Shown one piece after another: positions 1 through 64,000 of a stretch of DNA of 64,000 bases. This DNA comes from Chondrosia reniformis. Its lineage: Eukaryota > Porifera > Demospongiae > Chondrillida > Chondrillidae. The translations under genes and the position numbers were made by a program. The stretch is from NCBI GenBank assembly GCA_947172415.1, contig OX359194.1:3224001-3288000 (forward strand). The letters are read 5' to 3'. The notes under the pieces are model-generated. The model saw nothing but the letters and a program-made list of their open reading frames with translations, ran no database searches and was not told the DNA's origin. Position 1 is the stretch's first letter; each line of letters opens with the position of its first letter.

Positions 1-55
1 TAAATGTTACACCACACAAATCAACTCTTCTACTTCTTTAGGGATTAAAGTCTTC

Positions 56-2097
56 TTAGAAGTGGCAAACAGTTATCCGAAATGAATAAGAATCTTTAAA
101 AAGCACAGAAAACTGTTTACTCTCCTTGTGGGACAAAGTGTTGTACATTTTGGTAGTGAGTTTGAAGACAGCCTTCAATTTACTAATGTGAAACATTTTT
201 GCATTAGTGCATTTGCAGTCTTAATAGGATTGAGCCCACATAATGAAGGCCTTGTATAAGTAGTGTACTCATGGTATATGACTGCTTGCAGTAATGTGTA
301 CATTATGGCAATGAGTACAGTTTGATTACCTCACATTGTCTTGTGGATATACTCATAAACTGAGCAATATTTTCAAAAGCATCATTTAAGGTAATTGGCT
401 GTACTTGGTTCTAAATGGAATGTCAAATGTAGAATGAACAGTACATATGTATTGTCATTATTATTAGACTACACATGCATACAAAAATAAATGCATATAA
501 AATGCCTACCAGTATAGGGTTATCTACATTAAAATCAACTCCCATGTTAATTTTTCTAAGGACTATTTGAGAGTCATAAGCTACGTACGTAGTTCCGGCC
601 TCAAACTTATAATTAATTTGAAACATACTATGTACATATGTATATGAGTACACTTTGCTTTGCAGTTATAGTAGTGGCCCAGTGATGGTGTGTTGGTGGC
701 AGTGGGCATACGTAGGTTACATTCACAGCTGCTACTAATTAATTTCAATGATCAGCAATTTAATAAGAGACTTAAAATACGTAGCTGGTATATGCACGTA
801 TGCATGTGTGATTATCACTTGAATCAGAGACTTCTAGCTGCTACCAAAGATACATACGTATTTACTTTATCAATTTTTATTAATATAATATACATTATGA
901 TTACTTAAAGCTGAATATTGTAAATGATATACAGTAAAACCTCTATTAACGGACACTCCCAATAGTGGACAGTCTCCGTATAACGGACAGCATGCAATGT
1001 ACCAACTTATTTTTATATACGATTAGTACATTAGCAACTCCTGAAAAGCGGACAACCTCTGAATTCTGGATAACGGACACTCTGCCCGATCCCAAGGACT
1101 TTTTGTAATACAAAAAAACTCTTTTAACGGACAAAGAGGGCCTTATCTAGCTACGGTTGCAGTCAGAAAACTGCACAATTTCCGTATACGTAACGAGGGA
1201 CGCCTTTCACTAAGTATTGATGGAGCTGTTAACGAAGTAAAAGCGTCCTATCGACTAATCTTGAATGTACTAACGAAGTAATGTACGTACGGCTGAACTC
1301 GTTTCAGATAGCATTGTACGTATGCAGATATAGAGCTTTTATTATGAAAACCTCTCAGTAAAGGGCAACCTTATGAATAGTGGACAAGTCCCTTTGCATC
1401 AACTTGTCTGTTATTGAGAGGTTTCACTGTATAGGTTCAGTTATTTTGAGATTAAGTTCATATGAAGTCAACAAGATAGTTAGCATAAATAGTCAAAATG
1501 GAAGGAAATGATAAGATGCACAAATATTTTTCATATTGACAGCCTTATTAGTGGAAATACATCAAAGAGGTAAATTTCTACTGCATATACAGAGATCAAA
1601 GCCTGATCAATATGTTGGTTAAATTTTGTACTACATATACGTTATTGACATGTATTTGGATAAATATTACAAACTACCACATAGAACATATTCTCCCACA
1701 TATACACGTAAAATAGAAATTATATTGCTATGACTACACCAACAAGATGACTGTTCATCCACGATTTTGATTGTAGCGAATGGTACTACAGGTTTAGAAC
1801 TACTAAAACATTCGATATATTGAAGGTTGGAATCCAGTCTGAGCTCAGATCTAGCAATAAATGTGCATACCGAAACTGATTTGAGAGGTTGTTGAGGTTT
1901 AGGCCACTTAATACTTCTTACTCGGGCCCTCTTGAATGCGTCTTTGCCTATTCTACCACTACGGCACAGAGCACAAGTCATCCAGTCGTCTCCCTGGAGG
2001 AATAAGGAGTTTGTGAAATGTAGACTAAATGCAAATTAATTAATTGGATAAAAATCGCGACCACTCTATTTATGTTAATAGATCAACTCACGTCCAT
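56..2097 (-). CDS. Unrecognised five-exon gene, about 150 aa, divergent from the GLTP-family gene
   Basis: Exons on the minus strand are 2092-2097 (ATG GAC, then a strong GTGAGT donor), 1871-1993 (acceptor TTCCTCCAG), 510-605, 335-398 and 56-219 with a TAA stop. The phases agree throughout and the total is 453 nt. The protein opens MDGDDWMTCALCRSGRIG and ends SYSFRITVCHF. I do not recognise a family and see no signal peptide or membrane segment. A CxxC pair sits near residue 9. The 1.27-kb intron between exons 2 and 3 contains a pogo-like MITE. The start codon lies about 200 bp from that of the next gene on the other strand, which suggests a shared promoter. The exon 3 acceptor (TTATAAG) and exon 4 donor (GTGAGG) are the weakest joins. 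Alternative splice choices exist. Confidence 0.5.
932..1429. mobile_element. Pogo/Tigger-type MITE in an intron
   Basis: About 498 bp bounded by imperfect inverted termini (CAGTAAAACCTCTATTAACGG on the left; on the right, read inward, CAGTGAAACCTCTCAATAAC) with TA on both flanks at 930-931 and 1430-1431. The interior repeats the theme AACGGACA and ATAGTGGACA near both ends. The terminus resembles pogo/Tigger-type elements. No transposase is present, so it is non-autonomous. It lies in the large intron of the minus-strand gene. Confidence 0.7.
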
Positions 2098-2294
2098 AAT
2101 CTCTCTGCAATTATGTTATCAAGTTATTGGTTGAGGTGCAGTGTGCAATTGCGTCCTAAGCGCTTGCTAGAATGCTAGAATCATTGGAGCCGAGATTGGA
2201 GCAGGAATGTTGCCATTTTTCCATAGGTGTGAAGATTCATCCAATCAAATCCTACTTTCAATAAGTTGCGCAATGATGCATAGTTGAACAAAAG
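2098..2294. promoter_or_regulatory. Putative bidirectional promoter
   Basis: The 197 bp between two divergent start codons holds no open frame of note and must carry the promoters and 5' leaders of both genes. I see no TATA box at a convincing distance. The call rests on the head-to-head arrangement only. Confidence 0.45.
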
Positions 2295-5200
2295 ATGGCT
2301 GCTTCGATATCGACGGGACATCAACCGAGCGAAAGTCTTAGTCTTGGGAAGGTACCTACAAAGAATTAAGTACCTATAATTATTGCTAAAACTGGACATA
2401 TCAATATTAATTTTCAAGAGAGCATTTCGTAGCCGTACTCCTACAAACGAAATTTGAGTTTACGTACAATACAACAATTGCGTACTGATTGATAATAAGT
2501 TCCCTTCATCGAAATAAGCACCATTTCTGTTTATGAATCACTTTTGGTCGCATAGTTGTCATTGTTTCGTATTGGACGATTTGATATTTTGGAATTTCTT
2601 GAAGTACGGTGATATTGTTGACCATTTGACTAGTAGCAACCCCATAGTGATGGTTGGTGCATGCGATGCCAACCTGTCGTCTGTTATAACCGCCGTTTGT
2701 ATCCCATTGTAGCTCTTTTCCAACTTTAAAGAATGTCTTCCGAAAAATGAGGATATCGAAACGGACGATTTTGTAGTCGCTTGCAAATCTGTTTTACCTC
2801 TGTTGGGCTGTTTTGGAATCATTATGAAACCAGTTGTTTCAGATATATCAGAAAAAGTCGATTACCTTGTCAAATATAGACAAAGCAATAATGGTAAGTA
2901 ATGATATGATACATAACCGGATATACCTATTATGTTGCCTAATTTCGAATATAATGTATACCTGCATAAGACATGTACAATACCTCACTAGCTAATACTC
3001 AATATATTACCTTATACCTAATGTGTAACTTCATATTTGATACTTGACCAAGATTTATTTTAAAGGGCATCCCCTTGGAATTGAATTGTCAATCTTTTAT
3101 AGCAAACAAAGGCACTAAATAAGGTTGCACCCTCAGAATGTTTTTATATTGTATTTTCCCCTTGTGGTATTTTCAAGTGACACCCTGGTGACAGATAAAG
3201 TCCTACTACATTATGTGTGTAATTTAATTTTTCTTGATTATAAAAAATATACAATGGACCTAAAGTATGAATGACATGAATGTAAGGGAACTTAAGACAA
3301 CATACCTGAATATATTTCCTATACGTAAAGTACTTTTGACTAAGGGTAAAGCCATATATACTTTTGGATGAGTCTATTTTTCTTGCTTCACAGATGCATA
3401 CGTACATATGTATATACATGGTTACAGTGTGATTCACATGAAATGATCATTGTGACATTATATGCATACAGAACTGAAACCAGCAGGGGTAGCCCAACTA
3501 ATTAGAGGGTTTAAATCATATTAAGAGTTGACTAGTAGTACAGTTTATGTTGGTTATGTACACTTAAGCATAACCTCATATCTTATATACGGTTAGTGAT
3601 TTAGTAAAATCTCCTTATTAAATCACAATTTTGTTCATTCCTGAATGCCTTTGTCATAATTGACACTGCAAGCCAAAATGTACGTGCTTGATCCTTACTG
3701 TATCTATCATCACCGTCATCTTTTGGATTGTATCATCTTTTGACTCTTTGAGTGACTCTCCCTGATGAGAACCCTGAGGGTTGAAAACTGTGACCAGAAT
3801 TTAAACCAAACTACATTATTAGATGTTCAAAGAATCAAAAGATGTGCTCAATACAGATAGAAGGAATCCTAGCTTATTATTTATTATCACCCTCAATACA
3901 TTTTACATTCACACCCTTTTCTGGGCCTCTAACTTGACTCACATAATTAGCACATTTGTATTAAACAAGTATATCATATGTCTAAGAGAATACCAGCAAG
4001 ACCATAGCATATATATAATCAAGTTCTAACTGAAGAAAAGACTTTTAGTCAAGGAAAATGTACGTATGTGTAAACATTGGAATAGATTTTTCTAATAATT
4101 CTGAAATATTAAAGTTAATTCCCGGAATCCTCTGGCAAATGAGTATCCTTTGAAATTTGAATGCACAAGTTCTTCAGCATTGTGCATTGCTAGTGGTAGT
4201 AGCATTCAGCTTCATTGGAACCATTTTATGATGAAGGGTGTATGAAAGTCTAATTGATCAAGTCTCTATAGATTATGCTGTACATGAGGTAAATATATAG
4301 GAATATGTATATACTAGCTATGTAATAAATATGTTTCTGCTAATTATGTGTAGTGTTTATTGAAAATGGTTATGAAAGTGTTTTTCAGCTGTATGCCCCT
4401 TTTATCTTAGAAATACACAATTTACTTTCAATTCTGAGTTTATTCAACTACACTCCTTCATTTTCATTTCAATAGTCATCTTAATAATCTTTTAAATTTC
4501 AGTGAATGTACACATGTGAGTGTGTATTATCTGTATGGTAACAGGCACATGTATTAAGTCCTCTATAAAATTACTATAATGAACTTCATGATAGTCAAGT
4601 TAGTCGTTTTTGCTCTAATTAGGTGAAAAATATTCAACAGTGAAAGGTCTAGTGCAGGTAAGACATGTGTGGATTTTATATTAAGTACGTATATAGAAAA
4701 TTTAAATAGTGCATATGTATATACGTAGGAATATGACAAAATTAATACTTTTGAAAATTCTTTCTTTGGTTGTTGGGATGAGGGTTATGACGTACCAATG
4801 TGGTTAAGTGAAGAAAGACATACACAACAGATTAATCTCACACCTAGCCAAGTAATCCTAATGTACTGTATAGCACCTTTTGCTATTGTAATAGGCAGGG
4901 AGATAGAAGTATATTTTTATTACAATCTCACAACTTCCAGAATATTATACAAATTATACATACGTATGTAATGTTATATACCATTAGTCTTTAACAGTAT
5001 ATATATTATGTTGCAATCTTTTGCCATGTGAAAAGTGGATCATGTGATCTACTTTGTAGACGTTACTCTGCTACATGAATGTTGTATACTGAAATTCCAC
5101 TCCATGTCATTTTTTAATGCAGAATCCAATTATGTATAGGCTTCCCTAAATAAGCCCACTGCATATGTTTTATTATGGTTTATCATTTGACTGTTGGACC

Positions 5201-7935
5201 TGCTAGTGATGCAAGTTTGCTGAACCTCCATAGATGGTTTTACCAAACTGTGGTTCATCATTTATTGTATGAAATAACATTGTGGCTATGTAAGTATTTT
5301 TTAATTATATAGCTCTTTTTAATATGTAGTTTGAAGTCTCGCATGAAATTTATAAACATAACAAGGAATTTGGTCATCGTACAGGTTGTTACATTTTAAA
5401 TGGACTCCTATGGGCCTTAGGTTAGTATGCATGACAATGAAATTACATTTCTAAATATATACAAAAATTCTCTTTCTAGCACACTTATTGGAGGAGATAG
5501 GTACATGAACCATCCTTTCTAAGAGTGATGCTGTACAGCAAATTTGATTATGTTTATGTGTTGTATACACATACATGCTATGTACAAATATAGTCAATTA
5601 AATTAAAGATAGCTAATGGCTGTAAGTATTAAGCCATATATTTTAATGATTAAAAAGGGTCCAGATTGTTTTATAACTACTCATTTCTTCAGAGGGTATG
5701 TAGGTATTAAAGAGGTTTGCATAGGTATATAGGAGTAAGGGGTCAATGGATAATAAGGTACAGTGTCCTAATTACGTATAAGTGCTGTAATATAATCATA
5801 TCAGTGCATATCCAACCATGCAACCTCAACTACAGCAGCTACCTATTATCCATCACTGGCTAATAGTGAATGGACTGAGAGATATCCAATTGCATTGAAA
5901 AATGTATTAATTTTCCCAATGATTCTGAAGGCATATAAGCTTGCTTTTGGCTATATATTCTAGATAGTTGTGTAATTAGGTGGTTGCTAGGAGGTTGTAA
6001 AATGGTTACTGGGAGGTTGTTAGGTGGTTGCTGGGAGGTTGTTAGGTGATTGCTAGGAGGTTGTAAAATGATTGCTGGGAGGTTCTTAGGTGGTTGCTAG
6101 TCATCTCCTTATAAATCAGACTTGCCTATTATGCAACTACTTCTTCTGTATGAATTACATCTAAAACAACATATTCCAAAAACTGTGGTTATCATTGATT
6201 TCCTATAAATCTAGGGCATATAAATACATGTCTGTATTCATTTGCTAAAGTTTGTCACTGTCGTAAATATATGCACAGTGCATGCATAAGTGCATGAATA
6301 TTATTAATCTACCTTTAGCTTTATTTATGTAGAATTTATGCATTACTTTTTTGACTATTTATCTGAGATAAAGGAAGATTGCAATACTCTTTACTACTGT
6401 GCAACCAGAGCTTATGAGTTAGTTAAAGTTGTTGAGAACTTGCTACATACACTTCATATCTCAACAAAATATTTAGCTTGCTCAAAGAGTAAATATTATA
6501 CTTTTAATGAACTTATTTGTTATATTAATGGGGTTATATGATTATCTGATTTTGGAGATTTAAAGATTAATATTCATAAAATAACTCTATTTAAGTTGTT
6601 ACCATAATCCTTTTTGTGGTACAGTATATTTGCTACAGCATTCCTTATCTGTATACCAACTGGCCACAAGTTACATGCCTACCCTTATCTTTAGAATTAT
6701 TGTATGTGGATCTTTTAGTAATTGAGAGCATATGATTAAGATGTAAATTGTGCTTTTCTTCTGAGCAACTGTTTGTGACCTTTGGGTCTTCATCAGTGAC
6801 TTCTGCTTGGGACCAGGACAGGTTATCTGACAGTGAGATGAAATGGAACAGGATGAGGGTTAGGTAGCTCCATAAGTGTCCATAAGTGGAATTGGTGGGA
6901 TTATAAAGAGACATCTGTAAGTATGAAGATCATCTCTCTGTCACTAAAGAGTCTGGAATTGGAATGTTCTATATACGTACCAAGAAAGCTAAACCAAATT
7001 GCTTCTTTTAATGCTCTAAATTATTGGAAATGTATACCATATTAACTAATAAGCTTGATAAAGCTTTTATCCCGTGCATATCTAATCTTCCATATGTAAC
7101 AGTACTACCTTTGCCTGTGTGTATATATACAATAGGAAAGTGGTGATGAATACATTTTATATGTGTATAGGCCTTTCCTATGAAAGTGAACTATATGAGG
7201 GTGTTTAACAATAGACCTATGTACCTATATCAATGTGTCTATGAAACAGTGACCACAATTTTCTTTTAGAAATTCTCTGGCACGTTACCACAATTGGTTG
7301 GTGAGGAAGACAGCTTATTTTATAATGAATTTTCTACCCTCTAAGTCTTCTCTGCTACAGCATATAGAAGGAACAGAAAATGACATAAAGCAACAGTGCA
7401 GGTACATCATGCAGATAGAAAAAAAGGTTGTATTATTCAATTATGTAATTTTTGTCATTTACATTCAATATATACATATTTGTAAGTACATAGCCTTTGG
7501 AGTTAAAACTGTATTTATACTCATCACCATTATTATGTTTATTTTCAGACTGCACAATGTGACATTAAAATGACAATTTCTTCTATACTTGGCAAACAGG
7601 TTGATGTATCAAATTAATCATGATCAACCCTTTTTATCCTGTGGAAAAACTGTAGAAATGTGTCTTACTATAGGATACATTGGTGTTTATTTAAAGCAGT
7701 CACTTCAATTGAGCTCCACAATTTGCACCTTATAATCAACAACAATGGTTGCATTTGAGTCTATACACATTGACAGTTGTGTATTAACATACAAATTGTT
7801 ACATTTTTAAGAACTTCACTGTCATGTATCCGTATGTTCATTATCTTCTTCAGGCAAGGAGTTCCAATTATAAAGAAAGTCCATAAATACATCAGTAACC
7901 TCTATGAGGAGTACAATTTACATGGTAAAGTCTAA
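2295..7935 (+). CDS. Glycolipid transfer protein family, CPTP-like sphingolipid transfer protein
   Basis: Seven exons with matching phases: 2295-2351, 2713-2893, 4623-4657, 5330-5420, 6333-6417, 7270-7401 and 7854-7935 (TAA). Together they encode 220 aa, close to human GLTP (209) and CPTP (214). GLTP-fold proteins are cytosolic and carry a single sphingolipid between membranes. Recognisable segments are KLFSNFKECLP (19-29), VSDISEKVDYL (61-71), TGCYILNGLLWALEF (109-123), ENSLARYHNWLVRK (150-163) and the tail YEEYNLHGKV (211-220). Asp63 and Lys67 match the D-xxx-K pair of CPTP (Asp56, Lys60) rather than the D-xxx-N of GLTP, and His157 matches the conserved headgroup histidine. A gapless alignment places Tyr112 and Gly116 where CPTP has its phosphate-binding Arg106 and Arg110, so the ligand may not be ceramide-1-phosphate. 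Exon 3 is only 35 nt. CPTP numbering is from memory. Confidence 0.88.
5975..6103. repeat. Short GGTTGCT(A/G)GGAGGTTGT minisatellite
   Basis: About six imperfect copies of a 21-22 bp unit containing GGTGGTTGCTRGGAGGTTGT lie in the intron between exons 4 and 5 of the GLTP-family gene. The copies alternate GGTGGTTGC with AAATGGTTAC/ATTGC variants. I see no coding content. Confidence 0.75.
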
Positions 7936-9232
7936 AAATTTAACCTCTAGCTCCTCTCTTAGGTATCTGTATATTGGGATTACTGTTACTGTACAATAGT
8001 GTATTTTATTATTTATTATAAAACACAAGTATTTATTTAATAATTGATTTTATTTCAAGTTACATATGTTCATTCAGCAACATTTGTTATGAAATTAACC
8101 CCTAATTTTTAATTAAAATAGAGCACTTTATGATCTAAAGGCAATACTTTGATTATGTATTGTACTCCAAATCAAATCTAATAAAACAGAAAAGCTATCT
8201 ACATGGCTTAACCATTTTTCAAATAGCAAAGGGGAAACTCTGCTATACAGTTCATTGCACTCCCCAGAATGTACCAAAGTGTGCATGGGCTATATGTATA
8301 TAACACCAGAGCCAAATGCATGATTATCAGAGAGTCTAAGTAGGGATGGCTGAAAAAAAACATGCCCCTATCCAATGTATTATCAATTAACACCTCAAAA
8401 ATCAACAACGATAGGGTTTTCGGTCGCATTCAAATGTTTGCATGCTTTTCTAAATGCCAAAACATGTTTCGGTGCTCTACAATCTTTGCAAAGTGGTTAA
8501 ACCAAAATAGGCCAAATTCTGAAATTCTTCATTTTTTCTTCTTTTTCCAAATGAGCTAGTGTAACATGCAAATTTACACAGGTACATGCAAGGACTAAAT
8601 TGTCATTAATTATAATGTTTCCGAACTAGGGAATAGGCTACCCTAGATTACAACGCTCTATCCAAAGTGTGTTACTTTTGAAGGTGCCAAATACAGGGCC
8701 TCTTCAAACGCCATTTGGATCACCAGTAATACACAGCAGCCATTTGCACTAATGACGTTGCCACTAACTTCCACATTGGGCACTTACTGCCTATCTTTGT
8801 GTTTGTAGGGGTTGATGGATGGAATCTTGATTTTGCATTTCAAATGACACCTAGCACTGCTGTTTAAACCTTTGACAACATGCGAGTGTATAAACCATTT
8901 AGGTGTTCTGTAATTTTTCCTGTTTAGGGAATCTCAGACAGTACTTTAAAGCAGAGTTTTAACAGCACTAAATGTACATTATAGATTCTGGTATGCAAAG
9001 TTAATGTATGGTGAGAGATAGGGGAAATATGAGTGAGCATCAAAACTCTGGATATGTTTTGTGCATGTCAATGAATGCTGAGACCCGTTTTTAGCTTATA
9101 TAATATCTGTGTATTTGATAGAATTATATATGTACAGCACTAAAATACTGGTAGCCCTAACCCTTACCCTACTGTTTTTAACATTTTTGTCTATAATATA
9201 CATTTCTTTATTCACAATGTAGATTGTGATGT
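7936..9232. other. Intergenic stretch, no supported gene
   Basis: Downstream of the GLTP-family gene there are only short open frames in both strands, without splice-consistent neighbours or recognisable domains. I see no terminal inverted repeats here. Confidence 0.5.
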
Positions 9233-9940
9233 AGATGGTGTTGCAAAGCCGCAAGTTGCAAAGACGACGTTGCTTTGTTGATGGCCATACATTATATGTA
9301 TTTGTCAGGAAGCCATTTTCGTTATTCCGCTAATCCATTATTCCCTATTCCGCGTTTCTAATGGGTATGTAGGAGTTACGCAATCATTGAGGTATTTGTC
9401 ACGTCTATATGATCGATCGCCTGAGAATAATAATCAATCTCAGTAGAGTGGATTTCCAAGATTTTGTACACATTACCAAAACCCTGAGCCGTGAGCACCG
9501 TTTTAACCCTTAGCTGTCATCCATTTTGAAATGAAATATAAAAATGGCTGCTCGTTTGGAATGTGTCGGCATCAGCGCTAGGGAAAGGTGTTGATACTAG
9601 CTGAAGCTGAGATCGCTTACATAGAAGAAAACTGGAATGAAAATAAGAAAGCTTCTAATACTATGTGTGTGATTTATTGATACGAAATTTATTATTTCAT
9701 ATTTTGGCAATGCGCTACGAATGTTTTGAGAGTATTTTCGATTCGAATTTGTCAAGCGATTACGATGTTGATTGATTGTTAGTTAAATTCTATGGCCATA
9801 TTTGTCGATCAGACCTCCACCTCGAAGCCCCAAAGACGACATTGCTTTGTTGATGGCCATACGTTATATTTATTTGTCGGGAAGCCATTTTCGCTATTCC
9901 GCTATTTCGTTATTCCCTATTCCGCGTTTTAAAGACTCCA
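9233..9940. repeat. Pair of about 100-bp direct repeats
   Basis: The segment at about 9256-9355 (starting AAAGACGACGTTGCTTTGTT and ending CCCTATTCCGCGTTT) recurs in the same orientation at about 9832-9930 with roughly ten differences. The copies are about 575 bp apart. The sequence between them has no long open frame. A short frame at 9544 (ATGGCTGCTCG, followed by GTGTTG) could be a lone first exon, but no partner was found. The origin is unknown. Confidence 0.6.
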
Positions 9941-10524
9941 CTCCTTTAAAACCAACATAAAATCAAAATAAATTGGACAGTAGTGGCCGACGAAGATTGG
10001 TGCCCCTCGTAAAGCAGGACATGGAGCTAAAATTTGGAGCTCTATGATATTGGTATTTTGAAGAGTAAGGATGACCTGAAAACTTATATTCGCCGTATGT
10101 TTATGCAAACTGACCCCAGTGGCCATTTTTGTTGAGCAATCCCCACCATGCGCCACTGCGCATGCACAGCAGGGTGATATCATGCTAGACCTATATATTG
10201 ACTACTAATTAGGTAAAGAGTAGTTTTTATCTGGTCTTGACAGAGAAGCCTGAGCATTTGTGTCTTGTGTTGTGTTGTTGGCATTAACTGCCTTGGTGGG
10301 AGTTGGGTAAGGATTATTCTACCATTTATTTCTTTTCATGCGCATTTATTGTTATTTCCTTTTCTTTAGGATTTACTTATTCATTTTCGGTAAGGTAACA
10401 CGCGTAATTAGTATAGTCAGCGTCTTGTAACGGAAACCGTAATCCTTAATTTCAACACCTATTTACGAAAGACGTTATACACGCCTGTTTGTGTTGGATT
10501 TTAGTGTCGTAACTGCGACTAGAC

Positions 10525-10578
10525 ATGTCAAAGCTACAAGAAGTTTTACCAGCTCCAAAAATAAACAAAAGAGATGAG
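10525..10578 (+). CDS. Possible first coding exon of an unplaced gene
   Basis: The ATG at 10525 opens 18 codons (MSKLQEVLPAPKINKRDE) that end exactly at a strong GTGAGT donor. Upstream sequence is CG-richer than its surroundings and could be a promoter. No phase-0 partner exon was found downstream, where the DNA is filled with repeats including the long-TIR element, so the gene may be interrupted or non-functional. Confidence 0.35.
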
Positions 10579-11098
10579 GTGAGTAATGCTAACTGTCGTC
10601 CAAAACCATGTCGCAGAAAAAGATTTTAGGTGTTTCTAGTTTACCAAGCTCCACCGTGGTGCGCAAAAGTCTGCACTGCAGCTCTCTTTGTTAACTTTAT
10701 ATGTAGAGTAAAAATCAATTATCGGACACCATGTATTATCGGACGCTAGATCGTTTTAATCAGCAGACGAATCGACCAAGGTCTGCTATGATTTGAAAGG
10801 GCAGATGGTCCTAAACATTATCATTAAAAAGTTAATATCTGCCTCCTCATCTTCGTCGACACGAGCCCTAGCTTGAAAGACGCTGTCCGATAAAATATAT
10901 TATCGGACATTTTCATTTATTATCGGACGCCGGCTTGTACTTTGCACACGACCAAGGAATGAGAGAATTAGAGTAGTTAATCATATTGCAGACCCCACAT
11001 TTTACCGAACACAATCAAATAGCGGACGGCAAATAGTTACAAAATAACCATTTCGTTAAATAACCGTTTTGTTCAAAAGTAAAGACCTAAGCTATCTG
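10579..11098. other. Repeat-derived sequence with ATTATCGGAC motifs
   Basis: The word TTATCGGAC (or AGCGGAC) recurs at least five times in one orientation between about 10715 and 11030. It resembles the GGACA-rich ends of the pogo-type element at 932-1429. I could not find paired inverted ends, so this may be one decayed half of such an element. Confidence 0.4.
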
Positions 11099-11746
11099 TA
11101 GTCTCGCTTAGCCCAGACCGCTATCTCGCCTCCATATTTATATTATGACGTCACACGGTCGGCGAGATAGGGTCTGGTCAATTGCCTATACCATTTTTGT
11201 TCTGGCCCGAAGTGTTCCGGAAGTGGTAGGCGATGATAAACGCACTTCTAACGCATACGCTCTGATCAATCCTAACCGATGTCAGAGGGCTAATGCAAAT
11301 TGTAATGCTCCCTTTTCGGGTTAATAAACGATCAAAAATAATCGGTAGTGCTGCGTAGATGACGGATATGCCATAACCCGTCGGCAGAGAAACAAAGGTA
11401 TCCTTCCCGCTTACAAAGGCCTTAAAGGCTTCGATTTGCTTGTCCTTAAAGCTCCCAACACCAAACAATTTAGCAACGTCCACAAGAATTCCCGTAAGAT
11501 CACTAGATTTAGAAGTACTCATCTACTACGTAGATCGTATAGGACGATTTGCGGAGTTCACGTTACATACGCGTATCTCGTATGAATATAATTATTTCCA
11601 TGGTAACTGCATATTTAATGAGCCCCCAACTTCCGGGGGCCAGAACAAAAATGGTATAGGCAATTGACCAGACCCTATCTCGCCGACCGTGTGACGTCAT
11701 AATATAAATATGGAGGCGAGATAGCGGTCTGAGCTACGCGAGACTA
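11099..11746. mobile_element. Pack-MULE-like element, 110-bp TIRs, 9-bp target duplication
   Basis: Termini 11099-11208 and 11637-11746 are inverted copies of 110 bp with two mismatches, beginning TAGTCTCGC. The 9-bp word AGCTATCTG flanks the element at 11090-11098 and 11747-11755. Long TIRs plus a 9-bp duplication are the hallmark of Mutator-like elements (known for the family; assignment is inference). The interior carries the start of a RecQ-like helicase gene and no transposase, which is the Pack-MULE arrangement. The near-perfect arms imply recent movement. Confidence 0.8.
11178..11522 (-). pseudogene. Captured 5' fragment of a RecQ-like DNA helicase
   Basis: An open frame of 114 codons starts MSTSKSSDLTGILVDVAKLF inside the long-TIR element. 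It contains the RecQ entry pattern F-x4-F-x-x-x-Q-x-x-A-F-x-x-F-x-x-G-K-D (residues 21-40), a Walker A (LPTGYGIS) whose catalytic lysine is isoleucine, and motif Ia-like ISPLTS. After about residue 88 the frame runs into the left TIR and ends there. Helicase motifs II-VI are absent, so it cannot unwind DNA. The native ATG and about 110 bp of upstream sequence were captured too. A full-length parent gene should exist elsewhere. Confidence 0.8.
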
Positions 11747-11755
11747 AGCTATCTG

Positions 11756-12396
11756 ATGGTACAAGATTTGCAACAGTTGGCGGCCATTTAATATTGCGCA
11801 ATACCGCAACGATTAACTTTAGTTCGAAATGTAATCTTAGATGTGACGAAAGCAGGCTACAGCTACAGCCATTACCTAACTTTAGACAGTGCTTAAAATT
11901 TGGAATGCTATGTTTCCGATGTTTGATGAAGCTGCCCATTGACAGATAGTCCGAAAGGTCTAGCAAAAGAAGCAAGCCACCAGAAAACACACAATTAGAA
12001 CTTTGCAAATTAAACACTCGTAGATTGGTGTTGTTACATTGGTACTTGTTAGCATTATATGAAATGCTGCTCACTGTTTATGTAGGTGATACAGCGCTGT
12101 CCGTGTGATAGTGTCTGAACATTGCAATTGCATACTTACTCTACTTGTGTGACAGAGGTACAAGTACTGTCTGCACCATAGATATACGACTCCTTAAGGG
12201 ATTGGAGAGGAGATCACGTGATCTGAACGATGGTTGTTACGCTTCTGGTTCAACATAAGTTTACAATTGGAGAAAAATATTTGGCACATAAGGCAATGGC
12301 TGAGGTGCAGAGAGGCGATTTTGTTGTAGTAAAGTGCTCTTTATCGTTCGTTTTAGACAATGTGCATTCTCTGGATATATCGCAGGTATATATATT
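11756..12396. other. Intergenic; one weak exon candidate
   Basis: No family is recognised. A plus-strand frame from ATG at 12230 (MVVTLLVQHKFTIGEK...) runs to a possible donor after ATCGCAG near 12386, close to where the foldback element begins. Without a partner exon I do not call it a gene. Confidence 0.35.
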
Positions 12397-12708
12397 AAAA
12401 GTAGGGATGAGACTATAACAGTGATTGGCACATCTAGAAAAAGTAACAAAACAAGAAAGTGATCATATGGTAAGGCTAACATTGCAGAAGTGGCATACTG
12501 AAACTTATCTGTACTCGTCACTTCTATGTTTGGGCGCATCATGGATATACTAGAAGTAGGGATCGATGCGCCCAAACATAGAAGTGATGTGTACAGATAG
12601 GTTTCAGTATGCCACTTCTGCAATGTTAGCCTTACCATATGATCACTTTCTTGTTTCGTTTCTCTTTCTAGATGTGCCAATCACTGTTATAGTGCCATCC
12701 CGACTTTT
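12397..12708. mobile_element. Foldback element with about 148-bp arms
   Basis: The arms 12397-12543 and 12564-12708 are inverted copies of each other with few mismatches around a loop of about 20-25 bp. They begin AAAAGT(A/C)GGGATG. Single-stranded, this forms a hairpin of nearly 150 bp. Long open frames on both strands here are by-products of the palindrome. No transposase is present. Confidence 0.75.
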
Positions 12709-12772
12709 AACTTCATTTTTGAATGTTTTTATTTAACTTGACCTATATAGGTGATAAAGGAAACTTGACATA

Positions 12773-13934
12773 CAGTAGTGATTGAAAGCAATAAGCGTGT
12801 TCCTCGCAAGCACTCGCATCTCATTAACACGTTAATGCAGAAGTATAACAAGTCTTTGCTAGTTTAATCGCGTTATTTTATCTCATTTTGCGCTTGAAAA
12901 ATGCCTCGTTTGCTTAAGTGAATACGTTAGCCAGAGAATTATTCGTCTTAAGACGGATGGAAAACTTGTGGATAAAGACATTGCAGATGAATTTGAAGGC
13001 TGCTCAGTGTTGGTGATGGTGTCAAATGTGGCTATCACTGGACTGGCTACTCCTAACCATTTCTGCAAAAAAGTAAAAGAAAAACAACAATATATTATAT
13101 ACTGAGTCTGCAAATCTATTTTGGATAACCACTTAAAATTCCGCTGAAGACTTAGAAAGGATTCGCTCGAGCATGGGCAATCGCCGATTACCTATATACG
13201 TGCGTATGAACTTACGAATACACTTTATGGTGGCCACAGGAAAGGTCAAGTTTAGTTTCTTTTGACAATGTTTAATATAAATACTGTTTGTTTTGACAAT
13301 GTTTAAAATAAGCAGTGTTTCTTTAATTAGCAATACAAAAATAATTACGTACGCACGTATATATGTAGGACAATTCCTCGTACTTGCTTGCTTGGGTTTA
13401 AGTAGTTGAGCCTTTTTGATCATTATTCTTTTACCTATATAATGAGGATTAAAAATAAATTTGCAAATAAAATGAATTGACTTAAATTTTCTTTTCCTTG
13501 CTATTTTCTTCTCTTTACCTTATGCCTAACTCCTGGCTTCCAAGCAAGTAGGTCTACAACTGTAGCTCTGTATATTTGTTGTTGAATTTCGCTCGGATTA
13601 ATTATTGTCCAAGGAAGATCGTCAGCATCCTCAACCAAGTGCTTAACATACCCTTTGTGCACTTTTCCTTTGTCTCGCGACTCAAGCCACTTTACTGATA
13701 TTAGATTTTCTCTGCCATATCGTTTCGAGTTAAGTTCTAAAAACACCTTGCGCCTTAGTGTCGATTTTAAAACAATATTTTAGACGATTTTAACACAATA
13801 TTTTTGACAATTTTAGATGAATTGTAAATATGCGAGGTGATGTATTGCGAGGGGATGAGAGGCCTCTCGAGTGCTTGAGAGGCCACGTACTCGTGTGGGT
13901 GCGAGACCCAGCCGATTACTTTCAATCACTACTG
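12773..13934. mobile_element. 1.16-kb TA-flanked DNA transposon in a Tc1/mariner relic
   Basis: Inverted ends read CAGTAGTGATTGAAAG(C/T)AAT at both sides, and TA flanks them at 12771-12772 and 13935-13936. The right side interrupts a Tc1/mariner-like transposase just after residues KIFSSPTV. The interior has two possible coding remnants: a plus-strand frame at about 12880-13102 (SQRIIRLKTDGKLVDKDIAD) and a minus-strand frame at 13501-13746 (RENLISVKWLESRDKGK). I recognise neither. The superfamily is unresolved; the TA target duplication is compatible with Tc1/mariner or pogo. Confidence 0.6.
13501..13746 (-). pseudogene. Unrecognised coding remnant inside the TA-flanked transposon
   Basis: About 81 codons, basic at both ends (RKVFLELNSKRYGREN near the start, KVKRRK at the end), with a stop TAG at 13501. 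It may be the element's own cargo or part of its transposase. No DDE motif is visible. The frame begins without a convincing start codon context. Confidence 0.3.
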
Positions 13935-13936
13935 TA

Positions 13937-14290
13937 TACGGTAGGGCTGGAGAAAATCTTCCTCTTTTGTAACAGCATTTTCTTGTAAGACCTTCCATTT
14001 GTATATACAGTGATCTCGTCAGTAAAAATCACATCAAATTTGTCAGGCAGATCAATATTTTCTTTAGCCCATTGATAGCGTTTTTCTTTGTTGGCCTTTC
14101 TAATCATCTGACAGTACTTTGTGCTTTTAGAGGTCCAACCAAAATCACCTCTCCATCAAAGACAGCTTTTAGCAGATATATTATGCCCTTCCTTTTGTAG
14201 AATAATCTCTAGTTCTACAGCTGTTGTCTCATCATTCTTCAACATTTGTTGCTCGATTATGTCCTTAATTAATTCAGGGTGGTTCAACCT
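13937..14290 (-). pseudogene. Tc1/mariner transposase relic
   Basis: Minus-strand coding similarity in two frames: ELIKDIIEQQMLKNDETTAV followed by AKSCL, then after a stop and shift CQMIRKANKEKRYQWAKEN and FDVIFTDEITV, which holds the first catalytic aspartate of the DDE/D domain. The order (helix-turn-helix linker, then catalytic start) is that of a common metazoan Tc1-like family. The C-terminal half is displaced by the 12773-13934 insertion. It is not functional. Confidence 0.75.
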
Positions 14291-14487
14291 ATTGAACCTA
14301 CTTGAACTACTTAGCTCTTCATGGAAGAAACATCATAAGACAATTTCTCATGAATTTGGAGTGCATATATACGATCTAGAGGGCCTGTTGCTTGAAAACG
14401 TTTTTAGAAATAGAATATGCCCGATTTCGATGTTTTTTTGATCTTCTTTTGTTAACTCACCCTGAATTTCACTGAGCGTTTCCCCTT
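14291..14487. repeat. Truncated 5' part of an R-family unit
   Basis: From about 14370 the sequence matches the 5' non-coding part of family R (GATCTAGAGGGCCTGTTGCT through TTCACTGAGCG), without the coding exons. It marks the left edge of the R cluster. Confidence 0.6.
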
Positions 14488-14647
14488 CCGATGATAAAAT
14501 ATAATTCTCTGCTTTACTTAAGACGAATAAACCATATTACTTCACAAGGACGAAAAACAACCATGCTTTAAAAACTAATACTTCTTTGTTCAACTGCCGT
14601 TGTAATAACTTAAACACCACACGTATAAATTTCCTTTTATTAACACC

Positions 14648-15096
14648 CTAGAAGTGCTTACGCAGACAGCTCGCTGCTTCACATGAAGTGGACCCCCCTG
14701 CATTAAGTTCATAATTATATAGTGGGTGTTTGATCTCATGGGGTGAGAGTATCTCTTCTATACTAATGGCCACTTCCTCTTCAGTAGCAGCTTCACCACA
14801 TTCTGTGGTCTCATCTGAACCATAGTAAGAGTAACCATGGACCAAGTCTCTTTTAATAATAGTGCCTTTGGCCACTCCTTGATGGTCACATGGGTAAACT
14901 AGTGTAACTAAAAGGAAAAAAGAAACCTTATGTAATAAAAGTATGCAAAAAGGATCGATTTTTTGGGATTCTTTTCTTTACCTTTATCACCTTCATTGAA
15001 GTAATCATTTACGTCACTAAAAAAAGATAAATTATGTAACTCCTGTGGTATCCCGAGTGCATGCAGTGGCAGCAATGAACAAGCAAAAATGGACAT
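14648..15096 (-). CDS. Family R gene, copy 1 (two exons, 124 aa)
   Basis: Exon 1 is 14982-15096, exon 2 is 14648-14907, separated by a 74-bp intron with GTAAAG donor and TTCCTTTTAG acceptor. The protein starts MSIFACSLLPLHALGIPQ, a short hydrophobic stretch that may be a signal peptide. It continues SFFSDVNDYFNEGDKVTLVY, then the core AKGTIIKRDLVHGYSYYGSD, an acidic stretch (TEEEVAISIEEILSPHE) and the tail WEAASCLRKxF found in the family. AATAAA follows the stop directly. A run of six C (plus strand) encodes the Gly-Gly in LNAGG. I recognise no known domain. A third frame (MRELTKEDQKNIEI) is also open over the upstream part. Confidence 0.6.
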
Positions 15097-15252
15097 GGAT
15101 GGCCTTTGTGTAAGAACCAGAGCCAGGCATACAATCTAGAGAGCCTCTTGCTTGAAGACGTTTTTAGAAATAGAATATGCCTGATTTCAATGTTTTTTTG
15201 ATCTTCTTTTGTTAACTCCCGCATACTTTCACTGAGCGTTTTCCCCTTCCGA

Positions 15253-16170
15253 TGATAAAATAAAATTCTCTGCTTTACTTAAGACAAATAAACCATATTA
15301 CTTCACAAGGACGAAAAACAACCACGCTTTAAAAACTAATACTTCTTTGTTCAAATTCTTCAATTGCCGTTGTAATAACTTAAGCACAACACATATAAAT
15401 TTCATTAAGAGAGTGATCAGCACTCCTGGTGAAGGAGTGACTGTCACTCTTGCTTACTGTCACTCTTGCTAAAGGAGTGATCCTCTCCTTATTATATATA
15501 ATGCAAGCTATGCATCAATATTGGCTCATGCATGCATTGGTTTTGGAATTATACACAACAGAAATAAATGTAATAATTATAAAGATTAAAATAAATATTA
15601 TAATATACAAGGTATACTAGCTGCATATACATGATAATCAAAAAGGTAATTTTGTAGTTACATGTATAGTCTATATAAAAATAAATTAAAAACCTAATTT
15701 AGCTACAAGTTTATAAGGTCTTTGTTTTTTAGTTAATTTTATATTTAGAAGGGAATATTCTAAAATGAATGCGCGCCTATAGGATAAGATAAATTTAAAG
15801 TGAAAAAGATGAGAAGAAGATTACGAGTGCCTCTGATATTTTCTCAATTAACTCCTGTGGTAGCCCGAATGCATGCAGTGGCAGCAACGAACAAGCAAAA
15901 ATGGACATGGATGGCCTTTGTGTAAGAACCAGAGCCAGGCATACGATCTAGAGAGCCTGTTGCTTGAAGATGTTTTTAGAAATAGAATATGCTCGATTTC
16001 GATGTTTGATCTTCTTTTGTTAACTCACGCTGAATTTCACTAAGCTTTTTTCCCTTCCGATGATAAAATAAAATTCTCTGCTTTACTTAAGACGAATAAA
16101 TCATATTACTTCACAAGGACGAAAAACAACCACGCTTTTAAACTAATATTTCTATGTTCAAATTCTTTAC
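15253..16170. repeat. Mosaic of truncated R and S family pieces
   Basis: 15253-15395 is the start of another R unit. 15410-15842 matches the start of the S block and breaks off inside the S terminal exon region (TTTCTCAA then TTAACTCC). 15846-16165 is again R sequence. The S start at 15413 recurs at 16264, about 850 bp later. The junctions show repeated recombination among R and S copies. No intact gene is present. Confidence 0.65.
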
Positions 16171-16350
16171 TGTTAAAAATTTGGGGTGAGGCTCACACCA
16201 AATTTAAGGTGATTTCCTTCCCTCCAGGAGTACACCATATTCAGTGTGATAATCACACTATCTATTAAGAGAGTGATCAGCACTCCTGGTGAAGGAGTGA
16301 CTGTCACTCTTGCTTACTGTCACTCTTGCTAAAGGAGTGATCCTCTCCTT
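16171..16350. repeat. Cluster of small GTGA/TCAC hairpins
   Basis: Successive short inverted words lie side by side: GGTGAGGCTCACACC, GTGTGATAATCACAC, GAGTGATCAGCACTC and GGAGTGACTGTCACTC. Each has a stem of 5-6 bp and a loop of 3-4 nt. The block starts ACTGTTAAAAATTTGGGGTG, which matches (inverted) the sequence ending at about 25188. It may be a transposon end or structured RNA. It precedes S-block sequence here and at 30465 and 42015. Confidence 0.6.
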
Positions 16351-16709
16351 ATTATATATAATGCAAGCTATGCATCAATATTGGCTCATGCATGCATTGG
16401 TTTTGGAATTATACACAACAGAAATAAATGTAATAATTATAAAGATTAAAATAAATATTATAATATATAAGGTATACTAGCTGCATATACATGATAATCA
16501 AAAAGGTAATTTTGTAGTTATATGTATAGTCTATATAAAAATAAATTAAAAACCTAATTTAGCTACAAGTTTATAAGGTCTTTGTTTTTTAGTTAATATT
16601 ACATTTAGAAGGGAATATTCTAAAATGAATGCGCGCCTATAGGATAAGATAAATTTAAAGTGAAAAAGATGAGAAGAAGATAACGAGTGCCTCTGATATT
16701 TTCTCAATT

Positions 16710-17047
16710 TTACAGAGGATCTTTTTTTTCTAGTATGAGGTAGCATTCCTGAATGCCATCTTCAAAATTGCCTGTTGCTAGAAGGCACCCTTGACCACTG
16801 GCAAGGGTTGCAGCCTCCTTGGCTAGATTAGAATTAGCCTGTACAAATAAATGACCATGAAAACTGATAAATATATGTAATTCTATTTATGAATGAAATC
16901 TATATAGATAATATATACATGTATATATGCATATATTGACGTACATACCAAGAATGGCACTACACAAGTTTTAAAGTATGTACTTACAAAAGAAATGAGC
17001 GGAGAAAGCCTCTTACTGACAATGGAATGGGAATCCACAGAGCCTTC
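16710..17047 (-). CDS. Family S gene, copy 1: last two coding exons, TPR-like
   Basis: Exon 16988-17047 (EGSVDSHSIVSKRLSPLISF) joins in phase 0 to exon 16710-16838 through a GTAAGT donor and TTTGTACAG acceptor, ending in TAA. The last exon reads ANSNLAKEAATLASGQGCLL then ATGNFEDGIQECYLILEKKD, which fits one tetratricopeptide repeat (small residue positions, G-N-F-E-D-G-I, terminal D-P). TPRs bind protein partners; the partner is unknown. The upstream exon(s) with the start codon were not found. A perfect CRE palindrome (TGACGTCA, 17097-17104) sits just upstream in transcription order. Confidence 0.5.
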
Positions 17048-17096
17048 CTATTCCTCTCAGAATCTTAGGCAGAAATCACGATGAGGTGACGTCACT

Positions 17097-17104
17097 ATTC
17101 CCAT
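17097..17104. promoter_or_regulatory. CRE palindrome upstream of S exons
   Basis: TGACGTCA occurs in copy 1 only. The other three S copies read TGACCTCA at the same place (19813 region, 31368 region, 42918 region). The site could bind CREB/ATF-type factors. Function is inference. Confidence 0.35.
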
Positions 17105-17898
17105 GGGAATTGCAATCTTGATACCAGACAAAAGTAGTTATGATTGTATTGGGTCTTTTCCTGTTGGAAACGCATAGGTTACAAAACTTCCGTATAGAAT
17201 GCTATCAATATTAGATAAACGTTTACGTTAACGTTGATAACGCGTAGATTACGAAACTGCCTTAGAATATCAATCAATAATATCACTGACGTTTGCACCT
17301 TATATTAATGTACAGTATAATGATGCTAGAAGTTTTGTAACTTATACGCGTGTTTCCTACTAATTTGCCTGGATATGATTGAAATCGTTAAAAGGTGAGT
17401 CTTTTTGTTACGTTATCCCCTCACACGAAGCCAATGCAGCTGTGTGTGCATTTGTACAGTAAAATTCCTATTATTCCTAGCAGCTGTACAGTATCCACGT
17501 GTGTGTAGAATTAAATGTAACCAATATAAGAGTCAGACGAAAGTGCTTGTGTGTGTTTTGACTTGACAGGTGTTTGTAAATGAGGATTAGTCTTCAAAAT
17601 TCGTATTAATACACCATGCATAGCAGCACTATCCATGCGTGTGTAGCAAAACTTTTAATTGAATGTAACCATTAAGTCCCTAATAGGATTGGTTCTTTTT
17701 TTAATGGCTATGCTACGCTTACTCGCTCGTAGTAGCGCAGAATGGGATCCCGCAGATTGCTTAAGGGAATTTATTGAGCGCTTTGTCAAGGACAAAAAAC
17801 AACCACTTTTTAAAAACTAATACTTCTTTGTTCAAATTCTTCAATTGTAGTTGTAATAACTTAAACACCACACATATAAATTTCCTTTTATTAACACC

Positions 17899-18371
17899 CT
17901 AGAAGCGCTTACGCAGGCAGCTTGCTGCTTCCCATGAAGTGAACCCCCCCACATTAAGTTTATAATTATATTGTGGGTGTTTGATCTCATGGGGTGAGAG
18001 TATCTCTTCTATACTGAAGGCCACTACCTCTTCAGTAGCAGCTTCACCACATTCTGTGGTCTCATCTGAACCATAGTAAGAGTAACCATGGACCAAGTCT
18101 CTTTTAATAATAGTGCATTTGGCCATTCCTTGATGGTCACATGGGTAAACTAGTGTAACTAAAAGGAAAAAAGAAACCTTATGTAATAAAAGTATGCAAA
18201 AAGGATCAATATTTTGGGATTCTTTTCTTTACCTTTATCACCTTTATTGAAGTAATCATGTATGTCACTAAAAAAAGAAACTCCTGTGGTAGCCCGAGTG
18301 CATGCAGTGGCAGCAACGAACAAGCAAAAATGGACATGGGTGGCCTTTGTGTGAGAACCAGAGCCAGGCAT
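17899..18371 (-). CDS. Family R gene, copy 2 (132 aa, alternative N-terminus)
   Basis: Exon 1 is 18233-18371 and exon 2 is 17899-18158, with a 74-bp intron. A 10-nt deletion relative to copy 1, just before SFFSD, puts a different upstream frame in line. The protein starts MPGSGSHTKATHVHFCLFVA and continues ATACTRATTGVSFFSDIHDY into the shared core. The run of seven C encodes Gly-Gly in LNVGGFTSW, and the ending is LRKRF. The downstream AATAAA is retained. Confidence 0.55.
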
Positions 18372-18515
18372 ACCATCTAGAGAGCCTCTTGCTTGAAGAC
18401 ATTTTTAGAAATAGAATATGCCCGATTTCGATGTTTTTTTGATCTTCTTTTGTTAACTCCTGCTTACTTTTGCTAAGCGTTTTCCCCTTCCGATGATAAA
18501 ATGAAATTCTCTGCT

Positions 18516-19144
18516 TTACTTAACACGAATATACCATATTACTTGACCAGGACGAAAATCAACCACACTATAAAAACTAATACTTCTTTTGTTCAAATTC
18601 TTCAATTGCCGTTGTAATAACTTAAACACCACACATATAAATTTCCTTTTATTAACACCCAAGAAGCACTTACACAGGCAGCTTGCTGCTTCCCATGAAG
18701 TGACCCCCCCCCCCGCATTAAGTTCATAATTATATAGTGGCTGTTTGATCTCATGGGGTGAGAGTATCTCTTCTATACTGAAGGCCACTACCTCTTCAGT
18801 AGCAGCTTCACCACATTCTGTGGTCTCATCTGAACCATAGTAAGAGTAACCATGGACCAAGTCTCTTTTAATAATAGTGCCTTTGGCCACTCCTTGATGG
18901 TCACATGGGTAAACTAATATAACTAAAAGGAAAAAAGACCCTGATGTAATAAAAGCTTGCAAAAAGGATCAATTTTTTGGTATTCTTTTCTCTACCTTTA
19001 TCACCTTCATTGAAGTAATCATGTATGTCACTAAAAAAAGATAAATAATGTTACTCCTGTGGTAGCCCGAGTGCATGCAATGGCAGCAACGAACAAGCAA
19101 AAATGGTCAAGGGTGGCCTTTGTGTGAGAACCAGAGCCAGGCAT
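18516..19144 (-). pseudogene. Family R copy 3 (first in unit 1), altered
   Basis: Exon 2 starts at 18922 and keeps the core frame through an 11-C run (AGGGVTSWEAASC). The usual stop codon is changed (CCCAAG for CCCTAG on the plus strand), so the frame extends to 18516. The ATG of the MSIFACS start is lost, and the other start (ATGCCTGGC) runs into a stop before SFFSD because the 10-nt deletion is absent. I read it as non-functional. Confidence 0.5.
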
Positions 19145-19437
19145 AAGATCTAGAGAGCCTCTTTCTTGAAGACTTTTTAGAAATTGAATATGCCTTAAGG
19201 TATACTAGCTGTATGAACATGATAATCAAAAAGGTAATTTTGTAGTTATATGTATAGTCTATATAGAAATAAATTAAAAACCTAATTTAGCTACAAGTTT
19301 ATAAGGTCTTTGTTTTTTAGTTAATTTTACATTTAGAAGGGAATATTCTAAAATGAATGCGCGCCTATAGGATAAGATAAATTAAAAGTGAAAAAGATGA
19401 GAAGAAGATTACGAGTGCCTCTGTTATTTTCTCAATT

Positions 19438-19774
19438 TTATAGAGGATCTTTTTTTCTAGTATAAGGTAGCATTCCTTAATGCCATCTTCAAAATTGCAT
19501 GTTGCTAGAAGGCACCCTTGACCACTGGCAAGGGTTGCAGCCTCCTTGGCTAGATTAGAATTAGCCTGTACAAATAAATGACCATGAAAACTGATAAATA
19601 TATGTAATTCTATTTATGAATGAAATCTATATAGATAATATATACATGTATATATGCATATATTGACGTACATACCAAGAATGGCACTACACAAGTTTTA
19701 AAGTATGTACTTACAAAAGAAATGAGCGGAGAAAGCCTCTTACTGACAATGGAATGGGAATCCACAGAGCCTTC
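19438..19774 (-). pseudogene. Family S copy 2 (unit 1)
   Basis: Same two exons as copy 1 (19715-19774 and 19438-19565). The T run near the end is one base shorter, which shifts the last codons, and one residue of the TPR-like motif is changed (GCATGT for GCCTGT on the plus strand). The upstream CRE-like site reads TGACCTCA. Confidence 0.45.
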
Positions 19775-20630
19775 CTATTCCTCTCAGAATCTTAGGCAGA
19801 AATCACAATGAGGTGACCTCACTATTCCCATGGGAATTGCAATCTTGATACCAGACAAAAGTAGTTATGATTGTATTGGGTCTTTTCCTGTTGGAAACGC
19901 ATAGGTTACAAAACTTCCATATAGAATGCTATCAATATTAGATAAACGTTTACGTTAACGTTGATAACGCGTAGATTACGAAACTTCCTTAGAATATCAA
20001 TCAATAATATCACTGACGTTTTCACTTTATACTAATGTACAGTATAATGATGCTAGAAGTTTTGTAACCTATACGCGTGTTTCCTACTGATTTGCCTGGA
20101 TATGATTTAAATCGTTAAAAGGTGAGTCTTTTTGTTACGTTATCCCCTCACACGAAGCCAATGCAGCTGTGTGTGCATTTGTACAGTAAAATTTCTATCA
20201 TTACTAGCAGCTGTACAGTATCCACGTGTGTGTAGCTTTTAACTAAACGTAACCAATATAAGAGTCAGACGAAAGTGCTTGTGTGTGTTTTGACTTGACA
20301 GGTGTTTGTAAATGAGGATTAGTCTTCAAAATTCGTATTAATACACCATGCATAGCAGCACTATCTATGCGTGTGTAGCAAAACTTTTAATTGAATGTAA
20401 CCATTAAGTCCCTAATAGGATTGGTTCTTTTTTTAATGGCTATGCTACGCTTACTCGCTCGTAGTAGCGAAGAATGGGATCCCGCAGATTGCTTAAGGGA
20501 ATTCATTGAGCGCTTTGTCAAGGACGAAAAACAACCACGTTTTAAAAACTAATACTTCTTTGTTCAAATTCTTCAATTGCAGTTGTAATAACTTAAACAC
20601 CACACGTATAAATTTCCTTTTATTAACACC

Positions 20631-21103
20631 CTAGAAGCGCTTACGCAGGCAGCTTGCTGCTTCCCATGAAGTGAACCCCCCCACATTAAGTTTATAATTA
20701 TATTGTGGGTGTTTGATCTCATGGGGTGAGAGTATCTCTTCTATACTGATGGCCACTTCCTCTTCAGTAGCAGCTTCACTAAATTCTGTGGTCTCATCTG
20801 AACCATAGTAAGAGTAACCATGGACCAAGTCTCTTTTAATAATAGTGCCTTTGGTCACTCCCTGATGGTCACATGGGTAAACTAGTGTAACTAAAAGGAA
20901 AAAAGAAACCTGATGTAATAAAAGCTTGCAAAAAGGATCAATATTTTGGGATTCTTTTCTTTACCTTTATCACCTTTATTGAAGTAATCATGTATGTCAC
21001 TAAAAAAAGAAACTCCTGTGGTAGCCCAAGTGCATGCAGTGGCAGCAACGAACAAGCAAAAATGGACATGTGTGCCCTTTGTGTGAGAACCAGAGCCAGG
21101 CAT
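20631..21103 (-). CDS. Family R gene, unit 1 second copy (MPGSG type, 132 aa)
   Basis: Exons 20965-21103 and 20631-20890 with a 74-bp intron. It has the 10-nt deletion and therefore the MPGSGSHTKGTHVHFC start. The core reads TKGTIIKRDLVHGYSYYGSD with EFSEAATEEE. A seven-C run keeps the tail in the LRKRF frame. Confidence 0.55.
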
Positions 21104-21331
21104 ACCATCTAGAGAGCCTCTTGCTTGAAGACATTTTTAGAAATAGAATATGCCCATTTCGATGTTTTTTTGATCTTCTTTTGTTAACTCCTGCTTACTT
21201 TTGCTAAGCGTTTTCCCCTTCTGATGATAAAATAAAATTCTCTGCTTTACTTAACACGAATATACCATATTACTTGACAAGGACGAAAATCAACCACACT
21301 ATAAAAACTAATACTTCTTTGTTCAAATTCT

Positions 21332-21844
21332 TCAATTGCCGTTGTAATAACTTAAACACCACACGTATAAATTTCCTTTTATTAACACCCTAGAAGCACT
21401 TACACAGGCAGCTTGCTGCTTCCCATGAAGTGACCCCCCCCCCCCCGCATTAAGTTCATAATTATATAGTGGCTGTTTTATCTCATGGGGTGAGAGTATC
21501 TCTTCTATACTGATGGCCACTTCCTCTTCAGTAACAGCTTCACCAAACTCTGTGGTCTCATCTGAACCATAGTAAGAGTAACCATGGACCAAGTCTCTTT
21601 TAATAATAGTGCCTTTGGCCACTCCTTGATGGTCACATGGGTAAACTAGTGTAACTAAAAGGAAAAAAGAAACCTTATGTAATAAAAGCTTGCAAAAAGG
21701 ATCGATTTTTTTGGGATTCTTTTCTTTACCTTTATCACCTTCATTGAAGTAATCATGTACGTCACTAAAAAAAGATAAATAATGTAACTCCTGTGGTAGC
21801 CCGAGTGCATGCAGTGGCAGCAACGAACAAGCAAAAATGGACAT
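21332..21844 (-). CDS. Family R gene, unit 1 third copy (MSIF type, 145 aa, shifted C-terminus)
   Basis: Exon 1 is 21730-21844 (MSIFACSLLPLHALGLPQ), exon 2 is 21332-21654. The 75-bp intron has no in-frame stop and a length divisible by three, so unspliced RNA would also encode a continuous protein 25 residues longer. A run of 13 C puts the end into another frame: GGGGSLHGKQQAACVSASRV and onward to YYNGN. Confidence 0.55.
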   Translation of the reverse strand: MSIFACSLLPLHALGLPQELHYLSFFSDVHDYFNEGDKGKEKNPKKIDPFCKLLLHKVSFFLLVTLVYPCDHQGVAKGTIIKRDLVHGYSYYGSDETTEFGEAVTEEEVAISIEEILSPHEIKQPLYNYELNAGGGGSLHGKQQAACVSASRVLIKGNLYVWCLSYYNGN

Positions 21845-22165
21845 GGATGGCCTTTGTGTAAGAACCAGAGCCAGGCATACAATCTAGAGAGCCTCTTGCT
21901 TGAAGACGTTTTTAGAAATAGAATATGCCCGATTTCAATGTTTTTTTGATCTTCTTTTGTTAACTCCCGCATACTTTCACTGAGCGTTTTCCCCTTCCGA
22001 TGATAAAATAAAATTCTCTGCTTTACTTAAGACAAATAAACCATATTACTTCACAAGGACGAAAAACAACCACGCTTTAAAAACTAATACTTCTTTGTTC
22101 AAATTCTTCAATTGCCGTCGTAATAACTTAAGCACCACACATATAAATTTCATTTTGTTAACACC

Positions 22166-22330
22166 CTAGAAGCGCTTACGCAGGCAGCTTGCTGCTTCCC
22201 ATGAAGTGACCCCCTCCGCATTAAGTTCATAATTATATAGTGGGTGTTTGATCTCATGGGATGAGAGTATCTCTTCTATACAGAAGGCCACTACCTCTTC
22301 AGTAGCAGCTTCACCACATTCTGTGGAACA
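22166..22330 (-). pseudogene. Family R 3'-terminal fragment, unit 1
   Basis: Only the end of exon 2 (from TECGEAATEE to LRKRF) is present. At about 22325 R sequence stops abruptly and unrelated sequence begins. The frame continues upstream for about 28 codons (KLGQTWCSPGEPCST) but without an ATG. The C run is interrupted (CCCCCTCC). Confidence 0.6.
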
Positions 22331-23006
22331 TGGCTCTCCTGGAGAACACCATGTTTGACCCAATTTTCTCCATTCCTCATAGCATGAGCTACAGGACCAA
22401 CCCCTCACTGGCCAGAGGGTGCCCTCTGAACGTGAAGAACTCAGAACTAAAGTTTTGTAGCTACTTCTCCTTCTCTCATTTGAGCTCCTTTATCTCTGAT
22501 GAGATCTCCACCTGTTTCACTCCTGGAAAGTGGTACCTCATAAAATTTCCTGGGTACTGGTGGTCACTGTCGATAATATGGTCCCTCGTAAGTCAGCTGC
22601 TGAGACTGTTACCCAAATTAATGAGGTAAACCCTGTGATTGGCAGCACATGGGTGGCCATTTTATAGCATCATACCTATAACCTCTTTGTATATGCAGTT
22701 TTGTGTAAAGTTCTACCCTACAGAGTGTCACCAAAAGAAGAAGTTTAAGGCTAGTATAGGGTCTTTTCCTGTAAACTTTACTGATGCAACAACATCATCA
22801 TCAGTTAGTACGCCTGTGGAACATATCCGCAAATTTCCAATTTTTGTAAATTGTCATATTAGCACCTACAGAAGTGTCACATTCCAGGCGGAAGCGTCTT
22901 TAGCATGTGACCTGCCCGTGAAGCGGAGCACCCAGCACTGAAACGTCACGAGTCATCACTAGTCGTTATAGATGTCAAATTATAGTATAGCGGAGGAAAG
23001 CCAATA
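22331..23006 (-). other. Degraded coding-like sequence, unassigned
   Basis: On the minus strand near 22490-22620 a short frame reads IDSDHQYPGNFMRYHFPGVK followed by QVEIS. It resembles the jelly-roll segment S-x-H-P-Y-x-x-N...PG found beside ubiquitin-ligase and ZZ-finger proteins. Stops on both sides make it a relic at best. Plus-strand frames over the same DNA are not convincing. Copies lie at about 33881-34556 and 45430-46105. Confidence 0.3.
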
Positions 23007-23192
23007 AAGGCCTATGTGACTGAAACGTTCTATTTTTCTTTTGATTATACTACGTTAATTATCAAAGAAGAATAGAACGTTTCGGTCACATAGGCCTTAA
23101 TTCCTCAGCTATTATTAACCAAGTATAGTAGCTGAAGAATTAAGGCGTACGTGACCGAAGCGTTCTGTTTTCTTTTGATTATACCTCGTTAA
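23007..23192. repeat. Foldback/palindromic repeat, unit 1
   Basis: Arm AAGGCCTATGTGACTGAAAC... (23007-23045) is inverted at 23061-23098, and a third diverged copy in the first orientation starts at about 23141. Between arms two and three lies a second inverted pair (TTCCTCAGCTAT / ATAGTAGCTGAAGAA). Copies: 34557-34742 and 46106-46291. Confidence 0.7.
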
Positions 23193-24517
23193 TTGCTCAT
23201 ACATTTTTGCCATTGATAATTACATAGATATTAGTAGACATGCAATATGCTTACTGTTTCCACTTACCTCTTACGACAACAAAAACTTCGATCAAGGAAA
23301 CTGTATCGCTACCGAGAAGCCTTACTTGAAATGTCAACTTCGGAAGTCTAATGTTTGTATAACGCCTTGCCAAATATTTGGGTGCATATGCAACGTCATA
23401 AAACGTCATTGTATGATGGCTAAGCTATACTACTAATTTTGGCTGATAATCACGTGACAATACCATTACTCGAAGGAGAAGAGACAAATGGAAAATAAAC
23501 GGATTATTAGACAGTGGAGGATTGTATATCTAACCATTTTTGACATCAATCTCTTCAGCAAGTAACAGCCTAAAAGTTGTATGCATACTCCTGGAATATT
23601 CCCTTGTTTAACTGAGATATGAAGTACTAGAGGTGCCCGATAAAGGTACGAAAATATGTTTTCGATTATAATTCAAAAACCAAAGGGAATTTAAAAGGAG
23701 TATACATACAATCATTAGATATCATTGTCCTTCATAGATTGGTGTCACCATTTATTCTATATTCGCATTTTTCACTGTCTAATAAAATTTCTTTGACGAT
23801 TTGGCACCTCTCACTTACGGCCGCTTACCTTCTCCTTTAAGCCTGCAATCGTGACGCTCTTTTAACCAAAATATTAAGAAAGAATAGCGCTTCAATTCTA
23901 TATGATTTGTTTAGCGATACGATATTTCTACCGTAAAATAGAATAAATTAAGAAAGAGTGTTAGTTAGTAACTTTTATTGAAAATTCCCGGAAGTGTGGA
24001 CATATTCCACTAGCGTATGCTTCAAATAGATGCAAGTTACTCTGAAACTCACAGAAATGGTTTAGCTCTCATTTGATCCTTCAGTTACGTAACCATCAGT
24101 ATATATTCGACTGGCCAAGGGTCACTTTGTGGTGACCATATATACAGACTTCGCCCCACCTCCTGCTCAGAGACAGTGGATTGTGTAACTGGCTGTCCTG
24201 CTCATGCAAGATTTGTTCAAATGAAGACGTATGTTTGTGAATTAAAGAACTATTGTCTAACCAATTATATGCTGTCTCTCCTTCAGTACAGCTCCAGAGA
24301 GAATGTTTTCAAAAATTTCCAGTTGAGGGGCCCTCCCTTCTTGTGCGAGATTTGCCAGTTTGATATATCCAAGTCAGCCGACTTTGAAATGATTCTGCTA
24401 AGCAAACTGGTGGGGGAGGACACCCTTTTTCTTCCAACTGTCACTCCCCACTATATATCTCTTTCTCTGTTTTATGTATAGGTTTGCCATGTACTTATAT
24501 TATAACACCAAGACTAT
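23193..24517. other. Unit 1 intergenic stretch with a possible ZU5 relic
   Basis: Most of this holds nothing I can name. On the minus strand near 24270-24340 a frame reads QLEIFENILSGAVLKERQHI, similar to the ZU5 core (L-x-I-P-x-x-A-x-x-E-x-x-x-I). The frame is short and closed by stops nearby, and a 101-codon plus-strand frame overlaps it, so the call is weak. Copies lie at offsets of about 11,550 and 23,099. Confidence 0.3.
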
Positions 24518-25103
24518 TGTATTCTGCTGAACTAAGTGTCACTATTAGCTATTCTGCTTTAACTAAGTGTCTCTATAGGCTATTCTGCTGTAACTAAGTG
24601 TCACTATAGGCTATTCTGTTTTAACTGAGAATCTCTATAGGCTATTCTGCTGTAACTAAGTGTCTCTATAGGCTATTCTGCTTTAACCAAGTGTCTCTAT
24701 TGGCTGTTCTGTTGTAACTAAGAGTCTCTATAGGCTATTTTGCTTTAACTACGTGTCTCTATAGGTTATTCTGCTGTAAGTAAGTGTCTCTATAGGCTAT
24801 TCGGCTTTAACTAAGTGTCTCTATAGGTTATTCTGCTGTAAGTAAGTGTCTCTATGGGCTATTCTGCTTTAACTAAGTGTCTCTATAGGTTATTCTGCTG
24901 TAAGTAAGTGTCTCTATAGGCTATTCGGCTTTAACCAAGTGTCTCTATAGGCTGTTCTGTTGTAGCTAAGAGTCTCTATAGGCTATTTTGCTTTAACTAC
25001 GTGTCTCTATAGGCTACTCTGCTGTAACTAAGTGTCTCTATAGGCTATTCTGCTGTAACTAAGAGTCTCTATGGGCTATTCTGCTTTAACTAAGAGTCTC
25101 TGT
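24518..25103. repeat. 31-bp minisatellite, about 19 copies, unit 1
   Basis: The unit is TCTATAGGCTATTCTGCTGT plus AACTAAGTGTC. Copies alternate CTGCTGTAA and CTGCTTTAA, giving a 62-bp higher-order period. Copy number and variant order are the same in units 2 (36068-36653) and 3 (47617-48202) as far as I can read. Confidence 0.9.
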
Positions 25104-25183
25104 AACCAACAGTCTGCAAAGAGGAGTGATGTTCACTCTAAAGACAAGGTGTGATTGTCATAGTGTGTGTTCACACTAAAATT

Positions 25184-25462
25184 TTAACAGTGCTGTTTCA
25201 ACTCTTCTAATCGTTTCTTCGCTTTATCGTAAGTATTTAGCAACGTGATACAAGTAAAGCAAATGTAATCACCAGCACGAAAGAGGGGTTCTATGAATGA
25301 AAAATTTGGGATCAGGAGATTCTCCAGTACAATGGACTTGATAATTTCACGTACAGTCTCTGCAGAGTTCCCTGAAAGTACAAGCCTCTTCTTCTCAGAC
25401 AAGCTTGACACTGTCAATTTGGGGCAAATGTGGCATTCATAGGGTTGCAAATCGACTTGCAT
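25184..25462 (-). CDS. Zinc-finger-like small protein or N-terminal exon, unit 1
   Basis: An ATG opens 92 codons: MQVDLQPYECHICPKLTVSS ... FRAGDYICFTCITLLNTYDK AKKRLEELKQHC. The two Cys pairs (C-x2-C at about 10-13 and 68-71) with the following helix resemble ZAD-type or transposon-associated N-terminal zinc fingers, which dimerise or bind DNA. The stop codon falls exactly where a transposon-like end (CACTGTTAAAATTTTAG) begins, so the original frame may have been longer. Downstream exons were not identified. Confidence 0.5.
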   Translation of the reverse strand: MQVDLQPYECHICPKLTVSSLSEKKRLVLSGNSAETVREIIKSIVLENLLIPNFSFIEPLFRAGDYICFTCITLLNTYDKAKKRLEELKQHC

Positions 25463-25639
25463 GGCTTTATTTACTTAGGTGTTTGCTGCGTAAAAAAGAT
25501 ACTTGACTTCACTAGAAGGCTTACTTACCCCATAAGCATATTTGTAGGTGACAATTTGTGATCTAGAGTGTTACTGTAGATGCATGGGTGGAAATGGTTT
25601 TGGTGAGAAATGTGTCATACCACTGTTCTGACAAAATGA

Positions 25640-25835
25640 TGTAATAGCAAAATGGAGGAAGAACCGTCACAAGCTGAACTCTCTGCCACCTCCATATTGA
25701 CTGCAGCACTGGTGACCTTGTATTCCCAGGCCCACCAATGAATCAATAGCAGCCACTTCTGCAAAGTCAGTTTGGATCTGATGAAAAAGCTGCCCTCCCT
25801 TATTAATTTGGTATTTTTGCAACTTGGACATCTTC
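25640..25835 (-). pseudogene. Merlin transposase relic, N-terminal part, unit 1
   Basis: The frame IRSKLTLQKWLLLIHWWAWE then YKVTSAAVNMEV aligns with residues 77-108 of the Merlin frame at 28349-29089 (KSRLSLQKWLLLMFFWAR...). The catalytic part is missing. Copies at about 37190-37385 and 48739-48934. Confidence 0.6.
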
Positions 25836-26490
25836 ATCTATTAATTTAACATACACTAATTATGTCATTATTAATCTTAACATTTACCTCTTTTAGAATT
25901 TTCAATGTTTATTGTATTAAGCACTGCATTTTATAAAATTACAAACTGAATCCATCTTTAATGTCTCTTCGAGGACCCCAGTCCATATAAATGCTGTAAT
26001 TACTGCAAGTCATAGTGCCAGCTAGCAACCTTTTTGATTGAAACCAACTAATCAAATCATCACTTGAGCAAAAAGCCACTTTTCCTATTTCTATAAAAGA
26101 CATTTTCAAATCGCCGAAATAAACTGCCTTAATTTATTGCATCAGAATTTAATTACGCATACGAATCAAATCAAACAGATGAAAATATTGGAAGTTAAAT
26201 CGATCAGTACTTAATACGTAAATTAGGCATTTATTCCTTTATTACGAAGGCTTATACAATAATAGCATAATTGTCTTATATGTACCTATGTAATAGTTGC
26301 GCAATTACGATTACATCACGCTAGATTTTGTGACTTAAAATAGTAACAATTTCACAATAAATTTTATATATTATTACAAAAATAAGTATAAACAGTTTTT
26401 TTCACATCAATTCTTGCTAGTTGATCCCTTCTCAAAGCCCGTAACTTTATAAAGCTTTGAAAATTCTATATTTTATGCTTATTGAAATTT
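25836..26490. other. AT-rich stretch without a gene, unit 1
   Basis: No supported frame, repeat boundary or RNA gene is visible. Copies in units 2 and 3 are the same. Confidence 0.5.
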
Positions 26491-27662
26491 TTGTATATTA
26501 ACTGCACAGTAGTTTCATCTGAAAATATGCAATTGGAAAAGCTGTCTCCTAAGTTTTCTTTGGCCCATGCCAAGTATTTTGCTTCTCTAATCATCTGGCA
26601 ATAGGCACTGCTTTGCCAAGTCCAACCTAGTTCCCTTTGACATTTCCAAAGCTGATTCTCTAGAGAGTATCTTCTGTAGTACGGTACCAGTCAGTAAAAA
26701 GTTCTACGGGTTGTACATAGGTACACGCCTTGGTTAGCATGCGGGTTTGCTACGGGTTTACAACTGGTTTACCCGTTGCGCTTTAGTTTCAAAACGGGTT
26801 GTATATGTACGCCTTCACCCGTCGCTCTATAGATGTGTTAAAAGAAAGATATTGACACTCACAGAATTCAAATCATTATTTTATAGTGTTACAATTGCTC
26901 GCTGGTGTGAAACTTTTGTAAAAGGAGATCAATCATGAGTCTGAGTCTGAGCTTGGTTTACGATTAATAGATCCTGTTGTTTTGCTGAGCCTTAGAACGA
27001 TTTTAAAAAAGAATTCTCTACTTTACTTATGGTGAATACACCATTTAAACTACTTACGTACAACAACAATAAATCCAAACACTAAAGGTAACGCTATACA
27101 AATTTACACTTCGTTAAAATTCCATTCGATTTACTTAACGCTAACTTTTCAAACCACTATAAAAATTCCTCACATTAAAAACTCGAAGAGCTTGTGTGCA
27201 GGTAAACTTTAGAACGGGTTTTCATAACAGTCGAGCATACGGTTTGTGAACAGGTTTGCAATGGGTAGGTACGTGTACAGGTACGGGCGTTGACGGTTCA
27301 CTTTTTACTGACTGGTGCCGTACTTTGATTGTTGTTTCATCATCATCTTCCATTCTTGAATCAACCTTTTCCTTGGTTTCATCAGTTATTTTAGATTTTC
27401 GTCCTGAGCCTTCCCTCCTGGAAATCAAATTAGTTGCTTCATACTTTTTTAGGAATTCCCAAATACCTTGCCTAGTAAATAGCAGATTTTCATCACGTAA
27501 TAGCTTTGCTGTAGTTGGCACTTTAAAGCCTTCTCTCCACATTGAAACAATTTTTTGGTGTTTATAGGTACTGTACTTCGACATCGTGTTTAAGCTTTTA
27601 CTAAAATTGAATTCACTTATCGATAAGGTGTTATACAAACCGTTAATTGTTAAGTATGCCAT
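26491..27662 (-). pseudogene. Tc1/mariner transposase relic split by a MITE, unit 1
   Basis: The N-terminal part (27323-27600) reads STYKHQKIVSMWREGFKVPT, FTRQGIWEFLKKY and ISRREGSGRKSKITDETKEK, the DNA-binding helix-turn-helix pair. The catalytic start lies at 26500-26679: RELGWTWQSSAYCQMIREAK and SNCIFSDETTVQL, with the first DDE aspartate. The MITE 26682-27320 separates them. Joining the flanks restores GTACTACAG, but a frameshift remains, and nothing after TVQL is recognisable. Confidence 0.8.
26682..27320. mobile_element. 639-bp MITE inserted in the Tc1 relic, unit 1
   Basis: Inverted ends CGG(T/C)ACCAGTCAGTAAAAAG with TA flanks at 26680-26681 and 27321-27322. The subterminal zones repeat ACGGGTT and TGTACAGGTACG-like words. 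The interior from about 27008 to 27080 (GAATTCTCTACTTTACTTAT, then GGTGAATACACCAT) is a diverged relative of the R-family non-coding segment. Copies at 38232-38870 and 49781-50419. Confidence 0.8.
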
Positions 27663-27683
27663 TTGCGTGAGAATGTAGGCGTA

Positions 27684-27910
27684 TCAAAACTTCGGAGGAA
27701 GCTTCGTAGCTTCAAAACTTCGTAAGAGCTTGGAAAAACTTTGCAAGCTTACCCACAAATGTCGACACCGGTAATGAGCACCAGAGTTGGAAAAGCAATT
27801 TCTTACGGTCTTCAAAAGATGGAGTCGATCTGATATAAAATAAATATACCTCTCTTCTCTAGCAAAAGGGTAACAAGTCTTGTAAGTAACAGACGAATTC
27901 AAAGCTGAAT
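27684..27910 (-). pseudogene. P-element/THAP9-like transposase fragment, unit 1
   Basis: The frame VTYKTCYPFAREERYIYFIS then DRLHLLKTVRNCFSNSGAHY resembles the P-element catalytic segment in which a D-x-x-H-L-L-K-x-x-R-N motif follows FxSD. Only about 50 residues are recognisable, with no start and no second catalytic block. Copies at 39234-39460 and 50783-51009. Confidence 0.55.
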
Positions 27911-28119
27911 GAAGCTGGAAAAATTTTCTGTTACTTTTGGCACCATCATAACAGAATTAGAATACTTTGAAGCTGAGCTGTTCCAGATGTTAGGCTGTTG
28001 ATCCTATTATACATATGGCAAACTGACATCACTTCAAGCTGTATTATGCACACATACAGAAAGCTGTATATACCTGTTGTTGCAAAGTGAGCAACAGAAA
28101 ATGTTTTTCCTGAAAAGAT

Positions 28120-29089
28120 ACTCTGTACCATCAGAAAGAACATCTGCTTAGCAACTGGAAATGCTACTCCCTCAGATTCTAGGCTTTTCAAGTCTTCCTC
28201 AATAGAAGTTAAATATGTTTTCAAAAGCATCGCTGGCTGTCTTCCTAAAGCGCCCCCGCCACATATACGCATCTAAGTGTGATGGCAATTGAGGAGCACG
28301 GCAACCTTTCATTCGTTTAAATTTTCTCCTAACCTGAGACCAGTAACATTACACGTGTTGGGTGTTGACCCCTGTAGTTGGTTCTACAAAATGCAGTGAA
28401 TGGTTCACTGTTGAATGGGATGCCGCATTACGTAAGGAACTGACACTGCTATAGGCTTTCCACTGATCAGCTTTCACAGTGGTCCCAGGGTTAACGTGTG
28501 ACTGTATAATGGGTAGCAATGTCTGAGCCCGTCTGTCAGGAACTATTTCCATGTATCCTAGTGCAGGTTGGGTCGAGGTGTCTACCATGCCAAAAACCCA
28601 AACTTCTCTACTGGTAGCCCTACCCCTATGATGTTTTGACTTATGCCGAAATAAGCTCTCGTCTATCTGCACAATTTTATTGGAGCCTTCAAGTTGTATG
28701 TTGGTATATACATGCTTTCTACAGCAAATATGTCTCAGCCATCCATAAACATCAATGGCTGCATCGATGGAAACCTCAGTGTCTATTTTGGCGTGGGATA
28801 CAGGGTCTTGACGAGCCCAGAAGAACATCAGTAGAAGCCACTTTTGTAGACTTAACCTGGATTTATCAAAAAACTGTCTTTTCTTATAGTGGATGACATC
28901 AATTGCATTACAGGATTCTGTATTGCAGGATATTATAACAAGGAGAGTGTTTTCATAAATTACGTACAGTAGGTAGAATGGGCTATGTTTGACTCCATAC
29001 AGAACAATTAACAAAGGATTACACTTAGGTCTTACAGAGACATTTGGAGGTGGGGTAGTACGAGGTAACACTAGATTGTCCTTAGACAT
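28120..29089 (-). pseudogene. Merlin (IS1016-like) transposase, unit 1
   Basis: An open frame from ATG at 29089 encodes 246 aa. DDE residues are visible at Asp143 (VQIDES) and Asp208 (VKADQWKAY). The frame stops (TAA) immediately after VNTQHV, where the family has the catalytic Glu (H-V-E). The same frame then continues CYWSQVRRKFKRMKGC and PQLPSHLDAYMWRGRFRKTA, the normal C-terminus. One G-to-T change therefore removed the third catalytic acid and truncated the protein. All three units share it. Confidence 0.85.
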
Positions 29090-29588
29090 ACTAGCTACTT
29101 TATGCTTAAACTTGATTCTAAATTAGAGGCAATGTTATGTCTTAGACTGTAAAGGGGGATTACCTATGGATGGAATTTGTCATTTTAAGAATAGGTTCTT
29201 TGGATAGATATCACTAGTTGCAATGTTACTTTTTTAATTAATTAATGGACTAACCTTATCAACAGCTCTCAAGTCAAACTTGTGTTGCTTGACTAAGTAC
29301 TTAACCATCTCAAGGGGACCCTGGAATTGCACTTACTGGGTATGTTGACGGGCTTAATTGCTGATGACATAAAAGGGGAATTAATCATGTGTTACCACAA
29401 TTGAATCACTATTTTAACCCATCACCAGTCGTGTTACCATTTTTCGCAATACCGTTTACAGTCGTGAACCCAACATTACCAGTCGCTTTATTTGAGATAA
29501 AATACTATAAGTTTACTAGCAAATGTTAGTTATGCTTATAGATAGTTCATTTCTAAAGTTACAGTCAATTTTCATCTCAAACTTTGAC
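29090..29588. other. End of unit 1, no gene
   Basis: AT-rich sequence with a few TTACCAGTCG-like words near 29425-29500. It ends at the duplication junction AAACTTTGAC. No supported frame. Confidence 0.5.
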
Positions 29589-29758
29589 TCTGATGATAAA
29601 ATAAAATTCTCTGCTTTACTTAACACGAATATACCATATTACTTGACAAGGACGAAAATCAACCACACTATAAAAACTAATACTTCTTTGTTCAAATTCT
29701 TCAATTGCCGTTGTAATAACTTAAACACCACACGTATAAATTTCCTTTTATTAACACC

Positions 29759-30242
29759 CTAGAAGCACTTACACAGGCAGCTTGCTGCTTCCCATGAAGT
29801 GACCCCCCCCGCATTAAGTTCATAATTATATAGTGGGTGTTTGATCTCATGAGGTGAGAGTATCTCTTCTATACTGAAGGCCACTACCTCTTCAGTAGCA
29901 GCTTCACCACATTCTGTGGTCTCATCTGAACCATAGTAAGAGTAACCATGGACCAAGTCTCTTTTAATAATAGTGCCTTTGGCCACTCCCTGATGGTCAC
30001 ATGGGTAAACTAGTGTAACTAAAAGAAAAAAGAAACCTGATGTAATAAAAGCTTGCAAAAAGGATCGATTTTTTTGGGATTCTTTTCTCTACCTTCATCA
30101 CCTTCATTGAAGTAATCATGTACGTCACTAAAAAATAAATAAATAATGTAACTCCTGTGGTAGCCCGAGTGCATGCAGTGGCAGCTACAAACAAGCAAAA
30201 ATGGACATGGGTGGCCTTTGTTTTAGAACCAGAGCCAGGCAT
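29759..30242 (-). pseudogene. Family R copy, first of unit 2
   Basis: Exon 2 (29759-30018) is open with an eight-C run and the ending LCKCF. Upstream, the MSIF frame meets a stop after eight codons, and the MPGSG frame passes the SFFSD site in the wrong frame (TLFIYFLVTYMITS), so neither start joins the core. It differs strongly from the first R copy of unit 1 but is the same as that of unit 3 (41309-41792). Confidence 0.5.
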
Positions 30243-30990
30243 ACGATCTAGATAGCCTGTCGCTTGAAGATGTTTTTAGAAATAGAATATGCTCGATTTC
30301 GATGTTTGATCTTCTTTTGTTAATTCACGCTGAATTTCACTGAGCTTTTTTCCCTTCCGATGATAAAATAAAATTCTCTGCTTTACTTAAGACGAATAAA
30401 TCATATTACTTCACAAGGACGAAAAACAACCACGCTTTTAAACTAAAATTTCTATGTTCAAATTCTTTACTGTTAAATATTTGGGGTGAGGCTCACACCA
30501 AATTTAGGGTGATTTCCTTCCCTCCAGGAGCACACCATATTCAGTGTGATAATCACACTATCTATTAAGAGAGTGATCAGCACTCCTGGTGAAGGAGTGA
30601 CTGTCACTCTTGCTAAAGGAGTGATCCTCTCCTTATTATATATAATGCAAGCTATGCATCAATATTGGCTCATGCATGCATTGGTTTCGGAATTATACAC
30701 AACAGAAATAAATGTAATAATTATAAAGATTAAAATAAATATTATAATATATAAGGTTTACTAGCTGCATATACATGATAATCAAAAAGGTAATTTTGTA
30801 GTTATATGTATAGTCTATATAAAAATAAACTAAAAACCTAATTTAGCTACAAGTTTATAAGGTCTTTGTTTTTTAGTTAATTTTACATTTAGAAGGGAAT
30901 ATTCTAAAATGAATGCGCGCCTATAGGATAAGATAAATTTAAAGTGAAGAAGATGAGAAGATTACGAGTGCCTCTGATATTTTCTCAATT
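30243..30990. repeat. R 5' piece, hairpin cluster and S-block start, unit 2
   Basis: Holds the 5' non-coding part of an R unit (to about 30465), the GTGA/TCAC hairpin cluster (30470-30630) and AT-rich S-block sequence. About 450 bp of this is what unit 1 lacks. The hairpin GAGTGACTGTCACTC is present once here and the TTACTGTCACTC word of copy 16264 is missing. Confidence 0.65.
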
Positions 30991-31328
30991 TTACAGAGGA
31001 TCTTTTTTTTCTAGTATGAGGTAGCATTCCCGAATGCCATCTTCAAAATTGCCTGTTGCTAGAAGGCACCCTTGACCACTGACAAGGGTTGCAGCCTCTT
31101 TGGCTAGATTAGAATTAGCCTGTACAAATAAATGACCATGAAAACCGATAAATATATGTAATTCTATTTATGAATGAAATCTATATAGATAATATATACA
31201 TGTATATATGCATATATTGACGTACATACCAAGAATGGCACTACACAAGTTTTAAAGTATGTACTTACAAAAGAAATGAGCGGAGAAAGCCTCTTACTGA
31301 CAATGGAATGGGAATCCACAGAGCCTTC
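30991..31328 (-). CDS. Family S gene, unit 2: last two coding exons
   Basis: Exons 31269-31328 and 30991-31119 in phase 0, with the same TPR-like ending and the full T run, so the frame of copy 1 is kept. Small changes: GCCTGT retained, and GGCAAGGG changed to GACAAGGG (Ala-Ser-Gly region). The upstream site reads TGACCTCA. Confidence 0.5.
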
Positions 31329-32184
31329 CTATTCCTCTCAGAATCTTAGGCAGAAATCACAATGAGGTGACCTCACTATTCCCATGGGAATTGCAATCTT
31401 GATACCAGACAAAAGTAGTTATGATTGTATTGGGTCTTTTCCTGTTGGAAACGCATAGGTTACAAAACTTCCATATAGAATGCTATCAATATTAGATAAA
31501 CGTTTACGTTAACGTTGATAACGCGTAGATTACGAAACTTCCTTAGAATATCAATCAATAATATCACTGACGTTTTCACTTTATACTAATGTACAGTATA
31601 ATGATGCTAGAAGTTTTGTAACCTATACGCGTGTTTCCTACTGATTTGCCTGGATATGATTTAAATCGTTAAAAGGTGAGTCTTTTTGTTACGTTATCCC
31701 CTCACACGAAGCCAATGCAGCTGTGTGTGCATTTGTACAGTAAAATTTCTATCATTACTAGCAGCTGTACAGTATCCACGTGTGTGTAGCTTTTAACTAA
31801 ACGTAACCAATATAAGAGTCAGACGAAAGTGCTTGTGTGTGTTTTGACTTGACAGGTGTTTGTAAATGAGGATTAGTCTTCAAAATTCGTATTAATACAC
31901 CATGCATAGCAGCACTATCTATGCGTGTGTAGCAAAACTTTTAATTGAATGTAACCATTAAGTCCCTAATAGGATTGGTTCTTTTTTTAATGGCTATGCT
32001 ACGCTTACTCGCTCGTAGTAGCGAAGAATGGGATCCCGCAGATTGCTTAAGGGAATTCATTGAGCGCTTTGTCAAGGACGAAAAACAACCACGTTTTAAA
32101 AACTAATACTTCTTTGTTCAAATTCTTCAATTGCAGTTGTAATAACTTAAACACCACACGTATAAATTTCCTTTTATTAACACC

Positions 32185-32656
32185 CTAGAAGCGCTTACGC
32201 AGGCAGCTTGCTGCTTCCCATGAAGTGAACCCCCCCACATTAAGTTTATAATTATATTGTGGGTGTTTGATCTCATGGGGTGAGAGTATCTCTTCTATAC
32301 TGATGGCCACTTCCTCTTCAGTAGCAGCTTCACTAAATTCTGTGGTCTCATCTGAACCATAGTAAGAGTACCCATGGACCAAGTCTCTTTTAATAATAGT
32401 GCCTTTGGTCACTCCCTGATGGTCACATGGGTAAACTAGTGTAACTAAAAGAAAAAAGAAACCTGATGTAATAAAAGCTTGCAAAAAGGATCAATATTTT
32501 GGGATTCTTTTCTTTACCTTTATCACCTTTATTGAAGTAATCATGTATGTCACTAAAAAAAGAAACTCCTGTGGTAGCCCAAGTGCATGCAGTGGCAGCA
32601 ACGAACAAGCAAAAATGGACATGTGTGCCCTTTGTGTGAGAACCAGAGCCAGGCAT
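32185..32656 (-). CDS. Family R gene, unit 2 second copy (MPGSG type)
   Basis: Exons 32518-32656 and 32185-32444 with a 73-bp intron. It is the counterpart of 20631-21103, with one base less in the intron and GTACCCATGG for GTAACCATGG (Tyr-Gly-Tyr instead of Tyr-Ser... region changes one codon). Seven C in the run. Confidence 0.55.
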
Positions 32657-32884
32657 ACCATCTAGAGAGCCTCTTGCTTGAAGACATTTTTAGAAATAGA
32701 ATATGCCCATTTCGATGTTTTTTTGATCTTCTTTTGTTAACTCCTGCTTACTTTTGCTAAGCGTTTTCCCCTTCTGATGATAAAATAAAATTCTCTGCTT
32801 TACTTAACACGAATATACCATATTACTTGACAAGGACGAAAATCAACCACACTATAAAAACTAATACTTCTTTGTTCAAATTCT

Positions 32885-33394
32885 TCAATTGCCGTTGTAA
32901 TAACTTAAACACCACACGTATAAATTTCCTTTTATTAACACCCTAGAAGCACTTACACAGGCAGCTTGCTGCTTCCCATGAAGTGACCCCCCCCCCGCAT
33001 TAAGTTCATAATTATATTGTGGCTGTTTTATCTCATGGGGTGAGAGTATCTCTTCTATACTGATGGCCACTTCCTCTTCAGTAACAGCTTCACCAAACTC
33101 TGTGGTCTCATCTGAACCATAGTAAGAGTAACCATGGACCAAGTCTCTTTTAATAATAGTGCCTTTGGCCACTCCTTGATGGTCACATGGGTAAACTAGT
33201 GTAACTAAAAGGAAAAAAGAAACCTTATGTAATAAAAGCTTGCAAAAAGGATCGATTTTTTTGGGATTCTTTTCTTTACCTTTATCACCTTCATTGAAGT
33301 AATCATGTACGTCACTAAAAAAAGATAAATAATGTAACTCCTGTGGTAGCCCGAGTGCATGCAGTGGCAGCAACGAACAAGCAAAAATGGACAT
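32885..33394 (-). CDS. Family R gene, unit 2 third copy (144 aa)
   Basis: Exons 33280-33394 and 32885-33204. Counterpart of 21332-21844 but with 10 C instead of 13, so one glycine is lost and the same SLHGKQQAACVSASRV tail frame is kept. Confidence 0.55.
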   Translation of the reverse strand: MSIFACSLLPLHALGLPQELHYLSFFSDVHDYFNEGDKGKEKNPKKIDPFCKLLLHKVSFFLLVTLVYPCDHQGVAKGTIIKRDLVHGYSYYGSDETTEFGEAVTEEEVAISIEEILSPHEIKQPQYNYELNAGGGSLHGKQQAACVSASRVLIKGNLYVWCLSYYNGN

Positions 33395-33715
33395 GGATGG
33401 CCTTTGTGTAAGAACCAGAGCCAGGCATACAATCTAGAGAGCCTCTTGCTTGAAGACGTTTTTAGAAATAGAATATGCCCGATTTCAATGTTTTTTTGAT
33501 CTTCTTTTGTTAACTCCCGCATACTTTCACTGAGCGTTTTCCCCTTCCGATGATAAAATAAAATTCTCTGCTTTACTTAAGACAAATAAACCATATTACT
33601 TCACAAGGACGAAAAACAACCACGCTTTAAAAACTAATACTTCTTTGTTCAAATTCTTCAATTGCCATCGTAATAACTTAAGCACCACACATATAAATTT
33701 CATTTTGTTAACACC

Positions 33716-33885
33716 CTAGAAGCGCTTACGCAGGCAGCTTGCTGCTTCCCATGAAGTGACCCCCTCCGCATTAAGTTCATAATTATATAGTGGGTGTTTG
33801 ATCTCATGGGATGAGAGTATCTCTTCTATACAGAAGGCCACTACCTCTTCAGTAGCAGCTTCACCACATTCTGTGGAACATGGCT
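33716..33885 (-). pseudogene. Family R 3'-terminal fragment, unit 2
   Basis: Same truncation point and flanking sequence as 22166-22330, which shows that the truncation predates the tandem duplication. Confidence 0.6.
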
Positions 33886-34556
33886 CTCCTGGAGAACACC
33901 ATGTTTGACCCAATTTTCTCCATTCCTCATAGCATGAGCTACAGGACCAACCCCTCACTGGCCAGAGGGTGCCCTCTGAACGTGAAGAACTCAGAACTAA
34001 AGTTTTGTAGCTACTTCTCCTTCTCTCATTTGAGCTCCTTTATCTCTGATGAGATCTCCACCTGTTTCACTCCTGGAAAGTGGTACCTCATAAAATTCCC
34101 TGGGTACTGGTGGTCACTGTCGATAATATGGTCCCTCGTAAGTCAGCTGCTGAGACTGTTACCCAAATTAATGAGGTAAACCCTGTGATTGGCAGCACAT
34201 GGGTGGCCATTTTATAGCATCATACCTATAACCTCTTTGTATATGCAGTTTTGTGTAAAGTTCTACCCTACAGAGTGTCACCAAAAGAAGAAGTTTAAGG
34301 CTAGTATAGGGTCTTTTCCTGTAAACTTTACTGATGCAACAACATCATCATCAGTTAGTACGCCTGTGGAACATATCCGCAAATTTCCAATTTTTGTAAA
34401 TTGTCATATTAGCACCTACAGAAGTGTCACATTCCAGGCGGAAGCGTCTTTAGCATGTGACCTGCCCGTGAAGCGGAGCACCCAGCACTGAAACGTCACG
34501 AGTCATCACTAGTCGTTATAGATGTCAAATTATAGTATAGCGGAGGAAAGCCAATA

Positions 34557-34742
34557 AAGGCCTATGTGACTGAAACGTTCTATTTTTCTTTTGATTATAC
34601 TACGTTAATTATCAAAGAAGAATAGAACGTTTCGGTCACATAGGCCTTAATTCCTCAGCTATTATTAACCAAGTATAGTAGCTGAAGAATTAAGGCGTAC
34701 ATGACCGAAGCGTTCTGTTTTCTTTTGATTATACCTCGTTAA
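34557..34742. repeat. Foldback/palindromic repeat, unit 2
   Basis: Counterpart of 23007-23192 with one visible change (GCGTACATGACC for GCGTACGTGACC). Confidence 0.7.
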
Positions 34743-36067
34743 TTGCTCATACATTTTTGCCATTGATAATTACATAGATATTAGTAGACATGCAATATGC
34801 TTACTGTTTCCACTTACCTCTTACGACAACAAAAACTTCGATCAAGGAAACTGTATCGCTACCGAGAAGCCTTACTTGAAATGTCAACTTCGGAAGTCTA
34901 ATGTTTGTATAACGCCTTGCCAAATATTTGGGTGCATATGCAACGTCATAAAACGTCATTGTATGATGGCTAAGCTATACTACTAATTTTGGCTGATAAT
35001 CACGTGACAATACCATTACTCGAAGGAGAAGAGACAAATGGAAAATAAACGGATTATTAGACAGTGGAGGATTGTATATCTAACCATTTTTGACATCAAT
35101 CTCTTCAGCAAGTAACAGCCTAAAAGTTGTATGCATACTCCTGGACTATTCCCTTGTTTAACTGAGATATGAAGTACTAGAGGTGCCCGATAAAGGTACG
35201 AAAATATGTTTTCGATTATAATTCAAAAACCAAAGGGAATTTAAAAGGAGTATACATACAATCATTAGATATCATTGTCCTTCATAGATTGGTGTCACCA
35301 TTTATTCTATATTCGCATTTTTCACTGTCTAATAAAATTTCTTTGACGATTTGGCACCTCTCACTTACGGCCGCTTACCTTCTCCTTTAAGCCTGCAATC
35401 GTGACGCTCTTTTAACCAAAATATTAAGAAAGAATAGCGCTTCAATTCTATATGATTTGTTTAGCGATACGATATTTCTACCGTAAAATAGAATAAATTA
35501 AGAAAGAGTGTTAGTTAGCAACTTTTATTGAAAATTCCCGGAAGTGTGGACATATTCCACTAGCGTATGCTTCAAATAGATGCAAGTTACTCTGAAACTC
35601 ACAGAAATGGTTTAGCTCTCATTTGATCCTTCAGTTACGTAACCATCAGTATATATTCGACTGGCCAAGGGTCACTTTGTGGTGACCATATATACAGACT
35701 TCGCCCCACCTCCTGCTCAGAGACAGTGGATTGTGTAACTGGCTGTCCTGCTCATGCAAGATTTGTTCAAATGAAGACGTATGTTTGTGAATTAAAGAAC
35801 TATTGTCTAACCAATTATATGCTGTCTCTCCTTCAGTACAGCTCCAGAGAGAATGTTTTCAAAAATTTCCAGTTGAGGGGCCCTCCCTTCTTGTGCGAGA
35901 TTTGCCAGTTTGATATATCCAAGTCAGCCGACTTTGAAATGATTCTGCTAAGCAAACTGGTGGGGGAGGACACCCTTTTTCTTCCAACTGTCACTCCCCA
36001 CTATATATCTCTTTCTCTGTTTTATGTATAGGTTTGCCATGTACTTATATTATAACACCAAGACTAT

Positions 36068-36653
36068 TGTATTCTGCTGAACTAAGTGTCACTATTAGCT
36101 ATTCTGCTTTAACTAAGTGTCTCTATAGGCTATTCTGCTGTAACTAAGTGTCACTATAGGCTATTCTGTTTTAACTGAGAATCTCTATAGGCTATTCTGC
36201 TGTAACTAAGTGTCTCTATAGGCTATTCTGCTTTAACCAAGTGTCTCTATTGGCTGTTCTGTTGTAACTAAGAGTCTCTATAGGCTATTTTGCTTTAACT
36301 ACGTGTCTCTATAGGTTATTCTGCTGTAAGTAAGTGTCTCTATAGGCTATTCGGCTTTAACTAAGTGTCTCTATAGGTTATTCTGCTGTAAGTAAGTGTC
36401 TCTATGGGCTATTCTGCTTTAACTAAGTGTCTCTATAGGTTATTCTGCTGTAAGTAAGTGTCTCTATAGGCTATTCGGCTTTAACCAAGTGTCTCTATAG
36501 GCTGTTCTGTTGTAGCTAAGAGTCTCTATAGGCTATTTTGCTTTAACTACGTGTCTCTATAGGCTACTCTGCTGTAACTAAGTGTCTCTATAGGCTATTC
36601 TGCTGTAACTAAGAGTCTCTATGGGCTATTCTGCTTTAACTAAGAGTCTCTGT
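36068..36653. repeat. 31-bp minisatellite, unit 2
   Basis: Same repeat and order of variants as in unit 1. An unstable array that has kept the same length points to very recent duplication. Confidence 0.9.
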
Positions 36654-36733
36654 AACCAACAGTCTGCAAAGAGGAGTGATGTTCACTCTAAAGACAAGGT
36701 GTGATTGTCATAGTGTGTGTTCACACTAAAATT

Positions 36734-37012
36734 TTAACAGTGCTGTTTCAACTCTTCTAATCGTTTCTTCGCTTTATCGTAAGTATTTAGCAACGTGATA
36801 CAAGTAAAGCAAATGTAATCACCAGCACGAAAGAGGGGTTCTATGAATGAAAAATTTGGGATCAGGAGATTCTCCAGTACAATGGACTTGATAATTTCAC
36901 GTACAGTCTCTGCAGAGTTCCCTGAAAGTACAAGCCTCTTCTTCTCAGACAAGCTTGACACTGTCAATTTGGGGCAAATGTGGCATTCATAGGGTTGCAA
37001 ATCGACTTGCAT
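36734..37012 (-). CDS. Zinc-finger-like small protein, unit 2
   Basis: Identical in translation to the 92-aa frame at 25184-25462. Confidence 0.5.
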   Translation of the reverse strand: MQVDLQPYECHICPKLTVSSLSEKKRLVLSGNSAETVREIIKSIVLENLLIPNFSFIEPLFRAGDYICFTCITLLNTYDKAKKRLEELKQHC

Positions 37013-38040
37013 GGCTTTATTTACTTAGGTGTTTGCTGCGTAAAAAAGATACTTGACTTCACTAGAAGGCTTACTTACCCCATAAGCATATTTGTAGGTG
37101 ACAATTTGTGATCTAGAGTGTTACTGTAGATGCATGGGTGGAAATGGTTTTGGTGAGAAATGTGTCATACCACTGTTCTGACAAAATGATGTAATAGCAA
37201 AATGGAGGAAGAACCGTCACAAGCTGAACTCTCTGCCACCTCCATATTGACTGCAGCACTGGTGACCTTGTATTCCCAGGCCCACCAATGAATCAATAGC
37301 AGCCACTTCTGCAAAGTCAGTTTGGATCTGATGAAAAAGCTGCCCTCCCTTATTAATTTGGTATTTTTGCAACTTGGACATCTTCATCTATTAATTTAAC
37401 ATACACTAATTATGTCATTATTAATCTTAACATTTACCTCTTTTAGAATTTTCAATGTTTATTGTATTAAGCACTGCATTTTATAAAATTACAAACTGAA
37501 TCCATCTTTAATGTCTCTTCGAGGACCCCAGTCCATATAAATGCTGTAATTACTGCAAGTCATAGTGCCAGCTAGCAACCTTTTTGATTGAAACCAACTA
37601 ATCAAATCATCACTTGAGCAAAAAGCCACTTTTCCTATTTCTATAAAAGACATTTTCAAATCGCCGAAATAAACTGCCTTAATTTATTGCATCAGAATTT
37701 AATTACGCATACGAATCAAATCAAACAGATGAAAATATTGGAAGTTAAATCGATCAGTACTTAATACGTAAATTAGGCATTTATTCCTTTATTACGAAGG
37801 CTTATACAATAATAGCATAATTGTCTTATATGTACCTATGTAATAGTTGCGCAATTACGATTACATCACGCTAGATTTTGTGACTTAAAATAGTAACAAT
37901 TTCACAATAAATTTTATATATTATTACAAAAATAAGTATAAACAGTTTTTTTCACATCAATTCTTGCTAGTTGATCCCTTCTCAAAGCCCGTAACTTTAT
38001 AAAGCTTTGAAAATTCTATATTTTATGCTTATTGAAATTT

Positions 38041-39212
38041 TTGTATATTAACTGCACAGTAGTTTCATCTGAAAATATGCAATTGGAAAAGCTGTCTCCT
38101 AAGTTTTCTTTGGCCCATGCCAAGTATTTTGCTTCTCTAATCATCTGGCAATAGGCACTGCTTTGCCAAGTCCAACCTAGTTCCCTTTGACATTTCCAAA
38201 GCTGATTCTCTAGAGAGTATCTTCTGTAGTACGGTACCAGTCAGTAAAAAGTTCTACGGGTTGTACATAGGTACACGCCTTGGTTAGCATGCGGGTTTGC
38301 TACGGGTTTACAACTGGTTTACCCGTTGCGCTTTAGTTTCAAAACGGGTTGTATATGTACGCCTTCACCCGTCGCTCTATAGATGTGTTAAAAGAAAGAT
38401 ATTGACACTCACAGAATTCAAATCATTATTTTATAGTGTTACAATTGCTCGCTGGTGTGAAACTTTTGTAAAAGGAGATCAATCATGAGTCTGAGTCTGA
38501 GCTTGGTTTACGATTAATAGATCCTGTTGTTTTGCTGAGCCTTAGAACGATTTTAAAAAAGAATTCTCTACTTTACTTATGGTGAATACACCATTTAAAC
38601 TACTTACGTACAACAACAATAAATCCAAACACTAAAGGTAACGCTATACAAATTTACACTTCGTTAAAATTCCATTCGATTTACTTAACGCTAACTTTTC
38701 AAACCACTATAAAAATTCCTCACATTAAAAACTCGAAGAGCTTGTGTGCAGGTAAACTTTAGAACGGGTTTTCATAACAGTCGAGCATACGGTTTGTGAA
38801 CAGGTTTGCAATGGGTAGGTACGTGTACAGGTACGGGCGTTGACGGTTCACTTTTTACTGACTGGTGCCGTACTTTGATTGTTGTTTCATCATCATCTTC
38901 CATTCTTGAATCAACCTTTTCCTTGGTTTCATCAGTTATTTTAGATTTTCGTCCTGAGCCTTCCCTCCTGGAAATCAAATTAGTTGCTTCATACTTTTTT
39001 AGGAATTCCCAAATACCTTGCCTAGTAAATAGCAGATTTTCATCACGTAATAGCTTTGCTGTAGTTGGCACTTTAAAGCCTTCTCTCCACATTGAAACAA
39101 TTTTTTGGTGTTTATAGGTACTGTACTTCGACATCGTGTTTAAGCTTTTACTAAAATTGAATTCACTTATCGATAAGGTGTTATACAAACCGTTAATTGT
39201 TAAGTATGCCAT
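38041..39212 (-). pseudogene. Tc1/mariner relic with MITE (38232-38870), unit 2
   Basis: Same structure, insertion point and TA flanks as 26491-27662. The insertion therefore predates the tandem duplication. Confidence 0.8.
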
Positions 39213-39233
39213 TTGCGTGAGAATGTAGGCGTA

Positions 39234-39460
39234 TCAAAACTTCGGAGGAAGCTTCGTAGCTTCAAAACTTCGTAAGAGCTTGGAAAAACTTTGCAAGCTT
39301 ACCCACAAATGTCGACACCGGTAATGAGCACCAGAGTTGGAAAAGCAATTTCTTACGGTCTTCAAAAGATGGAGTCGATCTGATATAAAATAAATATACC
39401 TCTCTTCTCTAGCAAAAGGGTAACAAGTCTTGTAAGTAACAGACGAATTCAAAGCTGAAT
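39234..39460 (-). pseudogene. P-element-like fragment, unit 2
   Basis: Identical in translation to the fragment at 27684-27910. Confidence 0.55.
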
Positions 39461-39669
39461 GAAGCTGGAAAAATTTTCTGTTACTTTTGGCACCATCATA
39501 ACAGAATTAGAATACTTTGAAGCTGAGCTGTTCCAGATGTTAGGCTGTTGATCCTATTATACATATGGCAAACTGACATCACTTCAAGCTGTATTATGCA
39601 CACATACAGAAAGCTGTATATACCTGTTGTTGCAAAGTGAGCAACAGAAAATGTTTTTCCTGAAAAGAT

Positions 39670-40639
39670 ACTCTGTACCATCAGAAAGAACATCTGCTTA
39701 GCAACTGGAAATGCTACTCCCTCAGATTCTAGGCTTTTCAAGTCTTCCTCAATAGAAGTTAAATATGTTTTCAAAAGCATCGCTGGCTGTCTTCCTAAAG
39801 CGCCCCCGCCACATATACGCATCTAAGTGTGATGGCAATTGAGGAGCACGGCAACCTTTCATTCGTTTAAATTTTCTCCTAACCTGAGACCAGTAACATT
39901 ACACGTGTTGGGTGTTGACCCCTGTAGTTGGTTCTACAAAATGCAGTGAATGGTTCACTGTTGAATGGGATGCCGCATTACGTAAGGAACTGACACTGCT
40001 ATAGGCTTTCCACTGATCAGCTTTCACAGTGGTCCCAGGGTTAACGTGTGACTGTATAATGGGTAGCAATGTCTGAGCCCGTCTGTCAGGAACTATTTCC
40101 ATGTATCCTAGTGCAGGTTGGGTCGAGGTGTCTACCATGCCAAAAACCCAAACTTCTCTACTGGTAGCCCTACCCCTATGATGTTTTGACTTATGCCGAA
40201 ATAAGCTCTCGTCTATCTGCACAATTTTATTGGAGCCTTCAAGTTGTATGTTGGTATATACATGCTTTCTACAGCAAATATGTCTCAGCCATCCATAAAC
40301 ATCAATGGCTGCATCGATGGAAACCTCAGTGTCTATTTTGGCGTGGGATACAGGGTCTTGACGAGCCCAGAAGAACATCAGTAGAAGCCACTTTTGTAGA
40401 CTTAACCTGGATTTATCAAAAAACTGTCTTTTCTTATAGTGGATGACATCAATTGCATTACAGGATTCTGTATTGCAGGATATTATAACAAGGAGAGTGT
40501 TTTCATAAATTACGTACAGTAGGTAGAATGGGCTATGTTTGACTCCATACAGAACAATTAACAAAGGATTACACTTAGGTCTTACAGAGACATTTGGAGG
40601 TGGGGTAGTACGAGGTAACACTAGATTGTCCTTAGACAT
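39670..40639 (-). pseudogene. Merlin transposase, unit 2
   Basis: Same 246-aa frame with the stop in place of the third catalytic residue as in unit 1. Confidence 0.85.
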
Positions 40640-41308
40640 ACTAGCTACTTTATGCTTAAACTTGATTCTAAATTAGAGGCAATGTTATGTCTTAGACTGT
40701 AAAGGGGGATTACCTATGGATGGAATTTGTCATTTTAAGAATAGGTTCTTTGGATAGATATCACTAGTTGCAATGTTACTTTTTTAATTAATTAATGGAC
40801 TAACCTTATCAACAGCTCTCAAGTCAAACTTGTGTTGCTTGACTAAGTACTTAACCATCTCAAGGGGACCCTGGAATTGCACTTACTGGGTATGTTGACG
40901 GGCTTAATTGCTGATGACATAAAAGGGGAATTAATCATGTGTTACCACAATTGAATCACTATTTTAACCCATCACCAGTCGTGTTACCATTTTTCGCAAT
41001 ACCGTTTACAGTCGTGAACCCAACATTACCAGTCGCTTTATTTGAGATAAAATACTATAAGTTTACTAGCAAATGTTAGTTATGCTTATAGATAGTTCAT
41101 TTCTAAAGTTACAGTCAATTTTCATCTCAAACTTTGACTCTGATGATAAAATAAAATTCTCTGCTTTACTTAACACGAATATACCATATTACTTGACAAG
41201 GACGAAAATCAACCACACTATAAAAACTAATACTTCTTTGTTCAAATTCTTCAATTGCCGTTGTAATAACTTAAACACCACACGTATAAATTTCCTTTTA
41301 TTAACACC

Positions 41309-41792
41309 CTAGAAGCACTTACACAGGCAGCTTGCTGCTTCCCATGAAGTGACCCCCCCCGCATTAAGTTCATAATTATATAGTGGGTGTTTGATCTCAT
41401 GAGGTGAGAGTATCTCTTCTATACTGAAGGCCACTACCTCTTCAGTAGCAGCTTCACCACATTCTGTGGTCTCATCTGAACCATAGTAAGAGTAACCATG
41501 GACCAAGTCTCTTTTAATAATAGTGCCTTTGGCCACTCCCTGATGGTCACATGGGTAAACTAGTGTAACTAAAAGAAAAAAGAAACCTGATGTAATAAAA
41601 GCTTGCAAAAAGGATCGATTTTTTTGGGATTCTTTTCTCTACCTTCATCACCTTCATTGAAGTAATCATGTACGTCACTAAAAAATAAATAAATAATGTA
41701 ACTCCTGTGGTAGCCCGAGTGCATGCAGTGGCAGCTACAAACAAGCAAAAATGGACATGGGTGGCCTTTGTTTTAGAACCAGAGCCAGGCAT
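41309..41792 (-). pseudogene. Family R copy, first of unit 3
   Basis: Same sequence as the first copy of unit 2 (29759-30242), eight-C run, both starts out of frame with the core. Confidence 0.5.
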
Positions 41793-42540
41793 ACGATCTA
41801 GATAGCCTGTCGCTTGAAGATGTTTTTAGAAATAGAATATGCTCGATTTCGATGTTTGATCTTCTTTTGTTAATTCACGCTGAATTTCACTGAGCTTTTT
41901 TCCCTTCCGATGATAAAATAAAATTCTCTGCTTTACTTAAGACGAATAAATCATATTACTTCACAAGGACGAAAAACAACCACGCTTTTAAACTAAAATT
42001 TCTATGTTCAAATTCTTTACTGTTAAATATTTGGGGTGAGGCTCACACCAAATTTAGGGTGATTTCCTTCCCTCCAGGAGCACACCATATTCAGTGTGAT
42101 AATCACACTATCTATTAAGAGAGTGATCAGCACTCCTGGTGAAGGAGTGACTGTCACTCTTGCTAAAGGAGTGATCCTCTCCTTATTATATATAATGCAA
42201 GCTATGCATCAATATTGGCTCATGCATGCATTGGTTTCGGAATTATACACAACAGAAATAAATGTAATAATTATAAAGATTAAAATAAATATTATAATAT
42301 ATAAGGTTTACTAGCTGCATATACATGATAATCAAAAAGGTAATTTTGTAGTTATATGTATAGTCTATATAAAAATAAACTAAAAACCTAATTTAGCTAC
42401 AAGTTTATAAGGTCTTTGTTTTTTAGTTAATTTTACATTTAGAAGGGAATATTCTAAAATGAATGCGCGCCTATAGGATAAGATAAATTTAAAGTGAAGA
42501 AGATGAGAAGATTACGAGTGCCTCTGATATTTTCTCAATT

Positions 42541-42878
42541 TTACAGAGGATCTTTTTTTTCTAGTATGAGGTAGCATTCCCGAATGCCATCTTCAAAATT
42601 GCCTGTTGCTAGAAGGCACCCTTGACCACTGACAAGGGTTGCAGCCTCTTTGGCTAGATTAGAATTAGCCTGTACAAATAAATGACCATGAAAACCGATA
42701 AATATATGTAATTCTATTTATGAATGAAATCTATATAGATAATATATACATGTATATATGCATATATTGACGTACATACCAAGAATGGCACTACACAAGT
42801 TTTAAAGTATGTACTTACAAAAGAAATGAGCGGAGAAAGCCTCTTACTGACAATGGAATGGGAATCCACAGAGCCTTC
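42541..42878 (-). CDS. Family S gene, unit 3: last two coding exons
   Basis: Exons 42819-42878 and 42541-42669, same frame and TPR-like ending as in unit 2. Confidence 0.5.
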
Positions 42879-43734
42879 CTATTCCTCTCAGAATCTTAGG
42901 CAGAAATCACAATGAGGTGACCTCACTATTCCCATGGGAATTGCAATCTTGATACCAGACAAAAGTAGTTATGATTGTATTGGGTCTTTTCCTGTTGGAA
43001 ACGCATAGGTTACAAAACTTCCATATAGAATGCTATCAATATTAGATAAACGTTTACGTTAACGTTGATAACGCGTAGATTACGAAACTTCCTTAGAATA
43101 TCAATCAATAATATCACTGACGTTTTCACTTTATACTAATGTACAGTATAATGATGCTAGAAGTTTTGTAACCTATACGCGTGTTTCCTACTGATTTGCC
43201 TGGATATGATTTAAATCGTTAAAAGGTGAGTCTTTTTGTTACGTTATCCCCTCACACGAAGCCAATGCAGCTGTGTGTGCATTTGTACAGTAAAATTTCT
43301 ATCATTACTAGCAGCTGTACAGTATCCACGTGTGTGTAGCTTTTAACTAAACGTAACCAATATAAGAGTCAGACGAAAGTGCTTGTGTGTGTTTTGACTT
43401 GACAGGTGTTTGTAAATGAGGATTAGTCTTCAAAATTCGTATTAATACACCATGCATAGCAGCACTATCTATGCGTGTGTAGCAAAACTTTTAATTGAAT
43501 GTAACCATTAAGTCCCTAATAGGATTGGTTCTTTTTTTAATGGCTATGCTACGCTTACTCGCTCGTAGTAGCGAAGAATGGGATCCCGCAGATTGCTTAA
43601 GGGAATTCATTGAGCGCTTTGTCAAGGACGAAAAACAACCACGTTTTAAAAACTAATACTTCTTTGTTCAAATTCTTCAATTGCAGTTGTAATAACTTAA
43701 ACACCACACGTATAAATTTCCTTTTATTAACACC

Positions 43735-44206
43735 CTAGAAGCGCTTACGCAGGCAGCTTGCTGCTTCCCATGAAGTGAACCCCCCCACATTAAGTTTATA
43801 ATTATATTGTGGGTGTTTGATCTCATGGGGTGAGAGTATCTCTTCTATACTGATGGCCACTTCCTCTTCAGTAGCAGCTTCACTAAATTCTGTGGTCTCA
43901 TCTGAACCATAGTAAGAGTACCCATGGACCAAGTCTCTTTTAATAATAGTGCCTTTGGTCACTCCCTGATGGTCACATGGGTAAACTAGTGTAACTAAAA
44001 GAAAAAAGAAACCTGATGTAATAAAAGCTTGCAAAAAGGATCAATATTTTGGGATTCTTTTCTTTACCTTTATCACCTTTATTGAAGTAATCATGTATGT
44101 CACTAAAAAAAGAAACTCCTGTGGTAGCCCAAGTGCATGCAGTGGCAGCAACGAACAAGCAAAAATGGACATGTGTGCCCTTTGTGTGAGAACCAGAGCC
44201 AGGCAT
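43735..44206 (-). CDS. Family R gene, unit 3 second copy (MPGSG type)
   Basis: Exons 44068-44206 and 43735-43994. Same as unit 2, including the GTACCCATGG variant, which groups units 2 and 3 against unit 1. Confidence 0.55.
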
Positions 44207-44502
44207 ACCATCTAGAGAGCCTCTTGCTTGAAGACATTTTTAGAAATAGAATATGCCCATTTCGATGTTTTTTTGATCTTCTTTTGTTAACTCCTGCTTA
44301 CTTTTGCTAAGCGTTTTCCCCTTCTGATGATAAAATAAAATTCTCTGCTTTACTTAACACGAATATACCATATTACTTGACAAGGACGAAAATCAACCAC
44401 ACTATAAAAACTAATACTTCTTTGTTCAAATTCTTCAATTGCCGTTGTAATAACTTAAACACCACACGTATAAATTTCCTTTTATTAACACCCTAGAAGC
44501 AC

Positions 44503-44943
44503 TTACACAGGCAGCTTGCTGCTTCCCATGAAGTGACCCCCCCCCGCATTAAGTTCATAATTATATTGTGGCTGTTTTATCTCATGGGGTGAGAGTATCT
44601 CTTCTATACTGATGGCCACTTCCTCTTCAGTAACAGCTTCACCAAACTCTGTGGTCTCATCTGAACCATAGTAAGAGTAACCATGGACCAAGTCTCTTTT
44701 AATAATAGTGCCTTTGGCCACTCCTTGATGGTCACATGGGTAAACTAGTGTAACTAAAAGGAAAAAAGAAACCTTATGTAATAAAAGCTTGCAAAAAGGA
44801 TCGATTTTTTTGGGATTCTTTTCTTTACCTTTATCACCTTCATTGAAGTAATCATGTACGTCACTAAAAAAAGATAAATAATGTAACTCCTGTGGTAGCC
44901 CGAGTGCATGCAGTGGCAGCAACGAACAAGCAAAAATGGACAT
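44503..44943 (-). CDS. Family R gene, unit 3 third copy (121 aa, third C-terminal frame)
   Basis: Exons 44829-44943 and 44503-44753. The C run is nine bases, one fewer than in unit 2, which moves the tail into the third frame: GGGHFMGSSKLPV and stop. Otherwise it matches the unit 2 copy. Confidence 0.55.
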   Translation of the reverse strand: MSIFACSLLPLHALGLPQELHYLSFFSDVHDYFNEGDKGKEKNPKKIDPFCKLLLHKVSFFLLVTLVYPCDHQGVAKGTIIKRDLVHGYSYYGSDETTEFGEAVTEEEVAISIEEILSPHEIKQPQYNYELNAGGGHFMGSSKLPV

Positions 44944-45264
44944 GGATGGCCTTTGTGTAAGAACCAGAGCCAGGCATACAATCTAGAGAGCCTCTTGCTT
45001 GAAGACGTTTTTAGAAATAGAATATGCCCGATTTCAATGTTTTTTTGATCTTCTTTTGTTAACTCCCGCATACTTTCACTGAGCGTTTTCCCCTTCCGAT
45101 GATAAAATAAAATTCTCTGCTTTACTTAAGACAAATAAACCATATTACTTCACAAGGACGAAAAACAACCACGCTTTAAAAACTAATACTTCTTTGTTCA
45201 AATTCTTCAATTGCCATCGTAATAACTTAAGCACCACACATATAAATTTCATTTTGTTAACACC

Positions 45265-45434
45265 CTAGAAGCGCTTACGCAGGCAGCTTGCTGCTTCCCA
45301 TGAAGTGACCCCCTCCGCATTAAGTTCATAATTATATAGTGGGTGTTTGATCTCATGGGATGAGAGTATCTCTTCTATACAGAAGGCCACTACCTCTTCA
45401 GTAGCAGCTTCACCACATTCTGTGGAACATGGCT
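45265..45434 (-). pseudogene. Family R 3'-terminal fragment, unit 3
   Basis: Same truncated copy as at 22166 and 33716. Confidence 0.6.
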
Positions 45435-46105
45435 CTCCTGGAGAACACCATGTTTGACCCAATTTTCTCCATTCCTCATAGCATGAGCTACAGGACCAAC
45501 CCCTCACTGGCCAGAGGGTGCCCTCTGAACGTGAAGAACTCAGAACTAAAGTTTTGTAGCTACTTCTCCTTCTCTCATTTGAGCTCCTTTATCTCTGATG
45601 AGATCTCCACCTGTTTCACTCCTGGAAAGTGGTACCTCATAAAATTCCCTGGGTACTGGTGGTCACTGTCGATAATATGGTCCCTCGTAAGTCAGCTGCT
45701 GAGACTGTTACCCAAATTAATGAGGTAAACCCTGTGATTGGCAGCACATGGGTGGCCATTTTATAGCATCATACCTATAACCTCTTTGTATATGCAGTTT
45801 TGTGTAAAGTTCTACCCTACAGAGTGTCACCAAAAGAAGAAGTTTAAGGCTAGTATAGGGTCTTTTCCTGTAAACTTTACTGATGCAACAACATCATCAT
45901 CAGTTAGTACGCCTGTGGAACATATCCGCAAATTTCCAATTTTTGTAAATTGTCATATTAGCACCTACAGAAGTGTCACATTCCAGGCGGAAGCGTCTTT
46001 AGCATGTGACCTGCCCGTGAAGCGGAGCACCCAGCACTGAAACGTCACGAGTCATCACTAGTCGTTATAGATGTCAAATTATAGTATAGCGGAGGAAAGC
46101 CAATA

Positions 46106-46291
46106 AAGGCCTATGTGACTGAAACGTTCTATTTTTCTTTTGATTATACTACGTTAATTATCAAAGAAGAATAGAACGTTTCGGTCACATAGGCCTTAAT
46201 TCCTCAGCTATTATTAACCAAGTATAGTAGCTGAAGAATTAAGGCGTACATGACCGAAGCGTTCTGTTTTCTTTTGATTATACCTCGTTAA
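46106..46291. repeat. Foldback/palindromic repeat, unit 3
   Basis: Same as in unit 2, including the GCGTACATGACC variant. Confidence 0.7.
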
Positions 46292-47616
46292 TTGCTCATA
46301 CATTTTTGCCATTGATAATTACATAGATATTAGTAGACATGCAATATGCTTACTGTTTCCACTTACCTCTTACGACAACAAAAACTTCGATCAAGGAAAC
46401 TGTATCGCTACCGAGAAGCCTTACTTGAAATGTCAACTTCGGAAGTCTAATGTTTGTATAACGCCTTGCCAAATATTTGGGTGCATATGCAACGTCATAA
46501 AACGTCATTGTATGATGGCTAAGCTATACTACTAATTTTGGCTGATAATCACGTGACAATACCATTACTCGAAGGAGAAGAGACAAATGGAAAATAAACG
46601 GATTATTAGACAGTGGAGGATTGTATATCTAACCATTTTTGACATCAATCTCTTCAGCAAGTAACAGCCTAAAAGTTGTATGCATACTCCTGGACTATTC
46701 CCTTGTTTAACTGAGATATGAAGTACTAGAGGTGCCCGATAAAGGTACGAAAATATGTTTTCGATTATAATTCAAAAACCAAAGGGAATTTAAAAGGAGT
46801 ATACATACAATCATTAGATATCATTGTCCTTCATAGATTGGTGTCACCATTTATTCTATATTCGCATTTTTCACTGTCTAATAAAATTTCTTTGACGATT
46901 TGGCACCTCTCACTTACGGCCGCTTACCTTCTCCTTTAAGCCTGCAATCGTGACGCTCTTTTAACCAAAATATTAAGAAAGAATAGCGCTTCAATTCTAT
47001 ATGATTTGTTTAGCGATACGATATTTCTACCGTAAAATAGAATAAATTAAGAAAGAGTGTTAGTTAGCAACTTTTATTGAAAATTCCCGGAAGTGTGGAC
47101 ATATTCCACTAGCGTATGCTTCAAATAGATGCAAGTTACTCTGAAACTCACAGAAATGGTTTAGCTCTCATTTGATCCTTCAGTTACGTAACCATCAGTA
47201 TATATTCGACTGGCCAAGGGTCACTTTGTGGTGACCATATATACAGACTTCGCCCCACCTCCTGCTCAGAGACAGTGGATTGTGTAACTGGCTGTCCTGC
47301 TCATGCAAGATTTGTTCAAATGAAGACGTATGTTTGTGAATTAAAGAACTATTGTCTAACCAATTATATGCTGTCTCTCCTTCAGTACAGCTCCAGAGAG
47401 AATGTTTTCAAAAATTTCCAGTTGAGGGGCCCTCCCTTCTTGTGCGAGATTTGCCAGTTTGATATATCCAAGTCAGCCGACTTTGAAATGATTCTGCTAA
47501 GCAAACTGGTGGGGGAGGACACCCTTTTTCTTCCAACTGTCACTCCCCACTATATATCTCTTTCTCTGTTTTATGTATAGGTTTGCCATGTACTTATATT
47601 ATAACACCAAGACTAT

Positions 47617-48202
47617 TGTATTCTGCTGAACTAAGTGTCACTATTAGCTATTCTGCTTTAACTAAGTGTCTCTATAGGCTATTCTGCTGTAACTAAGTGT
47701 CACTATAGGCTATTCTGTTTTAACTGAGAATCTCTATAGGCTATTCTGCTGTAACTAAGTGTCTCTATAGGCTATTCTGCTTTAACCAAGTGTCTCTATT
47801 GGCTGTTCTGTTGTAACTAAGAGTCTCTATAGGCTATTTTGCTTTAACTACGTGTCTCTATAGGTTATTCTGCTGTAAGTAAGTGTCTCTATAGGCTATT
47901 CGGCTTTAACTAAGTGTCTCTATAGGTTATTCTGCTGTAAGTAAGTGTCTCTATGGGCTATTCTGCTTTAACTAAGTGTCTCTATAGGTTATTCTGCTGT
48001 AAGTAAGTGTCTCTATAGGCTATTCGGCTTTAACCAAGTGTCTCTATAGGCTGTTCTGTTGTAGCTAAGAGTCTCTATAGGCTATTTTGCTTTAACTACG
48101 TGTCTCTATAGGCTACTCTGCTGTAACTAAGTGTCTCTATAGGCTATTCTGCTGTAACTAAGAGTCTCTATGGGCTATTCTGCTTTAACTAAGAGTCTCT
48201 GT
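47617..48202. repeat. 31-bp minisatellite, unit 3
   Basis: Same repeat and order of variants as units 1 and 2. Confidence 0.9.
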
Positions 48203-48282
48203 AACCAACAGTCTGCAAAGAGGAGTGATGTTCACTCTAAAGACAAGGTGTGATTGTCATAGTGTGTGTTCACACTAAAATT

Positions 48283-48561
48283 TTAACAGTGCTGTTTCAA
48301 CTCTTCTAATCGTTTCTTCGCTTTATCGTAAGTATTTAGCAACGTGATACAAGTAAAGCAAATGTAATCACCAGCACGAAAGAGGGGTTCTATGAATGAA
48401 AAATTTGGGATCAGGAGATTCTCCAGTACAATGGACTTGATAATTTCACGTACAGTCTCTGCAGAGTTCCCTGAAAGTACAAGCCTCTTCTTCTCAGACA
48501 AGCTTGACACTGTCAATTTGGGGCAAATGTGGCATTCATAGGGTTGCAAATCGACTTGCAT
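48283..48561 (-). CDS. Zinc-finger-like small protein, unit 3
   Basis: Identical in translation to the copies in units 1 and 2. Confidence 0.5.
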   Translation of the reverse strand: MQVDLQPYECHICPKLTVSSLSEKKRLVLSGNSAETVREIIKSIVLENLLIPNFSFIEPLFRAGDYICFTCITLLNTYDKAKKRLEELKQHC

Positions 48562-49589
48562 GGCTTTATTTACTTAGGTGTTTGCTGCGTAAAAAAGATA
48601 CTTGACTTCACTAGAAGGCTTACTTACCCCATAAGCATATTTGTAGGTGACAATTTGTGATCTAGAGTGTTACTGTAGATGCATGGGTGGAAATGGTTTT
48701 GGTGAGAAATGTGTCATACCACTGTTCTGACAAAATGATGTAATAGCAAAATGGAGGAAGAACCGTCACAAGCTGAACTCTCTGCCACCTCCATATTGAC
48801 TGCAGCACTGGTGACCTTGTATTCCCAGGCCCACCAATGAATCAATAGCAGCCACTTCTGCAAAGTCAGTTTGGATCTGATGAAAAAGCTGCCCTCCCTT
48901 ATTAATTTGGTATTTTTGCAACTTGGACATCTTCATCTATTAATTTAACATACACTAATTATGTCATTATTAATCTTAACATTTACCTCTTTTAGAATTT
49001 TCAATGTTTATTGTATTAAGCACTGCATTTTATAAAATTACAAACTGAATCCATCTTTAATGTCTCTTCGAGGACCCCAGTCCATATAAATGCTGTAATT
49101 ACTGCAAGTCATAGTGCCAGCTAGCAACCTTTTTGATTGAAACCAACTAATCAAATCATCACTTGAGCAAAAAGCCACTTTTCCTATTTCTATAAAAGAC
49201 ATTTTCAAATCGCCGAAATAAACTGCCTTAATTTATTGCATCAGAATTTAATTACGCATACGAATCAAATCAAACAGATGAAAATATTGGAAGTTAAATC
49301 GATCAGTACTTAATACGTAAATTAGGCATTTATTCCTTTATTACGAAGGCTTATACAATAATAGCATAATTGTCTTATATGTACCTATGTAATAGTTGCG
49401 CAATTACGATTACATCACGCTAGATTTTGTGACTTAAAATAGTAACAATTTCACAATAAATTTTATATATTATTACAAAAATAAGTATAAACAGTTTTTT
49501 TCACATCAATTCTTGCTAGTTGATCCCTTCTCAAAGCCCGTAACTTTATAAAGCTTTGAAAATTCTATATTTTATGCTTATTGAAATTT

Positions 49590-50761
49590 TTGTATATTAA
49601 CTGCACAGTAGTTTCATCTGAAAATATGCAATTGGAAAAGCTGTCTCCTAAGTTTTCTTTGGCCCATGCCAAGTATTTTGCTTCTCTAATCATCTGGCAA
49701 TAGGCACTGCTTTGCCAAGTCCAACCTAGTTCCCTTTGACATTTCCAAAGCTGATTCTCTAGAGAGTATCTTCTGTAGTACGGTACCAGTCAGTAAAAAG
49801 TTTTACGGGTTGTACACAGGTACACGCCTTGGTTAGCATGCGGGTTTGCTACGGGTTTACAACTGGTTTACCCGTTGCGCTTTAGTTTCAAAACGGGTTG
49901 TATATGTACGCCTTCACCCGTCGCTCTATAGATGTGTTAAAAGAAAGATATTGACACTCACAGAATTCAAATCATTATTTTATAGTGTTACAATTGCTCG
50001 CTGGTGTGAAACTTTTGTAAAAGGAGATCAATCATGAGTCTGAGTCTGAGCTTGGTTTACGATTAATAGATCCTGTTGTTTTGCTGAGCCTTAGAACGAT
50101 TTTAAAAAAGAATTCTCTACTTTACTTATGGTGAATACACCATTTAAACTACTTACGTACAACAACAATAAATCCAAACACTAAAGGTAACGCTATACAA
50201 ATTTACACTTCGTTAAAATTCCATTCGATTTACTTAACGCTAACTTTTCAAACCACTATAAAAATTCCTCACATTAAAAACTCGAAGAGCTTGTGTGCAG
50301 GTAAACTTTAGAACGGGTTTTCATAACAGTCGAGCATACGGTTTGTGAACAGGTTTGCAATGGGTAGGTACGTGTACAGGTACGGGCGTTGACGGTTCAC
50401 TTTTTACTGACTGGTGCCGTACTTTGATTGTTGTTTCATCATCATCTTCCATTCTTGAATCAACCTTTTCCTTGGTTTCATCAGTTATTTTAGATTTTCG
50501 TCCTGAGCCTTCCCTCCTGGAAATCAAATTAGTTGCTTCATACTTTTTTAGGAATTCCCAAATACCTTGCCTAGTAAATAGCAGATTTTCATCACGTAAT
50601 AGCTTTGCTGTAGTTGGCACTTTAAAGCCTTCTCTCCACATTGAAACAATTTTTTGGTGTTTATAGGTACTGTACTTCGACATCGTGTTTAAGCTTTTAC
50701 TAAAATTGAATTCACTTATCGATAAGGTGTTATACAAACCGTTAATTGTTAAGTATGCCAT
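49590..50761 (-). pseudogene. Tc1/mariner relic with MITE (49781-50419), unit 3
   Basis: As in the other units. The two substitutions seen between units 2 and 3 (TTTTACGGG and TACACAGG here) lie in this MITE. Confidence 0.8.
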
Positions 50762-50782
50762 TTGCGTGAGAATGTAGGCGTA

Positions 50783-51009
50783 TCAAAACTTCGGAGGAAG
50801 CTTCGTAGCTTCAAAACTTCGTAAGAGCTTGGAAAAACTTTGCAAGCTTACCCACAAATGTCGACACCGGTAATGAGCACCAGAGTTGGAAAAGCAATTT
50901 CTTACGGTCTTCAAAAGATGGAGTCGATCTGATATAAAATAAATATACCTCTCTTCTCTAGCAAAAGGGTAACAAGTCTTGTAAGTAACAGACGAATTCA
51001 AAGCTGAAT
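50783..51009 (-). pseudogene. P-element-like fragment, unit 3
   Basis: Identical in translation to units 1 and 2. Confidence 0.55.
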
Positions 51010-51218
51010 GAAGCTGGAAAAATTTTCTGTTACTTTTGGCACCATCATAACAGAATTAGAATACTTTGAAGCTGAGCTGTTCCAGATGTTAGGCTGTTGA
51101 TCCTATTATACATATGGCAAACTGACATCACTTCAAGCTGTATTATGCACACATACAGAAAGCTGTATATACCTGTTGTTGCAAAGTGAGCAACAGAAAA
51201 TGTTTTTCCTGAAAAGAT

Positions 51219-52188
51219 ACTCTGTACCATCAGAAAGAACATCTGCTTAGCAACTGGAAATGCTACTCCCTCAGATTCTAGGCTTTTCAAGTCTTCCTCA
51301 ATAGAAGTTAAATATGTTTTCAAAAGCATCGCTGGCTGTCTTCCTAAAGCGCCCCCGCCACATATACGCATCTAAGTGTGATGGCAATTGAGGAGCACGG
51401 CAACCTTTCATTCGTTTAAATTTTCTCCTAACCTGAGACCAGTAACATTACACGTGTTGGGTGTTGACCCCTGTAGTTGGTTCTACAAAATGCAGTGAAT
51501 GGTTCACTGTTGAATGGGATGCCGCATTACGTAAGGAACTGACACTGCTATAGGCTTTCCACTGATCAGCTTTCACAGTGGTCCCAGGGTTAACGTGTGA
51601 CTGTATAATGGGTAGCAATGTCTGAGCCCGTCTGTCAGGAACTATTTCCATGTATCCTAGTGCAGGTTGGGTCGAGGTGTCTACCATGCCAAAAACCCAA
51701 ACTTCTCTACTGGTAGCCCTACCCCTATGATGTTTTGACTTATGCCGAAATAAGCTCTCGTCTATCTGCACAATTTTATTGGAGCCTTCAAGTTGTATGT
51801 TGGTATATACATGCTTTCTACAGCAAATATGTCTCAGCCATCCATAAACATCAATGGCTGCATCGATGGAAACCTCAGTGTCTATTTTGGCGTGGGATAC
51901 AGGGTCTTGACGAGCCCAGAAGAACATCAGTAGAAGCCACTTTTGTAGACTTAACCTGGATTTATCAAAAAACTGTCTTTTCTTATAGTGGATGACATCA
52001 ATTGCATTACAGGATTCTGTATTGCAGGATATTATAACAAGGAGAGTGTTTTCATAAATTACGTACAGTAGGTAGAATGGGCTATGTTTGACTCCATACA
52101 GAACAATTAACAAAGGATTACACTTAGGTCTTACAGAGACATTTGGAGGTGGGGTAGTACGAGGTAACACTAGATTGTCCTTAGACAT
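51219..52188 (-). pseudogene. Merlin transposase, unit 3
   Basis: Same 246-aa frame and the same stop at the third catalytic position. Confidence 0.85.
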
Positions 52189-52614
52189 ACTAGCTACTTT
52201 ATGCTTAAACTTGATTCTAAATTAGAGGCAATGTTATGTCTTAGACTGTAAAGGGGGATTACCTATGGATGGAATTTGTCATTTTAAGAATAGGTTCTTT
52301 GGATAGATATCACTAGTTGCAATGTTACTTTTTTAATTAATTAATGGACTAACCTTATCAACAGCTCTCAAGTCAAACTTGTGTTGCTTGACTAAGTACT
52401 TAACCATCTCAAGGGGACCCTGGAATTGCACTTACTGGGTATGTTGACGGGCTTAATTGCTGATGACATAAAAGGGGAATTAATCATGTGTTACCACAAT
52501 TGAATCACTATTTTAACCCATCACCAGTCGTGTTACCATTTTTCGCAATACCGTTTACAGTCGTGAACCCAACATTACCAGTCGCTTTATTTGAGATAAA
52601 ATACTATAAGTTTA

Positions 52615-52815
52615 CTAGCAAATGTTAGTTATGCTTATAGATAGTTCATTTCTAAAGTTACAGTCAATTTTCATCTCAAACTTTGACACAGATTGGAAAA
52701 TCCAATCTCTTCTTCCTTGAAAGGTCACCTTCGACAGTTCCCTCAATTTCTTCCCTTTTGGCTTCTTCTTCTTCTTCATCTCGTCTTTCAGCAGCTTAAC
52801 TGCTTTTTCATAGGT
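52615..52815 (-). CDS. Lysine-rich exon crossing the array's right edge
   Basis: After an acceptor (TTATATACAG) the frame reads TYEKAVKLLKDEM, a lysine run, GKKLRELSKVTFQGRRDWIF, QSVSKFEMK and stops at 52615. The first 129 nt are in single-copy sequence. The rest, from QSVSK on, is the terminal sequence of unit 3, so the duplication breakpoint cuts this exon. Units 1 and 2 carry only its 3' part. No family is recognised, and a GT donor (CAATCTGTGTC) near 52688 could end the exon before the array. Confidence 0.45.
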   Translation of the reverse strand, partial: TYEKAVKLLKDEMKKKKKPKGKKLRELSKVTFQGRRDWIFQSVSKFEMKIDCNFRNELSISITNIC

Positions 52816-53328
52816 CTGTATATAATTATAGTATATACATATATGAAATGAATCATATATATAAATGCTGCATACACACAAAACACCATAGAGTAATGAC
52901 ATACAAAGTAAACATGATATCTGATTGTATCTAAAGTAATATTAGTTTATGTATGGACAATCCAATCCAATGACATCCTTACTCTAATAATCTGATCAGG
53001 TGACTAGTCTCCCTTTGCAGCACTTGGACGGTGGAGTGCCCTGTGCTACAATCCAAGCAAATAGCGATTCACCAATAGCGAATCCAGTTTCGGAAGTGAA
53101 GCTAATTCCATAGACAAAATATACTGTATTCATTCATACGAAACTTCGCAACTGCTTATAAAAAAATGCAAACGTCAGTGACACAGATTAACAATTTATA
53201 TTGTATAGCTACATGCATGTCTATATATATAGGGAGTCCAAAGTGGTCTAATCTTCTTGAATATTTGTGGCTTTTGAAAAGGCTGGCAGTAAATCTTATA
53301 TAATCTAACCTACTAAAGTATCCTTTTC
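52816..53328. other. Single-copy flank without a supported gene
   Basis: Contains TA-rich simple stretches (52800-52870) and no convincing frame. The upstream partner of the lysine-rich exon was not found. Confidence 0.45.
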
Positions 53329-53911
53329 TCAACAAATATGATATTTAAGACATACAAAATTGTGTGAAGATAAACTTGGGCTAAAACATGTGTGGTTGTT
53401 GTATGGGTGGTAGTCTGCTAATATATTTGGGTGCATAGCATTTGTTGCCTCTAAATGATATGTGTGATAATGGAAAAAAAAGTTTTCTTGCATGCGATTA
53501 AGGATAAAAATGTATTCCTCTATAGAACAAACATAAATTGCAGCTAAGGTGGCAAATCCTGGAATACTTTCTACTATTGTGTCAATGAGGACATCTCCAA
53601 TCCTATAGTGTGTACCCTGGTAATTCACCTGTGTTAGTCTTCAAAAAATAAAAATATATATCTAATATTGTCTGTATGATAATAAAATGTTCTGTTTAAT
53701 AAACTCATATATATACCTGTTAATTTGGCTTTCTTCATTTAATTCCTTTTTTTCTGCTGTCTCACCCACCGTGACTACAGTAACTACATACAATTCAAGC
53801 ATAGCATGTCACCATTTGTACATATGGAGAAGTGATTATGTCGGATGTACATATATCATACCTTTGCCATAGCTAGTTTTCTGTCTAGGAAAATTACAGG
53901 AGTTAAGCATC
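53329..53911 (-). CDS. Three 3' exons of an unassigned gene (transposon-associated type)
   Basis: Exons 53862-53911, 53717-53783 and 53329-53638 join in matching phases (1, 2) and end in TGA. The joined reading is LNSCNFPRQKTSYGKV, TVVTVGETAEKKELNEE and VNYQGTHYRIGDVLIDTIVE, then FATLAAIYVCSIEEYIFIL, HYHTYHLEAT and FVCLKYHIC. The pattern V-N-x-x-x-Y-x-x-G-x-V ... A-x-I-x-x-I-Y-V ... F-V-C-L-K-Y is one I associate with the C-terminal region of large uncharacterised proteins repeated in sponge and cnidarian genomes, often near transposons. That link is from memory. Upstream exons may lie beyond the MITE at 54056. Confidence 0.55.
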
Positions 53912-54057
53912 CTGTAACACATAAACTTCTGATGCCTTTTGCCATTTTCAATGGAAGGTTGGTGTAATTGCCTATTATACATAAAATTCTTTTAAAAAGC
54001 TGTGTTTGGCCTCAAAGTGCAAGTTTTCTTCTTGTGCCCTTGTTCACAGAATATATA

Positions 54058-54507
54058 CAGTGTAACCCGGATAATCCACCCCCGCTTAATACGCCAAACT
54101 GCCTAATTCACATGAGTTCGTATAGAACGAATTTATTTGCATACTAGATGTATCTATGTAATCCGCCAACCTCCAAATGTGCCATCCGCCATTATTTTCT
54201 CGCCTCAATTGCACATTTAAAGGTGTTTTCCACCTTCGTAATCCACTGCTTTCGTCAAGATTTTAATCGTATGAAGTAAATCTTAGAGATGGCCTCTAAG
54301 CGTTCCAAAACTGACTTGAAAATCACCCGATATGTGACTATTAGAGGAAAAATTCGACAGCAACGCAGGAGCAAATATTGTTCATCGTTTTATTTAGCTG
54401 GTTATAAATAGTATTGCGTAATCAGGATATTTGGCTAATCTGCCAAACTCGATATTCCGCCAAAAAAGTGCTTGAACGAATTGTGGTGGATTATCAGGGT
54501 TACACTG
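54058..54507. mobile_element. Pogo-type MITE
   Basis: Inverted ends CAGTGTAACCCGGATAATCC and (right, read inward) CAGTGTAACCCTGATAATCC with TA flanks at 54056-54057 and 54508-54509. Near each end a second inverted motif (CGCCAAACTG / CTGCCAAACTC) occurs. There is no long open frame. A different subfamily from the one at 932-1429. Confidence 0.75.
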
Positions 54508-54639
54508 TACAAGGAAACAAATCCACATGCATGCAGCTTTGTATTTACCATTGCAGGTGTAACATCAACACCTTTCGTTTGATTGACATCCCTTTAAACC
54601 CCACTAACACCTTTTATGATTATACCCAGTGTTCATGAA

Positions 54640-54875
54640 CACCCTATTTGTTACTGTGCTAGCCAGCTGGTGCCACCAGAGGTCCATCCATTATAATACC
54701 ATATCTGATCTGCACCTTCCTCTCCTCAGCAACAGCTCCTTCTGGTACCTCCAGATGAGTGATGTCATCACTCTCCACCGATCTGTCCCATTCCGGTTCC
54801 AAACTGAACCTTCCTACAGTTTGGTCTACTTCAAGAGACTGTATCCAACTCCCTCAGTTGACTGTCGGTGAGGGG
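54640..54875 (-). pseudogene. ZU5-domain relic
   Basis: The minus-strand frame reads FSLEPEWDRSVESDD then HLEVPEGAVAEERKVQIRYG and IIMDGPLVAPAG before a stop. L-x-V-P-x-G-A-V-x-E-x-x-x-V-x-I is the ZU5 core seen in ankyrins, UNC5 and ZO-1 and abundant in sponges. The C-terminal half of the domain is missing and an upstream stop closes the frame at SLLK, so it is a lone decayed exon. Confidence 0.6.
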
Positions 54876-54998
54876 TTTTATTGTTGGAATAAAAACCTGC
54901 AATGAGGGAGATGTATAATCTTCCCCAGCATGCACCCTCTCAGTAATATATCTATATATACCTTATGTACAGTGTAATAGTAACAAATGGAAAATATA

Positions 54999-55260
54999 TT
55001 ATATTGAATAGCAGTATGAACATTGCATGGCAACATTAATCATATCCAGTATATCAGACAAGACAACTGCATATGCACCTTGCATTTGGCCAACGATACT
55101 TTCTCTCATAAAAAGTTCTCCTGCACCTTGCCCGGTACATTGAGGTCTTGCAAAATCAATGAAATCTGCAGGAGTTAAAATATAGAGCAATACTACAATA
55201 ATAAATATATAATAGCAATATATCATGTATACCTTGCTATCATCAATTGTTTTACATAGT
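54999..55260 (-). CDS. Possible two-exon 3' end of an unrecognised gene
   Basis: Exon 54999-55168 follows a good acceptor (TTTAACTCCTGCAG) and reads FIDFARPQCTGQGAGELFMR and ESIVGQMQGAYAVVLSDILD to a TAA at 54999. A preceding piece, LCKTIDDSK before GTATAC at about 55233, could be the upstream exon. An alternative frame of the same exon (ISLILQDLNVPGKVQENFL) is also suggestive but stops at once. No family is assigned. Confidence 0.35.
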
Positions 55261-55399
55261 AATTTGTATGTACACACACTCTGTGCTGTAGCTAGGGCTT
55301 TGGGTAGTTATGACTCCTTTCACAGTAGCTGTGATATAGCTAGCTTACCTAGCTTGTTAGCTAAATGTGCACCTTTTGCCTCTGGTCACCTTCCCAAAT

Positions 55400-55790
55400 G
55401 CAGCATTGTTTGTCTCCATACCTGACCAAGCACTAGTACCCTTTATACATGAAGTCTTTCCTGATGGACACAGATTTCAACAAGATAACGACCCCAGATA
55501 CTGTTTGCAGTATGCAAAGAGGTTTTACGCAGAGAAAGGCATCAACTGTGGTGGCCAACACCACCTGAATCACCAGATTTAAACCCCATTGATAACTTAT
55601 GGCATGAAATGAAGGTGCATATACGAAAAGTAAAGCCCCAATCAAAACGGGAACTAATATTTAGAATAACGGAATTTGGGAGGAGGTATCCGTAGAAAAG
55701 TGCAAAAGGTATTATGTCACAATGGTGGGAAATTTACCCACATGTAATGTATCAGCTTTGCAAAATTACTGTGGTCAAATTGCAACTATT
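55400..55790 (+). pseudogene. Tc1/mariner transposase relic, C-terminal part
   Basis: The frame LVPFIHEVFPDGHRFQQDND holds the second catalytic aspartate (Q-Q-D-N-D). After a shift come WWPTPPESPDLNPIDNLWHE with the third acid region and MKVHIRKVKPQSKRELI. It belongs to the same broad family as the relics at 14 and 61 kb. The N-terminal two thirds are absent. Confidence 0.8.
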
Positions 55791-55858
55791 ATGAGACTCC
55801 TACTTAACCTAATTTTTCAGTGATATGTCAAGTGGCGCATTAGCTATCGGGCCATAGA

Positions 55859-56060
55859 TTGGCTTTTAAAAGTGCTGTATGCATTTTTGTGTACTTGGTA
55901 AAGAACAATCATTTCTTAAAGAAACAGGTACCAACATATCTACCCAAAAGTTTGGAAGGTTTGTTACAATCTATGAATTTTAGCAAAGATTTTACTTTAC
56001 AAACAAAAGCCTTAACTGAGAACCTTGATACTAAGGCAAAGGAGTATCTAGCTTGGACAA
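55859..56060 (+). pseudogene. Unassigned coding-like stretch before a LINE insertion
   Basis: The frame reads KKQVPTYLPKSLEGLLQSMN and FSKDFTLQTKALTENL. It breaks off where LINE-like sequence begins. It may be an upstream part of the gene whose C-terminus lies at 56805-57359, split by the insertion. This is inference. Confidence 0.3.
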
Positions 56061-56069
56061 CCCTCAGTC

Positions 56070-56560
56070 AGTCATGTTTTCCCTTCTTTGGGTTTTTAGC
56101 CAGAAGCCTCGGCTTTGCCTCCTTCCGGCAGCAGCAGACTAGTGCACGTCGGGCCAAAGTTGACCGTCATAATAGGAGGGAGTACCTCCATACACCAATC
56201 CACCACTACTTTCCAGAGGTTGACAGGCAAGGACTGGGACAGGACTACTTATCATCCAGGCCCCAATCCCTCAACAGATAGATGTTTCCTCAATATCCTT
56301 ACAGCCGAACAGAGAACAGTTCTCTGCATGACTTTCATCACTTCTACTGCACCTTTTGACAGCTTTGGAATTCCCCTAAGGTCCTCCAGAAGGGTATTCA
56401 CAGTCCCCAAAGCTCCAATTATCATCAGGAACACCTTAATTCGGTAGCCCCTAAATTGTATCCTCATCTCAGCCGCCAGCTTCTGGTACTTTTGGAACTT
56501 CTCTTGCCATCTTCCATTAAGATTGCTGTCAGTAGAAACTGACATTTGAGCGCTATAATG
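56070..56560 (-). mobile_element. LINE-like fragment, C-terminal coding region
   Basis: Minus-strand frame from 56545: SNLNGRWQEKFQKYQKLAAE, RIKVFLMIIGALGTV and MQRTVLCSAVRILRKHLSVE. The K-V-x-x-x-I-I-G-A-L-G-T motif followed by R-I-L-R-K is the usual ending of non-LTR retrotransposon polyproteins in many invertebrates (from memory). The 5' end is truncated, as usual for LINE insertions, and further breaks lie downstream. Confidence 0.7.
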
Positions 56561-56610
56561 GACTGCTTGGTAAATTTAGCAATAATAAAAGAAGTATAGA
56601 AATTTAATTT

Positions 56611-57359
56611 ATGTGCAAGTTTTTAGCTATTTCTCACAGTAGTAATTCAGTAATTTCAGAGGTCTTTTCAAATTTAAGTGAAGATCTAGACCCTCTCCTA
56701 AATTTGCAAAGTGGCAATGATAATGAAAGTGAAGCAAAGAGCCTTTGCGAAGCTTCACTAGATACTTTCAAAGCCAGTTACAGACATTTTGTGTCATAAC
56801 ATAGTTGCTTCCCAAAAAAAGTATCTTAGACTTATCTTTACTCGTTTCTGTTTACACTCTACTTTTCCCAAATCTCAGCATTTCATCAGATCAATTACCG
56901 TCAATGTGTAAAAAATTTACACATATCTCTATTGGCTCACTTTGGTATGGATCAAAGTTTTTAGGGAAACGTTGTGGCTCTCCATACATTAATACATCTT
57001 TGGCCGAAGAGGATGGTACTATTAATACAAGTACATACATTTTGTATTCTGGTAAAGTCCAATACTATTTTCAGCACTCCTTTACAACTTCAAGTCATGA
57101 AACTGTTAGTGTCACATTTGCAGTTGTACAGTGGTATAATGCCACATCCACAAATAATAAATCATATCTCCGTCCATTAATAGAATTCTCCTCTAGCAAC
57201 CTGATGCCTGGTGGTCCTACCTTGTTCACACCTATCCAACGCATTGCAAGTTTAATTGCAGTTGGTATGAATCATTCCCTCAAGCCTTCCAATCCCTTGG
57301 AAAACGTTGGCATTCCATTGTTAATGCCTTATACTTTATCCAATTACATAATGAATTAA
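56611..57359 (+). pseudogene. C-terminal domain of a repeat-associated sponge protein
   Basis: Two frames in a row: 56611-56799 (ISEVFSNLSEDLDPLLNLQS) and 56805-57359 (SLWYGSKFLGKRCGSPYINT, ILYSGKVQYYFQHSF, FAVVQWYNATS and GGPTLFTPIQRIASLI). The order (surface change, G-x-V-x-Y-F, V-x-W-Y, F-x-P-V/I-Q-R-I) is that of a C-terminal domain repeated in many sponge and cnidarian proteins of unknown function. A frame change separates the two parts, so the gene is probably broken. Confidence 0.5.
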
Positions 57360-57635
57360 CTGCTTGCCATGTGAACAATTTATTAAATTACACTATTTAA
57401 ATTTTGTTTACATAAGGTAACAACTGTATTCTTATGAAATGTAAAGTATATATTCCTTGAATTCAGTAAAGTTCATCTTTAAGTTACACAAGTTTACATG
57501 ACACTTATACTTTGTAAAGCTAACAATATATTTATGAAATTGAAGGCCTTTCCTAAAGATAGTAAATTTAAATATTAAGGTGCATTTACATGACACTTAG
57601 ATTTTGTGAAAGTAATAGTATATTTATGAAATTGA
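57360..57635. repeat. AT-rich stretch with a duplicated 55-bp segment
   Basis: TTTACATGACACTTATACTT ... ATATTTATGAAATTGA occurs at about 57492-57547 and again at 57586-57636. The LINE-like insertion begins right after the second copy. Confidence 0.6.
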
Positions 57636-57639
57636 GAGG

Positions 57640-59170
57640 GTGCCTGAGATATTCCCATTCATTCACTCAGCGTATAGCAACCCATCTTGCCTCTTCGTCG
57701 GGAAGTCCATCCTTCAGTCATCAGAAGGCATGCAACAGGGGGACCCTTTGGGTCCCCTGCTGTTCAGCCTCACCATTCATGATATGTTACGGCAGTTGAA
57801 AGGCAAATTCGGAGTGTTTTACTTAGATGATGGCACACTGGGAGGCAGTCTGGAGGAAGTCCTGAGAGATCTACGCATGGTAGAGTGGGTTGCTGGTGAC
57901 ATAGGCCTCCAGCTGAACCACAGTAAGTCAGAGATAATCTGTTATGACCCTATGACAAGACAGTCTATGCTTGCTGCCTTTCCCGAATTTTATGTGGTGA
58001 GCCAAGCCCATGCCACCCTCCTGGGCTCACCCATTGGTAACTCAGCTGAAGAGATCAAGGACACCATCAGAGCCGATGACCTACAGAGATCTCTGCTGGC
58101 AGACATCGCCTACATCTCTTTTGATGCCAATGATCCAGCCTGGACCCAAGCTGTTCTCCTGATATGGTCCGGAGGTTGGGGGTTCGGAGTGCATCTCAGC
58201 TTGCACCTTCTGCCTTTTTGGCTTCTGCTGCTGGTTCCTCCGAGCTCACCCACCGGACCCTCCCACCTGGACTACAGGGGGCACCCTGCCTTTCTCATGA
58301 GGTGGCGCTTGCCTCTGGAGTAGTGGACACGAGGAGCCCCCTCCATCTGCCCCAGCCTCTTGCCTTCAGAGGTCTTGGGATTCTCCCAGAGTGGCATTGG
58401 CATACAGGAACCTACTGGAGACTGCTCCGGATGCACCCGCACGGGCGCGCTTGCTTGCTGCTCACGCAAAAGAGTCAGGAGCTTGGCTGTAGGCCCTTCC
58501 TGTATCATTGTTGGGCCTGCGCATGGACAGGGAGGTGGTCCGGGTGGCCTTGGGTCTCCGCTTAGGGGTCACACTCTGTCATCCACATGTGTGCCTGCAT
58601 TGCCAAGCACAAGTGGACCACCGGGCCTCCACGGACTAAATTGCCGCAGGAGCCAGGGCAGACACCCCCGCCATGCTGCCATCAATGATATTGTTAAGAG
58701 ATCACTAACATTGGTAGGGGTGCCATCTCACTTGGAACCAACCAGCATCTGTCGATCGGATTGGAAACGACCCGATGGAACCACAGTCATGCCGTGGAAG
58801 ACGGGCCGGGTCTTGGTGTGGGACGTAACCTGTCCTGACACCTATGCTCCCTCCCACATCTTGTTGGCGACCAGAGAAGCAGGCGCTGTAGCAGCTCAGG
58901 CGGAACAGAGGAAGCGTTCGAAGTACGCTGAGCTGGAAGCTAGTCACCACTTCGTTCCAGTGGCCATAGAAACTGCAGGAGTCTGTGGTCCGGAGGCCCT
59001 GCATTTCTTCTGCGAACTTGGACACCGCCTCAAGGCAGAAACAGGAGAGCCACGTTCCCTCCAATTCCTCTTCCAGAGGATCTCGGTTGCCATGCAGAGG
59101 GGCAATGCGGCTGCTGTACTGGGCACAATTAAGGACAATCACATTGACAATGTTTTCAATCCTTAATTTC
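57640..59170 (+). mobile_element. 5'-truncated non-LTR-type retrotransposon with reverse transcriptase
   Basis: The reverse transcriptase reads EGMQQGDPLGPLLFSLTIHD and the catalytic box YLDDGTLGGSLEEVL, then GLQLNHSKSEII and ATLLGSPIGN. After about 58140 the frame changes at least twice (VRSASQLAPSAFLASAAGSS; then SQGRHPRHAAINDIVKRSL). The C-terminal block KRPDGTTVMPWKTGRVLVWD followed by VTCPDTYAPSHI could be a PD-(D/E)xK-like endonuclease, which is inference. The insertion lacks the 5' part and ends in a short TTTCAA repeat, typical of target-primed integration. Clade not assigned. Confidence 0.8.
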
Positions 59171-59925
59171 AATTTCAATTAGAACATATTACACAATCAA
59201 ATATTAATACATATTTATAATAATTTGAACTATTAGTTTATTGTAATTTGAGTTACAATTTATGAAATTTAAATATTCCAGTATATGTACATTACCTTTA
59301 AGTTAAATTAAACAGACTTACATGTCTTAAATATACATTTATGGGTGCACTAAATTTAATCAACTTAAATTTAGTAAATAGCAACTTTAAGGTGACTTTA
59401 AGTTCATGTAAATTTTGTAAAGGTTTCTTTTTTTCCAGTAAAGAATAGTATTACTATAACTGAATGCTCAGTTGTCGCTTGTGTACTAATAAAAGCAACT
59501 ACGCAAGCTCAGACAAAATCCCATTACTCAATTCCAGTTGCGAAAGTGGTACAATGTACGGTACATGTCGCATTAATCCATGTTGGGTATCCTTGAATAG
59601 CAGCACTGCTTGCTGTGGAAGACATGGACCCAATCTGCAGTGCCTGCGAAGCATTATGTGGATTCCGGGGGATGTTTTCTGCAGAGGACAGAGACTGTCC
59701 GAGTGAAAGGTACAAATATATGAAATTCGAAATGAATTCTTTTGAAATGCTTTACAGATTGGCTATAAGACAGTCTGAGTGAAGTGTATGTATGAACGAA
59801 TTCGATCGGGACGCTTTTCACAGAAGACTACGTACGTAGTTACATAGATATTTCAGTAGAAGTAAACATCAATGAAACACATGCACCAGTAAAAGTAAAA
59901 GTAGTTACATATACCACATGCAAAG
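59171..59925. other. AT-rich spacer; one weak cysteine-rich frame
   Basis: 59190-59420 is very AT-rich with repeated TTTAAGTT and TAAATTTA words. Frames of 60-80 codons overlap on both strands at 59464-59715; none has a recognisable domain. Confidence 0.4.
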
Positions 59926-60877
59926 TTAAGAGTTCTCTGTTCCAGTCGAGATCTTGGTCTTTGTGCACATCTCGTCCACCGCATTTCTCATCTCTTTATC
60001 AGCAAGCAGCTGTGTCTCCAGACGTTGCAGCGGGAAATGCTGCATTCACCTAGTAAAGATGGCCTTAAGTTTCTCTCCATCCAAGGCGGTCCTCCCCTGG
60101 TTTCCACGACAAATGATGGTCAATCTTTCCTGCAGCGTAATGATTTCAGCTCCTAGCCAAGCAGCCAGGTTTCTCCGGGACCTGCAGGCTTGCAGTGCAA
60201 GGTTGAGAACCTCAGCAGGAATAATGTAGCCTCCAAATGCAGGGCTGATAGTGATCGCATTAGCCCGAGGAGAGATGTCTCGTAAAGCGGCTGAGGTATC
60301 TGTTTGCACAACATCAGGTTCTTGCTCGTGCCAGTAAGACATCGGCTCCGGTGTCAACATATCTAAAGGCAGGATTAGGTTTGCAGATGAATAGTAGGGG
60401 TGTAGCAGAGATGGCAAGGGATGTTCCATCGTTTTAGGAATGCACTTCTCTGCAACCTCTTTCTGCAGAGCGGTCACCTTGTCTTCTGACTGTAGTCGGC
60501 TCAGCAACCGCGCTTCTACCCCAGAGATGGCATCAGCAAGGTTGTCCAGGTTCTCCAGGACACTTTTAAGCCATCCGTCTTCCTGCCGATCCTGGGGTGT
60601 AGGCTGAGGCATTTGCGCTAGGCAATCGGTGGAAGTTTGAAGTGCTGCGGGTGCCAGTTCAAAGTTAACAATCCCATCCTCAGTGCAGGTGCCTCTGCCT
60701 TGAGGGATCTCCGGAGAGAGGGATTCGATGTCAACATCCATAACTTTGGCATTGTAGATTTTCCCCACACAACCATCACTTTTTTACCAATAGCAATCGT
60801 CCCTTTCTTCACTGCACGCTTCTTCACTAAAGACGTTGTCCCCTTCCATCGCTCCACTTCACAAGAATCTTATCCAT
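59926..60877 (-). pseudogene. BEN-domain protein gene 1, interrupted
   Basis: ATG at 60877 opens MDKILVKWSDG. The frame must shift near 60845 to continue TSLVKKRAVKKGTIAIGKK and VMVVWGK, and again near 60763 (an A run) to reach IYNAKVMDVDIESLSPEIPQ. The long middle frame holds a coiled-coil-like stretch (DNLADAISGVEARLLSRLQS) and the BEN domain near the end (IPAEVLNLALQACRSRRNLA, GNQGRTALDGEKLKAIF). A TGA at 60046-60048 interrupts it, but the same frame continues MQHFPLQRLETQLLADKEMR to TAA at 59926. BEN domains bind DNA and chromatin partners. The three breaks suggest a young pseudogene or sequence errors. Confidence 0.7.
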
Positions 60878-61216
60878 TTCACCAACTGATAACTGTATAC
60901 TAGCAAATTGCTATATAGAACGAACTCGCATGCTACAAACCGAATTGGTGAATTACACATTAATGATATTAATTTTATATATTAACCACAGTGGAGGTGC
61001 AAGATAATTCGGCGGCCACCGGATACCGTTCTGCCAATCAGATAACCGTCATATTACACTTGAGTCCGCCATTAATCACACAATTAATGAACGACTGATG
61101 TGTAAGATCAGACGAGTATCAGATTGGTTGTAATCTGTCTGAAAGTATCCTTTCCAATTGTACTTAAAGTGGCAAACTGATCATGTGGTTTGCAAGTAAA
61201 AGAGAGAGAAGATGCC
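60878..61216. other. Spacer between BEN gene 1 and a Tc1 relic
   Basis: Probably contains the promoter of BEN gene 1. No repeat or motif stands out. Confidence 0.4.
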
Positions 61217-62050
61217 TTTAACCTTATGCCTATCAAAGAGAAGGAGCTGTTGCACTATGGACTCAATCAGCCAAGATCAAGAGAGAACTGGCCTTGGAAG
61301 GGATTATCAGCACTCTTAAGACAGTCAAGAATACAATCACAAGATGGTGTGCAACAGGCAGTGTGAGAGACCGCCCAAGAAGTGGGCCACCAAAGAAAGT
61401 ACCAGAAACCCATTATCGGTGCATTGATGAAGTGATGTCTGAGAACGATGAGCTGACTGCTTCTGTTTTGAAGGACATCCTGAAGAAGAAATTTGGTGCA
61501 GAGGATGTGAGATATGGCACAAGAACCATTGCAAGGCTCTGCAACGAGCTTGGCTGGACCTTTTCAACAGCTAGATATTGTCAGGCAATCCGTGATGCCA
61601 ACAAAGACAATTGACTGAACTGGTCCAAAAAGCGCATGGATGAAAAAGAGCTTTTCAATGATGTGATCTTTACCGATGAATCAACAATTCAGCTAGAGTC
61701 CCACCGTAGAAGATGCTTCAGGAAGAAGACCCCAAGAAAACTTAAATACAAGCACAAGCACCCACCAAAGATCCATGTGTGGGCTGACATTTCAAAACAA
61801 GGAGCCACCCAGATAGTCATGTTTGGTGGAATCATGAATGCAACCAAATATGCAGACATCCTGTGGTGCCTCTCTTGTACCTTTTGTGAAGGAGAAATAC
61901 CCAGATGGTCATTGACTATTTAAAGACAAAGATCCGAAGCACACAAGTAAATACATTCAGGGCTTCTTTGAGAGGAACAGCATTCAGTGGTGGAAGAGTC
62001 CAGCAGAGAGCCCTGACCTGAATTCCATTGGGGATCCATGAAGACATACG
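61217..62050 (+). pseudogene. Tc1/mariner transposase relic, most of the gene
   Basis: Helix-turn-helix linker TVKNTITRWCATGSVRDRPR and SGPPKKVP, then ELTASVLKDILKKKFG and ELGWTFSTARYCQAIRDANK. Next come the catalytic parts NDVIFTDESTIQLESHRRRC (first Asp), PPKIHVWADISKQGATQIVM, KDKDPKHTSKYIQGFFERNS (second Asp) and WWKSPAESPDLNSIGDPW. A stop near 61614, a shift near 61900 and loss of the C-terminus make it inactive. The best preserved member of its family in this window. Confidence 0.88.
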
Positions 62051-62317
62051 GTACGCACGGAAAGTATCTTTACATTCCGAAGGGTACTACCTAAGGTACT
62101 ACCCTAGCTACCCTAGGTAATAGTTAGGAACTACCAGTACAAAAGTAAAAGTACCTTTAGACAACTTCAATCGCTAAGTCCCGTAACCTGATAGTACTGG
62201 TAGAAATGATTGGAATTAGTCGAGCGCATTATGTTAACTAACTCATGTGAACAAATTTCACACCAGTGCTGATCGAAGCTTAGTTTTACAGATGCTAGTT
62301 GGAAGAGACGATTTGCA
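62051..62317. other. Spacer with GGTACTACC-type short repeats
   Basis: 62085-62150 repeats CTACC(C)TA(A/G)GGTA words in both orientations. Otherwise no feature. Confidence 0.4.
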
Positions 62318-62674
62318 ATGGCAGTGATTAAACATATTCTAGTTTATTGGGACGAAGAAGGACTAATCTCCATCGTTAAAGGCTAACAGTTGGTTGAACC
62401 ATCCAACGTAGAAGCAGGGACCAAAGCGAAGATAAAAAGGGGCCGTAAGATCCCATTAGCGACCGTAATCAATCTTGGAGGCAAGGATAAGATGAAGCAT
62501 AGGCAGGCAGTATATCTCAGAAAGCGTTCATCGACTGAATCCAGCATTGAAGTAGGCATCAGGGAAGAAGAAGGGAGAAGTATCAAGAAGAGAAGAGTGG
62601 AAAGAAAATCGGAAATTAAATCGAGGAAGAAGGAATTGAATATTTTAAGGGTAACCTCCTCTTTTAGAAATTAA
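62318..62674 (+). pseudogene. BEN-family N-terminal domain gene 2, interrupted
   Basis: ATG at 62318 reads MAVIKHILVYWDEEGLISIV KG and meets TAA at 62384. The same frame goes on QLVEPSNVEAGTKAKIKRGR and KIPLATVINLG to a stop at 62672, with a basic C-terminus (KKRRVERKSEIKSRKKE) that could be a nuclear localisation signal. The fold pattern (ILVxW-DE...V-x-A-G-T-K-A-K-I) parallels the N-termini of genes 1 and 3. There is no BEN domain before the stop, so it is either a truncated paralog or a first exon. Confidence 0.5.
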
Positions 62675-62857
62675 CAACTACGGTACAGTGCATAAAAAAG
62701 GTAACGTTAATAACTTTTAACCTTTAACCATTAGAGGTTACCGATTCACCGTTATGTGGTATCTGTTAACTGCTAACAGTTAACTTAATTTACACATCGA
62801 AAGGTGTAGTGTATGCGCAGCGAATAAAGTGTGAAATCTGATACTTGTTGAATAACG

Positions 62858-64000
62858 ATGGATAAAGTTTTAATTAGCTATGTGAACAATGGATCTGTCT
62901 GATATGACGGCAAAGACTTTTTAGAACCGTTAAAGAAGATACGAAGAGAGAAAGGAGCAAAAGGACGATTGATTGCAGGGGAACAGGTCACAATCAAAAC
63001 AAAGACAAGGATATGGAATGCCATAATTGTCAGTCCGCAACCTAAAGATCCTGAGCCTGCTAAGAAGAGACGGAAGACAAAGAATCGCCGCAATGGAGAA
63101 GAAGAAAGACTTTTACCGATTGTTGCCTCGTATACGCCTGGAAATTCGACAAATTTAGCTTGCCAGGAAGCGCTTCCTACAATCTGTAATGAGGGAACTC
63201 CAGCTGTTGTTGAAGAAGGCTTATGTGAAGCCATTGAGAAGAGTGAACCTACTGTTTTTCAAGGAGAACCTATAGTTATTGATACCGAGGAGACACTTGC
63301 TGATATTCAAGAAACTCCTATTAAAGCTGTTGAGAAGAACAACCCTACTATTACTCAAGGAAAATCTACAGTTGTAGAAGCTGAGAGTACACCTACTGTT
63401 GACCAAGAAGGTATTCCTGCAACCTCTGCAATTGCCCAGCAACTCTTCACACAGGATACTAGTGGCACACCATCACAATCAGTTACTGATTTTACCGCTA
63501 GGGATTACTACTTTGATGATTTAACCAACTTCCCACTGGATCCAGGGTATATGCAGGAGGTCCTCAATAGCCATGAACTAAGTCAACTAAGAGAGAAAAT
63601 TGAAGAAATTGAAAAAACAAGCACAATTTCAATTAGACATTTTGGAAAGGATTAAGAGGTTGGAGCGATTTGCAAGAGAAAGAATAACTACACCAGTAGC
63701 AAGAATGTCATCTACCGTGACACCAAGAAGGCCGCTAACTGAAACAAATCAAAGACCGATTGTTCATTGTGGCTCTGAGAATGATAGGGCTATGTCTGTC
63801 CAGGAGACCATTGCCTGTAAAAGCTTCTCCTCAGGACAACAAATGGCAATGGCTTTAGTTAAAGTTCTTTTTACTGAGCAGGAGTTGGCTTGTTGTACTC
63901 TAACAGGACGAACAATTCATGGACAAGCTCGAGTTGCATTAGATGGGTCCAGACTACAGTTGATAGAGAGCCTGATGCAGCAAAAGTTTCAAATGTCTGA
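62858..64000 (+). CDS. BEN-domain protein gene 3, interrupted, runs off the window
   Basis: ATG at 62858 reads MDKVLISYVNNGSV then TGA (62900), and continues in frame YDGKDFLEPLKKIRREKGAK and AGEQVTIKTKTRIWNAIIV, the same N-terminal module as genes 1 and 2. A basic patch (KKRRKTKNRR) may be a nuclear signal. An acidic, threonine-rich middle with repeated V-E-x-x-x-P-T-x-x-Q-G units follows, then a coiled coil. At a run of six A near 63612 the frame shifts to QFQLDILERIKRLERFARER and reaches the BEN domain (SSGQQMAMALVKVLFTEQEL, TLTGRTIHGQARVALDGSRL). The end lies outside the window. Likely nuclear and chromatin-related if functional. Confidence 0.7.

Follow-up and report, generated by a model that had tools for sequence, protein, structure and literature searches.

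A G run at a single array position differs in length among nearly identical tandem units of a Chondrosia reniformis assembly

The window analysed here, a 64,000-nucleotide stretch of contig OX359194.1 of the sponge Chondrosia reniformis, contains 14 minus-strand copies of a short gene-like sequence, which we refer to as family R and number R1 to R14 by increasing window position. Three of these (R6, R10, and R14) are without the 5′ half. The predicted architecture of a copy is a small exon of 35 nt, a GT-AG intron of 73–75 nt, and a terminal exon, and the GT-AG signals are present in all 11 full copies. At the 3′ end, an AATAAA hexamer starts six bases past the usual stop position in 11 of the 14 copies; stop codon and AATAAA occur together in 10, and R3 has the hexamer without the stop. 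The terminal exon of R7 is open in one of the six reading frames. We infer that the R copies are recently duplicated fragments that resemble a gene's 3′ terminus, with no 5′ part found, and their exon–intron structure is itself predicted. The frame arriving at the small exon from upstream varies among copies, which fits the presence of intron or untranslated sequence before that exon. An uninterrupted first exon beginning with a signal-like sequence (MSIFACSLLPL...) was considered but given no weight as evidence, since the frame in which it would enter differs among copies and it is cut short in R3.

The array is organized in tandem units. Unit 1 spans 19196–30751 (11,556 bp) and unit 2 spans 30752–42301 (11,550 bp); unit 3 (42302–52714) is partial, at about 10.4 kb, with homology fading from about 52688, and an older partial unit, unit 0, occupies 15846–19194 at about 96.3% identity to 30145–33479. 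Over about 10.4 kb, units 2 and 3 are separated by only two substitutions (at 49803 and 49817) and one indel, which is the homopolymer run described below. Unit 1 differs from units 2 and 3 at more positions, many of them clustered in 19202–19592 near the unit boundary, and a substitution at 21468 is specific to it. As had been claimed in the original prediction, the third copies of units 1–3 (R5, R9, and R13, hereafter the middle copies) are nearly identical outside that run: over 601 sites, R9 matches R13 completely and R5 departs from R13 at 1. The copy at the equivalent position of unit 0, R3, groups with these three by position and is in sequence about as distant from them as R7 is (25–26 differences in 598 sites for R3, and 23–24 in 600 for R7), with a weak fork in the tree. 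Among the 11 full copies there are eight different sequences.

The run itself, a plus-strand C tract that reads as G in the coding sense, lies in the terminal exon. The lengths originally listed for it (6, 7, 11, 7, 13, 5, then 8, 7, 10, 5, then 8, 7, 9, 5) were recounted and are all correct, and the three tail peptides that accompanied them are present in the sequence. These raw lengths had been taken to mean that the run re-frames the family. To follow the reading frame, we measured the interval on the minus strand between two fixed flanks, AATG and ACTTCATG, and this interval is 11 nt in ten of the 14 copies: R1 (G6, 14693–14698), R2 (G7, 17944–17950), R4 (G7, 20676–20682), R6 (the G5 of an interrupted GGAGGGGG, 22210–22214), R7 (uninterrupted G8, 29803–29810), R8 (G7, 32230–32236), R10 (interrupted, G5, 33760–33764), R11 (G8, 41353–41360), R12 (G7, 43780–43786), and R14 (interrupted, G5, 45309–45313). 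Coordinates in the 5′-truncated copies R6, R10, and R14 are taken from anchors at 22224, 33774, and 45323, respectively. All ten share one frame and end in the tail TS[WC]EAASCL[RC]K[RHC]F-stop. Their intervals take the forms CA-G6-TCC, T-G7-TTC, C-GGAGGGGG-TC, and C-G8-TC; runs of five, six, seven, or eight bases thus arise because edge bases have been substituted or an A interrupts the tract, with no gain or loss of bases. Family-wide re-framing is ruled out by this constant interval.

The interval is changed only in R3 (14 nt; G11, 18704–18714), R5 (16 nt; G13, 21434–21446), R9 (13 nt; G10, 32987–32996), and R13 (12 nt; G9, 44537–44545), again all on the minus strand. These four are the only copies of the 14 with an uninterrupted run of more than eight bases, and all of them sit at one array position; the other ten have runs of at most eight bases or interrupted ones and keep the frame, so that a pure long tract is not maintained across the 14 copies. 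The extra three bases of R3 leave it in frame, and what sets it apart is the change of the usual TAG to TTG, followed by read-through to 18516. Out-of-frame copies therefore number three of 14, each the middle copy of its unit: R5 (+5 nt, frame +2), R9 (+2 nt, frame +2), and R13 (+1 nt, frame +1). The predicted switch of frame within nearly identical duplications is thus present in the assembled sequence, as a length of 13, 10, or 9 bases in R5, R9, and R13 where sequencing error is possible. Of the three frames originally described, the changed copy of units 1–3 takes just two (+2, +2, and +1). We also considered a splice acceptor immediately before the run (ATGCAG followed by Gs) and rejected it, since it occurs in R1 only, the other copies having TGCGG or TGTGG.

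What these shifts would do to a protein can be read from the positions of the stops. In frame +1, R13 reaches a stop 10 nt upstream of the usual one and ends in the short tail HFMGSSKLPV. In frame +2, the first stop of R5 and R9 falls 58 nt past the start of the usual stop, which places it 43 nt past the end of AATAAA, and the frames of R5, R9, and R3 all run beyond this likely poly(A) signal. Cleavage mostly takes place 10–30 nt downstream of AATAAA, so that the predicted messages of these three copies may be stop-less, and their extended frames would be unpromising as a source of functional alternative C-termini. An early stop in a last exon is not expected to trigger nonsense-mediated decay, and none is thus expected for R13.

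We looked for a coding signature in the R copies in several ways, leaving the 5′-truncated R6, R10, and R14 out of the core pN/pS, tree, and indel counts. In the core before the run, pN/pS is 0.61 in frame versus 0.78 and 0.60 in the shifted frames (28 pairs from eight copies; low power), and thus the core has no excess of synonymous change over the shifted frames at this power. Variable sites of the core fall at codon positions 1, 2, and 3 in the numbers 7, 5, and 7 (11 full copies), and those of the tail in the numbers 2, 2, and 3 (14 copies; low power). Substitutions in the R copies accordingly give no detectable selection on core or tail, again at low power, and every such test on this family is weak given so few independent lineages (eight sequences among the 11 full copies). 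The core had been described as conserved; its copies are indeed similar, as befits recent duplicates, but across the 11 full copies the exons vary in 30 of 284 columns and the non-coding columns in 45 of 353. Indels give a different picture: outside the run, none of eight indel events falls in the exons, which make up 284 of the 637 columns (P = 0.009), and this lack makes past coding constraint possible. Four of the eight events adjoin runs of five or more bases, and without them P rises to 0.09. In both the pN/pS and the indel count, one intron base, directly following the small exon, is counted among the exon columns, with no effect on the conclusions. In a simulation, five random substitutions left 76% of copies open, so that the chance survival of an open frame is unsurprising.

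Searches for an identity of the R protein gave no match in Pfam (E ≤ 1, and also E ≤ 10), in NCBIfam (E ≤ 10), or among PDB sequences (E ≤ 10), and no relatives were confirmed among the viral and prokaryote contigs of viral_contigs and genome_contigs. Rfam produced no matches over the window at gathering scores. The structure predicted for R2 is of low confidence (mean pLDDT 49.7), which makes the model too poor for a fold search; in it, strands and a helix extend no further than residue 53 of 86, and pLDDT is below 50 over residues 60–86.

We consider the probable explanation of these observations to be neutral slippage, which the original prediction had mentioned as an alternative, acting on a single long G run within gene fragments that have been amplified. 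Length varies only in uninterrupted runs of nine or more bases, and in each unit the R run exceeds every other homopolymer in length, which makes it the one that slippage or miscounting should change. When homopolymers of at least six bases are compared, units 1 and 2 differ in 2 of 24, units 2 and 3 in 1 of 19, and units 1 and 3 in 2 of 19; the R run is altered in all three comparisons, and the other changed homopolymer is a T7/T8. The loss of the usual stop from R3, the middle copy of unit 0, points the same way, as do the frames of R5, R9, and R3 that run beyond AATAAA and the lack of a coding signature in the substitutions. R fragments would have multiplied head to tail and then within the 11.55-kb tandem duplications; at one array position, the G tract after AATGC would have become a pure run of more than eight bases, from which polymerase slippage may then have added or removed bases to give 11, 13, 10, and 9 in the respective units. 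Run length would then passively set the frame in which the final residues are read, in a sequence under little or no constraint. Such lengths have a parallel in Caenorhabditis elegans mismatch-repair knockdown lines, for which PMC8727991 reports that runs of G/C are less stable than those of A/T, that G/C indels peak at 8 bp, and that bases are on balance gained in runs shorter than 9 bp and lost in longer ones. The lengths 11, 13, 10, and 9 appear consistent with that pattern, as a fit rather than a proof. A small point against slippage is that the pure G8 is the same in R7 and R11 despite the 8-bp indel peak. The unchanged 11-nt interval of ten copies could likewise reflect selection to keep the frame, and the indel-free exons, as noted, are compatible with past coding constraint.

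The main rival to slippage is miscounting, in which 13, 10, and 9 would be a sequencing or assembly artefact produced by a miscounted G run or by units that are partly an assembly duplication; we regard this as possible, though on balance unlikely. It draws on the same features of the run as slippage does, namely that no other homopolymer of a unit is as long and that units 2 and 3 differ by no other indel, and PMC7545148 places HiFi read errors mainly in homopolymer length, with the caveat that the read type here may differ. Against it, R3, with 11 bases, belongs to a unit that is about 3–4% diverged, so that length change has some depth outside the near-identical set, and the units also differ by substitutions and are hence not plain copies. 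We treat the run lengths as presumably real in the animal, with replication slippage as the likely mechanism and the shifted copies presumably non-functional or nearly so. It is very improbable, by comparison, that the run is untranslated altogether, with the R exons being relics, intronic, or untranslated sequence in which frame is irrelevant. The failure of the R protein to match anything in Pfam, NCBIfam, or the PDB sequences, the substitution pattern without a coding signature, and the varying entry frame would all suit such a reading, whereas the open frame of R7 (one in six), the stop with AATAAA in 10 of 14 copies, the GT-AG signals kept in all 11 full copies, and exons free of indels outside the run speak against it.

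Nor do we give much weight to the proposal that the run acts as a germline or somatic switch of the contingency type, alternating the C-terminus among three putative forms, which on the sequence evidence we judge highly unlikely. Several features would suit it: the run falls in a last exon, so that nonsense-mediated decay would not be expected; it follows the predicted folded part of the low-confidence R2 model; and two shifted frames appear in the middle copy of the three near-identical units, with the usual frame in R3 and other copies. Metazoan precedent exists in the on/off switching of coding homopolymers in tumours, namely MSH6 C8 and MSH3 (PMC11250277). However, ten of the 14 copies have a run of at most eight bases or an interrupted one and keep their frame, substitutions carry no signature of constraint on core or tail (at low power), and the frame +2 stop lies well beyond AATAAA. 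A related version, in which a germline-hypermutable G run would be kept at one position because it diversifies C-termini (usual, HFMGSSKLPV, and extended or stop-less), strikes us as likewise highly unlikely.

Comparison with known systems leads in the same direction. Like bacterial contingency tracts, the R run is a mononucleotide tract in a predicted open frame whose length differs between near-identical sequences and alters the frame. Unlike them, it varies at a single copy position, ten of the 14 copies are without a pure run of more than eight bases, neither selection nor reversibility is detected, and the host looks metazoan on its introns, its transposon types, and a BEN-like domain; with one array position, three of 14 copies out of frame, and no selection detected at low power, the likeness to phase-variable genes that had been proposed is unsupported. 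The MSH6 C8 tumours of PMC11250277 share with R, if R is coding, an animal coding homopolymer that moves in and out of frame, but there the changes are somatic, in repair-deficient cells in which expression is lost and regained, whereas the R lengths come from copies in one assembly and from sequence alone. The sea urchin SpTransformer (Sp185/333) genes, as described in PMC5491942, resemble R in being an invertebrate family whose members cluster among repeats and segmental duplications, and in that frameshifted messages are reported; they differ in that one pseudogene is reported among 198 sequenced genes and the altered messages are attributed to RNA editing. The comparison implies no homology. 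The C. elegans mutation-accumulation lines (PMC8727991) are alike in that G/C runs of about 8–11 bases gain and lose bases in a way that depends on their length, with the difference that they are pedigreed lines under mismatch-repair knockdown and the R changes are deduced from duplicated copies. Predicted exons contain only four of the 396 G/C tracts of C. elegans, in genes that the authors consider possibly mispredicted (PMC2211496), which fits the doubt over whether R is coding. We note in passing that, among the matches listed from titles and abstract starts of the open-access literature, there are bacterial contingency tracts and the tumour case of MSH6, but no animal gene family with a contingency tract acting in the germline.

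Overall, the best reading is that a single long G run has undergone neutral slippage or has been miscounted. The original observation is real in the assembly and much narrower than described, and it amounts to ordinary homopolymer change in fragments that are probably unconstrained. It also carries a warning: where the bases next to a run differ among the members of a gene family, comparing raw run lengths exaggerates the number of frame changes. Were the variation both real in the animal and under selection, the R run would represent a germline equivalent, in an animal, of the contingency tracts of bacteria; on present evidence it illustrates how a long G run becomes the fastest-changing site between nearly identical duplications.

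Three copies of the minus-strand family R of gene-like fragments, R6, R10 and R14 (22169-22326, 33719-33876 and 45268-45425), are truncated at the 5′ end and carry AACAAA in place of AATAAA, the likely poly(A) signal six bases past the usual stop codon. Even so, all three retain the usual frame and stop. An R fragment at 15850-16167 holds only the part upstream of the R exons; it and the copy R1 are adjoined by a 446-bp repeat, the two copies of which (15404-15849 and 16264-16709) are 98.9% identical.

Each of the three tandem units contains about 18.8 copies of a 31-bp minisatellite (24520-25101 in unit 1, 36070-36651 in unit 2 and 47619-48200 in unit 3), and the ORF listing places in all three a minus-strand ORF (28349-29122, 39899-40672 and 51448-52221) with an ISXO2-like (DDE_Tnp_IS1595) transposase domain, as tested in the first copy only (28349-29122; Pfam E 3.7e-13), which is consistent with a Merlin-type transposon. 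On the plus strand, we found a reverse transcriptase fragment at 57619-58323 (RVT_1, Pfam E 5.5e-11) and, at 61222-61923, remnants that we take to be Tc1/mariner-like, where HTH_32 (E 4.2e-6) and, weakly, DDE_3 (E 0.006) match, both below the Pfam cut-off. Close to the end of the window, a plus-strand BEN domain match (63591-63998) falls just below its Pfam cut-off (22.9 versus 23.2 bits), as does, slightly, a minus-strand DEAD/DEAH helicase N-terminal piece at 11178-11522 (24.2 versus 26 bits) that appears RecQ-like by eye.

Comparison of the units shows that many of the differences specific to unit 1 lie within its first 400 bases, at 19202-19592. This stretch looks as though it derived from the older unit (partial unit 0, 15846-19194) via crossover or conversion.
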